Assembly (NCBI RefSeq): GCF_910596095.1
Contig: NC_056538.1
Coordinates: 33,056,422-33,120,421, forward strand
Length of the DNA stretch: 64,000 nucleotides
Direction: 5' to 3'
Origin: Thunnus maccoyii
Lineage: Eukaryota; Chordata; Actinopteri; Scombriformes; Scombridae
Shown: positions 1 through 64,000 of the stretch, one piece after another
Layout of the letters: every line of letters begins with the position of its first letter
Numbering within the stretch: the stretch's first letter is position 1
Translations under genes and position numbers: made by a program
The notes under the pieces: model-generated
The model's database searches: none
The model's input: only the letters and a program-made list of their open reading frames with translations
Told to the model about the DNA's origin: nothing

Positions 1-1670
1 GTGTTAAATAACGGAAATGATGTAAATACACTGAGGCTGAAAGAATACAGACAGTGTTGTTCATCTTCATTGAAACATCAACTTTTTGTACTTTTTACCT
101 TTTATCAAGCCCAGATTGATCCTGCCGGTCTGGATATTGAACCGACAGCTGTGGTGTAATTTCATAAAGACTCATGATGTGCTAGAAGGAAAAGAAACTA
201 AATGGCGCAGAATGATTATTCCGAGTATCATAAGCGATAAGAAGCAGTGTGTTGAATTGTCATTATATTGAATATATAATCTCACAGACCACATATAATC
301 AATGTAAGGGCACAGAAATATATTAATAAAGAATCTCAGTGAAAAACTTGTGTGTGTTAAACTTCACTTTGAAAGGATCAAGAAATAAGAGTGTAAAACG
401 GCAAGAATAAGTAGAGCCAGGGGAAGGTTTGGCAATAATGGTGTAAAAAAAAAACAACCTTGAACAGTTATAAAAAAATAAAAGAGCCTAACTGGATAGA
501 ACCGGTTATGCCAGGCATGACCAGTTCTAACAACAGGTGATGTAAAGAAATTATAATGGTGTCATTGGCTAGTATAAAAGAGGTTGGACAGAAGGTGTGA
601 CCTATGTAAACCCAAATGGTATAAAAGACAACAATCAGAGCCCAGACACTCAGAGCATCCTGGTGAACCTTGTGAACACTGTAACTGCTCTCCTTTTTTT
701 GCCAACATTAAAGTACATTTTGCTGCTCAGAACTCTTGACTCCTGATGATTTTTTAAAATTTTTTGAACATCAAAGATAAGTTTTGTTCTTGAGCTGATC
801 TGAAACTTTTTGCAACTGAGACCCAAAAAATCTGACACGACACGACTTTCTCCTCTAAGCTTTAACCACTGCCCCAAAGAGGATGAAACACTACGGTTTA
901 TATGTTCTGACTTCTAGTGGTCATCAATATTTCTCTTATAATTATTGTGTCAACTGAGTGATGATGTTTTGTATACAGTAATTATGATGTTTTGTGGTAT
1001 TAAAACTGACTTATTGTCCACATGAGGAATCAATTTATTTTACATAATATCCAAAAAAAAGTTTTGTGAATAAAGCGTGATGTCCTGAAGCTCACACCTC
1101 GCTGCGTCTGTGTTCTTAAAGGACGAGTTCACAACTTTTCAAGTGTGTCTTAAACGTTGAATACAGCATATCAACATTTCAACAAAACCTATCATCTCAA
1201 CACATGTGTGCACATGTGATCTATATGATCTTTCCTATATAGGAGGAGGAGGGGCAGGTGGATGGTTAGTAAGTTTCTTGGACATTTGCAGCCATTTTTC
1301 TGGCGAGAAAACCGCGTGTTTTTAGTGAGACATCAGCTGTTTTTATTTTATTTTTTATTTTTATTTGAACCCAAACCATGATCTTTCCCCTAAACCTAAC
1401 CAGACTTTAACCACAGCGTTGTTACACATCATTATTATTCAACAGGTAGAAATGTTAATATGATACATAATTCACGTGTTGAAACGTAGATATTCAACGT
1501 TTCTGTGGTTTGCAGAAACATTTAATGCCAACGTTTTCTTCTTCTGGCGACTGGGTTGCTTAATGAACACTGGTGAAGTTTAGTGAAGTTTGTTAGAGTG
1601 ACAGAAAGATGGTGGTCATGATTAAAAGAATCCACTGCTGACTGTGTTTGACTCCTGTGTTGTTGACCTC
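1..1670. other. Non-coding flank, dispersed repeat
   Basis: I see no supportable gene. The part from about 1130 to 1560 belongs to a dispersed repeat. Its phrases 'aacccaaaccatgatctttc' and 'cctaaccagac...' recur at 51.38-51.96 kb, partly in opposite orientation. The open frames here are short and show no family motif. Confidence 0.5.
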
Positions 1671-1671
1671 C

Positions 1672-1674
<3 letters not shown>

Positions 1675-1745
<71 letters not shown>
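1675..1745. repeat. (CT)n microsatellite
   Basis: About 35 uninterrupted CT dinucleotides. The Arg-Glu and Ser-Leu frames across it are repeat artefacts. Confidence 0.97.
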
Positions 1746-1748
<3 letters not shown>

Positions 1749-2130
1749 TCGTCCTCTCCTCCCGATGGACGAGGGGTCATAATTACTTTGACAGCTCGAG
1801 GTCTCATAAACAGATGTTGTTTTCTGGCGTTTGTTGAAACAACCGATGCTGACGTTTTTTTTTTTTCTTGGAGAGTCAGTCAAGTTCTTTCACATCAAAC
1901 TGGGAAAAGCATTTCTTCATGGAGCTGGCAGAAATCAGACCAGTCCAGTTTCCATTTTATCTCAACTTTATTTTATTTCTGCGTTTTTTGTTGGGTTTTT
2001 TTAAATGTTGCATTTCTGGATTTTTGCATTTCATTAAAATCTTTTTTCTTATACTTTTTGGGTTCACAACCTCCAATTAATCATGTGTTCATCAAGTGTT
2101 TTAGGTGCTACAGTACTGTGATTAATAGTA

Positions 2131-2374
2131 AAAGTAAATAGTAAATAATGGTAAAAGTAATAATAGTAATAGTAAATAGTAAATAATAGTAAAAGTAAAT
2201 AGTAAATAGTAAATAATAGTAAAAGTAAATAGTAAATAGTAAATAATAGTAAAAGTAAATAGTAAATAGTAAATAATAGTAAAAGTAAATAGTAAATAGT
2301 AAATAATAGTAAAAGTAAATAGTAAATAGTAAATAATAGTAAAAGTAAATAGTAAATAGTAAATAATAGTAAAA
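2131..2374. repeat. 30-bp AT-rich minisatellite
   Basis: A 30-bp unit (aaaagtaaatagtaaatagt + aaataatagt) repeats at least six times almost perfectly, with a degenerate start from about 2131. Because 30 is divisible by 3, it opens long false frames rich in Leu and Tyr on the minus strand. Confidence 0.95.
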
Positions 2375-2399
2375 GCAATTGCGATTCAAAAGATGCAAG

Positions 2400-3452
2400 A
2401 AAAAAGAAAAACTATATAAAAATGATCATAAAATCTAATGATTGAACTATTTGCTGCTCTGTGCGAAGCAGTTTGTAACTTTGTTGTTGTTTTTTTAAAG
2501 TGCTCTAAAAATAAAGATTATTATATTATTACATTGTTTAAAACAGGACAACTCAATTACAAGTATTACAGGCACATTTACAGTATTTCCACCTCATCAA
2601 AGCTTCAGTGAGGCTTCGTTACACGATGAGATTTCAGTACAAAACCTCCAGAACTGCATGGACAGTATTTCTATATTAATGGGAGACGTGACTTAAACTG
2701 GGAAAAGGTGTGATACCAGTAACGCTGCTGTAAGTGTTCATCAGTGAGTTTTTCACTGTATTCATTATTGTGAAAATGTTTGATTTTACATTTATTCTGC
2801 TGGAGGTTTGATATCATAACTTCAGCTGGTTCAGTTTTGTGGTTTTGGGGATAATTTAGATCCAAACATGTTTTGTTGTTGTAGTGTTTTATGTCCCCAC
2901 TCTTCATTATGGACACTGTTTTATTGCAAACGATGGTCTCGTACTTCCTTCCAGCAACATGAACACATACTTCTCAGCCCACTCATCCTTAAACACACGC
3001 TGCTCACTGTCAACCTTTCATTTTTTTTGTATCAGCTTGTTTTGAACAAGACATTTTACTTTTTCCACTCTGTGTCGACCAGCTGAGAGCTGAAGACAGG
3101 TGACGTGATGACGTGATGACAGACGGCGTCAGGCTGCAGTCAAATTTTGTTCCCATTAGGATTAAATAGTTAATCTGTCTGGACCGGCCTGTGGACTCTT
3201 TTGGCCACATGAAGTCTTCATACTAATAACTGTAATAAAAGCAATTATCAGAGTCATATTAACAAGGATGTTTCCACTAATTTGCATCCTGTTGCTCATA
3301 TGTGCATCACAAATAGTAGTAAAACTATTAGAAATATTAATAACTGCACCCGAGTCTGAGTTCTTCTCCTCAGATGACGTATGTGACGGAGGGACGGCTG
3401 GCATCTCTGTCCCAGGACAAAAAAAAACACAGCTGACTCACTGCAAAACCCT

Positions 3453-3454
<2 letters not shown>
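2400..3454. other. Non-coding stretch, no gene seen
   Basis: Only short frames without recognisable motifs. I could not assign it to a repeat family. Confidence 0.4.
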
Positions 3455-3513
<59 letters not shown>

Positions 3514-3955
3514 TGTTTGTGTGCGTGAGTGTGTTCCCATATCTGGGAAGTGAGCTGATATCATAGTCTTCAGGGTCTAATTTTAGAGTTGTGTGTTTTA
3601 TTGCAACACCAAGGACACACACACACACGCACACACACACTCTCGCACACACACACGCACACACACGCACACACAGAGTCCAGATGTTTCCTATTGGATG
3701 GGTCCAGAGAGACTGAAGCCGGGTCTTAGTCAGCCAGCTGAGACGAAAACTACGACACCAAAAAACACACCAAAACATGGAGCAACCACCAGGCCGATGA
3801 GTTCAAGATTTACTATATTAAAGCTGCAACAAGCAGCTGCGTCTCCAACATGGAGGAATCAGTTAAAGGAACAGACACACATTTTTTCTTACAGCAGTTT
3901 TATCTGTGTGTGTGTGTGTGTGTCAAGTACAGAAGGGGGGGGGGGGGGGGGGGGG
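3455..3955. repeat. Compound microsatellites (GT)n, (CA)n, (G)21
   Basis: A (GT)n run at about 3455-3510 is followed by an interrupted (CA)n run at about 3615-3674. A short (GT)n at about 3905-3923 and a 21-G run at 3935-3955 come next. GT and CA tracts facing each other 100 bp apart could pair with one another. Confidence 0.95.
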
Positions 3956-4097
3956 ACTGCTAGCACCAAACAGAAAAAATACACCTTCCTTTACTTCCCC
4001 AATGCTGTTTGTGTAAAAAAATAATCATCATTTTCACAAAATCAACCATTTTTTCTTATTTTTCTTTTCTTCTGACCTCATTTAAACCTAATATGTA

Positions 4098-4434
4098 GAT
4101 GGCCGAAGAGTAAAACCTCCTATCTGAAAAATGCACTTTTTTTGAGAAAACTAAAACAAACTTGTTGTTTTTTTGCAGAATGCTTTTTGTTAAGGATACC
4201 CAATACATAACACACTGTTTTTGGACTATGTTACTTTATTATGTGTTAACAATACTGTAATAACCATACAAACAGACCGTAAATAATACCACATAATACA
4301 GTAATATAGTCCAAAAACAGTGTGTTATGTGTTGGGTATCCTTAACAAAAAGCATTCTGCAAGAAAAGTTTTTTTAATCAAGTTTTATCAAAAAAGTGCA
4401 TTTTTCAGATAGGAGGTTTTACTCTTCGGCCATC
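4098..4434. mobile_element. Palindromic foldback/MITE-like element
   Basis: Nearly perfect inverted repeat about 337 bp long. The left arm starts GATGGCCGAAGAGTAAAAC, and its reverse complement ends the element. A second matched block, 'gcagaatgctttttgttaag' at about 4177 and its complement at about 4340-4361, shows that the arms run almost to the centre near 4266. A half copy, from the centre to the right end, lies at 51986-52182, so this is a dispersed family. There is no ORF, so it would be non-autonomous. 'atgtaga' occurs beside both ends, but I cannot fix the target-site duplication exactly. Confidence 0.85.
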
Positions 4435-6055
4435 GATGTAGATAAAAATTGAAATGGTAACTTCTCCTTTTACCAGAAACTTGACAAAATACACCAGAGA
4501 TAAGTTCATGTTTTATATGTTTTATGAGCATGGCATGAAAAATATTATCATTTGTTTGTCAAAACATTAATACAGGTGAATTTTTTTCCAAATATGTAGA
4601 TACAAAACCGGTTTGTACGTGTCTGTGGCTCCTCCTCAACTGTTCCAGCAGTCGCTACATCAAGTATAAAAAGCACATCACAGGGTCGGTAAAAACTAAA
4701 ATATATTTGGACGTGAGTTGATTGAAAAATGGCAATAAGTGATGTATAACTGTATTATGAGCTAAGCTAACTGCCTTTAAAAAAACATCACATACTGAAA
4801 AGCCATATTTTATTTTATCAAAACACAAAAAAAACACAACTTCCAGCGACTCCAAAGCTGTTTCATCATCTACATGTTGGATTTTTGTTAAATTTCTCCT
4901 CCACACATGTTTTTAAAACTTGGTCTCCGACCAAAAATGCAGAATACATTTCAGAGATGAAAGCTGAGTGTATCTGAGTTTACAGTTGTTTTCCAGACTG
5001 TAATTTGTATTTGACAAATTTATTATAAGCTCCTGTTGATCATTACATGTGTGTAATTTTACAGTCTGAAGGTTTCTTCAGGACTGAAACAGGCTCTGGC
5101 TCCATATTCAATCCATTAGATCATGAAACTCTTGTCTGCAGCCAAATCCTGCTTTTACTTTGGAAGATGAATCGCCGTCCATAAAATAAACAGCTGGTTA
5201 AAGGAGCAGTCTGACATTTTTGGGAAATTGTCTCATTAACCATCTTCCCCAGAGTTAGCTTAGCTTAGCATAAAGACTGAAAGCAGGGGGGGGAAACTGC
5301 TAGCCTATATAACTCCAACAAAACAGTAAAAACACTTTATTTGACTATTATTACATCATGTTTTTTTTGTGAGAAGTTTATAAGGTTTTGCAAAACTTAC
5401 CCCATCAAACCCCCATCACCCCATTTAAAGTGGAAGTCCTTAATCGGGTGCAGCGCCTTTAAAAAACCTTGTTTTATTATTTATTATTTATTTTCAGCAA
5501 ATCTGGATTAAAGGAACAGATAGAGAACACAGATCAACACTGAGCACTGCTGCCCTCTGCTGGATGAATGAAGGACTCCACTCTGCTTTAAGGGACCAAT
5601 CCAATCAAAATTTTGGGGGGGGGGGGGGGTTACATACAGAATTTGAGTGATACATTAACATAGGTTCACTTTAACAGTATGAGAAAACATTAATAACTTC
5701 AAGGACTTGTGTTTTGTGTTAATCGCTGTATTAACAGACCTGCCAACTGATGAAGATGACGAAGATTTTAAGGAACTTACATCACACCATGACACTTGAA
5801 AACCAGGATCATACATGCACCTACACAATGAATAAACTGTGAAGTAATAGTGAAAGTGATTTAGGCTAAATCAAGTGTATTCAGTTATTGAATCATTGAG
5901 TTTCAGCCTGCTTCCAGTCACATGCTGAACCATCTCAAGAGTTCCTTGAAGTTTTTTTTAGTATATTTCTGCAACATTCCTCTTTAAGGATTGTTCTTTG
6001 ACATAGAAAAATATATATGTGTGAATCCAAGCTTCACCTATCTGTATGTCTGTGA
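4435..6055. other. Non-coding, downstream of gpr171
   Basis: This is the 3' flank of gpr171. A 15-G run lies at 5615-5629. A minus-strand AATAAA cluster near 5465-5485 could serve as a distal polyadenylation signal, but it is about 570 bp past the stop, so this is a guess. No other gene seen. Confidence 0.4.
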
Positions 6056-9000
6056 TCAGCCTCCTTCCTCCTGCAGTGCAGCAGTGGTAGTTTGCATCAT
6101 CTCCTCTGCAGCCTGCTGCTCCTCAGGATCACCGGCTGCCGGGGTTGTGATGCAGCAGAGCGCCTCGCTGACCGTCTGTCTGAAAGGCGAGTAGAGGTAG
6201 AAGAAGAGCAGGGGGTCGAAGCAGAGGTGCAGCACCGTCAGCAGCAGCGTCGACTCCTTCCCCAGAAACAGCTGCCTCTTGGTCTGACAGTCTGTGATGA
6301 CTTTGGTTTGGGCCAACGTGTACGGCGTGCGGACCACGTGGTAGGGCACGAAGCAGAGTAAGAAGGCCAGAGCCATGGCCGTCACGCTCCCCGTCGCCCG
6401 CCGGGCGTTGACCCAGAGCTTAGGGTCACCGCGGCTACGCAGCAGCCTCTTGAGAGCCAGACCGCTGGAGATCAGCACGGCGGCCGAGGCGTTCAGGAAC
6501 AAAGCTGTGCAGAGGAAGACGGTGAGGGCGTGCCAGTGGAGGCTGATGTCTTTCTTCAGAGAAGAACAGCTGAGATACTGTCGCACCTGCAGAGACAAAC
6601 CAACAGCAGGGAGGTTAGTTTGACTGACAGCAGTAGATGTCTGCACAACAGCACAAACTCTCTGTAATGAAGATATTTGCACAAATTTATGCACCTTTAT
6701 TTTTATGCACCTTGATCTGTGTCTTTTAAAACACCTCAAGTTGATACTTAAGGTTTTCTTATTTTTCTTGTTTTTTGTGTTTATTATTTATTCATTTTGT
6801 CTCTGATCTAAGTTTTATTAGTTCAGTGATTTTGATATTATTGACTTGCTTGGTAGCTACAACAGAAAGCATCGCGATTATTTATAGAATGTATTTGATG
6901 TGACAAATAAAAACCTTGAACCTTGAATTAGAAATAACTGTTGTAGCAGCAGTTCAGCCTTAATGACTCAGGCAGGAATACATTTGATTTCATAAAACCC
7001 GATGTGATGTCTTCAAACTGCTTTTTTTTTTTTGTCTGACAAGCAGCTCAAACCAGTTTACTATGTTATAAAACAGAGAAAAGCAGCAAATCCTCACATT
7101 AAAGAGGCTATAACTTGGGAATATTTGTACTTTTTACAATTAATCAATCATCAAAATAGTTAATGAATTATCTGCCAGTCGACTAATTGAGTATTTAACT
7201 GATAATTTCAGCTTCATACAGTGGTAGCGATGGGAATAGTCAGCTGTATTACTGTAAATGTAAAGCTCCTCACTTTTGAATCTGACCCGACAACACGTCT
7301 TTACACTCTGAGGTATGAAATTATATTATAAATTATAAATGTATACTGTTGCTTTATGTACATAAAGCTAAAGTAGGTCATCTACAAAACTTTCTTCCAC
7401 ATTTCCACTGAACGTTTAAACAGTGACGTAGATTTGATGGATTTTAAGCAAAAAAAAGCAACACAGCTGTATCCATCTGGTGTAAATCTCAAGAATAAAT
7501 CAAAACAAAGAGAGATCTAATCTGAGAGGAAACGAAGAAGCCAGAACAGAATAGAAAGATCACACTCCTCTGCCTCAAAAAAAAAACATATTTTTCTGCT
7601 TAGACGACGATGACGCATCATGTGATCAGATCTCTGCACCTGTACTTGCTGCGCTGACACTAAAATATGAGCGGCAGTAGTGATCGAGGTACAAGTGGAG
7701 GTAGATTTAGAAAGCAGCTGTACCTGTACTTGCTGGATGGGCAGAGCCATGTTGGGCACCATGAGGAGAAGCAGCAGCACCCAGACGACCAGCGACAGCA
7801 GCCGGGCGAAACCTACTTCCTGCAGCCGCAGAGAGCGCAGAGTGTTGCTGTCCTGCAGAAGAAGAAGAGAGAGGCGTCAGACACCATCACCACCAAACTG
7901 ACAAATGTGCCTCAGTGGGGCTTTACAAATCTAAACATCTTCTATCTTTAGACACTCGATATAGATGAGGAAAAACTCCCCAAAAAACCCTTTAAGAGGG
8001 AAAAAATGGAGGAAACAGAACAGGAAAATTACAGAAATACAGCATGGATAAATATACTGATAAAATACATATGTAAAGAACTATTATGCACCACAACAGA
8101 CAGGCTAATTCCTTGTATGTGCAAACCTTTTCCACAATAAACCTGATTCTGACTCTGGTAACGCCTGGTAGAAAAAGAAATGTACCAAAACTGTAGTGAG
8201 GAAGGAAGCTGTATATTTCATATGTGGTTGCCTGCAAAGTGCAGTCTGTTCTTCTGTAGCAGAAAACAGGAATTCGGTTACAGACAAACACTTGCACAAG
8301 CAGATTCGTGCTCCAAAGTCACGTTTGAGTGATTTTAAGAGAATTTGTGGTATTCTTCAATTTTCTCGCACTTTGAAATTTTCTCCAAAGTACAAACAGT
8401 ATTTTACGAGTTCAGAGCCGTCGTATGAGTCATGAAGAAAGTCTGACTTTCTTCACAAGGACACAAAACTCTTGAGTTAAGAGTTTAAACGTGATCCTAA
8501 AATTAACTCAAATGAAATACATAACTAAAACAAACTTCTGTTCATCATCATCATCGCCATCATGGCTGCCAGATGTGCTGATGTTTCTGTCAGCAGTAGT
8601 AAACAGCTGCAGCTCTCTGACACTGTAACATCACCTACTGTAAGCTGTTATATTCCCCCCCCTGTGATGAAGATGTGTTCCTTCGCAGCCCTTCCTACCT
8701 GCAGATAGCGGTCTGTAATGATGAAGGCGAGGAAGGCGATGGACGCGTAGAGGCTGATGTAGATGGTGACGGCACTGGCCTGGCAGTGGAACACCATGAG
8801 GCTCCACGGCGCCGCTCCGAGGTCCTTCAGGATCTTAAAGGGCAGAGCCAGCAGCAGCAGGAGGTCGGCCACCAGCAGGTTGACCAGATAGACGCTGCTG
8901 CTCTGCTGCTGCAGGAAGACAAATACCTCACATTCACTAAAAATACACACAGTCGTCTCAAAATAGCATCACACTTTCATCTCTGTTAATGTGATTTGAT

Positions 9001-10473
9001 TTAATCTCATGTCAGCGAAAGTCCTTTATTTCAGATAATCTCACTTTAATTCACCTCAACCATCTTCTCCTCATCTGATTAAACATCACATTTCACCTCA
9101 TTGATTTCATTTTTACTTCATGTCAGCTCACATTGCAGCCAGTCTCATCTTCTGTCACTTAGTGATGGAAAGTAACTAAGTACATTTACTCAAAGACTTT
9201 ATTTAAACACAGTTTTGAGGTACTTGTACTTTACTTGAGTATTTCCATGTGATGCTACTTTCTACATTTCAGAGGGAAATATTGTACTTTCTACTCCACT
9301 ACATTTATTTGACAGCTTTAGTTTCTTTTCAGATGAAGATTTGACACAATGGATAATATAACAAGCTTTTAAAATACAACACATTGTTAAAGATGAAACC
9401 AGTGGTTTCCAACCTTTTTGGCTTTTGACGTCTTACAAAAAGCAGTGTGTAGTCGGGGTCACATTTCACATGTCTATGAGTTGTTAACAGCTCCACCAAA
9501 TAGTGATTTTTCCCTCTAAACTTCTCACATGCTTTCATTTCAATAAATGTTCAAATGATCCAATATTTCAGCAAAAATCAAAGATTAGAGAAAAAGTCCA
9601 AAAACTGAAAACAGATTTGTGTATCAGAACTTTGTTTTTTCTTCTTTCCTCTCCCATTAATCATCTCACCACCCCTCAGATTTATCTGCTGACCCTTTGG
9701 AGGGGCCCGACCCCTAGGTTGGGAACCACTGGACTAAACTAGCTAACTGTATATAAAGTAGTGTAAACTAGCTCCACCTCCAGCAGCTACAACAGTAACA
9801 TGCTGCTCTAACACTGATGCTTCACTATTAATAATCTAATGATGTCATATATAATAATATATCAGTCAGAGGGACCAAACCACTACTTTTACTGCAATAC
9901 TTTAACTACATCAAGCTCATAATACTTATGTACTTTTACTGCAATACTTTAACTACATCAAGCTCATAATACTTATGTACTTTTACTGCAATACTTTAAC
10001 TACATCAAGCTCATAATACTTATGTAATCTCTTCTTTAAGTTAAGTTTCCATCCAAATTTAGGGACAAATGTTGACCGAATTTCTAGAAAATCATTTAAA
10101 GATCAGATAAACAGGCGACGCCATTAAAACATTGTAGAAGAACAGGAAACAGCGAGATGACATCATTAAAAGCAGCGGTTAAAGCTCATGTTGCGTCTTA
10201 AATCCAAAATAACTAAGTGTCACATCCTCCCCCCTCCTCGTCTCTCACCCATGTCATGTGATGTAATTTCCTCTCCAGTTTTAGTCCTACCTTTGCTCTG
10301 GGGCTGCGGATGAATGCCCACACAGACAGCAGGTTTCCAGGCAGACTGATGATGAAGATGAGGATGTAGAGGACGGTGAAGGGTGCCATCTGGTCGTTGA
10401 CGATGCATTGCTTCCCCTCCTCGGCTCCTGCAGCGCTGGAGTTGGCGAGAGGAGGAGGAGGAGGAGGCGTCAT
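6056..10473 (-). CDS. gpr171: Probable G-protein coupled receptor 171 (gpr171), four coding exons
   Basis: CDS: complement(join(6056..6586, 7724..7852, 8699..8908, 10291..10473)), 350 aa (human about 319). All joins are GT-AG and phase 0: AAG|GTAGG, CAG|GTAGG and CAG|GTACAG donors, CTGCAG acceptors. The start ATG (10473) lies 3 bp after an acceptor with a T-rich tract. The protein has sequon N11, N-terminal C23, TM1 about 32-55, TM3 Cys103, DRY at 127-129, ECL2 Cys181, FVPYHVVRTPYTLAQT in TM6 (about 253-268), ECL3 Cys274 and CFDPLLFFY in TM7. Family phrases such as APW, FHCQ, VPNM and QTxVITDC, and the exact spacing across every join, identify GPR171. In mammals this is a Gi-coupled receptor for the peptide BigLEN. 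A NAGNAG acceptor at 8908/8905 may add or drop one Gln. Coding introns are unusual, since the human coding sequence is in one exon. Confidence 0.9.
9160..10025. repeat. Dispersed repeat in gpr171 intron 1, with 47-bp units
   Basis: Starts near 'agtgatggaaagtaactaag', the common fish element, and ends with about 2.8 units of a 47-bp repeat (9894-10025). The same element, in the opposite orientation, occurs at 17.5-18.5 kb and 37.0-39.5 kb. The 'gttgggaaccactgg' motif inside is another hallmark shared by the copies. Confidence 0.85.
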
Positions 10474-10577
10474 CGTCTGCAGCTTAAAAAAAAAAAGAGT
10501 CAAGACACAGATGCATAAACATTTTTAAAATGTCAAATGAAAAATAAATAAATAAATAATAATGAAAACGTGCTTAC

Positions 10578-10658
10578 TGTGGAGGGAAGTCTGAGTCGTC
10601 AGCAGGTGCTGTGATTGCGGTTTTGATGTCTGGCGTCTGGTTGCGTCTGGTTCGCAGT
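10578..10658 (-). other. gpr171: Probable 5' noncoding exon of gpr171
   Basis: On the minus strand an acceptor with a pyrimidine tract (tatttccttgcag) precedes 81 bp that end at a good donor (CCACA|GTAAGC), 104 bp upstream of the coding exon's acceptor at 10476. I see no ATG that would make a better start. Inferred from splice signals and position only. Confidence 0.55.
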
Positions 10659-10659
10659 C

Positions 10660-11258
10660 TGCAAGGAAATACAAAGAGCAAAGGCTTGTGGGAGGGAAAC
10701 AACGCTTTAAAAGGCCCTGAAAATCCGTTTCTGATTCAGTCTCCTACTTACCGTACAGTTTACCGTAAGATTTTCTTCTGTGGAGTTTTGGTGATTTCAC
10801 ATAACTCTGTGTCTGACAATGAGGGTTTAGAAATACCGAAATCAACATCTGATGACAGTTTGTTGGGTTATTGTGAAATCTCCACAGTCATAGCTGAATT
10901 TATGAATGTTAACCTCTTAATAAACAATAACTAACATTTTCCAGACTTTCACTTTGATTCTTGCTTAGTTAGTCATGACTATTTAATCTTCTAAGGAAAT
11001 ATGTTACCAGGGGAACTAAACCCAGGAACTAAAAGTCCCTGTTGTGCTTTCCCATTTGAGTTTCAACCACATCTGTGAAACCAGGTAGATTATGTAAATT
11101 AGACCCATGGAGGACTAAAAGGACATAATATATACAACATATAGCATATACGGACATACATGCATGTACCTTCATGTATCTGGGCCAAAGCTCCCAGGCT
11201 GCCAGTCTAGACACACCATGGGATTAATGTGTCATGTAACGTATTAACATATACAATA

Positions 11259-11300
<42 letters not shown>

Positions 11301-13790
11301 TCCACATGGAAAAGTAACACATAATAATACACACACTCATACTTACATACACAAATGTAGCTGTGTTAAATCAAAATATCTACAAAGGTAGGTGGATGGA
11401 CAAGTAAACACTGAAAAAATAGATAATCATATCTAGAGTCATAATGTTTATGATTAAAATATATAATTAGATAAATAAGTCATTATCAGTGTAATGACAA
11501 AGTTATTGTTATTATTATTATTACCATTAAACTGTTACTCAGTTAGCTTTAGCACACTGACAGCGTGATGAAAATGCGTCATTTCAACGTTAAATGACTG
11601 AATCAGTGGCACCAGAAAATGGTGAAAATGACAAAGTGGAGGCAGAGTTTCCTCCTGTGAGCTACAGCAGCTCCTGCACCGCTGCTGACTTAATAATACG
11701 ATACTTTTTCAGTCCTTTTTCCGAGTTTATCCCTGTATTAAAGTGTCTGCCTGTCCCCTGTCTGCACCTGACTCCTATCAGAATCACAAACAGGTTTATT
11801 TATTAGAAGTGGCTCCTCTATGTCAATAGTCTCTACATTGTTGGTACGGAATCATCACGCATGCGCATTGGTATTGATTGCACAAGATCAAATTAAAATT
11901 GTTTTAAATGGAGGAAGGTTTTTGCTCGCAGGTGATACACCGATCCTTCCCATGGTTTAGCTTAAAGTGGTTCAGTTTAGGCAAAAAAAAAACCCAAAAA
12001 CACTTGGTTAGGGTTCGGGAAAGATCATAGTTTAGATTAAAACCGTAAGAAATAGAATAGAAATAAAAAGAGGTCCAGCAGTAAATTCTGGAAACTCATT
12101 CCGTACCAAACCAGCACTGAAAACCAGTCAACCAACAGCCTGTAGACTGGTACAGGCTACTGGTACAGACTCACATTCAGCGTCATTAGTCGGTAAATTA
12201 CTACACTGGTTCCGCAGCCGCTGCCTTATTTATTTAAGCAGGTTTGCACATATGAGGAATTTCCCACGTTGTTGTGTTGCATAACAATCAAAAAATAGAA
12301 TGTAAGAGAAATGCAACTACAACGGAAGTAGCTGTATTTCTCTTACTGTCTATTTTTAGAGGAAATACAACATTAAAGTGCTGAGTATTATTATTAAATT
12401 TCACCTTCAAGGAAAAAAAACGGAAGTCTTCAGTGTGCAGGAGGTTCAAATAATCAGAGTTATTTTTATTTAGCATATGATACATGAAACTGACACTGTT
12501 CAAATGTTAAACGTTTATTCTTAGACTTGTTTCGTCATGTTAAACAAACTCCAGCCACACTGAAGCGGAACAGAAGTTGAAACTGCTGCGGTGTCGATGT
12601 TTGACCAACCAACCATCATGAGCTGTTGACACTAGAACCAACAATGCTGCACGCACGAAAACAACTTTGGAAAATGAAGTATTTTTTTAAAAAAAAATAG
12701 TAAGTTGTTCTTGCTGTGGTGGAAACACCCTACGAGATGTTTTCCTTTGCGGTGCAGGACAAACAAGATTTAAAAAAAAATAACTTTTACAGCCACAGTA
12801 ATACTCAGAGCAGCTTTTTCATAGGCTTCATTACACTCTAAAGTGAGTTTTTTTCCTCAAGTCGCTCATATCCGCTCTGTTCTCAGAAGTGTGAGCAAAC
12901 CTAATCTGATTTTTTCATATCATTTTCATATCATTTTTCATATCTGAACCACTTGAGTGCATGTTCTAGATCGGATTCTTATCTGATCAGCGGATATGCG
13001 GTTGCTGCTGCAAGAGCAGTTTGAACGTCTCCCGTCTCCCGCCCGTCGTCATTATTCGGTGTCAAGTCTTTGAATGTGTTCTTGTTGGATTATAAAAGAT
13101 TTAAGAGAGCAGAAGGTGACAGTCAGGAGTCACTGTACAGGATATGAAGCAAACACTGCGGTCAAATATGAACCTGCAGCAGGAAGTAGTAAATAAGGAA
13201 ACTCATTCTCACTTCACCCTGATGCAAAGCAGCTAGTATTCACTTCTACTTCCATTCACTTCTGTTTGTCTTACTGACGACAACATACATTCCTCTCCTC
13301 CTCGTACAAAAAAACATATAAACAGAGCAGCAAAGTGACACCAGAGATTCATATTCTGTTCCAACTCTGTAGTTTTTTGAATGCTTACAAATGAATTGTT
13401 GTTTAACTTTGTGAAAGGATAAAGCAGACATTATTCCTGATCTTTCTTTTTGTTGTCAAATCCCACAAAAAGACAAAAAAAACAACAATGTGTTAGTCAA
13501 TATCTGAATAGTTTCTGACTTCTCTATCCTGTCTGTGGCTCTCAACTCCAACAATTATTATCATTAGCAATTAATCAGTCAATCAGTAGGTCAATACAGT
13601 TTTAGAAAATTAACTTGAACTTCTTAAAACCCAAAGTGATGTCTTTGAATGTCTTGTTTTGTCCTGTTGATTGTCCAAATCCAAAGATTTACTATCATGT
13701 ATGACAAAGAAAAGCTTTCAGTCTTGACATTTGAGAAGCTGCAACAAGTGAATATTTGATATGTTTGCCAGTAGCGGACTCAGACTGTCT
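10660..13790. other. Non-coding, upstream of gpr171
   Basis: No gene seen. It holds a (CA)n run at 11262-11297, and degraded dispersed sequence near 11.93-12.12 kb related to the repeat at 1.3 and 51.8 kb. A block at 13453-13548 recurs inverted at 17120-17215. Confidence 0.5.
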
Positions 13791-13794
13791 CAGG

Positions 13795-14232
13795 GGTGAA
13801 AAAATATAAAGGGCACCTGATATATTAAATGGGCCCCCACTTCACAATGTTTTTCTCCCATACAGTGCACCCTATAGGACACCTTTTTTCATTGAGAGGG
13901 CACCCTATTCTGCACTTCAGTATGTTAGACTAAGGAGAACCCTTAATTGCACTTTTTCCGTTTTTATTTATTTTTTTTGTCCACTAGAAGGGCACCCATA
14001 CAGAACCTCCAGCTCACCCTGTTACAACAGCATCATAGGTCACTACATTACATCCTCTTCATTTAAAGGGAAAATCATATTTTCTTGTTTTGGGGGGTTC
14101 ATTACACAGCACTTCCCTATTTTCTACCACTGAAAGTGCACCATGAGGACACTTCATTCTTTATAAGACACTTCATCCTGATTTACCCATAACTACACAG
14201 TCAGTACAGAACTTTGCTATCTTTTTCTCCTT
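13795..14232. repeat. Degenerate margin of the 33-bp minisatellite
   Basis: Irregular recurrences of 'gggcacc' and 'cactt' at 30-60 bp intervals lead into the regular array. This looks like decayed or founder material of the minisatellite. Confidence 0.45.
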
Positions 14233-15460
14233 TGTGTGGGCACCTTAGAGACCATTTTATCACACTGTGTGGGCACCTTAGAGACCATTTTATCACACTG
14301 TGCGGGCACCTTAGAGACCATTTTATCACACTGTGTGGGCACCTTAGAGACCATTTTATCACACTGTGGGGGAAGCTTAGAGACCATTTTATCACACTGT
14401 GCGGGCACCTTAGAGGCCATTTTATCACACTGTGTGGGCACCTTAGAGACCATTTTATCACACTGTGGGGGAAGCTTAGAGACCATTTTATCACACTGTG
14501 GAGGCACACTAGAGACCATTTTATCATACTGTGGGTGCACTTTAGAGACCATTTTATCATACTGTGGGTGCACTTTAGAGACCATTTTATCATACCGTGG
14601 GCGCACCTTAGAGACCATTTTATCATACTGTGGGGGCACCTTAGAGACCATTTTATCATACTGTGTGGGCACCTTAGGGGGCACTTTATCACACTGTGGG
14701 GGCACCCTAGGGGGCACTCTATCATACTGTGGGGGCACCTTAGGGGCAGTTTATCATATTTTGGAGGTACCTTAGAGGTCATTTTATCATACTGTGGAGG
14801 CACCTTAGGGGCAGTTTATCATATTTTGGGGGTACCTTAGAGGTCATTTTATCACACTGTGGGGCCACCTTAGAGACCATTTTATCACACTGTGGAGGCA
14901 CCTTAGAGGGCACTTTATCACACTGTGGGGGCACCTCAGGGGGCACTTTATCACACTGTGGGGGCACCTTAGAGACCATTTTATCATACTGTGGAGGCAC
15001 CTTAGAGGGCACTTTATCACACTATGGGGGCACCTCAGGGGGCACTTTATCACACTGTGGGGGCACCTTAGAGACCATTTTATCATACTGTGGAAGCACC
15101 TTAGGGGCAGTTTATCATACTGTGGAGACACCTTAGAGGGCACTTTATCACGCTGTGGGGCCACCTTAGAGACCATTTTATTACACTGTGGGGCACCTTA
15201 GAGGTCATTTGATCATACTGTTGGGCACCTCAGGGTGCACATTATCATACTGTGGAGGCCCTTTAGGGGCAGTTTATCATATTTTGGGGATACATTAGAG
15301 GTCATTTTATCATACTGTGGGGGCACCTGAAGGGGCACTTTATCATACTGCGGGGCACCTTAGAGGCCACTTTATCACACTGTGGGGGAACCTTAGAGAC
15401 CATTTTATCATACTGTGGGGGAATCTTAGAGGCCATTTTATCACACTGTGGGGGCACCTG
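14233..15460. repeat. 33-bp GC-variable minisatellite, about 37 units
   Basis: The unit is 'ccttagagaccattttatca' + 'cactgtgtgggca'. Most copies are 33 bp, and some carry small indels. Variant classes are interleaved: 'agaccatttt', 'gggcacttt', 'ggggcagttt' and 'aggtcatttt' units form short higher-order blocks, particularly after 14690. A 33-bp period keeps frames open on both strands, which explains the long Cys/His/Leu frames here. I reject these as genes because both strands are equally open and the frames are purely periodic. Confidence 0.95.
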
Positions 15461-15469
15461 TGTGAGCAT

Positions 15470-16620
15470 GTGCAGGAACCTCTTGACTTTGTTCTGAAGT
15501 TCTTTGTGAAATTAAGAATGTAGTACTACTACAAAACTACTCTCCGGATACTGAAAACTTGATCGCTGATATTAGTCTTTGGAGCTGTTTCTAAACAAAC
15601 TAACATGACTAAACTCTTCATAATAAAGGAACATGTCACAGCGGTGTGAGTCACTGACCTGGAGGTGGGGACTATTTTCAGCAGAGAATGAATAAACATT
15701 TGTTGCTCAACATTTGTGAGTATTTGTGGCAGCAGGATGGTGTGTGTGTGTGGGACTGAGTATCGATATGGTTTCAGTCTTCCAGACAGACAAATGTTAA
15801 AACCCCTGAATGAATGATTCTGTTAAGTCACAGAAATTAGAGGAACTGCAGCTAGAGAGAGAAGTGACATCAAAACCTCAGTTTTCTATGGAAGTCAAGC
15901 AAAGGTCAGAGAATGAGGCATCATTATTACAAGGATTAGCAATTACTCATTTCTCACTCTGTGAGTAAAACACGTCTGCGATGTGAGAATAACACAGAGC
16001 CAAGAAAGTACCTACAACACCTTGCTGAGTATTCAGGGGACAACAGGAGCCTTTTTATTTGATTTTATTTGGTCCAAAACAAAACATCTGAGCAACGAGC
16101 AGCCAGATTTCCATTAAATTCACTGTGGATATTCCTTTATATGCTCTTTAATGAGATAAATTAACAAGTACACATTCTTTGTACCATAAAATAAACATAA
16201 CTACAACTCTAAGCCTGGGGGAGGGGGGTCGAGCTATATCCTTCCTGGATAAAATCTATGAATGACAAACTTCTTTAATGCTGCTAATCTTAAAGATGTT
16301 TTCAACCTCCTGACCTCTGACCTTTCAGGACAAACTTTAATCCATTACTTGTCTTTGAATGAATATGGATAAATTAATCAGATTAAAACAACTTTCAGGT
16401 TTGATGATGTTTCAGGACGAGAAAGGAGACATGTCTCCTCTGGTCTTTGTTTGGTTGAAAGAACTTGTTATTAAGTAAAACTTGTTATTTCTGTGACTGT
16501 GAACATAATCATCAATGTGAAAACCTGACGAGGAACATAAGAAGGAACCTTCATCATGACTTGACATTTATCGGCAGTTTGATCATCGGTCTGTAAAACT
16601 AAACTTGAATCAGCTCTTAC
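15470..16620. other. Non-coding stretch, no gene seen
   Basis: No convincing coding or repeat signal beyond short GT tracts. Confidence 0.4.
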
Positions 16621-16860
16621 CTCCTGTGCCGTCCTCTCTGTGGCTTCGTACAGTCCTCTCACAGGTCCTCAGACCACGTGGTGGATCCCTGAGGTCTGGC
16701 CAGGCATTCAGGTTGTCAGGTCTTCGGGCTGGGCTTCATGTGTTCAGAGCCACGGAAGCTGCAGACAGATGGAGGATGTTTTCCTGCCTGTTAGCAGCAC
16801 GTTGCGGTCGTCAATCTGACTTCAGTTCAGCATCTGTGCTGACATACAGGCAGACCACAG
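16621..16860 (-). other. gpr171: Candidate first (noncoding) exon of gpr171
   Basis: A GC-richer island in AT-rich surroundings ends, on the minus strand, in a strong donor (CAGGAG|GTAAGA) at 16621/16620. It lies upstream of the gpr171 5' exon at 10578-10658 on the same strand. Its 5' limit is unknown. Tentative, as it rests on one splice donor and base composition. Confidence 0.3.
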
Positions 16861-17119
16861 GCCACGCCTCCCTGCAACATACACACACACACACATAGCT
16901 GTTAAAGGGCTTTCCAGCAACAGTAAAAGGTTACTTCCAGAATGACTACAGGCCCCCCCTTTTTTTTAAAGTAACAGACAGATAGAGGTGGAAGAAGTAT
17001 TCAGATCCTTTGCTTAAGTAAAAAATACCAATACAGCACTCCTACAGTAAAAGTACATAAGTATTATGAGCTTGATGTAGTTAAAGTATTGCAGTAAAAG
17101 TACATAAGTATTATGTTGC

Positions 17120-17510
17120 AACCTCAGCTTGGGGTTGAGAGCCACAGACAGGATAGAGAAGTCAGAAAATATTCAGAGACGGACTAACACATTGTTGTTT
17201 TTTGTCTCTTTGTGGGCATTCATCCGCAGCCCCAGAACCAAGGTATGACTGAAACTGAGGAGGAAATTAGATCACATGACATGGGTGAGACGAGGGGGGG
17301 GGGATGTGACACTTAGTTATTTTGAATTTAAGACGCAACATGAGCTTTAACCGCTGCTTTTAATGATGTTATCTTGTTGTTTCCTGTTCTTCTACAATGT
17401 TTTAATGGCGCCGACTGTTTATCTGATCTTTAAATGATTTTCTAGAAATTCAGTCAACATTTGTTTAGATGGAAACTTAACTTAAAGAAGAGATTCTATT
17501 ACATCTCAGC
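17120..17510 (+). pseudogene. gpr171: Inverted partial copy of gpr171 exon 1/intron 1
   Basis: From about 17211 the plus strand repeats the end of gpr171 exon 1 (gcattcatccgcagccccag), its donor (AAG|GTATGA here, GTAGGA in the gene) and about 250 bp of intron 1, matching 10028-10324 read in reverse. Just before it, 17120-17215 matches 13453-13548, also inverted. Only about 30 bp of coding sequence is present, so this is a dead fragment. The junction of two inverted pieces points to a complex rearrangement rather than simple transposition. Confidence 0.85.
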
Positions 17511-18490
17511 AGTGGTGGAAGAAGTATTCAAATCCTTTACTGAAGTAAAAGTACCAATAATAGCAATGTAAAAACACTCCATTACAAGTAAAAGTGCTGC
17601 ATGAAAAATCCTACTACAGTAAAAGTACATAAGTATTATGAGCTTGATGTAGTTAAAGTATTGCAGTAAAAGTACATAAGTATTATGAGCTTGATGTAGT
17701 TAAAGTATTGCAGTAAAAGTACATAAATATCATGAGCTTGATGTAGTTAAAGTATTGCAGTAAAAGTACATAAGTATTATGAGCTTGATGTAGTTAAAGT
17801 ATTGCAGTAAAAGTACATAAGTATTATGAGCTTGATGTAGTTAAAGTATTGCAGTAAAAGTACATAAGTATTATGAGCTTGATGTAGTTAAAGTATTGCA
17901 GTAAAAGTACATAAGTATCATGAGCTTGATGTAGTTAAAGTATTGCAGTAAAAGTACATAAGTATTATGAGCTTGATGTAGTTAAAGTATTGCAGTAAAA
18001 GTACATAAGTATCATGAGCTTGATGTAGTTAAAGTATTGCAGTAAAAGTACATAAGTATCATGAGTTTGATGTAGTTAAAGTATTGCAGTAAAAGTAGTG
18101 GTTTGGTTCCTCTGACTGATATATTATTATATATGACATCATTAGATTATTAATAGTGAAGCATCAGTGTTAGAGCAGCATGTTACTGTTGTAGCTGCTG
18201 GAGGTGGAGCTAGTTTAAAAAAAATCACTATTTGGTGGAGCTGTTAACAACTCATAGACATGTGAAATGTGACCCCGACTACACACTGCTTTTTGTAAGA
18301 CGTCAAAAGCCAAAAAGGTTGGAAACCACTGGTTTCATCTTTAACAATGTGTTGTATTTTAAAAGCTTGTTATATTATCCATTGTGTCAAATCTTCATCT
18401 GAGAAGTAACTAAAGCTGTTAAATAAATGTAGTGGAGTAGAAAGTACAATATTTCCCTCTGAAATGTAGTGGAGTGGAAGTATAAAGTAG
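17510..18490. repeat. Dispersed element with ten 47-bp units
   Basis: Reverse-orientation relative of the repeat in gpr171 intron 1. It begins 'agtggtggaagaagtattca'. Positions 17618-18087 hold 470 bp, which is exactly ten 47-bp units (agtaaaagtacataagtatt, then atgagcttgatgtagttaaa and gtattgc) with few substitutions. The end carries 'gtggagtagaaagtacaata'. A further partial start lies at 16988-17110. Confidence 0.9.
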
Positions 18491-20080
18491 CTGAGACATT
18501 TGTTTTATCATATTTGGGTATTGCCCATTTGACCCATATTAATATGTATTTGATTGTACAGTATATCTGTGTATTCCTGTAAATGTATTTATGGGTTTTT
18601 TTAGGGTCATTCCCAACACCCACACTTGTGGTCTTGAGCACTTAAGTGCACATTCATACATCACAAGGTGCTAGGCAGGTGTGTCCTACCCACGTCTGAA
18701 ACATACCAACACACACTACACTTAATACACACTGACGCACACTTCAACTCATTCATATTCAAAGCCAATTCACCACAGTATATAGAACAACATGAGTCCA
18801 GTTGTTGGTGGTAGTGTACCTGCAGGCTGGTTTTAGGACTGACAATAATCAACAGACAAGAAGAAGTTAAAGTTTACATGTTGCCTGAATATTATTATTA
18901 ATATCCAAACACTAAGTTATGGCAGAACCTCCACAGATGGTGATATTAACAATTAATCTGTTCTTCTTGATGAGGTGATGAGACTGTTCGGGATAATATC
19001 ACCTATCTGGTGGTGTCAAGATAAATATTAAATATCATATCATATCCATACAATTTCAGAAGTTAACCATTCAAAATAATATTGTGTTATATCTCTTGTT
19101 AAATCTAAATGCTTCTAGATAACTGTTGTATTTGCATGACTCTTATGGTTTTAACACAGACTGGGAGTGGGTGTTGTAACAGAAACGTCCTGGTGGGAAG
19201 GTCCCAGAGAGGTTTCCACTGAGGCAGGTCTGAAGATGCCTCTGATTACAGGCAGTCAGTGGGTTCACCTGTTACTAATAAGATACTCATTGTTGGCGTA
19301 AAGTTTAAAGCAGCCATTCGCAACCAGTGTGCCGCGGCCCACAAGTGGGCCTCAGAGCGTCATCTAGTAGGCCGCGGAGGCAGTGGTACTGCCAAATGGT
19401 TAAAATGATTTTTTTGGTAATTTACAAAGCTAGATATTGTTATATCTAAATGTGCTCAAGAATCAATTCAATGACCAGTTGCGTTTGAATATCCAGTCAT
19501 GAAAATCACGACACATCAGGTAGAGACAAACGTGTTTTGCCGCTGTTAGCTAGCTAGCTTTCTCTGTGGATCCTGTGCCAGTCAGTAACTCTCTCTGTTA
19601 AAACAGTCCATCTGTTGCCTTTCACCACCATCTGTTTATGTGAGTCAGGGGTTTCCATTGTGACTGTCACAAAATCAAAAGCAAGGAACAAATTGAAAAC
19701 AACTTTGAATGCTACTCTGCATGTCCGCCTCTCACACATCCCACCACGACTTGTACTCATGATTTCCCAGAAGCCCTCAAGTGTCTCATTGAGGGGAAGC
19801 AGAATATTTATTTTGGTCATTACAACACATATTTATAACACAGTTTTTTATTCATTTATTTGGGATGGTGGTCCTCGGAAATGTTTTTAACAATCAGAAG
19901 TGGGCCTTAAGTTACAGAAGGTTGAGGAATCCCTGGTTTAAAGGACTGTTGCACTCTGAAGAAGGTTTGTTCATTTTTTTTCCCTTTGTGCTCAACTTTG
20001 ACAGAGAAAACTAAATAAAAGGAACAATCTAACAGATTTGAGGGTGTGAATCCTTTTTTGTGCTTTGAACTTTGGTTGCA
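18490..20080. other. Gene desert with degraded repeats
   Basis: No gene seen. Around 19310-19935, phrases such as 'gtgccgcggcccacaagtgg' and 'gttgaggaatccctgg' look like a degraded DNA transposon, but I cannot place it in a family. Confidence 0.35.
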
Positions 20081-21110
20081 CGCAGCCTGGTCCCCGTTGG
20101 TCCAGGTATCATCGGATAATTCGTAATTCATTTGTAATTCAAAAACCAAAAAACGGTAAATCTGTTATTTGTTTAAAAAAAAACAAATAAATAAAGCTGC
20201 AAGCAGCAATGATCAGGCCCTCGCATCCTTGCGTACGTCGGGGCGCGGCGCTGGTGAAGGGCTTCTGTCACGGGCATGTAGATGTCTCCATACCTGGGCT
20301 GTTTTCAGACAGTGCAAGAGGAGATTAACGTCACTTCCTCAATCCACTATTCTGCCTGCTGCTGGGGCTGCTGCATTGAAATGTTGTAGGGGGCGCTATG
20401 GAGCCCGTTTGCATCACTGACTGAATATTGGTATGTAGACGTGTTCAGGCTGGGAGTCTTATCAAACATGTAAAGTTTGGTGTAGCCTCGAGCATTTACA
20501 CTAAAGTTATAGCAATTTCATCTGTCATGGCGAAACATCAAAACTCAACGCCACGCCACGGCCACACGCTTCAACAATAGCTAAATCTTTTAATAAATTT
20601 TGATCATAAGCTAGTGTAGATGACACACACTGATTTTGAAGGCGTTATGGTGAATTCTGTAGGAGGAGTTTGTTTAAATACAAGGAAATGGCCAAAAGAA
20701 TGTGAAAATTGACCAGTTTTTTCAAGATGGCCGACTTCCTGTTTGACTTAGGCTATGTCTCCAAGAGACTTTTTGGTGCGTCTGGTCATGATACATACGC
20801 ATTATGAATTTCATTCTTCTACGACAATCCATGTCGAGGGGCTCAATTTTCTTAATTTTCTAGGGCCTTTGCACCGCTTGGTGCTCGGGCCCTAAAAACG
20901 TTATTGGTGTCAGAATCAAATAACGAAAAACCAATCAAACCCGGCCCGTTTTTGGTTTTTGCCGATCGTTATTCCTTTTTGGATTGAATATCGAACAGGT
21001 CATTCGTTTTTGCATTTGAAACCAAAAACGGAAGTCACATGGTTTTTTCCTTTTTTCATTTTAAACCAAAAATGAAAAACGAAATCACGTGATCTATTCC
21101 TGTTTTGTTT
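20080..21110. mobile_element. Nested non-autonomous dispersed repeats
   Basis: An outer repeat rich in 'aaccaaaaacgg' (20088-20170 and 20893-21110) is split by an inner element that starts 'aaagctgcaagcagcaatga' and ends 'ggtgctcgggccctaaaaa' (about 20195-20895). The inner family recurs at 46.95 kb and, inverted, at 49.84-50.53 kb. No transposase is visible. Confidence 0.6.
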
Positions 21111-21473
21111 CCCAACGAAAATCCAGAAAACCAAATTCAAAAGGCCGTGCAATTTTGCTTTAGAAATCAAGTATTTTTGTCAGTTTTGTACGATAGCGGA
21201 AGCGGCTACATTAGCCTACCCATGATCCTCAGCGACCGTTACTATGGTGAAGATGCCAGCAACCCCCCTTTTTTTGTTTTTGGTTGAGCGCAACGTTCTT
21301 TACTTCAGCAATTGAGCTGTGAAAAATGTCAGTTTCAAAATAATTATAAGTCACCTTTTTCAAAGTGACAGGCAGACAGAGGAGAAAGTGAGCCACTTAG
21401 TAAACTAAATAAGAGACTTTTGGTTTATCTTATATTTACACATTTTTATTACACTTTAATACCAGATACCTGT

Positions 21474-21493
21474 GGGGGGGGGGGGGGGGGGGG
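21474..21493. repeat. (G)20 homopolymer
   Basis: Uninterrupted 20-G run, possibly length-variable or a sequencing-sensitive site. Confidence 0.95.
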
Positions 21494-21839
21494 TGTGAGG
21501 GAGAAGATAGAATGTGGATAAAAGTGAATGCAAGTCATGTGAGTTTAAAGAAATAACTATAACACAGGGAAAGATTAAATCAGCCCAACTGTGGTATGTC
21601 ACATAGATTTCTAAGTAACCCTCACACATTTATAACAACAACAGAGACCACATTCATAGGGTTGGGGGAAGTACAGCCCAAGTTTGTACCTCTCATATAT
21701 TATCTTACGTTTGAGTCACAGAACTAAGCATCTGCTTTTAGTGTAAAATAAATACCTGACAATCTTTGAACATAAGAGGTTGAGCTGAGGTTGATGGGAC
21801 TGTTATTAGTTTTGCTGGTATTTGGACAAGAACTGGACC

Positions 21840-22360
21840 AAATTAAAGATTTGATTTCATGATGGCGTCAGACGAAAGGTTACAGGGTCACCAAAGTTTT
21901 ACAATTCATCCTGAGGGGAACATCAATGTCAATGTCAAAAAATTCACAGCAATCCATCCAAGATATTACAATAAAAAACTAAAAAGTCAACCTCATGGTG
22001 GCGCTAGAGGTAAAGTCAGAAAAAAAGTCACCAAAGTCAGTAAGATTTATCCTCTGAGGAACATTAATGTCTGAACAAAATTTGACACCAATTCATCATG
22101 TAGATGTTGAGATATTTCACAGGACAAGTGAAAACTTTGACCTAGAGGAAAAGTTAGAGGATCATATATGAGATATCTGCAAATTTCATGGCAATCCATC
22201 CAATAGTTGTCAAGATAAGATTTAAATTAAAAAACACAAATGTCAACATGGTGGCACTAGAGGAATCACCAAAGTTATTACAATTCATCCAGAGGGCAAC
22301 ATGAATCTCTGGACAAATTCATCCAATGTGTGGCTAAAAACCCAGGAGGTCAGTAAACAA
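21840..22360. repeat. Teleost dispersed repeat ('gtggcgctagagg' type)
   Basis: Tandem-like recurrences of 'accaaagt...acaattcatcc', 'caatccatccaa' and 'atggtggcgctagaggtaaa'. A relative in the opposite orientation is at 31440-31600 ('gcgccaccatgaggttgaca'). The short frame across it is not a gene. Confidence 0.65.
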
Positions 22361-24474
22361 CACTAACTGCTGTTGTGAATGTATTTCCAGAACCTTTAAA
22401 GACTCTTCTTATTGTCCGGATGCTACAAAAAATAAATCATATTAACGCATCTTTCCACATTATGACTCATCCAGGTTTCCTGCCCAGATAGCCGGAGAGG
22501 ATACATCATCGTGCTTGTATTGTGCTTGACAAGAAACATAAAAAAATCTTATTTTTTTAATAGAAATATAAAGTGATATAAAGTAATTTTGCTTCACGTT
22601 GTATAAATTGACCAATGACATAATGTAATTTCTGACGACTATCTTAATCTAAGTGTTTGGCAGCAGGTTGCAGCTCAGAGAGATGTTTCTGCACAACATT
22701 AGATTTCTGAGAGTGATAAAGGAGTGGTGACAGAGAGAAACATCAAAAAGCCAAATAGGTGTGTAGGTGTGAAAATATGTGGTAAAACCCATGGATGACA
22801 TATGGAGATAAGAAATATGTGTGAGAATAAACAGGAACAACTGTTCAACAACAGTTCCGCTCCTCCTCTTCATATATGAAAAGACTAATTTACATCTTTA
22901 AAGTCCAATAAACATAAATGTCCATAAAAGTCTACATGTAAAATATTAGTCCTTTTTTTTATCCAACAGAAAAAAAGTCATTAAATCAATCTTAGTCAGC
23001 TACTTGAGGATTCGTACCACGGCTCTTTTGGCCACACCTGGGCAGCGCAGCAAACTGTAAACACAATATTGAAATGCACGTAGGCCTGTCTCTATGTTTC
23101 TCTGAGTGTCAGTGGGTGTTTTGCATGTAGTGTACAATTGGTTTATCAAAGCTTTTTTACTGAAAATGACACTGAAGAGGGCAGTGAGACTGAGTCAAAA
23201 CAGAAGTGTAAAAATAAAATAAGCTGAAAGATGCTACAGAGATACAGTGATAATTCTCTGTGGGTTTGTTGCATATGTATGGACGCCCATTTCCACCAGT
23301 AAAAGATAAGATGTGTTCTGTTTAGGTAGAGAGACAAACATGATTTCATGTCAGAATGAGCACTGCATTGTCAGCATAAACTCTTCTCACATCCCAGAAA
23401 TTACCAAACAGGCGCCGGCATAAAAAAAAAAATATATATACAACCAAATCCTGAGGAAACAAAAACAGGGAACAAAAATACTGTGTTTGTTTTACTGCTG
23501 GATTTGCGCCAGCAGGTATATATTTTAATATAATTTTCATATGTCATACGTCTGCTGCATTAACGCCCTCTTTAACAGGATGTTTTTCTTTTCACAGACA
23601 AGACATACAGGCACAGATCACATGTAAATACAAGTCTAAATGTAAAGAATATAGAATATGCTTTATATATGTATCTGTAACGACACACAGGGACGTGCAG
23701 AGGATGTTAGAGGGGCAAAGGCCTAAATTCATAAAAGGCAATTTTTGCAAATACTTAAATAAATAAATGCCTAGAGTAACCACACTGTTAAAGGGATATT
23801 CAAATGTATGTATTTAAAACAAACCCATGACTGAGGTTGAAACACTGCTATATGACAGCTAATTAATGATACACGCAAAGAAATGAAGTGTATTTCAGTA
23901 AATTCTCCTCACATTTTAATGTTAATGTTATATGCTCACTTGCAACAAATTAGTTCAATATAATTCACATATTGTATCATAATACTGATGCATTGAAGAC
24001 ATCATGCAGACAAAATGGTACCATCACTGCTTGGTTTCACAGCCTGTTTCAGACAGAGGCTGAACTGAGGGGCTGCATAAAGGACCAGTAGAAGATAAAT
24101 AAGGAGTTTTTAACCGGAAATTATGCAAAGATATTCCAGTAGAGCCTCAGAATATAAATATAGAGCTGGAGATAACTGTGATCTGTCCGCTTTGTCCAGT
24201 GAGTGTTGATGTAATGTTGTTTTACGGTCACAAGGTGGAGTCAAATCTGCTGCTAAAGTCTCTCCACTGCACCTGACTGTCAGTATGTAAACAGGCTGTC
24301 ATTGATGAAGATCTATGAGTGTAATCTACAACAATCCAGCACAATGAATGATTATTAAGTTAGAGGCTTACAATCAAAAAATTATGCCGTTACTGTTGAA
24401 GTCCTGTACCAGAAGACCCCGGTCAACATGTGTGATCTTAATGATCAATTATGATTTTATAGAACATTTATTTT

Positions 24475-24476
<2 letters not shown>
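22360..24476. other. Non-coding stretch, no gene seen
   Basis: AT-rich with only short frames. No repeat family was recognised. Confidence 0.4.

Positions 24477-24530
<54 letters not shown>
24477..24530. repeat. (GA)n microsatellite
   Basis: 27 GA units, uninterrupted. Confidence 0.97.
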
Positions 24531-24533
<3 letters not shown>

Positions 24534-25307
24534 TAGAACTGCTGCAATGGTATCATTCTTTTAAGTTCAGTGGACACAAGATCTCAACCATATTCCACTG
24601 ATTCCCACATTACCTGCAAACAGTATCAATGCTAACAATAGCTAGTTGTCACATTTGGAGCTGCTAAATAGTTCAAGCATACATAGACCCTACTTGTCAA
24701 GTATCGTATGTCGAACAATTCCTAAAGTGCATCAATATCAATATAAAACAGCCACGTACATGATGTCTATCTCAATGTAACTCATTATTCTGAGTGACTC
24801 AATCTTACTGTGCATGGGTGGGCGTGCAGTTTCACATGTGTGCTTTCTTTCATAGAAATGCTCAGCGCCGTCACGGTGCTCACTGCTGTGGCAGGAAACC
24901 AGATGGGAGGGAGGGAGGGAGGGAGGGTAGAGGGCAAACCTGATATTATGCTTCAATCAAATCAATATATCTGTTCTGCAGGGTAGGCTGTGCACTATTT
25001 ATTTAAAAAAAAAACAACCCCAGACAAGGGCATTTTCTCTCTAGGAAGCCAAACAGCAGGTGCTCAAGCCCCCTTTGAGATCTATTTATGCACATTTATA
25101 TGAAGGCAGCCTTACAGGATGATGACATGAACCAGTCTGGACAACAGTCAGTAATATTGTTGGTGCTGACTGGCGCACCTGATTCAAACGTCCTCGTTAT
25201 TCCTGTCAGAAGCTGCAGCAACATTCAGCCCAATGTGACTCTTTTGTGTCTGATGGAAGTGTAGAGAAGAGGAAGTGTTGTGATGTCACTTCCCATCAGT
25301 GGTCCTA

Positions 25308-25343
25308 GAAGAAGAAGAAGAAGAAGAAGAAGAAGAAGAAGAA
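25308..25343. repeat. (GAA)n microsatellite
   Basis: Twelve GAA units. GAA tails end some fish LINEs (compare 57.34 kb), so this could be a LINE relic, but no LINE sequence is clear upstream. Confidence 0.9.
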
Positions 25344-28102
25344 CCAGTATTCCAATGTCATATACCAAGAAATGTCTCTCTGTTAAACCAGTCTTTGCGC
25401 CTTTGTTATCATGATTTTACAGCACTTTAGTCAGCTGTTTTTAAATGTGCTTTATAAATAATTTTATTTTATTTGACATAAACAGCATAGTAGACACAGC
25501 GTGGATGTATAGTTTAAGGCATATCTTTCTCATAGATATCGGTGTCATATTAGGTCACGTCCAGTCTGACTTTTTACATATCACTGCAGAATCAACCTGT
25601 AATTACTATCATCATCCATCATGGGTTCTGCTTTTGTTTCCACTGTTCTCCACCCACTTTTGGGAGTTTGGAAGTTCCTCTAACTAAATGGAGGCGCTGC
25701 TCTGAAGGTGATATACTCCATCAAAGTTCCTGTTACTTTAAGGTCAGCTGCTGGCAGTGCTCTGTACTGTGATTGGTGAAGCAATATGTTGTACTCGTGC
25801 ATTGTTTGCCACAACTTAAACCATTAATTTGTGTATGTATACAAAATGAGTAAAGAGGCTGTGGGTACTTTTTGGTTTACTGATGCAAAGTGTGTTTACA
25901 GACTATTTTCAAAAGGATGTTTTCAACATTTCCAATATATTTTCTTTTCACCTGAAGGCACAAAAAGTTATTATTATTAGAAATTATTGACTGCATCCCT
26001 GCACCTCCCCATCCTCTGATCTTCCAAAAGATCCACATCACATCACATCACACACACACACAAATAATTTAATGATACTTACATTTAAGAGTCATCATTT
26101 CATCCACTGTTGTCTGTGCCAAAGTACAAGTTAAAAGAAGGTTTGAGACTTGTACTTGTACTACTTTATATTAATGGTACTGTTTTTGCTTTGAATACAT
26201 ACAAAATTAATTTGTATATTAATGGCACAGTCTTGTAATGTACTGCATATTCAATATAGTCAGCCATTCAAAATTATAAATATATATATATATATACTTT
26301 ATATATTCATCTGCAGAATGTTAGTTCTGAAAATGCCAAATGAAAGTTGTTTACAAAGTTCTTCACTTCTTCTTGAAATCCCTTTGCAGGATTTCTGGGT
26401 AAGAAGGTCCCTCAAACTCTCAAGACCTCAAACAGAACCGCTTGCTGCCACACGGAGCCGCCAAAGAGTGCAAGAGTAAAAAAATACAACCACAATCTGT
26501 TAGAAGCCTGAATCAACATCTATCTACTAGGGGTGTGCCTGAATACAAATACGTTATTCGGCAAAGCACAAATAGTGGGGGTTTTATGAATATTTATTTC
26601 CTACAAATATTTTAAAAATTATTTGTTTTCAGGAAGAAGAAAAAAACATGTCAAATACCAGTGTGCAGGTCAGTTACATTGCTATCTCAGTGCTTCTCCT
26701 CTGCTCCGCTGTGATGTCTATCAGCAGGTCTTAACTAGGGGAGTCACATCCACCTGCTACATGACGCACATTTCCTAATTTGGACATCACTTCTGGAGTT
26801 GGGGGTGTTCCCCAGAGATAAAGCTGAGCTACTGACACAAACAAAGTGCTCTCAAGGGACCCTCCATAACCTGTCGTTCCCCTTCTCCTTTCCACAAAGT
26901 TAGGTTGTTAAAAAATAGGCAATAAATGAAAAGTGCAAAGCAATAAACAAAAACAGGATTTTTAAGCCTCTTTCCACTTTTATTCGAATACAAATACAAA
27001 TACAAATATTTTACTTTCTCAACAAATATAGATACAAATACAAATACTGGGCTCTCTGCACAAGGAATCTCTATCAGTATGTATGTATGTATGTCTTTCA
27101 CATATCTCTTAAACCGTTCATCCGATCGACTCCACATTTGGTGGGTGTATGGCTGGGGAACCAAGGGAGTGTAGTGTCGAATTTGGTGAAATTTGGACAT
27201 GCGATATGTTTAATATTAATGAACTTTTAATAAACCAACAATCAGCTTCAGGGCTCTGGCGACTGACTCCAGGATGTCAGGGAGAGCAGAGATAAGAGAA
27301 AAGTGCTCTAAATAGAGAAAAGTAGACAGCGAAAACAGAGCTTTTAATCAAGAATGGACACTCTTACATCGTGTCTAGACAAAGCATTGCATTAGCTGCA
27401 CGTCTAGCAGATCAGCAGCCAGTGACTACACAGGAGGCGTTCAGGTACATGGTTGAGTATAGGTCACCCGTGTTTTGGAGGCGCTCAGAGCCCAGTACAT
27501 AATGACTGAGTTACATGTGTAAAACAGAGCAAATACTTTCCATAGGCAGTTCAAAACTAGCTTGTCTCTCTGAGACTGTGGCGATTGTGAAGCGCCACTA
27601 CAGACAAAGCAAACACCTTTGGAGCAAACATACCCATTTAAATACGAACAAGTCACAGAAAATAGGAACGATCTAAGAGCCCAATATGATCTATCCACTT
27701 TATTTTAGGATGCATTTATTTATTTTTAAATGCAGCACTTATTTTAGGCTACTTGAAATGAGAAAAATGTTTATTTACTATTAGAGTACATATCATTTAT
27801 AACATCTGTGTATAATAGATTGTTAGTTTCTTACATGTTGATGGTGTATATTATCATTCACACCTCACATCAACTGGATTAATTTTTCTATGTGCTGAAG
27901 CCAAGCAATCAGCCAGTTCCAAACAGGCATGTTTTGAATGGGCACTGCACTAGTCTTCTGGTAAAAAGGAGAGTAGTGACATGGCCGCCTCCTATTGGCT
28001 GGTGTTTTTTATCAGCAGATCTCAGCCTTCACACATATGTGCATTTGTGGTGTGATTGTTGCTTTTAACAACACAAATCATGGATGTTTTGTTAGCTTGA
28101 AG
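25344..28102. other. Non-coding with hAT-like and other repeats
   Basis: A candidate hAT-type MITE begins near 26529 ('aggggtgtgcctgaatacaa') and seems to run to about 27060, where 'acaaatacaaat' phrases cluster. Next to it, 27065-27240 looks like another dispersed repeat ('cgatcgactccacatttggt'). No gene seen. Confidence 0.4.
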
Positions 28103-31100
28103 CTACAGCACGCTGGTTTGCTTGGTCACCGACGTCTTGGTGTTGATTTTGGAGGCGCTCACCCGCCCGTCACTGCTCCTCCGCTCTGTATTTTCTGCGG
28201 CCTGCGTGATGCTGAACACCCTCCTCAGGCTCAGCTGGGCCCGGAAGGCCTTGCAGAAGATGAAGTAGATGAGCGGGTCCAGGCAAACATTGAAAACCGA
28301 CACAAGGATGGTCAGCTCCTTCAGGTAGAAGAACGCCTGTTCCCATGTGCACCGTTTCAGGAACGCGTAGGGGAGGCGAACCAGGTGGTAGGGCACAAAG
28401 CAAACACAGAAGACACTGACCAGCACCAGCATGTTCCTGCGTGACTTGGCCAGCTTCTTGGAGCCGGAGGACACCGGCTGCCTCTGCTGCGCCAGCGATA
28501 GCCTGCGGGAGGTGCTGTAGTAGAAGAAGATCAGGGAGACAAGGACGACCAGGAAGATGGCGGCGGAGAAGGAGTGGATGATTTTATAGAGCAGACTGAG
28601 CTGGTCACTGTGCAGGACGTCACAGCTTACTGTGTTGGGGACGGACGGCAGAGGTTCCTGCGTCAGGAGCGACAGGGTGATGTAGGTGCTCGTCATGGCC
28701 AGCAGGAAAACCCAGGTTACTGTGGAGATGATGTGAGCCGCCCGCACCGTCTGCAGGATGTGAGTCCCTAAAGGATGGACGATCTTCAGATACCTAGAGG
28801 GAGGAGAGGAAGGTGTCAGTACAAGATTACTGGACTTTAATGGATGATTCTGCAAAACCCTGGATTAAGTTCACTGACAAAGTTTTTGTTTTCACATCCA
28901 GTTCCTCATGATATTTAATATCTGTGCAAGGCAACTATGGTATATCATTTACAGTCTGGACAATGGTGCGCAACTTCCTGCACTGACACTTCAACATAAT
29001 ACTGTGTGGTGCTGTGAAGTCCCAGCGTTAGTTGTGTCAGTATACTCAAGTCACTGTAAATGTATCGAGTATTTAGAGTATTTCAAGTTTTCCAGTAGTG
29101 GGTGTTGTGCATCTGTCAGGCCACTATACAGGACATTCTCTAACCGGATGAGTGTGTATCAAGTGGTAGTAAATACATTTATGCCTCTTTATCCTCCTAA
29201 AATATTAGGTTGTATGATAAATACAGCTGATAATTCATTAAATCAATTGATTTTATTTATTTACTGTGATAATTGTGTTGATGCTGCATGTTTATGATTT
29301 TTACAGTAAATAAAGAAAAATACAGACTCATATTTGTATCATGATGAAATAAGACCTGCAGAGAATAAAACAAAACAATTATTAACAAGCACTAAAGTCG
29401 TCTTAACTTAACTATTGCATCAACCAAACTGCAGCAGTGAGTGTCTCCAAAGTCCTCTGGCAGCAAAGTATCCACAAGCTATGACAAGATGGTGTCTGCA
29501 CTACATGAATGAGCTCTACCAGTTTAATGACAGGCTTGCCAGTATAGTATATCTGCTGTAGCCGCATATCAAACTATACCTCATAAATCCATCACACAGC
29601 AACAGTAAATGGTAGAATCAAGGTATATTAAGGTTATTATCACATGCTGCTACTGTCTTATTTCAGCAGTTCACTGTGGATTAATAAAACATTATGACGT
29701 AGGTAAGTATGATACTTCAGGAACTTCATAACAAACCAGCAGATTCTAATCAAGTGTCTCTGTCTCTCACTGCTGTGGGTTCTTGTAGCCACAGTTAAGA
29801 GGATTGTCCAATCCGCTGCCGCCTCCAGCAACAGTGAGGTCACTCATTATTTTTCTCTTCCTAACACATACTGTTTTTCTAAATTTAACTTTTATTTCAT
29901 TTAATTTCTGACTTGGCAAGTCTGGGGCTTGATATGCTTCAAGTGGTACTTGTGAGAACAAATTTGTGAATTAAATGCAGTTAAGTGAATGGTTTTGTGT
30001 TTTCTTCATTTTAATACAACCAAAGAAGAGCAGACAAAAAGCTCGTGATAATGCATGTTGTGAAGTCACGTACGCAGAGTATGCAACATGAAGTCAACTC
30101 ATCAGCAAACTTCAAACTTCAGGGGGAAGTCAAGAAGACCACAGACCACTTTTGTGACACCAGAAAAGTTCTGAAATAAAAGTCTCTGTCTTACTGATGT
30201 GATCTGAGACCCACAAACACATGTGCGCCCAGCTTTGTCAGCATCACCTGATCTCTGCAGAGGTTGCAGCTTCACATCCTGAATTAGAGCTGTTTTCATT
30301 CTGAGTCCTCTGAGGTTGACTGTTGATGACAGGACATTTAATTGTTTCAACTCACAGTGGCGATGGCGATGCACATGAAATTGGTCTGATTCTGGGTGTC
30401 GACACTAACCCAGTGCTCGCCTGATCATGCTGCTAACTGGAGCTGATTCTCAACTCATATCAGCTCAAATCAAACCCCAATCTGGCTGCCATGTTCTGTC
30501 TTTGGGACGGAGCAGAGAGCTTCCAATCTGGATCCAAACTATATTCAGTCTAGTCAGGTCAGTATACACGAATCTGGCGGCTGATTTATGTGTTGCTCTC
30601 TTAAGCGCCACCGCCATTAAAGTGGAAGTGAATGGTTAGCAGTCACCTACACCAACAAATTTGTGGAAGTTATTCGTAGTCTTACAATACTGTGTGTGAA
30701 ATTGGTTGCGATGCAGGTTGCATGAGAAAATAACATTAGCGTAGCTTCTGTCTGACCTTCACAGTCTGGATGTGAGACTGCTGTTTGTGTGAAATCGCTC
30801 ATTAAAACCAGCAGGAATGACTTTCAATCATCAAACTCCTGATTTCTGTCACTATAATCAGAAGAAATTCATCATTTCATACAAATCTTAAACACATGAT
30901 GCTGAACAAGTGGAATTTCAGCCAGGAAATATAGCACCAAGCTAACGCAGGCCTTTAGCGATCTCTGGTCGTTTCTTTGTCGGCACGCCGCTCAGAATGA
31001 AACATGAGGATTTAATGAAGTTTTAAGAAAGTCAGATTTCATGGAGCAGAGGCTTGTGGTGTCAGTTTGCTGTTGGAGCAGCTGATAACAGCACAGAACA

Positions 31101-34100
31101 GAAAAGCTCAAACTGGAACATTTAGTTTGTAGATTAGAACCTTTATTTTAATGACATTCGATGACTATAAGTGCTTCTACAGGATCTGCTGGACAGGATC
31201 ACTTAAAAACTGAGATTCTTTAATGGCGACTTGTCTACTTCCACCTAAAACCCTGATTCATCTATAGAGTCTAATCGTCTTTGGGTTTAGTCAAATCAGA
31301 TTTGAATGTCCTAAATTATGTCTGTTTTTTAGAAATGAATTACAGGTAGGTTTACTTCAGGTCTGTGTTGGGCTGTGTTGGAGCGTACCGACACTTTGCT
31401 GTGTGTCATAATGTTGTGCTGAATATGTTTGACCATGTTTTTCCCTCTACATGTTTGAAAGCCACCACTTTGGTCCCGACTCAAATATCTCAACAACTAC
31501 TGAAGGATTATCTGGTAATTTTGTACAAACATTCGTGATTTTCTCTCCAGCGCCACCATGAGGTTGACATTGTGGTTTTGTCAGGTGGACACAAACTCAA
31601 CTCAGACGGGATGATAATGTTGCTTTGTGTCTACTGGATGTTTAAATTAAAACAAATAAAAACAACTTCATTACGTGATAATACGACAAAGGTGTGTGTC
31701 ACCCATGGATGTATAATAAGAGCTGGATAGGGTGCCGTCGCTCAGCCTTGCAGCCAATTTTCCCAGTGGCCACTCGCAATATTGCAGCGAAAAGTCCCCT
31801 TAGGGCCCAAAAAGGATTCTCCCTATAGACCATCATTGTAAAAGAGGCGCCTGTAAAACTGTTGACAGGACGCCTCGAACTGCAAACAACGTCAATTATG
31901 ACTCTTTCTGTTATGAACTTTTGATCCATGGAGGTTTTATGTTCGCAAAACTTTCCTCGAGCCGAGAAAAGCGATTTAAAAATCTGTGACGTCATCACAA
32001 TGTAAAGTCTATGGGCCGAGCAGGAACTCGTGGGCGGGGCCAGCGGGGGAAACACTACTGCACATATTCAGTGGGCCGCACAACACGGAGGCAAACCCGG
32101 AAGCTAGAAACATTTTTTGGCGTATGCGCTAGGTGAGCAGTTCCTATAGGACTGAATGGGCGCCATTTTTAGTCCGATATCTCTTTTAGTACATCCATGG
32201 TGCCACCTTGTTGTGGAGTTTTTCTGCCCCCCCCCCGGTGGCCAAAAAAATCAAGTAATAAACATTTTAGAAGCAAATTTATCAATTTATTTTTGAGTTT
32301 CATGTTCATATTGTCATATTTTAACCAATATTGAACAGTTAATTTTAATATTAGAATGAGCACAAAAAATGTTGTTACTATTTTAAAAAGTTATTATTGT
32401 TATTTTGTTTTTCTCCATCAAACTTGAGAACAAAAAAATGCAGAGATGTTTCTGTTACTCCGTCTTCAGTGAGCAACAGATGTTTGTTTGAGGAAGGAAA
32501 CTGATTTGGGCGTGCACACCACATATATGTTTTGAACTTGCACACACCCAGTCCTCCCTTTTTCTTTTTCTTTTTTTTGATTGACCACAATAATATAGAA
32601 TAACATGCATCTGACAGAATAAACACAGTGCAAATTACGGTTTGTACTGAGAATGAAAATGTCATGAATATACCAACATGCAGCATGAAGTTTATCTTCT
32701 TTCTCTGAGAAACTTAACAATTAAAGTCTTCAGGCTAAAACTACAGGCTGCTTAGTTAAAGCATTGACCCAAAACTGTAGCACACATTGGTGTGTAATAG
32801 ACAACCACATCTTTATGCTTTTTAAGTACACGTAACCATACGATTCTCACATCCTTTAGTCTGACACGTATGTAACAATAATAGATTCACGTAGTCTTCT
32901 GATCTTATCTAGTTTCACTCAGAGATGGAGGTCAACAAACAGAACTGAGAGTCTGAGGTTCTTTTACTTCACTGTGTTTAAATTAAGTAAAAACCTAATT
33001 TCCTGACAGTGTTTTTCACTTTCTCTCTCTCTCTCTCTCTCTGTGGTGTGTTTGTATGAAGCTGCTTGAGACTAGGGGGTTTAAATTCTAGGAAGTGAGA
33101 TTTTGGGTTTTATTTTCACCAAAATCGGCTCCTGTTTTCTGTGTAAAATTATCACACTAACCCATAACATGCAACATGTGCATCTGTGTGCTCACATACT
33201 GAAGACGTGTACGTACTGAAACAAAGACACTGTAGAGACCATTTGTCAGTAATCAAAATCACACTCTGGGATATCATTGAAGAAGTCCATTGCCTGCACA
33301 AAGTTTGAGTTTTCTTGAGGTTTATCTATTAATTCCAAGCAAACAAAGAGCAAAGACGTCCTGACTCCTGCTGCACCTGCCTGAATCTCACTCTGTCTAT
33401 TCTGTATTGTAGCATATTAGCTAAATATATAAGTATATATCTTTTGCACCAACCATGTTCATACACACTGCTACAGTATTTTTTGTAAAATCAGCAGCAT
33501 GAATGGAGCAGAGTACAAAATCTGTAAAGAAAAAGATGAACAAATGTCTCAATCAGTTTACTATTATGCTGCTCAATCTGTTTTCATTTGAAATCTGTGT
33601 ATTCATTTGCATGCAAACTATTAACTAAAAAGTTAAGCAATACGATGTTTTCTCGATATACAAATACGTTGCATAATCACTCCTCAGGGCTCGCAGACCT
33701 GTGAGGTGTGAAATGCTCAGTGACAAAAGGAGGAAGTGGTCAGCTGAGCGCTGGGCAGCAGCACTGAGTGAAAGATAAAAGAGTGAAAAGCCAGAATGTC
33801 CGTGCGGTAAAGTGCCATCTCTTCAGAAAAGAAATCTATGCGGTTTTCTGACCTAAATAAAAACCTGTCTGATGATGCAAAGACACATCTAACCACATCT
33901 CATTTTCCTTGAAGTTATAACACCACTTTGTTTTATCTAAAGTGACTCAGACTACGCTAAACACCCACCAGAAGCCACATCTCATTTAAGTCTAACATTG
34001 ACGCCAGAACGATAACACCCCCCCCCCCCCCCCCCCCCCCCCCCCACACACACACACGCACACACGGTGGGCAGCATGACGCAAGATTCACTTTATGATT

Positions 34101-36350
34101 GAATATGAAATATGTTGAAGAGAAAGACAGAAACTGAAATATAATTTCATTTGGTCCTTGTCTCAGCTTGTTATGCAACAATCTGAATCATCACTTTCAG
34201 CTCCTGCCTTCAGGGAGACGTTACAGAGTCGCCTGTGTAAAGAAACATATCTGTAAAAAAAATCATTCACCCCACATATCTCTCAGCAGCGTACTGATGA
34301 CAGACAGATATTCTTAATCGATCCCCAAAGGGGAAATAGCAACACCATATGCCAACTCATACAAACAGCAAGACAAAAAAACAAAGACAATCAAAGTCAC
34401 GATAACAACAACACAACATAACAGACACATGGATAAATATTGTGTTGAAAAAACAAGGCTTCAGATGAACACTCCCTCCATATGTGATGGTATAACGTGA
34501 TGTTCATTAATATGCTTTCCAGCAGATGTTGGAAGCTGGCAGCAGGGATTTGCTTCCATTCAGACACAAGAGACGTTAGTGAGGTCCAACACTGATGTTG
34601 GGTGATCAGTTCTGGCTCACAGCTGGTGTTTGAGGAGGGGAGGTTAGAGTGCTGTGCAAGTTCTTCCACAGCAAACTGAGAAAACCACTTCTTTACTGTC
34701 ATTGTGATACAGGGGAAAGACAAACACAAACAACTGTGCGGTATCTGGTGTTCAGATCAACTAGAGAGGCTAATATGACTAATCTAACTGACTCCCACTC
34801 AAAGAGCCTCTACTTTTCTCTAGAAATGCTGAGTCAATCATTGTTTTCAATGAGTCATTCTGGTCTCAGGATCTAAATTCAGGCCCTCTAATAAGTGTGC
34901 TGCTGGTCATTTTGAAAATTATTGCTCCATTAATAAGATTTGAAGACTTATAGTAGCTTTGATGTCTGCCGAGTGGGCGTTGATTGACAGCTGCGATTGA
35001 CAGTCGGCTCCAAGACTCACACTGAGACTATTGTCACAATATTTTAAGTTTAATGTTTACTTGATCATGATACCTTTTAACCGAAAATTCAATTTATAAA
35101 AGAAAATGTGAAATAATGTGCGTTTTTATTCACTACTTTTTTTTCGAATTTCCAGCATTTCCATCCACCTTATGACTGGGAATCTTGTGTAAGACAATAA
35201 TAAACAGGCCTACCTGTTGGCGGCGATGTAGCCCATGAACAGGATGCTGGCGTACATGTTGAGATAGAAGGCAGAGGCACCAAAGTTACAGTAAACCCGG
35301 CGGACGGGGACGGAGCTGCTGGCGTAGTTGGTGATGCGGATGGGGAGGCAGAGGCTGATCAGGAAGTCGGAGGCCGCCAGGTTCTTCAGGTAGATGGTTA
35401 CGCTGCTGGATGTCTGCTGCTGAGCGCGACAGAAGTAAACCTTCAGGGTGAAGCCGTTGAGGAGCAAACCCATCTGCAGAAGACAAGACAGGGTTTATTA
35501 AAAGGTCTGTAAGTGATATCGGCATTTTGGCTAACTTCCTGTCCATTTTTGCAGTTAGCACTCCCCACCCTCCTCCCAACGTCACCACATGAACACACAG
35601 CGGTCGTCGCCACAGCACCTTACAATATTAGGCACAGCAGTGATGGAGAGCAACTAATCCTGAAGGCTTTTGTTCCTCGAGCTTTGGTTTAACGTTTTAA
35701 AAACCAGCCGTCACGAGCCGTCGGTGGCCAGCCACTTTGTGAGTCGACGTCCGGTTACTCCTCCTTCTCCTCTAGACCCCCCTACTGGTTCAGCAGCTCC
35801 TTGGCAGCCCTGCAGTGATTGGTGTATTTGGTTGTGTAAGGCATTCCTGGGAGTGCTGGAATTGGTAGCTTTACCTGTTCCACCATCCACGCTGAAATTC
35901 TGCCGTCTGCCCATGAAAAGCTCAGAGCCTCTTTGTGGAGTTCTCTCTCCTGATTGGAGAAGGTGTGGACGGGATACCAGAAAATGTTTTTTTCTGTTTA
36001 CTGTAGAGTGGAGGGACTGGGAGATCCATATTACTGACCAAATACTATATCAGTGATGGCTGTTGGAGCTAGAGACATTTAACTCTTATTTAAAAAAAAA
36101 AAAAAATCACTTACAGCACCTTTAACACTTACAGATCAAGAAATTGTGCCAACACACTGTGAAGATGTTTTCTCAGACAAAGATGGAGTGAATATCTGGG
36201 ACTCACAAGAAAGACCAGACTGTAGACTAGCATGAAGAAGAGGTGAGTTGATGTGTCGATCTGACCGCACAAAGCCGACCTGTCGGTCTGGTTGTTGACA
36301 GATGACTGGTTGAAGGACGGGGTCTCTCTCACTCCTCCGACGTCGCTCAT
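28103..36350 (-). CDS. P2Y12-group receptor, P2RY14-like by position, three coding exons
   Basis: CDS: complement(join(28103..28793, 35214..35473, 36207..36350)), 364 aa. The first intron is phase 0 inside TM1 (CTT|GTGAGT, CTGCAG|ATG). The second is phase 2 in the Arg codon of the TM3 motif (AACAG|GTAGG, CCTCTAG|GTAT), a known recurrent GPCR intron site. The start ATG (36350) lies 12 bp after a TCTTGTAG acceptor. Sequons N14 and N20; C28 and ECL3 C283 form the P2Y-type extracellular pair; C110 and C192 form the TM3-ECL2 pair. TM6 is CFVPYHLVRLPYAFL and TM7 NVCLDPLIYF (DPxxY at 307-311). Oddities: NRY (134-136) replaces DRY, and the usual ECL1 Trp is missing (SSVPVRRVYC). The position next to gpr171 suggests P2RY14; sequence alone only supports the P2Y12/GPR87/GPR34-like group. 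Receptor class is sure, orthology is not. Confidence 0.8.
28860..35200. other. Large intron of the P2RY14-like gene
   Basis: About 6.4 kb with no exon that I can support. It holds a dispersed repeat at 31440-31600 (reverse relative of the 22.0-kb one), and a repeat block at about 31700-32230 with 'acgtcatcacaatgtaaag', which recurs widely in fish to my knowledge. It also has a short CT tract near 33020 and a C-run/(AC)n at 34018-34066. Confidence 0.5.
34018..34066. repeat. (C)28 run followed by (AC)n
   Basis: 28 consecutive C on the plus strand (34018-34045), then 'acacacacacacgcacacac'. The G-rich complement could form a quadruplex. It lies in the second intron of the P2RY14-like gene, G-rich on the transcribed sense strand. 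Confidence 0.95.
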
Positions 36351-37020
36351 GTTTGTGGATGTTCTACAAGAGATAAACCCTTTCAAATTATCTTTTAAAT
36401 ATTAGACAATTGTTTAAACATCAACAGGCTATACAGTACAGGAAGTGTTGAAAGCTCAAAGGGAAGTAACAGATCGCCACAGAGCAGCAAAGACACTTAA
36501 ATACAATCCAGTTAACCAAAAGTGCTTCGCCACAGCTGTCGAAATCCAACAAGTCGTCAAGACTCATGGACCTGATTCTCAACCATCAGCTCATGTCTGC
36601 AAGCTTGTGTTTATACAAAAAACATGAGATTTTGCTGCTAAGAATCATAAAGTAAATAGATGTGAATATATTCACGGTGGAGCTGAAACACAGACTGTAA
36701 TCTGATTATTATTGTCTTTATAAAAGGGCACCTGTTGTTTACATGCATTAAATACATGCTATGCACATGAGGGCTGCTGAGCATACTTGCACGTCTGAGA
36801 AAACACGTGCAAAAGTTTTAAAAAACAAGAATAAAACTTTAAACTTTAAACTGCACATGAGGGCTGATGGCCGCTTCCTTTGTGGTGTTTTATTCAACAT
36901 GTCATTGTAATCACTGTGACTTATTTTCAAAGTACTGTGGCCTCAGCTTGCAGTCACCAAACACTATATCTGACCTCAAAAAGTGTGTGTGAGCAAACGG
37001 CTGCTCGATGCTCACATGAG
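36351..37020. other. Upstream of P2RY14-like start codon, no gene
   Basis: Holds the acceptor (AG at 36365-36364) of the exon that carries the start codon. The rest is intron or flank without recognised repeats. Confidence 0.45.
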
Positions 37021-37759
37021 AAGTGAAATGGTGGAAGAAGTATTCAGATTATTTACTTAAGTACCAATAAATCAGTGTAAAAATACTTCATTACAAGTAA
37101 AAGTCCTGCATGAAAAATCCTACTTAAGTAAGAGTTAGGGATGTCAACAGCTAACTGTTAATCGGTTAACCGCTGAGAATATTTTTGACTGGTCACATGT
37201 CGGTCTATAGGTTAATTTGCATACACACTCCACTAACAGCTTGACAAGTACATGTTCATAACATCAGATATTCTTTTTGAATGGATAAAGTACCGGTGTA
37301 AAACCAACTTCTATACAGAGTGTTGTATTATGGGTTGTTTGTCGCATTAATGTTGCTAGGCTAGCAAGTGTCTTAAAGTCTGTTTATAGTGAGTGTGTTA
37401 GAGTCAGTCAGTACTAAAAGTGTTTTGTTAGTCCAGTTTAACCTGCAGGAGTTTCTGAAGGCTCATGTAACGTGTTTTTCTGCAACGGAGGAAATAAATT
37501 CATGACGAGTGAAAATGAGTCCGAAGCACCTTACTTTCTACTGCAGAAAGGGAATATGTCAAGCTGCCAAATACCACTGTGATAGATGATAATCAGCTCA
37601 AAAGACAAACAGGCAGTCTTATAAATGCTGACTGCCAGAGAATACTATGATGTAAATTATATTCAAAAAGTAACATTAACAATGTTTTTTCAAAAAACAG
37701 TTGTTGGAAAAGGGGGGTCGTCCTATAACCGGGATCGCCTTATATTCGGGTCAATACAG

Positions 37760-38030
37760 TACTAGCATTATGCTGTACCACATTCAAAACAAGCAGCTGG
37801 CTGCCATGTCCGAGGATGGCTCGCAGTCACTGCCAAAGATCAAGCCGCTGCTAGCTGGGGGGAGAAAGTGTGATACGCGCCAGTCCGAGGCCATCACCCA
37901 GCTGGTGTGTCGACTAATTGAGACCAATATGCTGCCAATCAGTGTGGTAGGGGTGAATGATTGAAAGAGCTAGTTTAGTACCTTGAGCCGGAGTACATTA
38001 TACCATCGAGAGCTACTGCGACTAATCTGT
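37760..38030 (+). pseudogene. hAT (ZBED-like) transposase fragment
   Basis: The translated plus strand contains KIKPLLAGGRKC and then QLVCRLIETNMLPIS, a typical hAT/ZBED transposase segment. After a frame change the segment continues with KELV, a stop, then YLEPEYIIPSRATATNL. The frameshift and stop make it non-functional. The hAT-like end 'agggatgtcaacagctaact' at about 37137 could be the 5' end of the same element. Confidence 0.7.
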
Positions 38031-38272
38031 TTTCAGTTTTTTGACTTTTTCTCTAATCTTTGATTTTTGCTGAAATATTGGATCATTTGAACATTTATTG
38101 AAATGAAAGCATGTGAGAAGTTTAGAGGGAAAAATCACTATTTGGTGGAGCTGTTAACAACTCATAGACATGTGAAATGTGACCCCGACTACACACTGCT
38201 TTTTGTAAGACATCAAAAGCCAAAAAGGTTGGAAACCACTGGTTTCATCTTTAACAATGTGTTGTATCTTAA

Positions 38273-39362
38273 CCCTCCTCTTGTGTTTGGGTCAAATTTG
38301 ACCCGTTTTCAAGTTGTGTGAAACATACTTTTAATTTTTCTGATCAAAACAAGCCTTCATTACATCCTCTATAATGGGCTACTGAATACAATAAAACACA
38401 TTTTGATCATTTTTCTTTTTTTTTTTTTAATGCCTATAAAAAAAAGTTACATCTGTTGTGTTATGGGTCAAATTTGACCCGGTAGTAATTATGGGTTGTT
38501 CATGCAGAGAAAAACGAAGTGAATGTTGCCAAACCATCATGAATAACAAAAATGACAGCTAAACAAAAATAATAGTAATAAAATCATATAATAACAGTAT
38601 AATTATGTTGTGTAATATTAAAATTATGTTTCATGCCAAGAACACGTATTGACTTGAATTCAGTTGAAGAGTGGCACGCAGCACACACACACACACATAC
38701 ACATGTTGCCCTAGGTCACTTTTGGGGACATTATATAGACTTACATGAATTTCCTGGAGACTTACCCCAAGCCTAACCATAAACTCCACCACTGACCCAA
38801 AAATCAGCTTTTTCCCTGTTGGGGACACAGCTTTTGTATCCAATTGGATAAGCTGTCCCCATGCAAGAGATGACACTTGTTGTGTGATTGACCCAAATAA
38901 AATGTTGTTTTTGGTAATTAAATTGACTTTTCTACTTTTTTCAGAGGAAAGTATATGCTGTCAGTTTTGACCCATAACACAACAGATGTAACACTAACAT
39001 GAAAATTCAAACAAGTCATGTTTGGAATTATTTTGTTCATGATTAGCCTTTCATGGTATATGAATTACAATAGATTTGCCTGTTCTGTGCATCAAAAGCA
39101 ATAAAATAGATAAATTGTGACTATTTTAGACTAAAAATGATTTGTATATTGTAAGTTAAATGTGGTCTAAGGTACATGAAATATCAAAGTAAGTGTATAT
39201 ATATTATGGTCATGGGTGCATAATAAGTCACCTAGCAGATAAAACCTTTTACTGGATGATAATTAGTGTTTTTTTCAGTGCTTGTTAATGAATTCAAACA
39301 CGGGTCAAATTTGACCTGTAAACACTAAGCATGTAAACCCTTTTTGAAAACAGTAGGAGGGT
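38273..39362. mobile_element. TTAA-flanked (piggyBac-type) MITE
   Basis: About 1.09 kb between TTAA (38269-38272) and TTAA (39363-39366). Ends are CCCTCCT...AGGAGGG(T), and both carry the palindrome 'gggtcaaatttgacc', which recurs at about 38465. Other copies of the host repeat, at about 18355 and about 9370, have a single uninterrupted TTAA at the same point, giving an empty-site comparison. No transposase frame, so non-autonomous. Confidence 0.85.
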
Positions 39363-39489
39363 TTAAAGTTTGTCATTTTATCCATTGTGTCAAATCTTCA
39401 TCTGAAAAGTAAATAAAGCTGTCAAATAAATGTAGTGGAGTAGTACATCAAAATTGTACTTGAGTAAATGTTACTTTCCACTACTGCTG

Positions 39490-40400
39490 TGTCCTGTTCT
39501 TCCATGGTTTGAGCTGAGGTGACAGCATGATGCAGCCATGTCAGGATACTGAGGCAGAACATGATTCACATATTTTCAGTCCAACACTTTTGTTTATGAC
39601 TAAATACCTGCAAAACTAATAACGGTACCATGAGTTCAAGTTGATAAACATGGTAAACATCAGCATGTTAAGACATATAGACGTTAGCATTAAGGTCAAA
39701 GCATCACTGTACAGCTTCACAGAGCTGCTAGCATGACCGTAAACACATAATGCCTCTTCACTCTGTGTGAGGCTGTCTGAGACAAAAGTTGACAATCATG
39801 AGAGAAACATGGTGAAATCTTTGGTCATCGATCCAAAACACTTTCCTAGATCTCACTAAGAAACTCAAGGTTTGGAGACCAAAGAAAGCCTGACTGCTGC
39901 TACGAATCATGACTCATAAGTGCCATTTTTTTTTAAAGTCTAAGAGGAAACCACTCCATCTTCTTCATACATCCATGGTACACACAAACCAAAAGGAAAG
40001 ATTAGAAGTTTGTGTGACTTTGCTGAATTTTTAAACATCAGAGCTGCAGATGGATGACGAGCTGACTTTTTTCTGTTTCCGTCGTAATTTGATGATTCAT
40101 CTCACAGTTATCTCATCTATACAGTGTAACATGCAATAAACTCACACCATCATTACTGTTGCACAATCTAATGACACCTTAAGTCTTGTTTTCCTTTCAG
40201 TTTTCCTTGTTTTCATACTTGAACTACAAAAGAATAATGCTGCCAAAAGTACCTTCAGGTATATTGTTTAAATCATTCATTCATCAATCGTTATCAGAGT
40301 TTTTTTTAAAAGGTAAAATGTTGTTTTTGCTGTAGCAGCGGCCCCTCCTTCCTGCACCTATATGTCATCTACAGCCTGATCATTTTACCATCATGACTTT
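39490..40400. other. Non-coding stretch, no gene seen
   Basis: No coding signal or recognised repeat before the left edge of the first duplication copy. Confidence 0.4.
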
Positions 40401-41099
40401 TTTAACATGTTTACATCTGGCCACAACTCTACAATCACTTGAAATTTACTTACTTAAGTTTTGTTCAAACATTGTTAAAATGACTTTGCATGTTTTATGT
40501 CTCATACTGAACTGTCACCTGACCATATCGCATCATCTCTCATTAGTCTCTTACACAGAGAGGAGCAGTTTATCTAATGATCATGAGAACATATATAACA
40601 CCATCCTGAGATAACACAACTCGTTAGGTTGAAATCATGAACTAAATGTTGCTGTGTTCATGTTAGTGAATGTAAAATAAAACACCAACAATAAACACTT
40701 CTTACTTCTTAGAAGTGTATGTTTTAAATCTTGAAATATGTTCCACACAGATTTGAAGCATCAGTCACATGATCACCACACAGTTCAACACATGTAAAGT
40801 CACATTCAATTTTAGGACATTTTAAATAAAAATCTACATGAGAGTCGGCAGGTATTGTAGAGAGAACGCAGTCCAGGATTGTTTCTTTCATCTAAATGTT
40901 CATATTATTCCTTTCAGCTCATGTTTTCTCTGTCCTCTCCCTGTCCCGATGTTTTATTTTCCCATATTGTATTAAAAATCACCAGTCAAACCTCTCTGAG
41001 GAAATACACGACAAATTAATAAAACTATTTCTGAATATTTACAAGTAAAAAAATCTAATGTTAGCACAATAGAAGTACAAAGAACAGATGGCAGTTTAC

Positions 41100-41185
41100 C
41101 TGCAGCACTCACCTGTCTGCGTGTCAGTCAGTGTGGACTTCTGATGGTAAAACTACCAGCTTTACGACTTCCCTCTAGTCACATC
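41100..41185 (-). other. Candidate first exon of P2RY14-like gene (copy A)
   Basis: Minus strand: 'gtccacactgactgaca' then CAGACAG|GTGAGT (donor after 41113), with an alternative CTGCAG|GTAAAC after 41100. The same block is present upstream of both GPR87-like genes (55.2 and 63.3 kb). It is about 4.7 kb upstream of the acceptor at 36365-36364. No in-frame start, so probably 5' UTR. The upstream limit is not determined. Confidence 0.45.
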
Positions 41186-42249
41186 AGGAAGCACAGCAAA
41201 GAGACACAAGAGGGAGGGGGAGGAAGCAGAGCTGCAGAACAACATTGATGTGGTTATAACTGTGTTTCGCCGCTGGTCATTTGCAAGTCAAACACACACA
41301 CACACACAAAAACACAGCTGGTCAGATCTCTGTTCAGAGAGTGATGAACAGGTCAGATTTTCCACTGGAGACATTCTCTCACTTCATGATGTATGTGCTG
41401 AGGATTGAAAGTTAAATAAAGTTTAGTCACTATCTTTGTCTGTCTGCTGTTTTCTGCCGCTGACAGAATTTATTACGACACTGAATGTAAAAAGAAAATT
41501 TGGCATCCACATATTGAATTTATGTCCAACGGTGTCTGATCTGTGCTTTTCTGTAAATAATGGATGACGGTGTGTTTGAATGCATTGGTGGTTGTATGTA
41601 GAGCTGCAATGGTTATCTGGTTATGTTGTGGTTATCTGCACAGTTCAACGCTGAGTCATCATGTTCAAAACTCTTCACACAGTCGACACAACAACAACGA
41701 CAATTATGGATCACAAACAAGCAACAAAACATTTGACATGTTTACATCCTCACTTCTAAACTCTTCAGTTTATGTTCATACACTAACATGTATTCATATG
41801 GATCATAACCACACTGAAATACATCTTTATTCAACCAAAAAAACAAGACGTGCTGTCAGAAATAAAGCCCACTGAATGCTTTCTGCTGCATCTCTATGAC
41901 TCATTTCCTGTAGATACACTGTAGTACGTTCTATAGATAGCTACACATCTGACTTTATTTACACTATATACACATTTATAACACCATCAACCATTAAAAA
42001 CTACATATACACAATAAAACAGTGATGTAACTTCACAGACGGCCATAAAAAGATCCTCATGTGCTGCCTGTTGTCAGTGTTTTTATTTCAGTGTGTCTGA
42101 TTGACACATGAGTCGTTGTGTTTGTGTCTTTTGTGTGAGTCAGTGTTGAATCATACAGGAAACCAATCATTAAAAAACTGTAATTAATTACAGCAATGCA
42201 GAACGGCTAATAACTGCTGTTACAATGACATATACTACTGACCTATAAT

Positions 42250-43570
42250 AATTGTGACAAACATGGGCTTGCCCTTTCTCTAACAGAAACAGAGCGGGAA
42301 ATATCCTTCAGATTTCTTGCATGCTGGTAACAACCTCATCTAGCTGAGACTGCTATGAAGTGTGGGTTGTGGTTCTCAAGCGCAGATGCTAACAGACCAA
42401 CCACACGATGTTGAAAATCCAAACCACTGCCATTACAGATTTTCTCGACAGCTTACACACTATAACTGGATCTGTTAACTAAACATCCCAACCCATGATG
42501 CCATCTACCAAAAGACAAACCCATTTTCCAAAACTATAACAACTATTCTCCTGTTTTCACTCATGTGCTCGTTTAGAAAGCGCTCATATTCAGTGTTATT
42601 AACTCAAGTCATCACAGCTGGAACCCAATTAACACACCGTTCCCCAGGTGGAAACACTGAGAGTCACAACACACCAATCAGTAGCTCAGGATAGAGAGAT
42701 AACAGGGTCATGTGTTCGCATGTTTTGGAACAACGGATCCACAAAGACCTGAAGCAGAATAAATGTGATTTGTTTCTTTATGCAAACTGTTTTTTTTCAT
42801 TGGTTTATATTGGTAAGTACATGGAAATGATTTTACTGTATTCAACGTTCTTTATCAGTTGCATATTTTTACAGTACATTTACTTTTTCACTCAATTTCA
42901 GATTAGTACAGTACACTGAGAAATTAAAAATTCTGAAAATGTATCTTTATATTTTGTTCATGGTGTAAAGAGATTGTTCTTGGAGGAAAACCATAAGCAC
43001 CATCATTCATTGTAATAACAGGTTTTTACAGTAGTGTTTTGAATGGATCTCACCACTGTGTAATGGCTGTTTTGTAGTGTTTGTGTATTTAATGGCTTTT
43101 GTGTGATGTCTGAAGGCAAAGTTTGGTTTAGATGGAAGGTTACATGGTTTTGACATGGAAGTTTGAAGTTTATGAAGGTGAGTGTGCAGTTATGCATTTC
43201 CGTTTAGAGTTTTGACAAATGGAGCATAATTTCAAGAAATGTGTCTTAGCAACCGAGAAAAACTGTAAATCCACATTCTAGACATAAGCAGTCACGGTGT
43301 ATAGGGTATGTAACCATGGTAACAGGCATGCGCATCAGCGCGTGAGTTACATGGATTTCCCCCAAACAATCAGAGTGAAAAGCAGTTAAAATAGCACTTT
43401 GTTGTGCTTGTGTCAGTCTGTGTATTTGAGCAGTTCCTCAATAACTGAGTGAAACGTAATGAGCACAAAGTCATTATTTCCTGTTTCTACCTGTCTGTCA
43501 TTATTCATAATATCAGATCAACACTGTTTCATTTTAACAAGAAAGTAACAAAAATTTTACTTTTCCTTTA
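42250..43570. other. Non-coding part between duplicated blocks
   Basis: No gene seen. The equivalent in copy B (56.3-57.97 kb) differs because it holds a (GA)n tract and a nested transposon instead. Confidence 0.45.
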
Positions 43571-45529
43571 GTGCCACTCTGCCATGACTTGGGGAGAGAC
43601 TGGAGGGTAAAGAGGAGGTTTTTTGAAAAACAAACAAACAAAAAAAAAACAGCTGCTGCTGGAAACACTGAGACTGAACCAGACAGGTTCTGTGTAAAGA
43701 TTGGAGGCTAAAAATAGAAGTATATTAAAAGTGCAGAAAATCGACAACAGCAGGCTGATCTGTGTGATGAAGGGAAATCTGTCAGAGCAGTTTTAGCAAC
43801 AACATTCCTGGTTTCACCTGATGGAGGAAGTTTAGCTCGAGGGATTCTCCCCAGCTGAGCTGCAAGCAGGAAGAGAGCAGATATAGTAGTTATCAGTGGT
43901 ACTTATAGAAGTACTACAAATGCTAATGGTAAGTGTTTCAAATCATTCCTATAATCATGTTTGTGTGCTGCCCTCAGGTGGTCACAGTGTGCATCTAAGC
44001 CACTGTCATTGTAATGTTTTATTTAGAAAGTGTTGACAGGAAGTGTTAATATCTAAGTGGGTCTGGCTTTATATTTTATTACTGCTAAATTGTCAGTAAT
44101 ACATTTATAATCATCTGTCAGTGCTGCCCTCAGGTGGTCACAGTGCATTACTACATCAGTCATAACATTTATTTTGAACATGTGTTAGTGCAGTCGCACA
44201 TATTATTACTATTATTATTATATACAGTATGTATATTCAAAATATAAAAGCACAGTGCACTGGTTGAATATGAGAATGAAAATATTTTATAAACACATCT
44301 GTGGAATAAAAACACAAACAACACAGTATTTTCTGCTGATATTACCATCCATACAATCACACCAGCTTGTGTTGTCTCACTGCACAAATGCTAATATTTC
44401 ATTTATTTGATGAGTCTTGACCTGTGCAGAAGCAAAAAGTTGAACAGTTATTTACAGGGTGCTTCATTTAATGAGACTAATCAGTCGTTTAAACCTTCCT
44501 GTGAGCCTCTAATATCATATATTCTCCATTTAATACATCAGTTCTGCTGCATGTACAAATAACAACCAAACATGCATCTGTAGTGGAGATCAGAACAATG
44601 TGCTATTAACTTTTTATATCACATTTAAACAAATATTACTCAAAAAATCTATGATACTTTCAGTGTGGAGAGACTGAAGACTGGAGAGATTATAGAGCAA
44701 TATTTCTTTTCTGGGTGTCCACACTGAGAAAGGATTACTGTATTTTATAATAAACTGAATTAAACTTCACTGGAGCCATGTTTTAAAGAGCTTCAGTGTG
44801 GCCAGATTAGGCCACTTTCTATTTAATTGGGTGGGTTAAAATTCTTTTTCTTTCCCTTCCTTTTTCCTTTCTCCCCTGTCCATTGGTTGTTCAACAATAC
44901 AACATAAAACTGAAACTATGTGAATGCTACTCTAATATTTACTCTTTATTTACTACTGTACAAACATATGCATTTATTTCAGTCTAGAAAATATCACATC
45001 ATGACACAAAAATAACGAAAGAATTGTCAAAAGCACTTAAAACATTTATCTCTAAACTAAACACATCCTGACCTTCACACATGATGCTGCAGAATCAACT
45101 GTGAAGAAGACTGACCTCCTCTCTCTCTCTCTGTGGAAGAGCATCGCATTCACTAAAGAAAAGACATGGAGGCCTTATTTGTGATTATAACTCTTAATCA
45201 CATAAGTCATAATTTACTATTTTTCTCATGATAATTACGAGTAAAGTATGCTGTATTATTTTGTTATTTTGACAAGTAGGTGTAAATTGTGACCATAGTA
45301 CACCTCATCTGGTCAACATGAAATTTTGAACAAACACACCTATCAACATGTGTGTAATAAATAAAGCAGCAAATTAAATAAAATAAATCTGTTTGCAGGA
45401 GCAAAATAGCTGAAATTCCTAATAAGGTCACAGAATCTGATGAGTCACTGAATATTCTGTAACACCTGAGCTCATAATTATGAGATACTAAGTCATAAAT
45501 GTGAGATATGAAAGTCATAATTAGGTCAG

Positions 45530-45535
45530 TTTATT
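45530..45535 (-). terminator. Possible polyadenylation signal, gpr87-like A
   Basis: AATAAA on the minus strand, 33 bp past the stop codon. It is conserved at 60024-60029 in the second copy. That is very close to the stop, so a more distal signal may be used instead. Confidence 0.35.
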
Positions 45536-45568
45536 TTTTCTTTGATGAATGCAGTGCGCTCTCATCTC

Positions 45569-46600
45569 CTAAGTTTTGCTGAGAGTCACAGCGGTGGTCT
45601 TGATTCTTCTAATCCTCCTTTTTCTGGACAGTTTCCTCAGCAGTGACTCTCTGAAGGTTCCGCACATCAGGAAGTAGATGATGGGGTCGAGGCAGACGTT
45701 GAGTGCTGACAGGAAGAGCGTCCCCTCCTTCAGCTGGAACAGCAGGTAGCGACTGGTCTGGCTGAAGCCTGACTCTGGCATGAGAGTGTACGGCACACGG
45801 CAGACGTGGTACGGCACAAAGCAGATGAAGAACACCACCAGGATGCTGAAGATGCTACAGTGAGACTTGCGACAGATGTTGCTGCTGTCACGGCGCACAC
45901 GGCGGTATGACTGGTAGATGTGGCGGGCGATGGAGGCGTAGCAGAAGACAAGAACCAGCAGCGTCACCCAGAAAAGGGCCATGCTGAAGATGATGGAACC
46001 CCTGTGCCACTGCAACCCCAGCGGCGTTTTCAGCTGCTTGCAGTGACGCCAGTTCTCCTCATTAGCTGGGCGGCTGGTCAGCACGGCGTTGGGCAGGAAA
46101 CAGAGGAGGAAGAGGCTCCAGGTGAGGAGCGCCAGCCCCTGGGCGAAGCAGGCATTCTGCAGGACGTGCAGCAAGGACACACCACCCAGCCTGGACATGC
46201 AGGAGCAGGAGGAGGATGATGTGTGTCGGACAACCTTCACGTACCGCTCCAGGCTGATGAGCCCCATGAAGAAGATACCAACATACATGGAGGAGAAGAA
46301 GAGCACAGCAGTGTAGCGACAGATGATCACATGCAGGCGCCAGCCGCCCAGACCCAGTTGAGCCGCCACCCTGAAGGGGAAGGAGAACAACATGAGGAGG
46401 TCAGCCACCACCATGTTCTTCAGGTAGACCACCAGCCCCGAGTCACTGGGCACTCTGAAGAAGATCCAGGCGGCCACACCATTGAGGGAAACACCCACGA
46501 TGCAGATCACAAAGTAGAGTGATGGTAGGACCTGCTTGGTGAAGAGACTGCTGAAGTCTGATTGGTTGGTTAGGCGGTGGGTGGAGTTGAGGTGATCCAT
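45569..46600 (-). CDS. gpr87: GPR87-like receptor, copy A
   Basis: 343 aa in one coding exon. I chose the ATG at 46600 because it follows a TTTTCAG acceptor by 2 bp; the frame is open farther upstream, but that part is intron. Sequons N5 and N12. TM1 has LNGVAAWIFF and TM2 YLKNMVVADLLMLFSFPFR. Cys94 (CRYTAVLF) and ECL2 Cys187 form the conserved pair, and ERY is at 118-120. ECL2-TM5 has CKQLKTPLGLQWH, TM6 FVPYHVCRVPYT, TM7 NVCLDPIIYFLMC. CRYT, the CR in TM6, and the lack of N-terminal and ECL3 Cys fit GPR87 better than P2RY12/13/14, although the TM5 end (SIARHIYQSYRR) recalls P2RY13. GPR87 is a P2Y12-group receptor, reported to respond to lysophosphatidic acid. Odd: ICL2 is about 15 residues longer than in human GPR87 and Ser/Cys-rich. 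A P2RY13/14-like co-orthologue cannot be excluded. Confidence 0.85.
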   Translation of the reverse strand: MDHLNSTHRLTNQSDFSSLFTKQVLPSLYFVICIVGVSLNGVAAWIFFRVPSDSGLVVYLKNMVVADLLMLFSFPFRVAAQLGLGGWRLHVIICRYTAVLFFSSMYVGIFFMGLISLERYVKVVRHTSSSSCSCMSRLGGVSLLHVLQNACFAQGLALLTWSLFLLCFLPNAVLTSRPANEENWRHCKQLKTPLGLQWHRGSIIFSMALFWVTLLVLVFCYASIARHIYQSYRRVRRDSSNICRKSHCSIFSILVVFFICFVPYHVCRVPYTLMPESGFSQTSRYLLFQLKEGTLFLSALNVCLDPIIYFLMCGTFRESLLRKLSRKRRIRRIKTTAVTLSKT

Positions 46601-46919
46601 CCCTGAAAACACACACAGTTTGTACATAAAGATGAGGTACAGTCGGCTGTACGTGCAGATTCTCCACCAGGGGGAGCTCTTTCCCCTGTTCTGTATTCCC
46701 ATTTCAAACGATATCTTCAGTATTACATAACAAAGAAACACAGGACTCTCCTGGATAATGTAACGATCCTATAGGTGTTAGCTGGGAGTTTATACATTGT
46801 GATATGTTGTATCTTTGATATGAGCACATTCTTTTGACCAGATTTATGATAATGATCTCTGCTGGACATGATAGGCAGCTGATTATGAAGATTTAGCTGG
46901 ACTTAGTTTCATACATGTG

Positions 46920-47010
46920 TTGTAACATCTATTATTACAATTACAATTAAAGCTGCAAGCAGTGTTGGTCGGGACCTCGCACTCTGGCCTGTCGCGATCA
47001 GATCATTTTG
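46920..47010. mobile_element. End of 'ctgcaagcag' dispersed element
   Basis: 'aaagctgcaagcagtgttgg' is the end seen at 20195. The sequence at 47070-47160 is the reverse complement of 49855-49945, so this and the 49.84-50.53 kb piece are two oppositely oriented copies of one element. Confidence 0.6.
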
Positions 47011-47404
47011 CTTTAAAAATGAGGGATATTTCTTACTAGTGTGGTGTGCTTTTATTTTGAAAGTTTGAATGACATGTGTACTGTCAGGTGTGTAGAGACA
47101 ATAAGTAACTGCAGCTGGACACAGAAAAATACTCATATATTTGAATGGAGAGTGTGAGCGAACCCACACCTTTTTGAACATTTACTGCTTCCACAAAGTT
47201 TTAGATACAAACTTCATTTGAACTTTAAATGAGTCACGAGACTTTGACCTACAAATCTTGAATTAACATGTTTTTTCTATCTTTTACTGTTTTTGAGATA
47301 TTAGAGTGTGAGTTTTTAAGTCTTTTCTTGCTCCTCCTGTGATTTTATAATGAGTGTGTATTGCAGAATGTTTCACAGCACTGAGGGAGTGACATCACCA
47401 GGAG

Positions 47405-47804
47405 CAGTTGGAGAGGAGGATTTTAGAGTACGCTTCTTGTGAAATCTCATAAATCCCATGACTTTGGCCAAATCTTACATTAAAAATCATAGTAGAAGGA
47501 AATTTCATTGCGAATCCATTGATACAAGTTTGAAACTTTGTAATAACTCAAACAGTTTGGATTTTATAAGCCAGTGCCACATCACCCTTACAATGTAAAG
47601 CAATGGAGAGGCATGACCTTTGTGTGAAACAGAAGCTTCTGACGTCTAAACTATAAGTCTGACCACTTTCAAACCTGTATCAATGGATTCGCAATGAAAT
47701 TTCCTACAAAAAAATATGATTTTTAATTTAAGATTTGGCCAAAGTAATGGGATTTATGGGGAGATTTCACAAGAAGAGTGCTCTGAAATTCTCCTCTCCA
47801 ACTG
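47405..47804. repeat. 400-bp palindrome (foldback)
   Basis: Left-arm phrases 'cagttggagagga', 'cttgtgaaatctca', 'ggccaaatctta' and 'aaatttcattgcgaatccat' reappear as reverse complements in the right arm, ending 'tcctctccaactg'. The centre is near 47605. There is no ORF. It sits in a region of mixed repeats, so it may be the inside of a larger foldback transposon. Confidence 0.85.
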
Positions 47805-47859
47805 AGAGGGAGAGAGAGGAGGGAAGAAAGGGGGGGAGGGGTGTGTGGCACACACAGTG

Positions 47860-49830
47860 GAGGCTGGTCCATAGAGGCAGAGGAGGTTGATCCTCCTCTA
47901 TTTTTTGAGAGGCAAGAGGGAGATTAAAATATAAAAAAGAATATTTGGTTGAAATAAACCATTACCAAATCTCAGTATTATTTACAACATATTTTTTCTC
48001 TCCTCTTTGGAAGAGACACATAAAATGATGCTCCAAGAGAGGACGGCCTCCCTAACCAATCAACAACCAGAATGCAATACTGACATTGAGTTGGTCCAAT
48101 GATAGTTTCCAGAATTCATCTGCAATTCTCTCCACTGTAAGGCAGAGTAGCAGCAGTAGATAGCTCCTTGCGTTAGCCAATTCAACAGTTAGTGTTGTAG
48201 CAGCCTGAAGGACTCTTTATACATCCATGGAAGGGCTGTCAAGGACTGTTGTTAAGCTAATGGGAGAAATGATCTGGACTGTGCAGCCCAGCAGCAGCAG
48301 GACACTGCCAGGGAGTGACTGGAGAGAGAAGCAAGGAGCAAGCTTGTTTGTCATTGTTGCTAATGATATCAGACTGGATAGTAAACAAACTGCTGTAAGT
48401 ACAAGTCATGGGCAGACAGCGTGTCGCTAACAGGGATTTTGAAGGGTAACGATCAAACCAGCATCTAACGGGTCCGAAGTGACATCTGCAGGTATGTTTA
48501 CATGCTGTTTGATGTGCTGCAGCTGAGCAGCTAACTAGCATCTAGCTGCTAACTGACGTTAGCGGTGAATGTTTGTTTGGTGGCTCGTTCAACAAGCTGC
48601 AGGACAAGACGTGTGTTCATGTTTCTAAGTTATCATCAAATTTTGATGATGTGGACAGAGGCTGTTTCATTCACATTCGTGTTTAAAAGAGGAAGGTATC
48701 ATGCCTCATATTGCAATAATTGAACATAGAATATTTCATATATTTTATTTTATTTTATTTAAACATTGGACATCTGAAATATTGTTTTCATTTAAGACCG
48801 TGAGCAAAAGTTCATTGCTGTTTCATGCTGTAAGTGTGTTACAGAATAAATAGAAAACAAAGGATTATTTGTCGCCCCCCTTTTTTTTGCTGATCCTAAA
48901 AATGATCCGATTCATGACCATGAGTTTTGTGATCAGTTTCACCCATAGTGTTAACATGTCAGCTTTGTAGACTATATTTTGTATGTCGTGCACATAGACA
49001 AGAGTGTGTAAGTCATGTATTTGATACATGCATTAATACTTTCTGATGTGAACCTACACTTTTAGATCTGTGAATGTTTTTAGTATTCGATCTTTCTTGT
49101 ATGCAGCACTGATTTGTTCCTGTATCACATCATAAGCTTTGTGGTACTTTATATATTTCTGTATACTAAGTAAATACACAGGAAACACGTGTAAATCATG
49201 TGACATCTTGTCTGTTTTTAATGAGAACATATATCTGTTGGCACAATAGAACAATACTATAAATTTGAATTTCACTTTGTTGGTAAAATCACACATCTGA
49301 ACCACTCCATGGCTAAAATTAGCTCTTCTTTGTTTAGAAACAATATGTATATGCTAAAAGTCTTTAAAGAAGCAGCCTTTACACCACTCAGGGCTTTTTG
49401 TTTTTGAAAGCAAATTGTTTTATCGGCATATAAAATTGCCCCCCACCCCTCTGATTTCATCAGGTGGGACAATGATATAGTTTGAGGCAGTTTATTGTTA
49501 GATTCCATGTTGGTTTTCCTCCTGTCCTCCCCAATTGTTTGAGTCACCAGCCACCACTGGTGTGGGGGTTGAATGCAGCTCATTTTTGTAGGATACAGCA
49601 GAAAGGCCTATATACATACAGTAGATTATATACAAACTTTGTATGAAGTTTGGTGTTATTATCATTTATTTTACAATAATTATAGGTCTTATATTTATAA
49701 TTCAGTAGTGAGGATGACCTATGAGGGGAAGGGAAAAAATGGAGTGAGGGTGACACTTTAGTGATAAAGTGTTGTAGAAAAATACTATCAAAACTAAAAT
49801 TTGTAGCTCTGTACTGCAGTTTTTCCTTTA
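47860..49830. other. Repeat-rich non-coding stretch
   Basis: 47.87-48.55 kb looks like dispersed repeat ('ggaggctggtccatagagg'). No gene or RT motif recognised. The rest is AT-rich without recognisable content. Confidence 0.4.
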
Positions 49831-49834
49831 TTAG

Positions 49835-50530
49835 GACCCGAGCACCTAGCGGTTCACTCACACTCTCCATTCAAATATATGAGTATTTTTCTGTGTCCAG
49901 CTGCAGTTACTTATTGTCTCTACACACCTGACAGTACACATGTCAATCAAACTTTGACCAGGTCATGTGGGTTAAAAGTCTTTACTTTTCTAAAAATAAG
50001 CTTGATGAAAATTAGGAAATTAATTTGTTTTACATACAAACTCATCAAGAGTTTTCAATTTACTAATTAAAATTCAAGTGAATGGGCCCAAAACTTGCAT
50101 CATTTTGATGACACAGGTGTGAGCAAGACAGACATGTCTCACCCTGCAGAAAATTCTCATCCTCACACCGTTGAGATTTGATGTTTCGCCATGACAGAGG
50201 AAGTTGCTATAACTTTATTGTAAATGCTCCAGTCTGCTGGAACTTTACATGTTTGATAAGACTCCCGGCCTGAACACGTCTACATGACAATATTCCATCA
50301 GTGATGCAAACTGGCTGAATAGCGCCCCCCATGAAATTTCAGCGAAGCAGCCCCAGCAGCAGGCAAAATAGTGGACAAAAGAAGTGATGTTTATGTCCTT
50401 CTTGCACTGTCTGAAAACAGCCCGGGTCTGAAGACATCTACATGCCCGTAACAGAAGCCCTTCGATTGCACTGCAGCCCGACGTGCGTGGAGGCGCGAGG
50501 GCCCGTTCAATGCTGCTTGCAGATTTAATT
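49835..50530. mobile_element. 'ctgcaagcag' dispersed element, inverted copy
   Basis: Runs from 'ttaggacccgagcacctagc' to 'aatgctgcttgcaga'. Both ends match, reversed, those of the 20.2-20.9 kb element. Internal sequence mirrors 46.95-47.16 kb. Non-autonomous. Confidence 0.65.
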
Positions 50531-50538
50531 TTGTTTTG

Positions 50539-50567
<29 letters not shown>
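50527..50567. repeat. (TTTTG)n microsatellite
   Basis: About eight TTTTG units, directly beside the LINE fragment. Confidence 0.95.
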
Positions 50568-50569
<2 letters not shown>

Positions 50570-50587
50570 CTCTACCTTCATTCATCA

Positions 50588-51355
50588 AGTGCAGAGGTGT
50601 TCGTGAAAGGGCTGGGTCTTATGTTTTTTCTTAAAGATTGAGAGGGACTCTTCGGATGGAATAGAGTTTGGTAACTCGTTCCACCTCCAGGGAACTACAA
50701 AAAAGAAGAGTATAGCTAGCGACTTAGGGCCCTGTTGTGGTGGTAGTGCCAGGCATCTTTCATTGGCAAAATGTAGGGAGCAGGAGGGAGTGTAGACCTG
50801 AATCAGGGAGCTCAGGTAGGCGGGAGCCGTTTTAGCTGAGAGTGTCAGGGTTTTGAACTTGATGCAGGCAGCAGTGGGGGGATATGAACAGAAGAGTGAT
50901 GTGTACTGTTTTGGGCTGGTTGAAGACCAGACATGCTGCTGCATTCTGGATCATCTGCAGAGGTTTGAATGTACAAGCGGGGAGGCCTACCAGTAAGGCG
51001 TTGCAGTAGTCAATGCGTGATATTACAAGAACCTGTACCAGGATTTGTGCTGCATGCTCAGACAGGTAGCATCTTATCTTCCTGATGTTGTACAGGACAA
51101 ATCAACAGGACTGACAGTCACGTGAACCTTAAAGGTTAGTTGGTCATCGATCATGACACCCAAGATCCAGGCAGACTTTGTGGGCATGAGTTGGGTTGAT
51201 TCAAGCTGGATGCTGATGTTTCATTGTATAGAGGGACTGGCTGGGATGACAAGGAGCTCAGTCTTAGAGAGGTTGAGTTGAAGGTGGCATGCTTTCATCC
51301 ATGCCGATATATTGGCAACGCATGACGAGATCCGAGCCAAGATTGTGTGGTCAGC
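50588..51355 (-). pseudogene. Non-LTR retrotransposon (LINE) reverse-transcriptase fragment
   Basis: Minus-strand translation with some frame changes gives the end of a LINE RT and its C-terminal region. It contains, in order, HLQLNLSKTELLVIP, then a GVMIDDQLTFK-like stretch, NLCR-like remnants, APAYLSSLIQVYTPS and SLSIFKKKHKTQPFHEHL, which ends the frame. Stops and small indels interrupt it. The open part is 50585-50944. It is 5' truncated and inactive. The exact clade (L2-like, Rex1/Babar) is not decided. Confidence 0.75.
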
Positions 51356-51379
51356 CCGTTCTCACTCTCAACTCGTCAC

Positions 51380-51960
51380 ATATCGAAGCTTGGTCAGGAC
51401 CCCGTGGCGTCACTTTTAATGCACTGGGTACCCTTTAGTGTCATTTTCTAACGTATAGGGTAGTCCGATAGACTTCTGCTGAGCTCCCATAAATAGATGC
51501 TACCAGACCGATGACGTTTAAATAAGGTGACAAATTTCAACCTGGTCGCCAGAATAAAACGTTGGCATTGTATGTTTCTGCAAACCACAGATACGTTGAA
51601 TATGTACATATTACACCTGTAATATGGAGTATATTAACATTTCAACAATATATATCATATCAACATTTCTGAAGTGACGTACTCCACATGACATCTATAT
51701 AAGCTGACTTACTTTCTTATTAGGACGTGGAGGAGTCGGTGGATGGCTTGTAATGTTGTTGGCAGAAAGTTGGAAATCAGCACTGAGTCAGCACAGAGCA
51801 CGGTTCAAGACCACCTTGCCGTTTTTATTTTATTTTTTAATTTAACCCAAACCATGATCTTTCCCTAACCCTAACCAAGAGGTTTTTGTGCCTAAACCTA
51901 ACCAGACGTTAACAACTGCGTTGTCACACCACAAAATATAATTATTTTTTAACAGTGACT
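51380..51960. repeat. Dispersed repeat shared with 1.13-1.56 kb
   Basis: Shared phrases include 'aacccaaaccatgatctttc' and 'cctaaccagac', and 'aacgttggcat' with 'gtttctgcaaaccacag' inverted. It seems to be a mosaic of direct and inverted pieces. Confidence 0.6.
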
Positions 51961-51985
51961 ACCGTGATACAGCGCTTTGAAAAAT

Positions 51986-52182
51986 GGTATTGTTTATGGT
52001 CTGTTTGTATGGTTATTACCATATTGTTAACACATAATATAGTAATATAGTCAAAAAACAGTGTATTATGTATTGGGTATCCTTAACAAATAGCATTCTG
52101 CAAGAAAACAAGTTTTTTTTTAGTTTTCTCAAAAAAAAGTGCATTTTTCAGATAGGAGGTTTTGCTCTTCGGCCATCGATAT
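51986..52182. mobile_element. Half copy of the 4.1-kb palindrome
   Basis: Matches the centre-to-right half of 4098-4434: 'ggtctgtttgtatggttatt', then 'tattgggtatccttaacaaa', 'gcattctgcaagaaaa' and the end 'gctcttcggccatc'. The other arm is missing. Confidence 0.85.
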
Positions 52183-52329
52183 TTCTTATTTTTCTTATTT
52201 TCTTTATTTTTCTTATAATTTCTCTATGCTTATATATGTATATATATTTCTATTCTAGAATGTGAGCAACTTCAACATAACCCAGTTTCCCCAGTATCAA
52301 TAAAATAAAGGTCAGTATTTCTCATTCTG

Positions 52330-52780
52330 AATCTGATGGATCATGACACGTAGCGGAGGCAGGAGAGGCCAACACTTCTGTGAATGTACACCCAAAACCA
52401 CACCTGCCTTGCCTCAGAACTATCACCAGCAGCACACACCAGGTGACCCACATTGCACAACCAGGGTGAGCGAAACAACGGAAACATATTTTGGAAAGCG
52501 TTGGTTCAAAAAAAGCCCCTCTGAGTGACACCTAAAAGCACTTACCAAACATGTCAACAACAACACCCACAATATCCGTGACCACATACCAAGGAAGCAT
52601 GCAAAACTGATACGTTAACACCACTGAAATATTTAGCAGACAAAGGTCACAAGGTTAATCTATCTAAACTGCAGTTTGCATTACCCACAGTTACATTCCT
52701 CGGCCATGAGATCTCAAGGAAGGGCAAATAGTGGAAGCTATATCCTAAAAAATCCAAAACCAAATTTTTATTTTCAGGCA
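52330..52780 (+). pseudogene. LTR-type retroelement pol fragment
   Basis: Plus-strand translation gives GHKVNLSKLQFALP followed by VTFLGHEISRKGK (about 52640-52730). This resembles the RT thumb region of Ty3/gypsy-like retroelements. Stops follow directly and no LTR is apparent. Upstream 52426-52600 is a repeat that recurs at 54380-54555. Confidence 0.5.
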
Positions 52781-52799
52781 TGGCAGTGGATCTGTGATC

Positions 52800-54260
52800 T
52801 ATTCTATTCCCCACTAAGACTGTTGTCTATAAATGTGAAGCTCATATCAACAACACTGACTTTGTTTTACATGGATGTGCGAGAACAGACTCTGCAGTGA
52901 AGCAAGTTGCGAAGCAGGAAGTCATGTTTCAAAAGTCACACATCTAAAAACCTGCGATGTAGGTCGACAAAGATCTGGGGCCAAATCTGCTGATGTGATT
53001 AGGTGGAGATGAAATATAAGGTGAGAGAATTTTTTAGTAAAACATTGTTTAGGTTGATAACCAGCTACAATGATTGTGTGATATTTTCATTTATTTATTT
53101 ATTTAGTGTTTACATAGAGATCTGTAAAATGCCAATCAAAGGCGCATTTATAAACGTACCACTGGTTAATTACTTTCATGTCATTAATTTTATCATTCTT
53201 TTAATTTATGCAGGATTCAACACTTTATTTTGCTGTTAATATTCTTTTTATTTTATCCTTAGTTGTGTCACACTGTGTAAAGTCGGTTTAGATATGAGCA
53301 CTACAAAATGCTTGTCGGTTACATTTCTTAGATCACTGCCGACGGCGAACTGATATGAAAACAGCTGGTCCAGGACGTGTCTTCATCCATTTATGGCTCA
53401 TTGTGGAAGTGGAAATGAGTCTTGTGCACGTGAACCCAGTTTCATAATGACCGAGAGTTATAAAGCAGAACCATGTGTACACGGGGTTTTATAAATCTGA
53501 TGAAAAGAATGCGTCTGCATAGTTCTAGCTTTGTGCGTCTGACCCCTGAAATCTCAGCATATGCCAACATACTTACAATATGAAGCTTTCACTGTGACGT
53601 TTTTGAAGATTATTTTCATCCATAGTCTTCATTATACTCTGGGCAGAAGACTAACTCCATTCTCTACACTATGAAATTATTACTGTCTGATTGCATTTCA
53701 TAATCAAAGACAACCACACAAGACGTCACTGAAATCCTTTTTTCAGAATTAAGGTGATGTAATTTCCAACAAGTGCAGCCCAGTTTGTTTTAACAGTATA
53801 ATAAAACTTCAGAGACAAAAAAGTAGCCCCAGTTTTTGAACTGAAAACAGGATTACAACCTGCTATCACTCAAACTGATTGACTGATTTTAACACAAGAA
53901 GTAAAGATGAACTTAATCTGTTTTTTTAAAAATTAGTTGTTGCTGAAGGTTTATTTGGATCAGTGTTGTAAACACAACTGTAAAACTGATCAAAACACTT
54001 CAATAAATTGATCATATTTCAAAAACTGTTGAGAACCATTAAACATTACAAACATCTTGAAATTGTATTGATGTTACAAATATCTTTTCAATGTATAAAT
54101 GATGCAAATGACTGCATAAAATAACTTTTAATCACCACTTTATGAGCTCACCTAGTCTAACATCCTCTGTAACCTCAGTAAAAAGTACGATATTTCCCTC
54201 TGACATGTATCATCAGGTACGTTGTTTAAATTATTCTGCCTGCTAAATTTACTGGCAAGA
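52800..54260. other. Non-coding stretch, no gene seen
   Basis: AT-rich, with no recognised motif or repeat. Confidence 0.4.
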
Positions 54261-54269
54261 GATTTTATG

Positions 54270-54555
54270 TGTGCTTCAGGGTTAATTCTATAATGCACCA
54301 TAGAGGACATAGAGACAACCAAGCAACAACCAAACATGGACCAATTTGTGGAAATGGGACATGCCTCTGAACTATTATCAGCAGCACACACCAGCTGACC
54401 TACATTGCACAACCAGGGTGAGCAAAACAACGGAAACATATTTTGGAAAGAGTTGGTTCAAAAAAAGCCCCTCTGAGTGACACCTAAAAGCACTTACCAG
54501 ACATGTCAACAACAACACCCACAATATCCGTGATCACATACCCAGGAAGCATCTG
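54270..54555. repeat. Second copy of the 52.43-52.60 kb repeat
   Basis: 'aaaacaacggaaacatattt', 'aaaaaaagcccctctgagtg' and 'cacccacaatatccgtga' are nearly identical in both copies, 1.95 kb apart in direct orientation. The second copy abuts the left edge of duplication copy B. Confidence 0.8.
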
Positions 54556-55178
54556 AGTTAGTCATATCAAGTGGCACATTTACAGTCTTTTTAGCATCAA
54601 ATTCCCTCTTTGTGTTTCCTCGGACAGTGTTTCCCTGTTGAGCTGCAGGTGGAAGTATAGTAACAAAAAGAGGGACTTTGGTACTAAAAAGACTGTAACG
54701 TTGAAAGATATCTACTAACCCGACAATAAGTTGTAGTCTCTAGAGGTCAGGAACCCTCCAGGTAGTCACAACATAAGTCTAAAGAGTTGCAGGATGATTA
54801 GTAGGACAAGAAAGAAGAAAAAAAAAAATGTTGTGCTGCACAAATTTGTGTTTTTCTCTAAAGACTTTTTTTCAGTAAAAGGTAAGTTAGTTTGACATTT
54901 TCTGACGACTAAAATTAGTCAAATGAAACAATCGGAGAAGTTTTGAGAGGAAAATAAAACTCAACCACTCATACAACCTGTGACACTGCAGCATTATAAA
55001 ATGTCACAAACCACTGACCTATATTAAAAGTACAATCTTGAACTCAAACGTGTAAAAAAAGTGTAGCCACACCTGCTGCTAGCGTTAAAACCCCAGGATT
55101 AAAAGCCCCCATCACATTAGATTGAACATGTCTAATGTCTAATATCAGTACAAGTACAAAGAACAGATAGCAGTTTAC

Positions 55179-55265
55179 CTGCAGCACTCATCTATCTTCA
55201 TGTCAGTCAGTGTGGACGTCTGGTGAGAAAACCACCAACGTTACAATTTTCCTCCACTCAATGCT
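55179..55265 (-). other. Candidate first exon of gpr87-like A (copy B block)
   Basis: Homologous to 41.10-41.19 kb. The donor used there (GTGAGT) is destroyed, so only CTGCAG|GTAAAC remains. An ATG in the block (ATGAAGATAGATGAG) would be out of frame with the receptor start after splicing, which suggests a short uORF. Pairing with the gene at 46.6 kb is inferred from position. Confidence 0.4.
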
Positions 55266-56345
55266 CACACCAGGAAGCACTGCAAAGAGACAGAGAGGCA
55301 GCGGCGGCAGGGTTGGGGGGTGCGGGAGGGGCGGGAGGGGCAGGTAGCACTTATGTGGTTATCTTGTGTTTCACCGCTGTTCATATATTTTGGTTTTGGT
55401 TTTTCACTGGAACTTTGTCTGTCTGCTGTTTTCTGCCGCTGACAGAATTTATTACGACACTGAATATAAAAAAAATTAAAATTTGGCATTCCCCTTATTG
55501 AATTTATGTCCAATGGTGTCTGAACTGTGCTTTTCTGTAAATAATGGATGACAGTGTGTTTCGTGGTTGTATGTAGAGCTGCAATGGTTATCTGGTTATG
55601 TGGTGGTTCTCTGCAGGGATCAATACTGAGTCCACCTGTTCAAAACTCTTCACACAGTCGACACAACAACAACAATTATGGATCAAACTGGGACACATTT
55701 GCATAGTTTTCACACAGAAAGCATTCAGTGACTACAGCCTTCAAATGTCCTCAATACTTTTCTCACTCAAACACAAACAAGCAACAAAACATTTGACATG
55801 TTTACATCCTCACTTCTAAACTGAAATACATCTTTATTCAATCAAAAAACAAGACGTTTAGTCAGAAATAAAGCCCACTGAAAGCTTTCCTGCTGCATTT
55901 CTATGACTCATTCCTGTAGATACACTGTAGTACGTTCTATAGAGAGCTACACATCTGACTGTATTTACACTATATACACATTTATAACACTATCAACCAT
56001 TAAAACTACATATACACAATAAAACCGTGATGTAACTTCACAGACAGCCATAAAAAGAGTTGTTGTGTTTGTGTCTGCTTCACAGAAATGCTAATAGCTG
56101 CTGTTATAATGACAAACCTTCCCCAATTAAACAAGAAAGTGTATTTCCTAATTACAAATTATTTTATAATGATGAAGTTCTCCTATGATAGTAAGTGCTT
56201 TTATCGTGACAAACATGGACTTGTTCTTTCTCTGATAGAGACAGAGTGGACAATATCTGCATATATCTGTATACTGATAATGCAAATTCTCAGGCAGAGA
56301 TGTTAAAATAAAACAGACCAACCACACGATATACATGTATATATG

Positions 56346-56346
56346 T

Positions 56347-56377
<31 letters not shown>

Positions 56378-56410
56378 GAGAGAGAGAGGGAGAGAAAGAG
56401 AGAGAGAGCA
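56346..56410. repeat. Imperfect (GA)n microsatellite
   Basis: GA repeats with a few AG/GG interruptions. Absent from the matching place in copy A. Confidence 0.95.
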
Positions 56411-56985
56411 ACAGTTAAGCAACAGTTCGAGCTGTTGCTTATCGAGGACATATCAGCATTCAGATTCTCAGAAAACAGGATCTTTGTTAGTCACATGCTC
56501 TGCATGCTTCATGCATTTTTAGAATAGTGTTATTTGGTATATGCTTACATATAATTTATAATATATGCATGTTCCATAAAACCAATGAAATGCTTTTAAT
56601 TTAAAATGAATATCATGTGTAGATTGCTGATACGATTGGAATAGAGACGACCTCTAGAGATGTAACTGAGCAGATTTTTATCTTCTATTGAAAGACACTT
56701 CTCATCTTTTTGGTCCTGTTTCTTCGTCCGTCCAAGGCTTGTCAACAACATTTTTAATAGGGCCCCTTGTTTTCTAATAATTCTCTACTATGTTAGAAAT
56801 GTTCATCTGTGGCCCTCAAGAGAGGAACCAGTGGTAAAATTGTTAATGCAGGAGCCGCCGTATCAGGGGAAAACCTAGAACGAGGGGCATGCCTACCATG
56901 ATGCTGGGGCTCTCTGTCAGATACTAACAAATCTCTATTATAACAAATTTCTTTAACACATTGTGATTCCACTGATAATATTAAG
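56410..56985. other. Non-coding stretch, no gene seen
   Basis: Present only in copy B of the duplication. No recognised motif. Confidence 0.4.
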
Positions 56986-57090
56986 TAGGGATGCACGATA
57001 TTGGATTTTTTGCTGATATCCGATATGCCGATATTTCAAACTCACTGTGGCCGATTGCCGATGCCGATATATGCACATATTTTTTTCCAG

Positions 57091-57350
57091 CTGGCTGAGG
57101 AGACTATTATATATGCAAGCTTAGATTGTACTAAGTATGATCAAGAAAGACAATATATGAAGGAAGAACTTAGGAAGACTGGAGTTCAGGAGCTCAGCAT
57201 TAAAACTTTAATGAACCTGCCAAGTGAGAGGAGCAGACAGAAGGATTAATGTGTAGGATTTAATCTCTGTCCACACTCCGGAGAAGAAGGTGGCGGTAAT
57301 GCACCTAATACGCTGGTTGCCAACTGCTGTTATAAACCAAAAAGAAGAAG
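57091..57350 (+). mobile_element. 5'-truncated LINE 3' end
   Basis: Starts with a frame reading DQERQYMKEELRKTGVQ, similar to the C-terminal Cys/His-containing region of fish LINE ORF2. It continues with 'aggtggcggtaatgcaccta' and 'ctggttgccaact', the usual 3' UTR of such elements, and ends in (GAA)n. Insertion within the hAT-like MITE explains the interruption. Confidence 0.55.
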
Positions 57351-57436
57351 TTTTTTGTTTTTTATTTGCACAGAGTGGTACATCCTGGCAGCCGAAGTGT
57401 TTCCAATCTGTGCAGCCAAACATAGCAGCTCCTCGA

Positions 57437-57604
57437 CGGTGTTTCCTCCACAGGCTGCATTTCACTCAGCCGCCCATCAGACCTGCTGCTTCTTCCCAAT
57501 TTAACCTGAATAACAAATCGGGGCTCGGCACTCAGGTTAGAGTGGGAAGAAGCAGCGGGTCTGACGGGCAGCTGAGTGAAGTGCAGCCTGTGGAGGAAAC
57601 ACCG
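57437..57604. repeat. 168-bp near-perfect hairpin
   Basis: The left arm 'gtttcctccacaggctgcat' through 'gctgcttcttccca' is complementary to the right arm, 'tgggaagaagcagc' through 'gcagcctgtggaggaaac'. The loop is about 45 bp. GC-rich against its surroundings. Confidence 0.9.
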
Positions 57605-57904
57605 GGACCGTCAGGGTGAAACAGTCCGTCGAGGGAAGCGCAGTCAGGCGCAGTCAGACATATCGGACTCTCATAATCGGCAGAATTCGCCAATGCTGAT
57701 ATTTCATTTTAGCGCTATTATCGGCCAATACCGATGATGTGCCGATAATATCATGCTCTCTCTCTTTATTTTATCTTATGTTTATTAATATTATCATGTG
57801 GGTTTATTTTCCATCTTATGTACATGTTTTTATATTCATTTTATGCCTTTTTTATGTGAATTTAGTAGTCTGAGACCAGAGATTGGGAAAGTGGTCTCAG
57901 ACTT

Positions 57905-57907
57905 TAT

Positions 57908-57950
<43 letters not shown>
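57905..57950. repeat. (ATT)n microsatellite
   Basis: About 15 ATT units. Confidence 0.95.
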
Positions 57951-57952
<2 letters not shown>

Positions 57953-58261
57953 GAATGACACATGTTCAATGTTGAAGTGCCACTCTGCCATGAATTGGGG
58001 AGGGACCGGAGGGTAAAAGGGAAGTATGAAGTATGGAAGTATTTTTTGTTTTTTGAGGAACAAAACAAAAACAAAAAAAAACAACTGCTGCTGAAGATTG
58101 GAAGCTAAAAATAGAAGTATATTAAAAGTGCAGAAAGTCGACAACAGCAGGCTGATCTGTGTGATGAAGGGAAATCTGTCAGAGCAGATTTAGCAACAAC
58201 ATTCCTGGTTTCACCTGATGGAGGAAGTTTAGCTGGAGGGATTCTCCCCAGCTGATATAGT

Positions 58262-58575
58262 CTAACACACATTCAATGACTGATGTAGTAACACATTGTG
58301 ACCACTGGAGGGCAACACTGATTATATGAGCACTGATGATTATAAATGCATTACTGACAATTTAGCAGTAATAAAATATAAAGCCAGATACAGTTAGATA
58401 TTAACACTTCTTGTCAACACTTTCCAAATAAAACATTACAATGACAGTGGTTTAGTTTCACACTGTGACCACCTGAGGGCAGCACACAAACATGATTATA
58501 AGAATGATTTGAAACACTCACCATTACTACCATCATTATGACTATCAGCATTAGTAGTACTTCTATAAGTACTTC
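58262..58575. repeat. Block inverted relative to copy A
   Basis: The reverse complement matches 43889-44165. 'gtggtcacagtg' near 'tgccctcaggtggtc' in A appears as 'gaccacctgagggca' here. The two 'ccctcaggtgg' sub-blocks also exchange order, as an inversion predicts. Confidence 0.85.
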
Positions 58576-58611
58576 TGATAAGTAGTGTAGTCACATATTA
58601 TTATTATTACC

Positions 58612-58615
58612 ATTA

Positions 58616-58651
<36 letters not shown>
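58612..58651. repeat. (ATT)n microsatellite
   Basis: About 13 ATT units. The matching place in copy A (about 44201-44222) is shorter. Confidence 0.95.
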
Positions 58652-58652
<1 letters not shown>

Positions 58653-60023
58653 ATACAGTATATATATTCAAAATATAAAAGCACAGTGCACCGGTTGAAT
58701 ATGAGAATGAAAATATTTTATAAACACATCTGTGGAATAAAAACACAAACAACACAGTATTTTCTGTTGATATTAGCATCTATACAATCACACCAGCTTG
58801 TGTTGTCTCACTGCACAAATGCTAATATTTCATTTTATTTGATGAGTCTTGACCTGCGCAGAGGCAAAAAGTTGAACAGTTATTTACAGGCTGCTTCATT
58901 TAATGAGACTAATCAGTCGTTTAAACCCTCCTCTGAGCCTCTAATATCATATATTCTCCATTTAATACATCAGTTCTGCTGCATGTACAAATAACAACCA
59001 AACATGCATCTGTAGTGGAGATTAGAACAATGTGCTATTAACTTTTTATATCACATTTAAGCCAATATTACTCAAAAAATCTGTGATACTTTCAGTGTGG
59101 AGAGACTGAAGACTGGAAAGATTATAGAACAATATTTCTCTTCTGGGTGTCCACACTGAGAAAGGATTACTGTATTTTATAATAAACTGAATTAAACTTC
59201 TTTTGGTGTCATGTTTTAAAGAGCTTCAGTGTGGCCAGATTAGGCCACTTTCTATTTAATTGGGTGGGTTAAAATTCTTTTCCTTTCCCTTCCTTTTTCC
59301 TTTCTTTCCTGTCCGTTGGTTCTTCAACAATATAACATAAAACTGAAACTATGTGAATGCTACTCTAATATTTACTCTTTATTTACTACTGTACAAACAT
59401 ATTTCTGAAGTTATATACATTTATTTCAGTCTAGAAAATATCACATCATGACACTAAAATAACGGAAGAATTGTCAAAAGCACTTAAGACATTTATCTCT
59501 AAACTAAACACATCCTGACCTTCACACACGATGCTGCAGAATCAACTGTGAAGAAGACTGACCTCTCTCTCTCTCTCTGTGGAAGAGCATCGCATTCACT
59601 AAAGAAAAATATGGAGGCCTTATTTGTGATTATGACTCTTAATCACATAAGTCATAATTTACTATTTTTCTCATCATAATTATGAGTAAAATATGCTGTA
59701 TTATTTTGTTATTTTGACAAGTAGGTGTAAATTGTGACCATAGACATTCAGATATTAAATACAAAAATGTTGATGTAATGGCAGAAACTTTGTACACCTC
59801 ATCTGGTCAACATTAAATTTTGAACAAACACACCTATCAACATGTGTGTAATAAATAAAGCAGCAAATTAAGTAAAATAAATCTGTTTGCAGGAGCAAAA
59901 TAGCTGAAATTCCTAATAAGGTCACAGAATCTGATGAGTCACTGAATATTCTGTAACACCTGATCTCATAAGTATGAGATACTAAGTCATAAATGTGAGA
60001 TATGAAAGTCATAATTAGGTCAG

Positions 60024-60029
60024 TTTATT
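60024..60029 (-). terminator. Possible polyadenylation signal, gpr87-like B
   Basis: AATAAA on the minus strand, 33 bp past the stop, conserved with copy A. Confidence 0.35.
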
Positions 60030-60062
60030 TTTTCTTTGATGAATGCAGTGCGCTCTCATCTC

Positions 60063-61109
60063 CTAAGTTTTGCTGAGAGTCACAGCGGTGGTCTGGATTC
60101 TTCTCCTCCTCTGTTTTCTGGACAGTTTCCTCAGCAGTGACTCTCTGAAGGTTCCGCACATCAGGAAGTAGATGATGGGGTCGAGGCAGACGTTGAGCGC
60201 TGACAGGAAGAGCGTCCCCTCCTTCAGCTGGAACAGCAGGTAGCGACTGGTCTGGCTGAGGTGTGACTCTTTCATGACAGTGAACGGCACACGGCAGACA
60301 TGGTACGGCACAAAGCAGATGAAGAACACCACCAGGATGCTGAAGATGCTGCAGCGAGACTTGCGACAGATGTTGCTGCTGTCGCGTTGCACACGGCGGT
60401 ATGACTGGTAGATCTGGTGGGCGATGGAGGCGTAGCAGAAGACAAGAACCAGCAGCGTCACCCAGAAAACGACCATGCTGAAGATGATGGAACCCTTGTG
60501 CCACTGCAACCCCAGCGGTGTCTTCAGCTGCTTGCAGTCCAACCAGTTCATCTCACTGGCTGGGCGGCTGGTCAGCACGGCGTTGGGCAGGAAACAGAGG
60601 AGGAAGAGGCTCCAGGTGAGTAGCGCCAGCCCCCGGGCGAAGCGGGCATTCTGCAGGAGGTGTTGCAAGGACACGCCACCCAGCCTGGAAATGCAGGAGC
60701 AGGAGGAGGATGGTGTGTGTCGGACGACCTTCACGTACCGCTCCAGGCTGATGAGCCCCATGAAGAGGATCCCAACATACATGGAGGAGTAGAAGAGCAC
60801 GGCAGTGTAGCGACAGATGATAACTTGCAGGCGCCAGCCGCCCAGACCCAGCTGAGCCGCCACCTTGAAGGGGAAGGAGAACAACATGAGGAGGTCAGCC
60901 ACCACCATGTTCTTCAGGTAGACCACCAGCCCCGAGTCACTGGGCACTCTGAAGAAGATCCAGGCGGCCACACCATTGAGGGAAACACCCACGATGCAGA
61001 TCACAAAGTAGAGCGATGGGAGGACCTGCTTGGTGAAGAGGCTGCTGAAGTCTGATTGGTTGGTTGAAGATTGGTTGGTTGGGCAGTGGGTGGAGTTGAG
61101 GTGATCCAT
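60063..61109 (-). CDS. gpr87: GPR87-like receptor, copy B
   Basis: 348 aa, one coding exon, with the same TTTTCAG|GG-ATG start context as copy A. It has five extra N-terminal residues (a duplicated TNQS-like stretch). N-terminal sequence is MDHLNSTHCPTNQSSTNQ. TM motifs (AAWIFF, YLKNMVVADLL, CRYTAVLF, ERY, PLGLQWH, NVCLDPIIYF) are as in copy A. ICL2 carries the same Ser/Cys-rich extension. Differences concentrate in the N-terminus, ECL2 (RPASEMNWLDC here, RPANEENWRHC in A), TM6/ECL3 (PFTVMKESHLSQ here, PYTLMPESGFSQ in A) and the C-tail (RKQRRRR here, RKRRIRR in A). It keeps an N-terminal Cys that copy A lacks; neither has the ECL3 Cys partner. The frame is intact, so it is probably functional. 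Confidence 0.85.
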   Translation of the reverse strand: MDHLNSTHCPTNQSSTNQSDFSSLFTKQVLPSLYFVICIVGVSLNGVAAWIFFRVPSDSGLVVYLKNMVVADLLMLFSFPFKVAAQLGLGGWRLQVIICRYTAVLFYSSMYVGILFMGLISLERYVKVVRHTPSSSCSCISRLGGVSLQHLLQNARFARGLALLTWSLFLLCFLPNAVLTSRPASEMNWLDCKQLKTPLGLQWHKGSIIFSMVVFWVTLLVLVFCYASIAHQIYQSYRRVQRDSSNICRKSRCSIFSILVVFFICFVPYHVCRVPFTVMKESHLSQTSRYLLFQLKEGTLFLSALNVCLDPIIYFLMCGTFRESLLRKLSRKQRRRRIQTTAVTLSKT

Positions 61110-62099
61110 CCCTGAAAACACACACAGTTTATACATGAAGATGAGGTACAGTACAGCTCACACAAAGTCAACGTCACACATGATTTTAGATGTGGAGAAC
61201 CTCAGAGAAGCAAAGCTACAAATATGTTCATCAGGCTGCAGATTCTCCACCAGGGGGAGCTCTTTTCCCTGTTCTGTATTCCCATTTCAAATTTTTCCCT
61301 AAACGATGTCCTCAGTATTACGTAACACAGAACCACGGGACTCTCCTGGATAATGTAACAATCCTATAGGTTTATGTTCTAAACACAAGCTTCAATTTTG
61401 GCGGACAGCTAAAAATACTACAATACCCAAGAGTCACAGTCACTGTTGCTATGGAGAAGATGCCAGTCAGAGTTATAATTAATTCAAACGACTTTATCAT
61501 TGCAGATGTGAACAAAATGCAGCACCGTAGTTGTTGTACATTTTTTGACTTTGTGGGATTTTCAATAAAAGCTTGTGTTCTGGCCCTGCCAGTTATTCAG
61601 TGTTTTTTGGTGACTCCTACTGGTCACCTGCCACGGTGCCGTGTTTGGGCATTGACTTCCTAGTTCCTGTGTGACAGGAAGTTAGCCTTTCTAGTTCCTG
61701 TGTAATATAAAGTTAGTCAGAGTAACCTGAAAATGGCATGTGTGCTCCAGTGAAGCTGATGTCTGTTCATCCTTTGCCATCCTTCTTTAATGGCCATTGA
61801 GAAGGCATTAGCTGGGAGTTTATACATTGTGATATGTTGTATCTTTGATGAATGATAGTAATAACTGCAGATACGAAGTGCAGTATCAGTTAAGGGGCAT
61901 ATATGTTTATTTTGGATACAGAAATACATTGTTGGTTATGAGGATGATATTGAAGTTGAACATCCTTAAAAAGACTGTGGTTTTGATGGGACAGAATAAA
62001 ATGGCGCTTGAGTTGGTCACACACCAATAAACTTGTGTCTGTTCCTTACTGCTCTGCAGCCATCCAGGACTGTGTAGCAACATTGCTACTGGCCCAGGT

Positions 62100-64000
62100 A
62101 CCCCTAGGCATCTGGCTACAACTCTACAATCACTTGAAATGTGCTCAAAATACAAATTTCTTCACTTACGTAAGTAATTACACAACTAACTTTCTCAAAG
62201 GTGTTAGAAATATTTTAACGAAGTTTGAAAAACTATCATGACAAAGAAATAGTTCCACTTGATTTTTTCACCTAAACAGGAGGAATAAATAAATAATCTT
62301 TCTGTTTTGTCCTAAATTTTGTTCAAACATTGTTAAAATGACTTTGCATGTTTTGTTGTCTCATACTGAACTGTCAGCTGACCATATCGCATCATCTCTC
62401 ATTCGTCTCTTACACAGAGAGGAGCAGTTTTATCTATTGATCATGAGAACATACATAACACCATCTTGAGATAACACAGCTTGTTATGAACTAAATATTG
62501 ATGTGTTCATGTTATTAACAGAAAATAAAACAGCAGGAATCGATTTAAACACTTCTTACTTCTTAGAAGTGTATGTTTTAAATCTTCAAATATGTTCCTC
62601 ACAGACTCTGCAGCATCAGTCACATGATCACCACACAGTTCAACACATGTAAAGTCACATTTCTATTCAATCTTTGGACATTTTAAATAAAAACCAATAT
62701 GAGAGTCGGCAGGTATTGTAGAATGAACGCAGCCTCCTGTTCATACTGGATATTAAAACATCCTTCAAATGTGCTTTGGAAGTGATGGAGGCCAAAATGC
62801 ACAGTGTGTCCACACAGTCATTTAAAAGTTGATGTGAATCTTCTATTCAGCTTCAGCAGTCTGAGTTAGTCATATCAAGTGGATATCTGCCACATTTACA
62901 GTCTTTTTAGCATCAAATTCCCTCTTTGTGTTTCCTCGGACAGTGTTTCCCTGTTGAGCTGCAGGTGGAAGTATAGTAACAAAAAGAGGAACTTTGGCAC
63001 TAAAAAGACTGTAACGTTGGAAGATATCTACTTGATTTGACTCATTTGGACGCTGAAGCTTCATATTAGCTTCAGATAAACTTACATTTTTGCACAGAAG
63101 AAGTAAGTTTAACATTTTCTGACCACTAAAATTAGTCAAATGAAACAATCTGAGAAGTTTTGAAAGGATAATAAAATCAACCACTCATACAACCAGGATT
63201 AAAAGCCCCCATCACGTTAGATTTAACATGTCTAATGTCTAATATCAGTACAAGTACAAAGAACAGATGGCAGTTTACCTCATCTATCTTCATGTCAGTC
63301 AGTGTGGACGTCTGATGAGAAAACCACCACCGTTACAATTTTCCTCCACTCAATGCTCACACCAGGAAGCACTGCAAAGAGACAGAGAGGCAGCGGCGGG
63401 GTGGGTGGAGAGGGGGGGAATTAGATGATTACGGTTTTTTCTGACTGGTTATCTGGTTATGTGGTGGTTATCTGCACAGTTAAACACTGAGCCATCATGT
63501 TCAAAACTCTTCACACGGTCAACAGTTATGGATCAAACTGGGACACATTTGCATAGTTTTCACACAGAAAGCATTCAGTGACTACAGCCTTCACATGTCT
63601 TCAATACTTTTCTCACTCAAACACAAACAAGCAACAAAACATTTGACATGTTTACATCCTCACTTCTAAACTGAAATACATCTTTATTCAATCAAAAAAC
63701 AAGACGTGCTGTCAGAAATAAAGCCCACTGAAAGCTTTCCTGCTGCATTTCTATGACTCATTCCTGTAAATACACTGTAGTACGTTCTATAGAGAGCTAC
63801 ACATCTGACTGTATTTACACTATATACACATTTATAACACTATCAACCATTAAAACTACATATACACAATAAAACAGTGATGTAACTTCACAGACAGCCA
63901 TAAAAAGAGTTGTTGTGTTTGTGTCTGCTTCGCAGAACTGCTAAACTTCCGTTATAATGACAAACCTTCCTCGATTAAACAAGAAAGTGTATTTCCTAAT
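62100..64000. repeat. Segmental duplication, copy C (cut by the window edge)
   Basis: Matches 40.41-42.2 kb of copy A and 54.54-56.16 kb of copy B, including 'ctacaactctacaatcactt', 'ttgttcaaacattgttaaaa' and the 63.3-kb first-exon block. Still matching copy B at base 64000, so it continues outside the window. Confidence 0.85.
63279..63365 (-). other. Candidate first exon of gpr87-like B (copy C block)
   Basis: Third homologue of the 41.1-kb block. A deletion has removed 'tgctgcag', so the donor is now GATGAG|GTAAAC. Lies 2.2 kb upstream of the receptor start at 61109. An ATG in the exon (ATGAAGATAGATGAG) would again be out of frame with the receptor. Confidence 0.45.

Follow-up and report, generated by a model that had tools for sequence, protein, structure and literature searches.

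Receptor genes at the locus

The window, by which we mean the entire 64,000-nucleotide stretch of DNA analyzed (positions 33,056,422-33,120,421 of its contig), contains a receptor at 6-9 kb, followed by a gene referred to here as the left gene and then by a trio of GPR87-like genes (A, B, and C), the outermost of which (C) lies beyond the window. The 7tm_1 domain scores above the Pfam cut-off in all three GPR87-like genes and in the last exon of the left gene.

The coding part of the left gene is split by two introns, and its coding exons span 28.1-36.4 kb on the minus strand. The first coding exon (36207..36363) has a TAG acceptor before 36363, an ATG at 36350, and the donor GTGAGT after 36207, and this donor is kept in all five aligned paralogues (5 of the 7 known). 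The TAG acceptor before the ATG is identical in the left gene and in 5 of 5 aligned paralogues, in an alignment that likewise took in five of the seven known, and is followed by AAC(A/C)TCCACAAACATG. The middle coding exon (35213..35473, minus strand), the upstream boundary of which was placed by eye, ends at a DRY-like motif (NR|Y), and the last (28106..28792, minus strand) contains the 7tm_1 domain. Fish receptors have gained introns, including a DRY intron, and novel introns occur in fish P2Y receptors (PMC3151243). The last intron of the left gene resembles these in falling inside a DRY-like motif, whereas the P2Y examples in the available portion of that paper are P2Y2, P2Y3L, and P2Y6, and not the left gene.

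GPR87-like A (45569..46600, minus strand, 343 aa) and GPR87-like B (60063..61109, minus strand, 348 aa) each consist of a single coding exon. The preliminary description predicted a further GPR87-like gene just past base 64000, and a third intact receptor frame is indeed present 4.7-5.8 kb beyond that edge (GPR87-like C, extended coordinates 68720-69766, with the frame at 68726-69766). In all three GPR87-like exons the acceptor TTTTCAG stands two bases before the ATG (TTTTCAG|GG in A and B), an arrangement that calls for an upstream untranslated exon. At the protein level, A and B are 91.0% identical, C and A 85.9%, and C and B 83.0%; the corresponding nucleotide identities are 94.2% (A-B), 90.9% (A-C), and 89.9% (B-C). 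NG86 estimates of dS are 0.092 for A-B, 0.176 for A-C, and 0.157 for B-C, and dN/dS across the three pairs is 0.41-0.60 by NG86 and 0.23-0.35 by YN00.

A protein search at 61% identity or above identified eight members of the left family, comprising the left gene and seven distal paralogues. This family is a locally expanded set of P2Y12/14-like receptors, represented in the window by the left gene. The closest solved relatives of the window receptors are P2Y14, P2Y12, and P2Y13. P2Y14 is the best solved-structure match in both cases searched, scoring 272 bits with GPR87-like A and 165 bits with the left gene, for which P2Y12 scores 155 bits, and no chain named GPR87 is among the 60 structure matches listed for either receptor. 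In a midpoint-rooted tree of 18 hand-chosen rows, none of them a GPR87 sequence, the P2Y12-like rows (the window receptors with P2RY12, P2RY13, and P2RY14) are split from the GPR34-like and P2Y1-like rows with support of 98/94. The tree took in five of the eight left-family members (those at 33.737, 33.756, and 33.788 Mb were omitted), and its 21.281 Mb row lacks one loop stretch. It gives an open node for the GPR87-like trio, the left family, and P2RY14, and the branch leading to the left family is long (1.28).

In mammals, the gene order is GPR171, P2RY14, GPR87, P2RY13, P2RY12, all on one strand. The order of receptors in the window would fit this arrangement, although such compatibility is not a test of identity. 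A search for the MED12 family returned six matches, all on a different contig, and was of no help in placing the locus. Judged by receptor content and gene structure, the genome is probably that of a ray-finned fish. In mouse, the P2RY12, P2RY13, P2RY14, GPR87, and GPR171 genes are clustered and P2ry14 has non-coding 5' exons, according to the accessible part of PMC10213973. The locus resembles this vertebrate cluster in its tandem minus-strand 7tm_1 receptors with P2Y14, P2Y12, and P2Y13 as solved relatives. However, 12 Mb of the same contig here separate the locus from the P2Y12-like and P2Y13-like genes (21.27-21.28 Mb), the GPR87-like gene is present in triplicate, and two introns interrupt the coding part of the left gene, which has seven distal paralogues. 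A fish receptor group, GPR206, has been described as having many duplicates and lying near GPR34, alongside a GPR87/P2RY14 group (PMC6504862, in its available text the one place where our literature search found GPR206). This much-duplicated group near GPR34/87/171/P2RY12-14 recalls the eight-member left family. Literature searches on gpr87/p2ry14 in zebrafish, teleost P2Y duplication, and the GPR171-P2RY14-GPR87-P2RY13 cluster returned no title on the arrangement described below.

Copies of the upstream block

Three copies of one block lie on the minus strand of the window: block A (41054..41219), 4.75 kb upstream of the first coding exon of the left gene (36363); block B (55131..55304), 8.5 kb upstream of GPR87-like A; and block C (63231..63396), 2.1 kb upstream of GPR87-like B. 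BLAST and profile searches thus confirm the preliminary description of the same 5' block at 41.1, 55.2, and 63.3 kb, and the minus-strand order agrees with its assignment of each copy to a different receptor. Its block size of about 87 bp plus flanks holds for the shared flanks and falls short for the core, which extends over approximately 165-215 bp. BLAST identities are 79% for A-B, 76% for A-C, and 94% for B-C, the last over a match of 215 bp. When a three-block profile was run against 114 kb around the window, blocks A, B, and C scored E values of 8e-61 to 4e-75 and no other match fell below E 0.6, so the likeness of the blocks is not a matter of chance.

The homology continues into the flanks in part. 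The stretch 40455..40871 near block A corresponds to 62313-62732 near block C with 87% identity, and these were the only two places matched in a genome search; 42251-42330 has counterparts at all three blocks (77-79%). The upstream flank of block A includes a dispersed repeat (41712..42129, at least 127 matches), which rules out the whole shared flank, with its repeat at ~41.71-42.13 kb, as a conserved control element. A repeat in the flank of block C (62733..63087) is partly present in the flank of block B (54548-54716) and has no match in that of block A, supporting B and C as sister copies. Immediately upstream of the exon, 46 bases are unaligned in C compared to 277 in B, and 49 in C compared to 390 in A; block C has lost its adjacent upstream sequence, which is much shorter than at A and B.

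Block A as the query in a search of the genome (782 Mb) returned the three blocks of the window, while a paralogue block as the query returned seven further block-length matches, all on the same contig as the window. The 28 other matches from the latter search are 33-40-base matches to the tail of the query. Since block A missed the seven distal blocks and the paralogue block missed the window set, the total of ten blocks is a lower bound. A same-strand block precedes seven of the eight left-family members, with no other listed receptor between, and its distance to the last coding exon is 5.8-12.3 kb. The remaining member, at 33.756 Mb, lacks a block, and no receptor is listed downstream of one block, at 33.392 Mb. 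The protein match at 33.756 Mb contains one stop codon, as does that at 33.788 Mb, a family member that does have a block. Of two stretches upstream of distal paralogues, one contained a block in the orientation of the gene (E 1.8e-9). Of three additional stretches picked by their distance from paralogues, two contained a block (E 8e-9 and 1.2e-8, with a 3-sequence profile), and the genome search later placed the block of the third paralogue 1 kb beyond its stretch. For the outermost gene, GPR87-like C, neither the profile in 24 kb of upstream sequence nor the genome searches with blocks turned up a copy.

Splice signals of the blocks

The exon in block A ends at 41113 with CAG|GTGAGT, and the donor G|GTGAGT is kept in all eight found blocks that are not upstream of a GPR87-like gene. 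Neither of the two blocks upstream of GPR87-like genes (B and C) has GGTGAGT. The conserved donor, together with the position of the block upstream of seven of the eight left-family members, makes the block the probable 5' untranslated exon of that family along with its control DNA. Block A, which would comprise this exon and adjoining sequence, is probably the genuine first exon of the left gene, and we infer that it is transcribed and spliced.

At the site homologous to the donor of block A, GT has changed to AT in both other copies: block B reads ATGAGT, and block C reads ATG followed by an 8-bp deletion. Positions 41113, 55179, and 63279, formerly treated as equivalent donors, are not homologous, as the true counterpart of the block A donor is the one reading AT in B and C. 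Positions 55179 and 63279 are instead the next GT downstream, with the sequences CAG|GTAAAC in B and GAG|GTAAAC in C. GTAAAC is present in A, B, and C and is missing at that place in all seven paralogue blocks (P1-P3 and the other four), which argues that it is not the ancestral donor. By a donor scoring matrix, the block A donor reaches 12.5 bits and is the strongest of three sites of at least 9 bits in 36364-45500, while the fallback GTAAAC donor, scored with the same matrix, reaches 7.6 bits in B and 6.5 bits in C. Sites scoring at least as high as the fallback, itself included, number 13 in the GPR87A region and 11 in the GPR87B region.

Sequence on the intron side of the donor is well preserved. 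The first 30-38 intron columns of B and C are 95-97% alike to A, about 45 bases of the presumed intron are conserved, and all ten blocks retain an intact GTTCTTTGT. Given this intron-side likeness and the intact motif, blocks B and C could retain regulatory activity. Upstream of the exon, CTTCCTG occurs in eight of the ten blocks and TTCCTG-like sites in most copies; the block motifs are putatively ETS-like and SOX-like. Relative to the seven distal blocks where these agree, B and C share seven changes, B alone has one, and A alone has one. A sign test of 7 versus 1 is weak (one-sided P 0.035), and neighboring changes may not be independent; an earlier count of the same kind, with three distal blocks only, gave 9 versus 2.

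Proposed duplication history and probable fate of blocks B and C

Blocks and receptors alternate along the locus in the order block A, GPR87A, block B, GPR87B, block C, GPR87C. The likeness over the final 75 exon columns is 97% for B-C, compared to 78% for A-B and 80% for A-C, so that the sister pair among the blocks is B-C; among the receptors it is A-B. The conflicting kinship of blocks and receptors, combined with the order of the locus, fits two staggered tandem duplications. Segmental duplication, as proposed in the preliminary description, is thus supported as the origin of the blocks. The simple triplicate of block plus receptor proposed with it is ruled out, because blocks and receptors have different outgroups and the outermost receptor has no block that could be found. 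In the first step, a tandem duplication would have taken the block exon along with the neighboring GPR87-like gene, and in the second, a staggered duplication would have copied the inner GPR87-like gene and the block upstream of it, an order of events that we infer from these relationships. Blocks B and C would accordingly be transplanted copies of a neighbor's first exon, carried as passengers to the GPR87-like genes.

Downstream of the receptors, all three copies show 96-97% likeness over a 650-bp stretch, while in the stretch adjoining it C is 84-86% alike to the other two. The high likeness suggests gene conversion or local constraint, and it blurs the age order of the duplications. The junctions themselves are unreadable because repeats cut up the upstream DNA of GPR87-like B and C. 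The receptor homology of C breaks 34 bases upstream of its acceptor, and this point was considered as a duplication junction and rejected, since a many-copy repeat starts there (extended coordinates 69805-70056); the upstream DNA of B also consists largely of repeats.

The reading that best accommodates these observations, and that we hold to be quite probable, is that the block serves the left family as its first exon and that the copies B and C, produced by the staggered duplications, most likely no longer act in this way. With the splice donor broken, the two copies are likelier to be leftovers than a shared working promoter. Of the proposal that three receptors share one first exon, the part concerning block A stands, given its conserved donor and position, and the parts concerning B and C do not, since the donor is destroyed in both and C has lost upstream sequence. 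The broken splice signals of B and C lend no support to a working first exon common to three receptors. It is unlikely that GPR87-like A and B have instead come to use blocks B and C as working first exons, spliced from the fallback GTAAAC donor to the acceptor just before the ATG, in which case the duplicates would have adopted the left family's expression pattern. The accompanying details, that splicing moved 14 bases in B after the donor mutation and that the outermost GPR87-like gene keeps its old promoter, are improbable to the same degree. Promoter capture of this kind is consistent with the upstream position and correct orientation of the blocks, where no receptor intervenes, with the TTTTCAG acceptor two bases before the ATG in all three GPR87-like exons, with the well-conserved intron side, and with the presence of GTAAAC in A, B, and C, where the 8-bp deletion in C spares AG|GTAAAC. 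However, an intact ancestral donor is absent from precisely these copies, the family's GTGAGT being lost from B and C alone. The fallback scores low (7.6 and 6.5 versus 12.5 bits), is not among the best sites of its region, and, by its absence from the seven paralogue blocks, is not ancestral, and block C is without its adjacent upstream sequence.

The conservation that reaches about 45 bases into the presumed intron, the invariant GTTCTTTGT in all ten blocks, and the TTCCTG-like sites upstream of the exon in most copies (CTTCCTG in 8 of 10) would also suit a block that is mainly promoter or enhancer and not an exon, in which B and C keep their role as DNA whatever the state of the splice site. 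We regard this as conceivable, if rather doubtful: the conservation is centered on a donor that is perfect in 8 of 8 family blocks, the first coding exon of the left family opens with a conserved acceptor, as fits an upstream exon, and the ETS-like and SOX-like readings are tentative. An origin of the blocks from an unrelated mobile repeat, near receptors by chance, is hardly credible. A dispersed repeat does occur in the shared flank, but it excludes the block itself, and the 3 + 7 block-length places share a single contig, where almost every one of them precedes a member of one receptor family.

In Drosophila yakuba, tandem duplications shuffle 5' exons and alter expression (PMC5460883), which is the closest mechanism found, as far as the accessible text of that study extends. 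As there, a tandem duplication has brought the 5' end of one gene near another gene; the locus differs from the account in that text in that the transplanted exon has apparently lost its donor. The kind of event is ordinary though instructive, a tandem duplication that relocates a neighbor's 5' exon. The locus offers a compact, datable case in which an untranslated first exon is placed before a different receptor and eight relatives in which the exon is intact allow its fate to be read by comparison. If B and C are used, neighborhood alone would have given a common promoter type to receptors that are about a third alike in sequence, and promoter capture would amount to a natural experiment, within one locus, on a promoter swap combined with a donor shift. 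If B and C are dead, the shared upstream block is of a kind that can mislead gene annotation. The locus also documents how a P2Y12/14-like family, with one conserved 5' exon, has expanded locally.

Conserved sequence in the block and downstream of the GPR87-like receptors

The motif GTTCTTTGT is unbroken in all ten copies of the block, the probable 5' untranslated exon of the left gene's family with its flanking DNA. It lies approximately 30 to 45 bases beyond the donor, within the presumed intron, and is a possible control element. A 650-bp single-locus stretch is present in three copies (window 44201-44848 and 58632-59282; 67099-67749 in window numbering extended past base 64000), 0.7 kb 3' of the GPR87-like stop codons. 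These copies share 96% to 97% identity across all three, compared with a lower 90% to 94% for the coding exon, while in the adjoining DNA the identity of copy C to A and B falls to 84% to 86%. Such likeness suggests constraint or gene conversion.

Related receptors

The left gene, a P2Y12/14-like receptor, has seven distal paralogues at 33.367-33.795 Mb of the same contig (sequence stretches L055-L066, L019, L021, L024, L030, and L032), in two groups of opposite orientation and each with coding introns. The left-family receptor at 33.756 Mb lacks a block, and the block at 33.392 Mb has no receptor assigned to it among those listed. An additional P2Y-like receptor of at least two exons (window 6056-6787 and 8600-8923, minus strand), possibly GPR171, forms a long branch in the tree.

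Repeats and LINE-like fragments

Long minisatellite-like arrays at window 14230-15460 and 17617-18097, detected as self-matches, have periods of 47 bases and multiples of 33 bases. Beyond base 64000, LINE-like reverse transcriptase fragments (L004:819-1679; extended 64.8-65.7 kb) match ALKBH8_N above the cut-off and RVT_1 below it. A 250-bp high-copy repeat (L004:5805-6056; extended 69805-70056) starts 37 bases upstream of the GPR87-like C acceptor.
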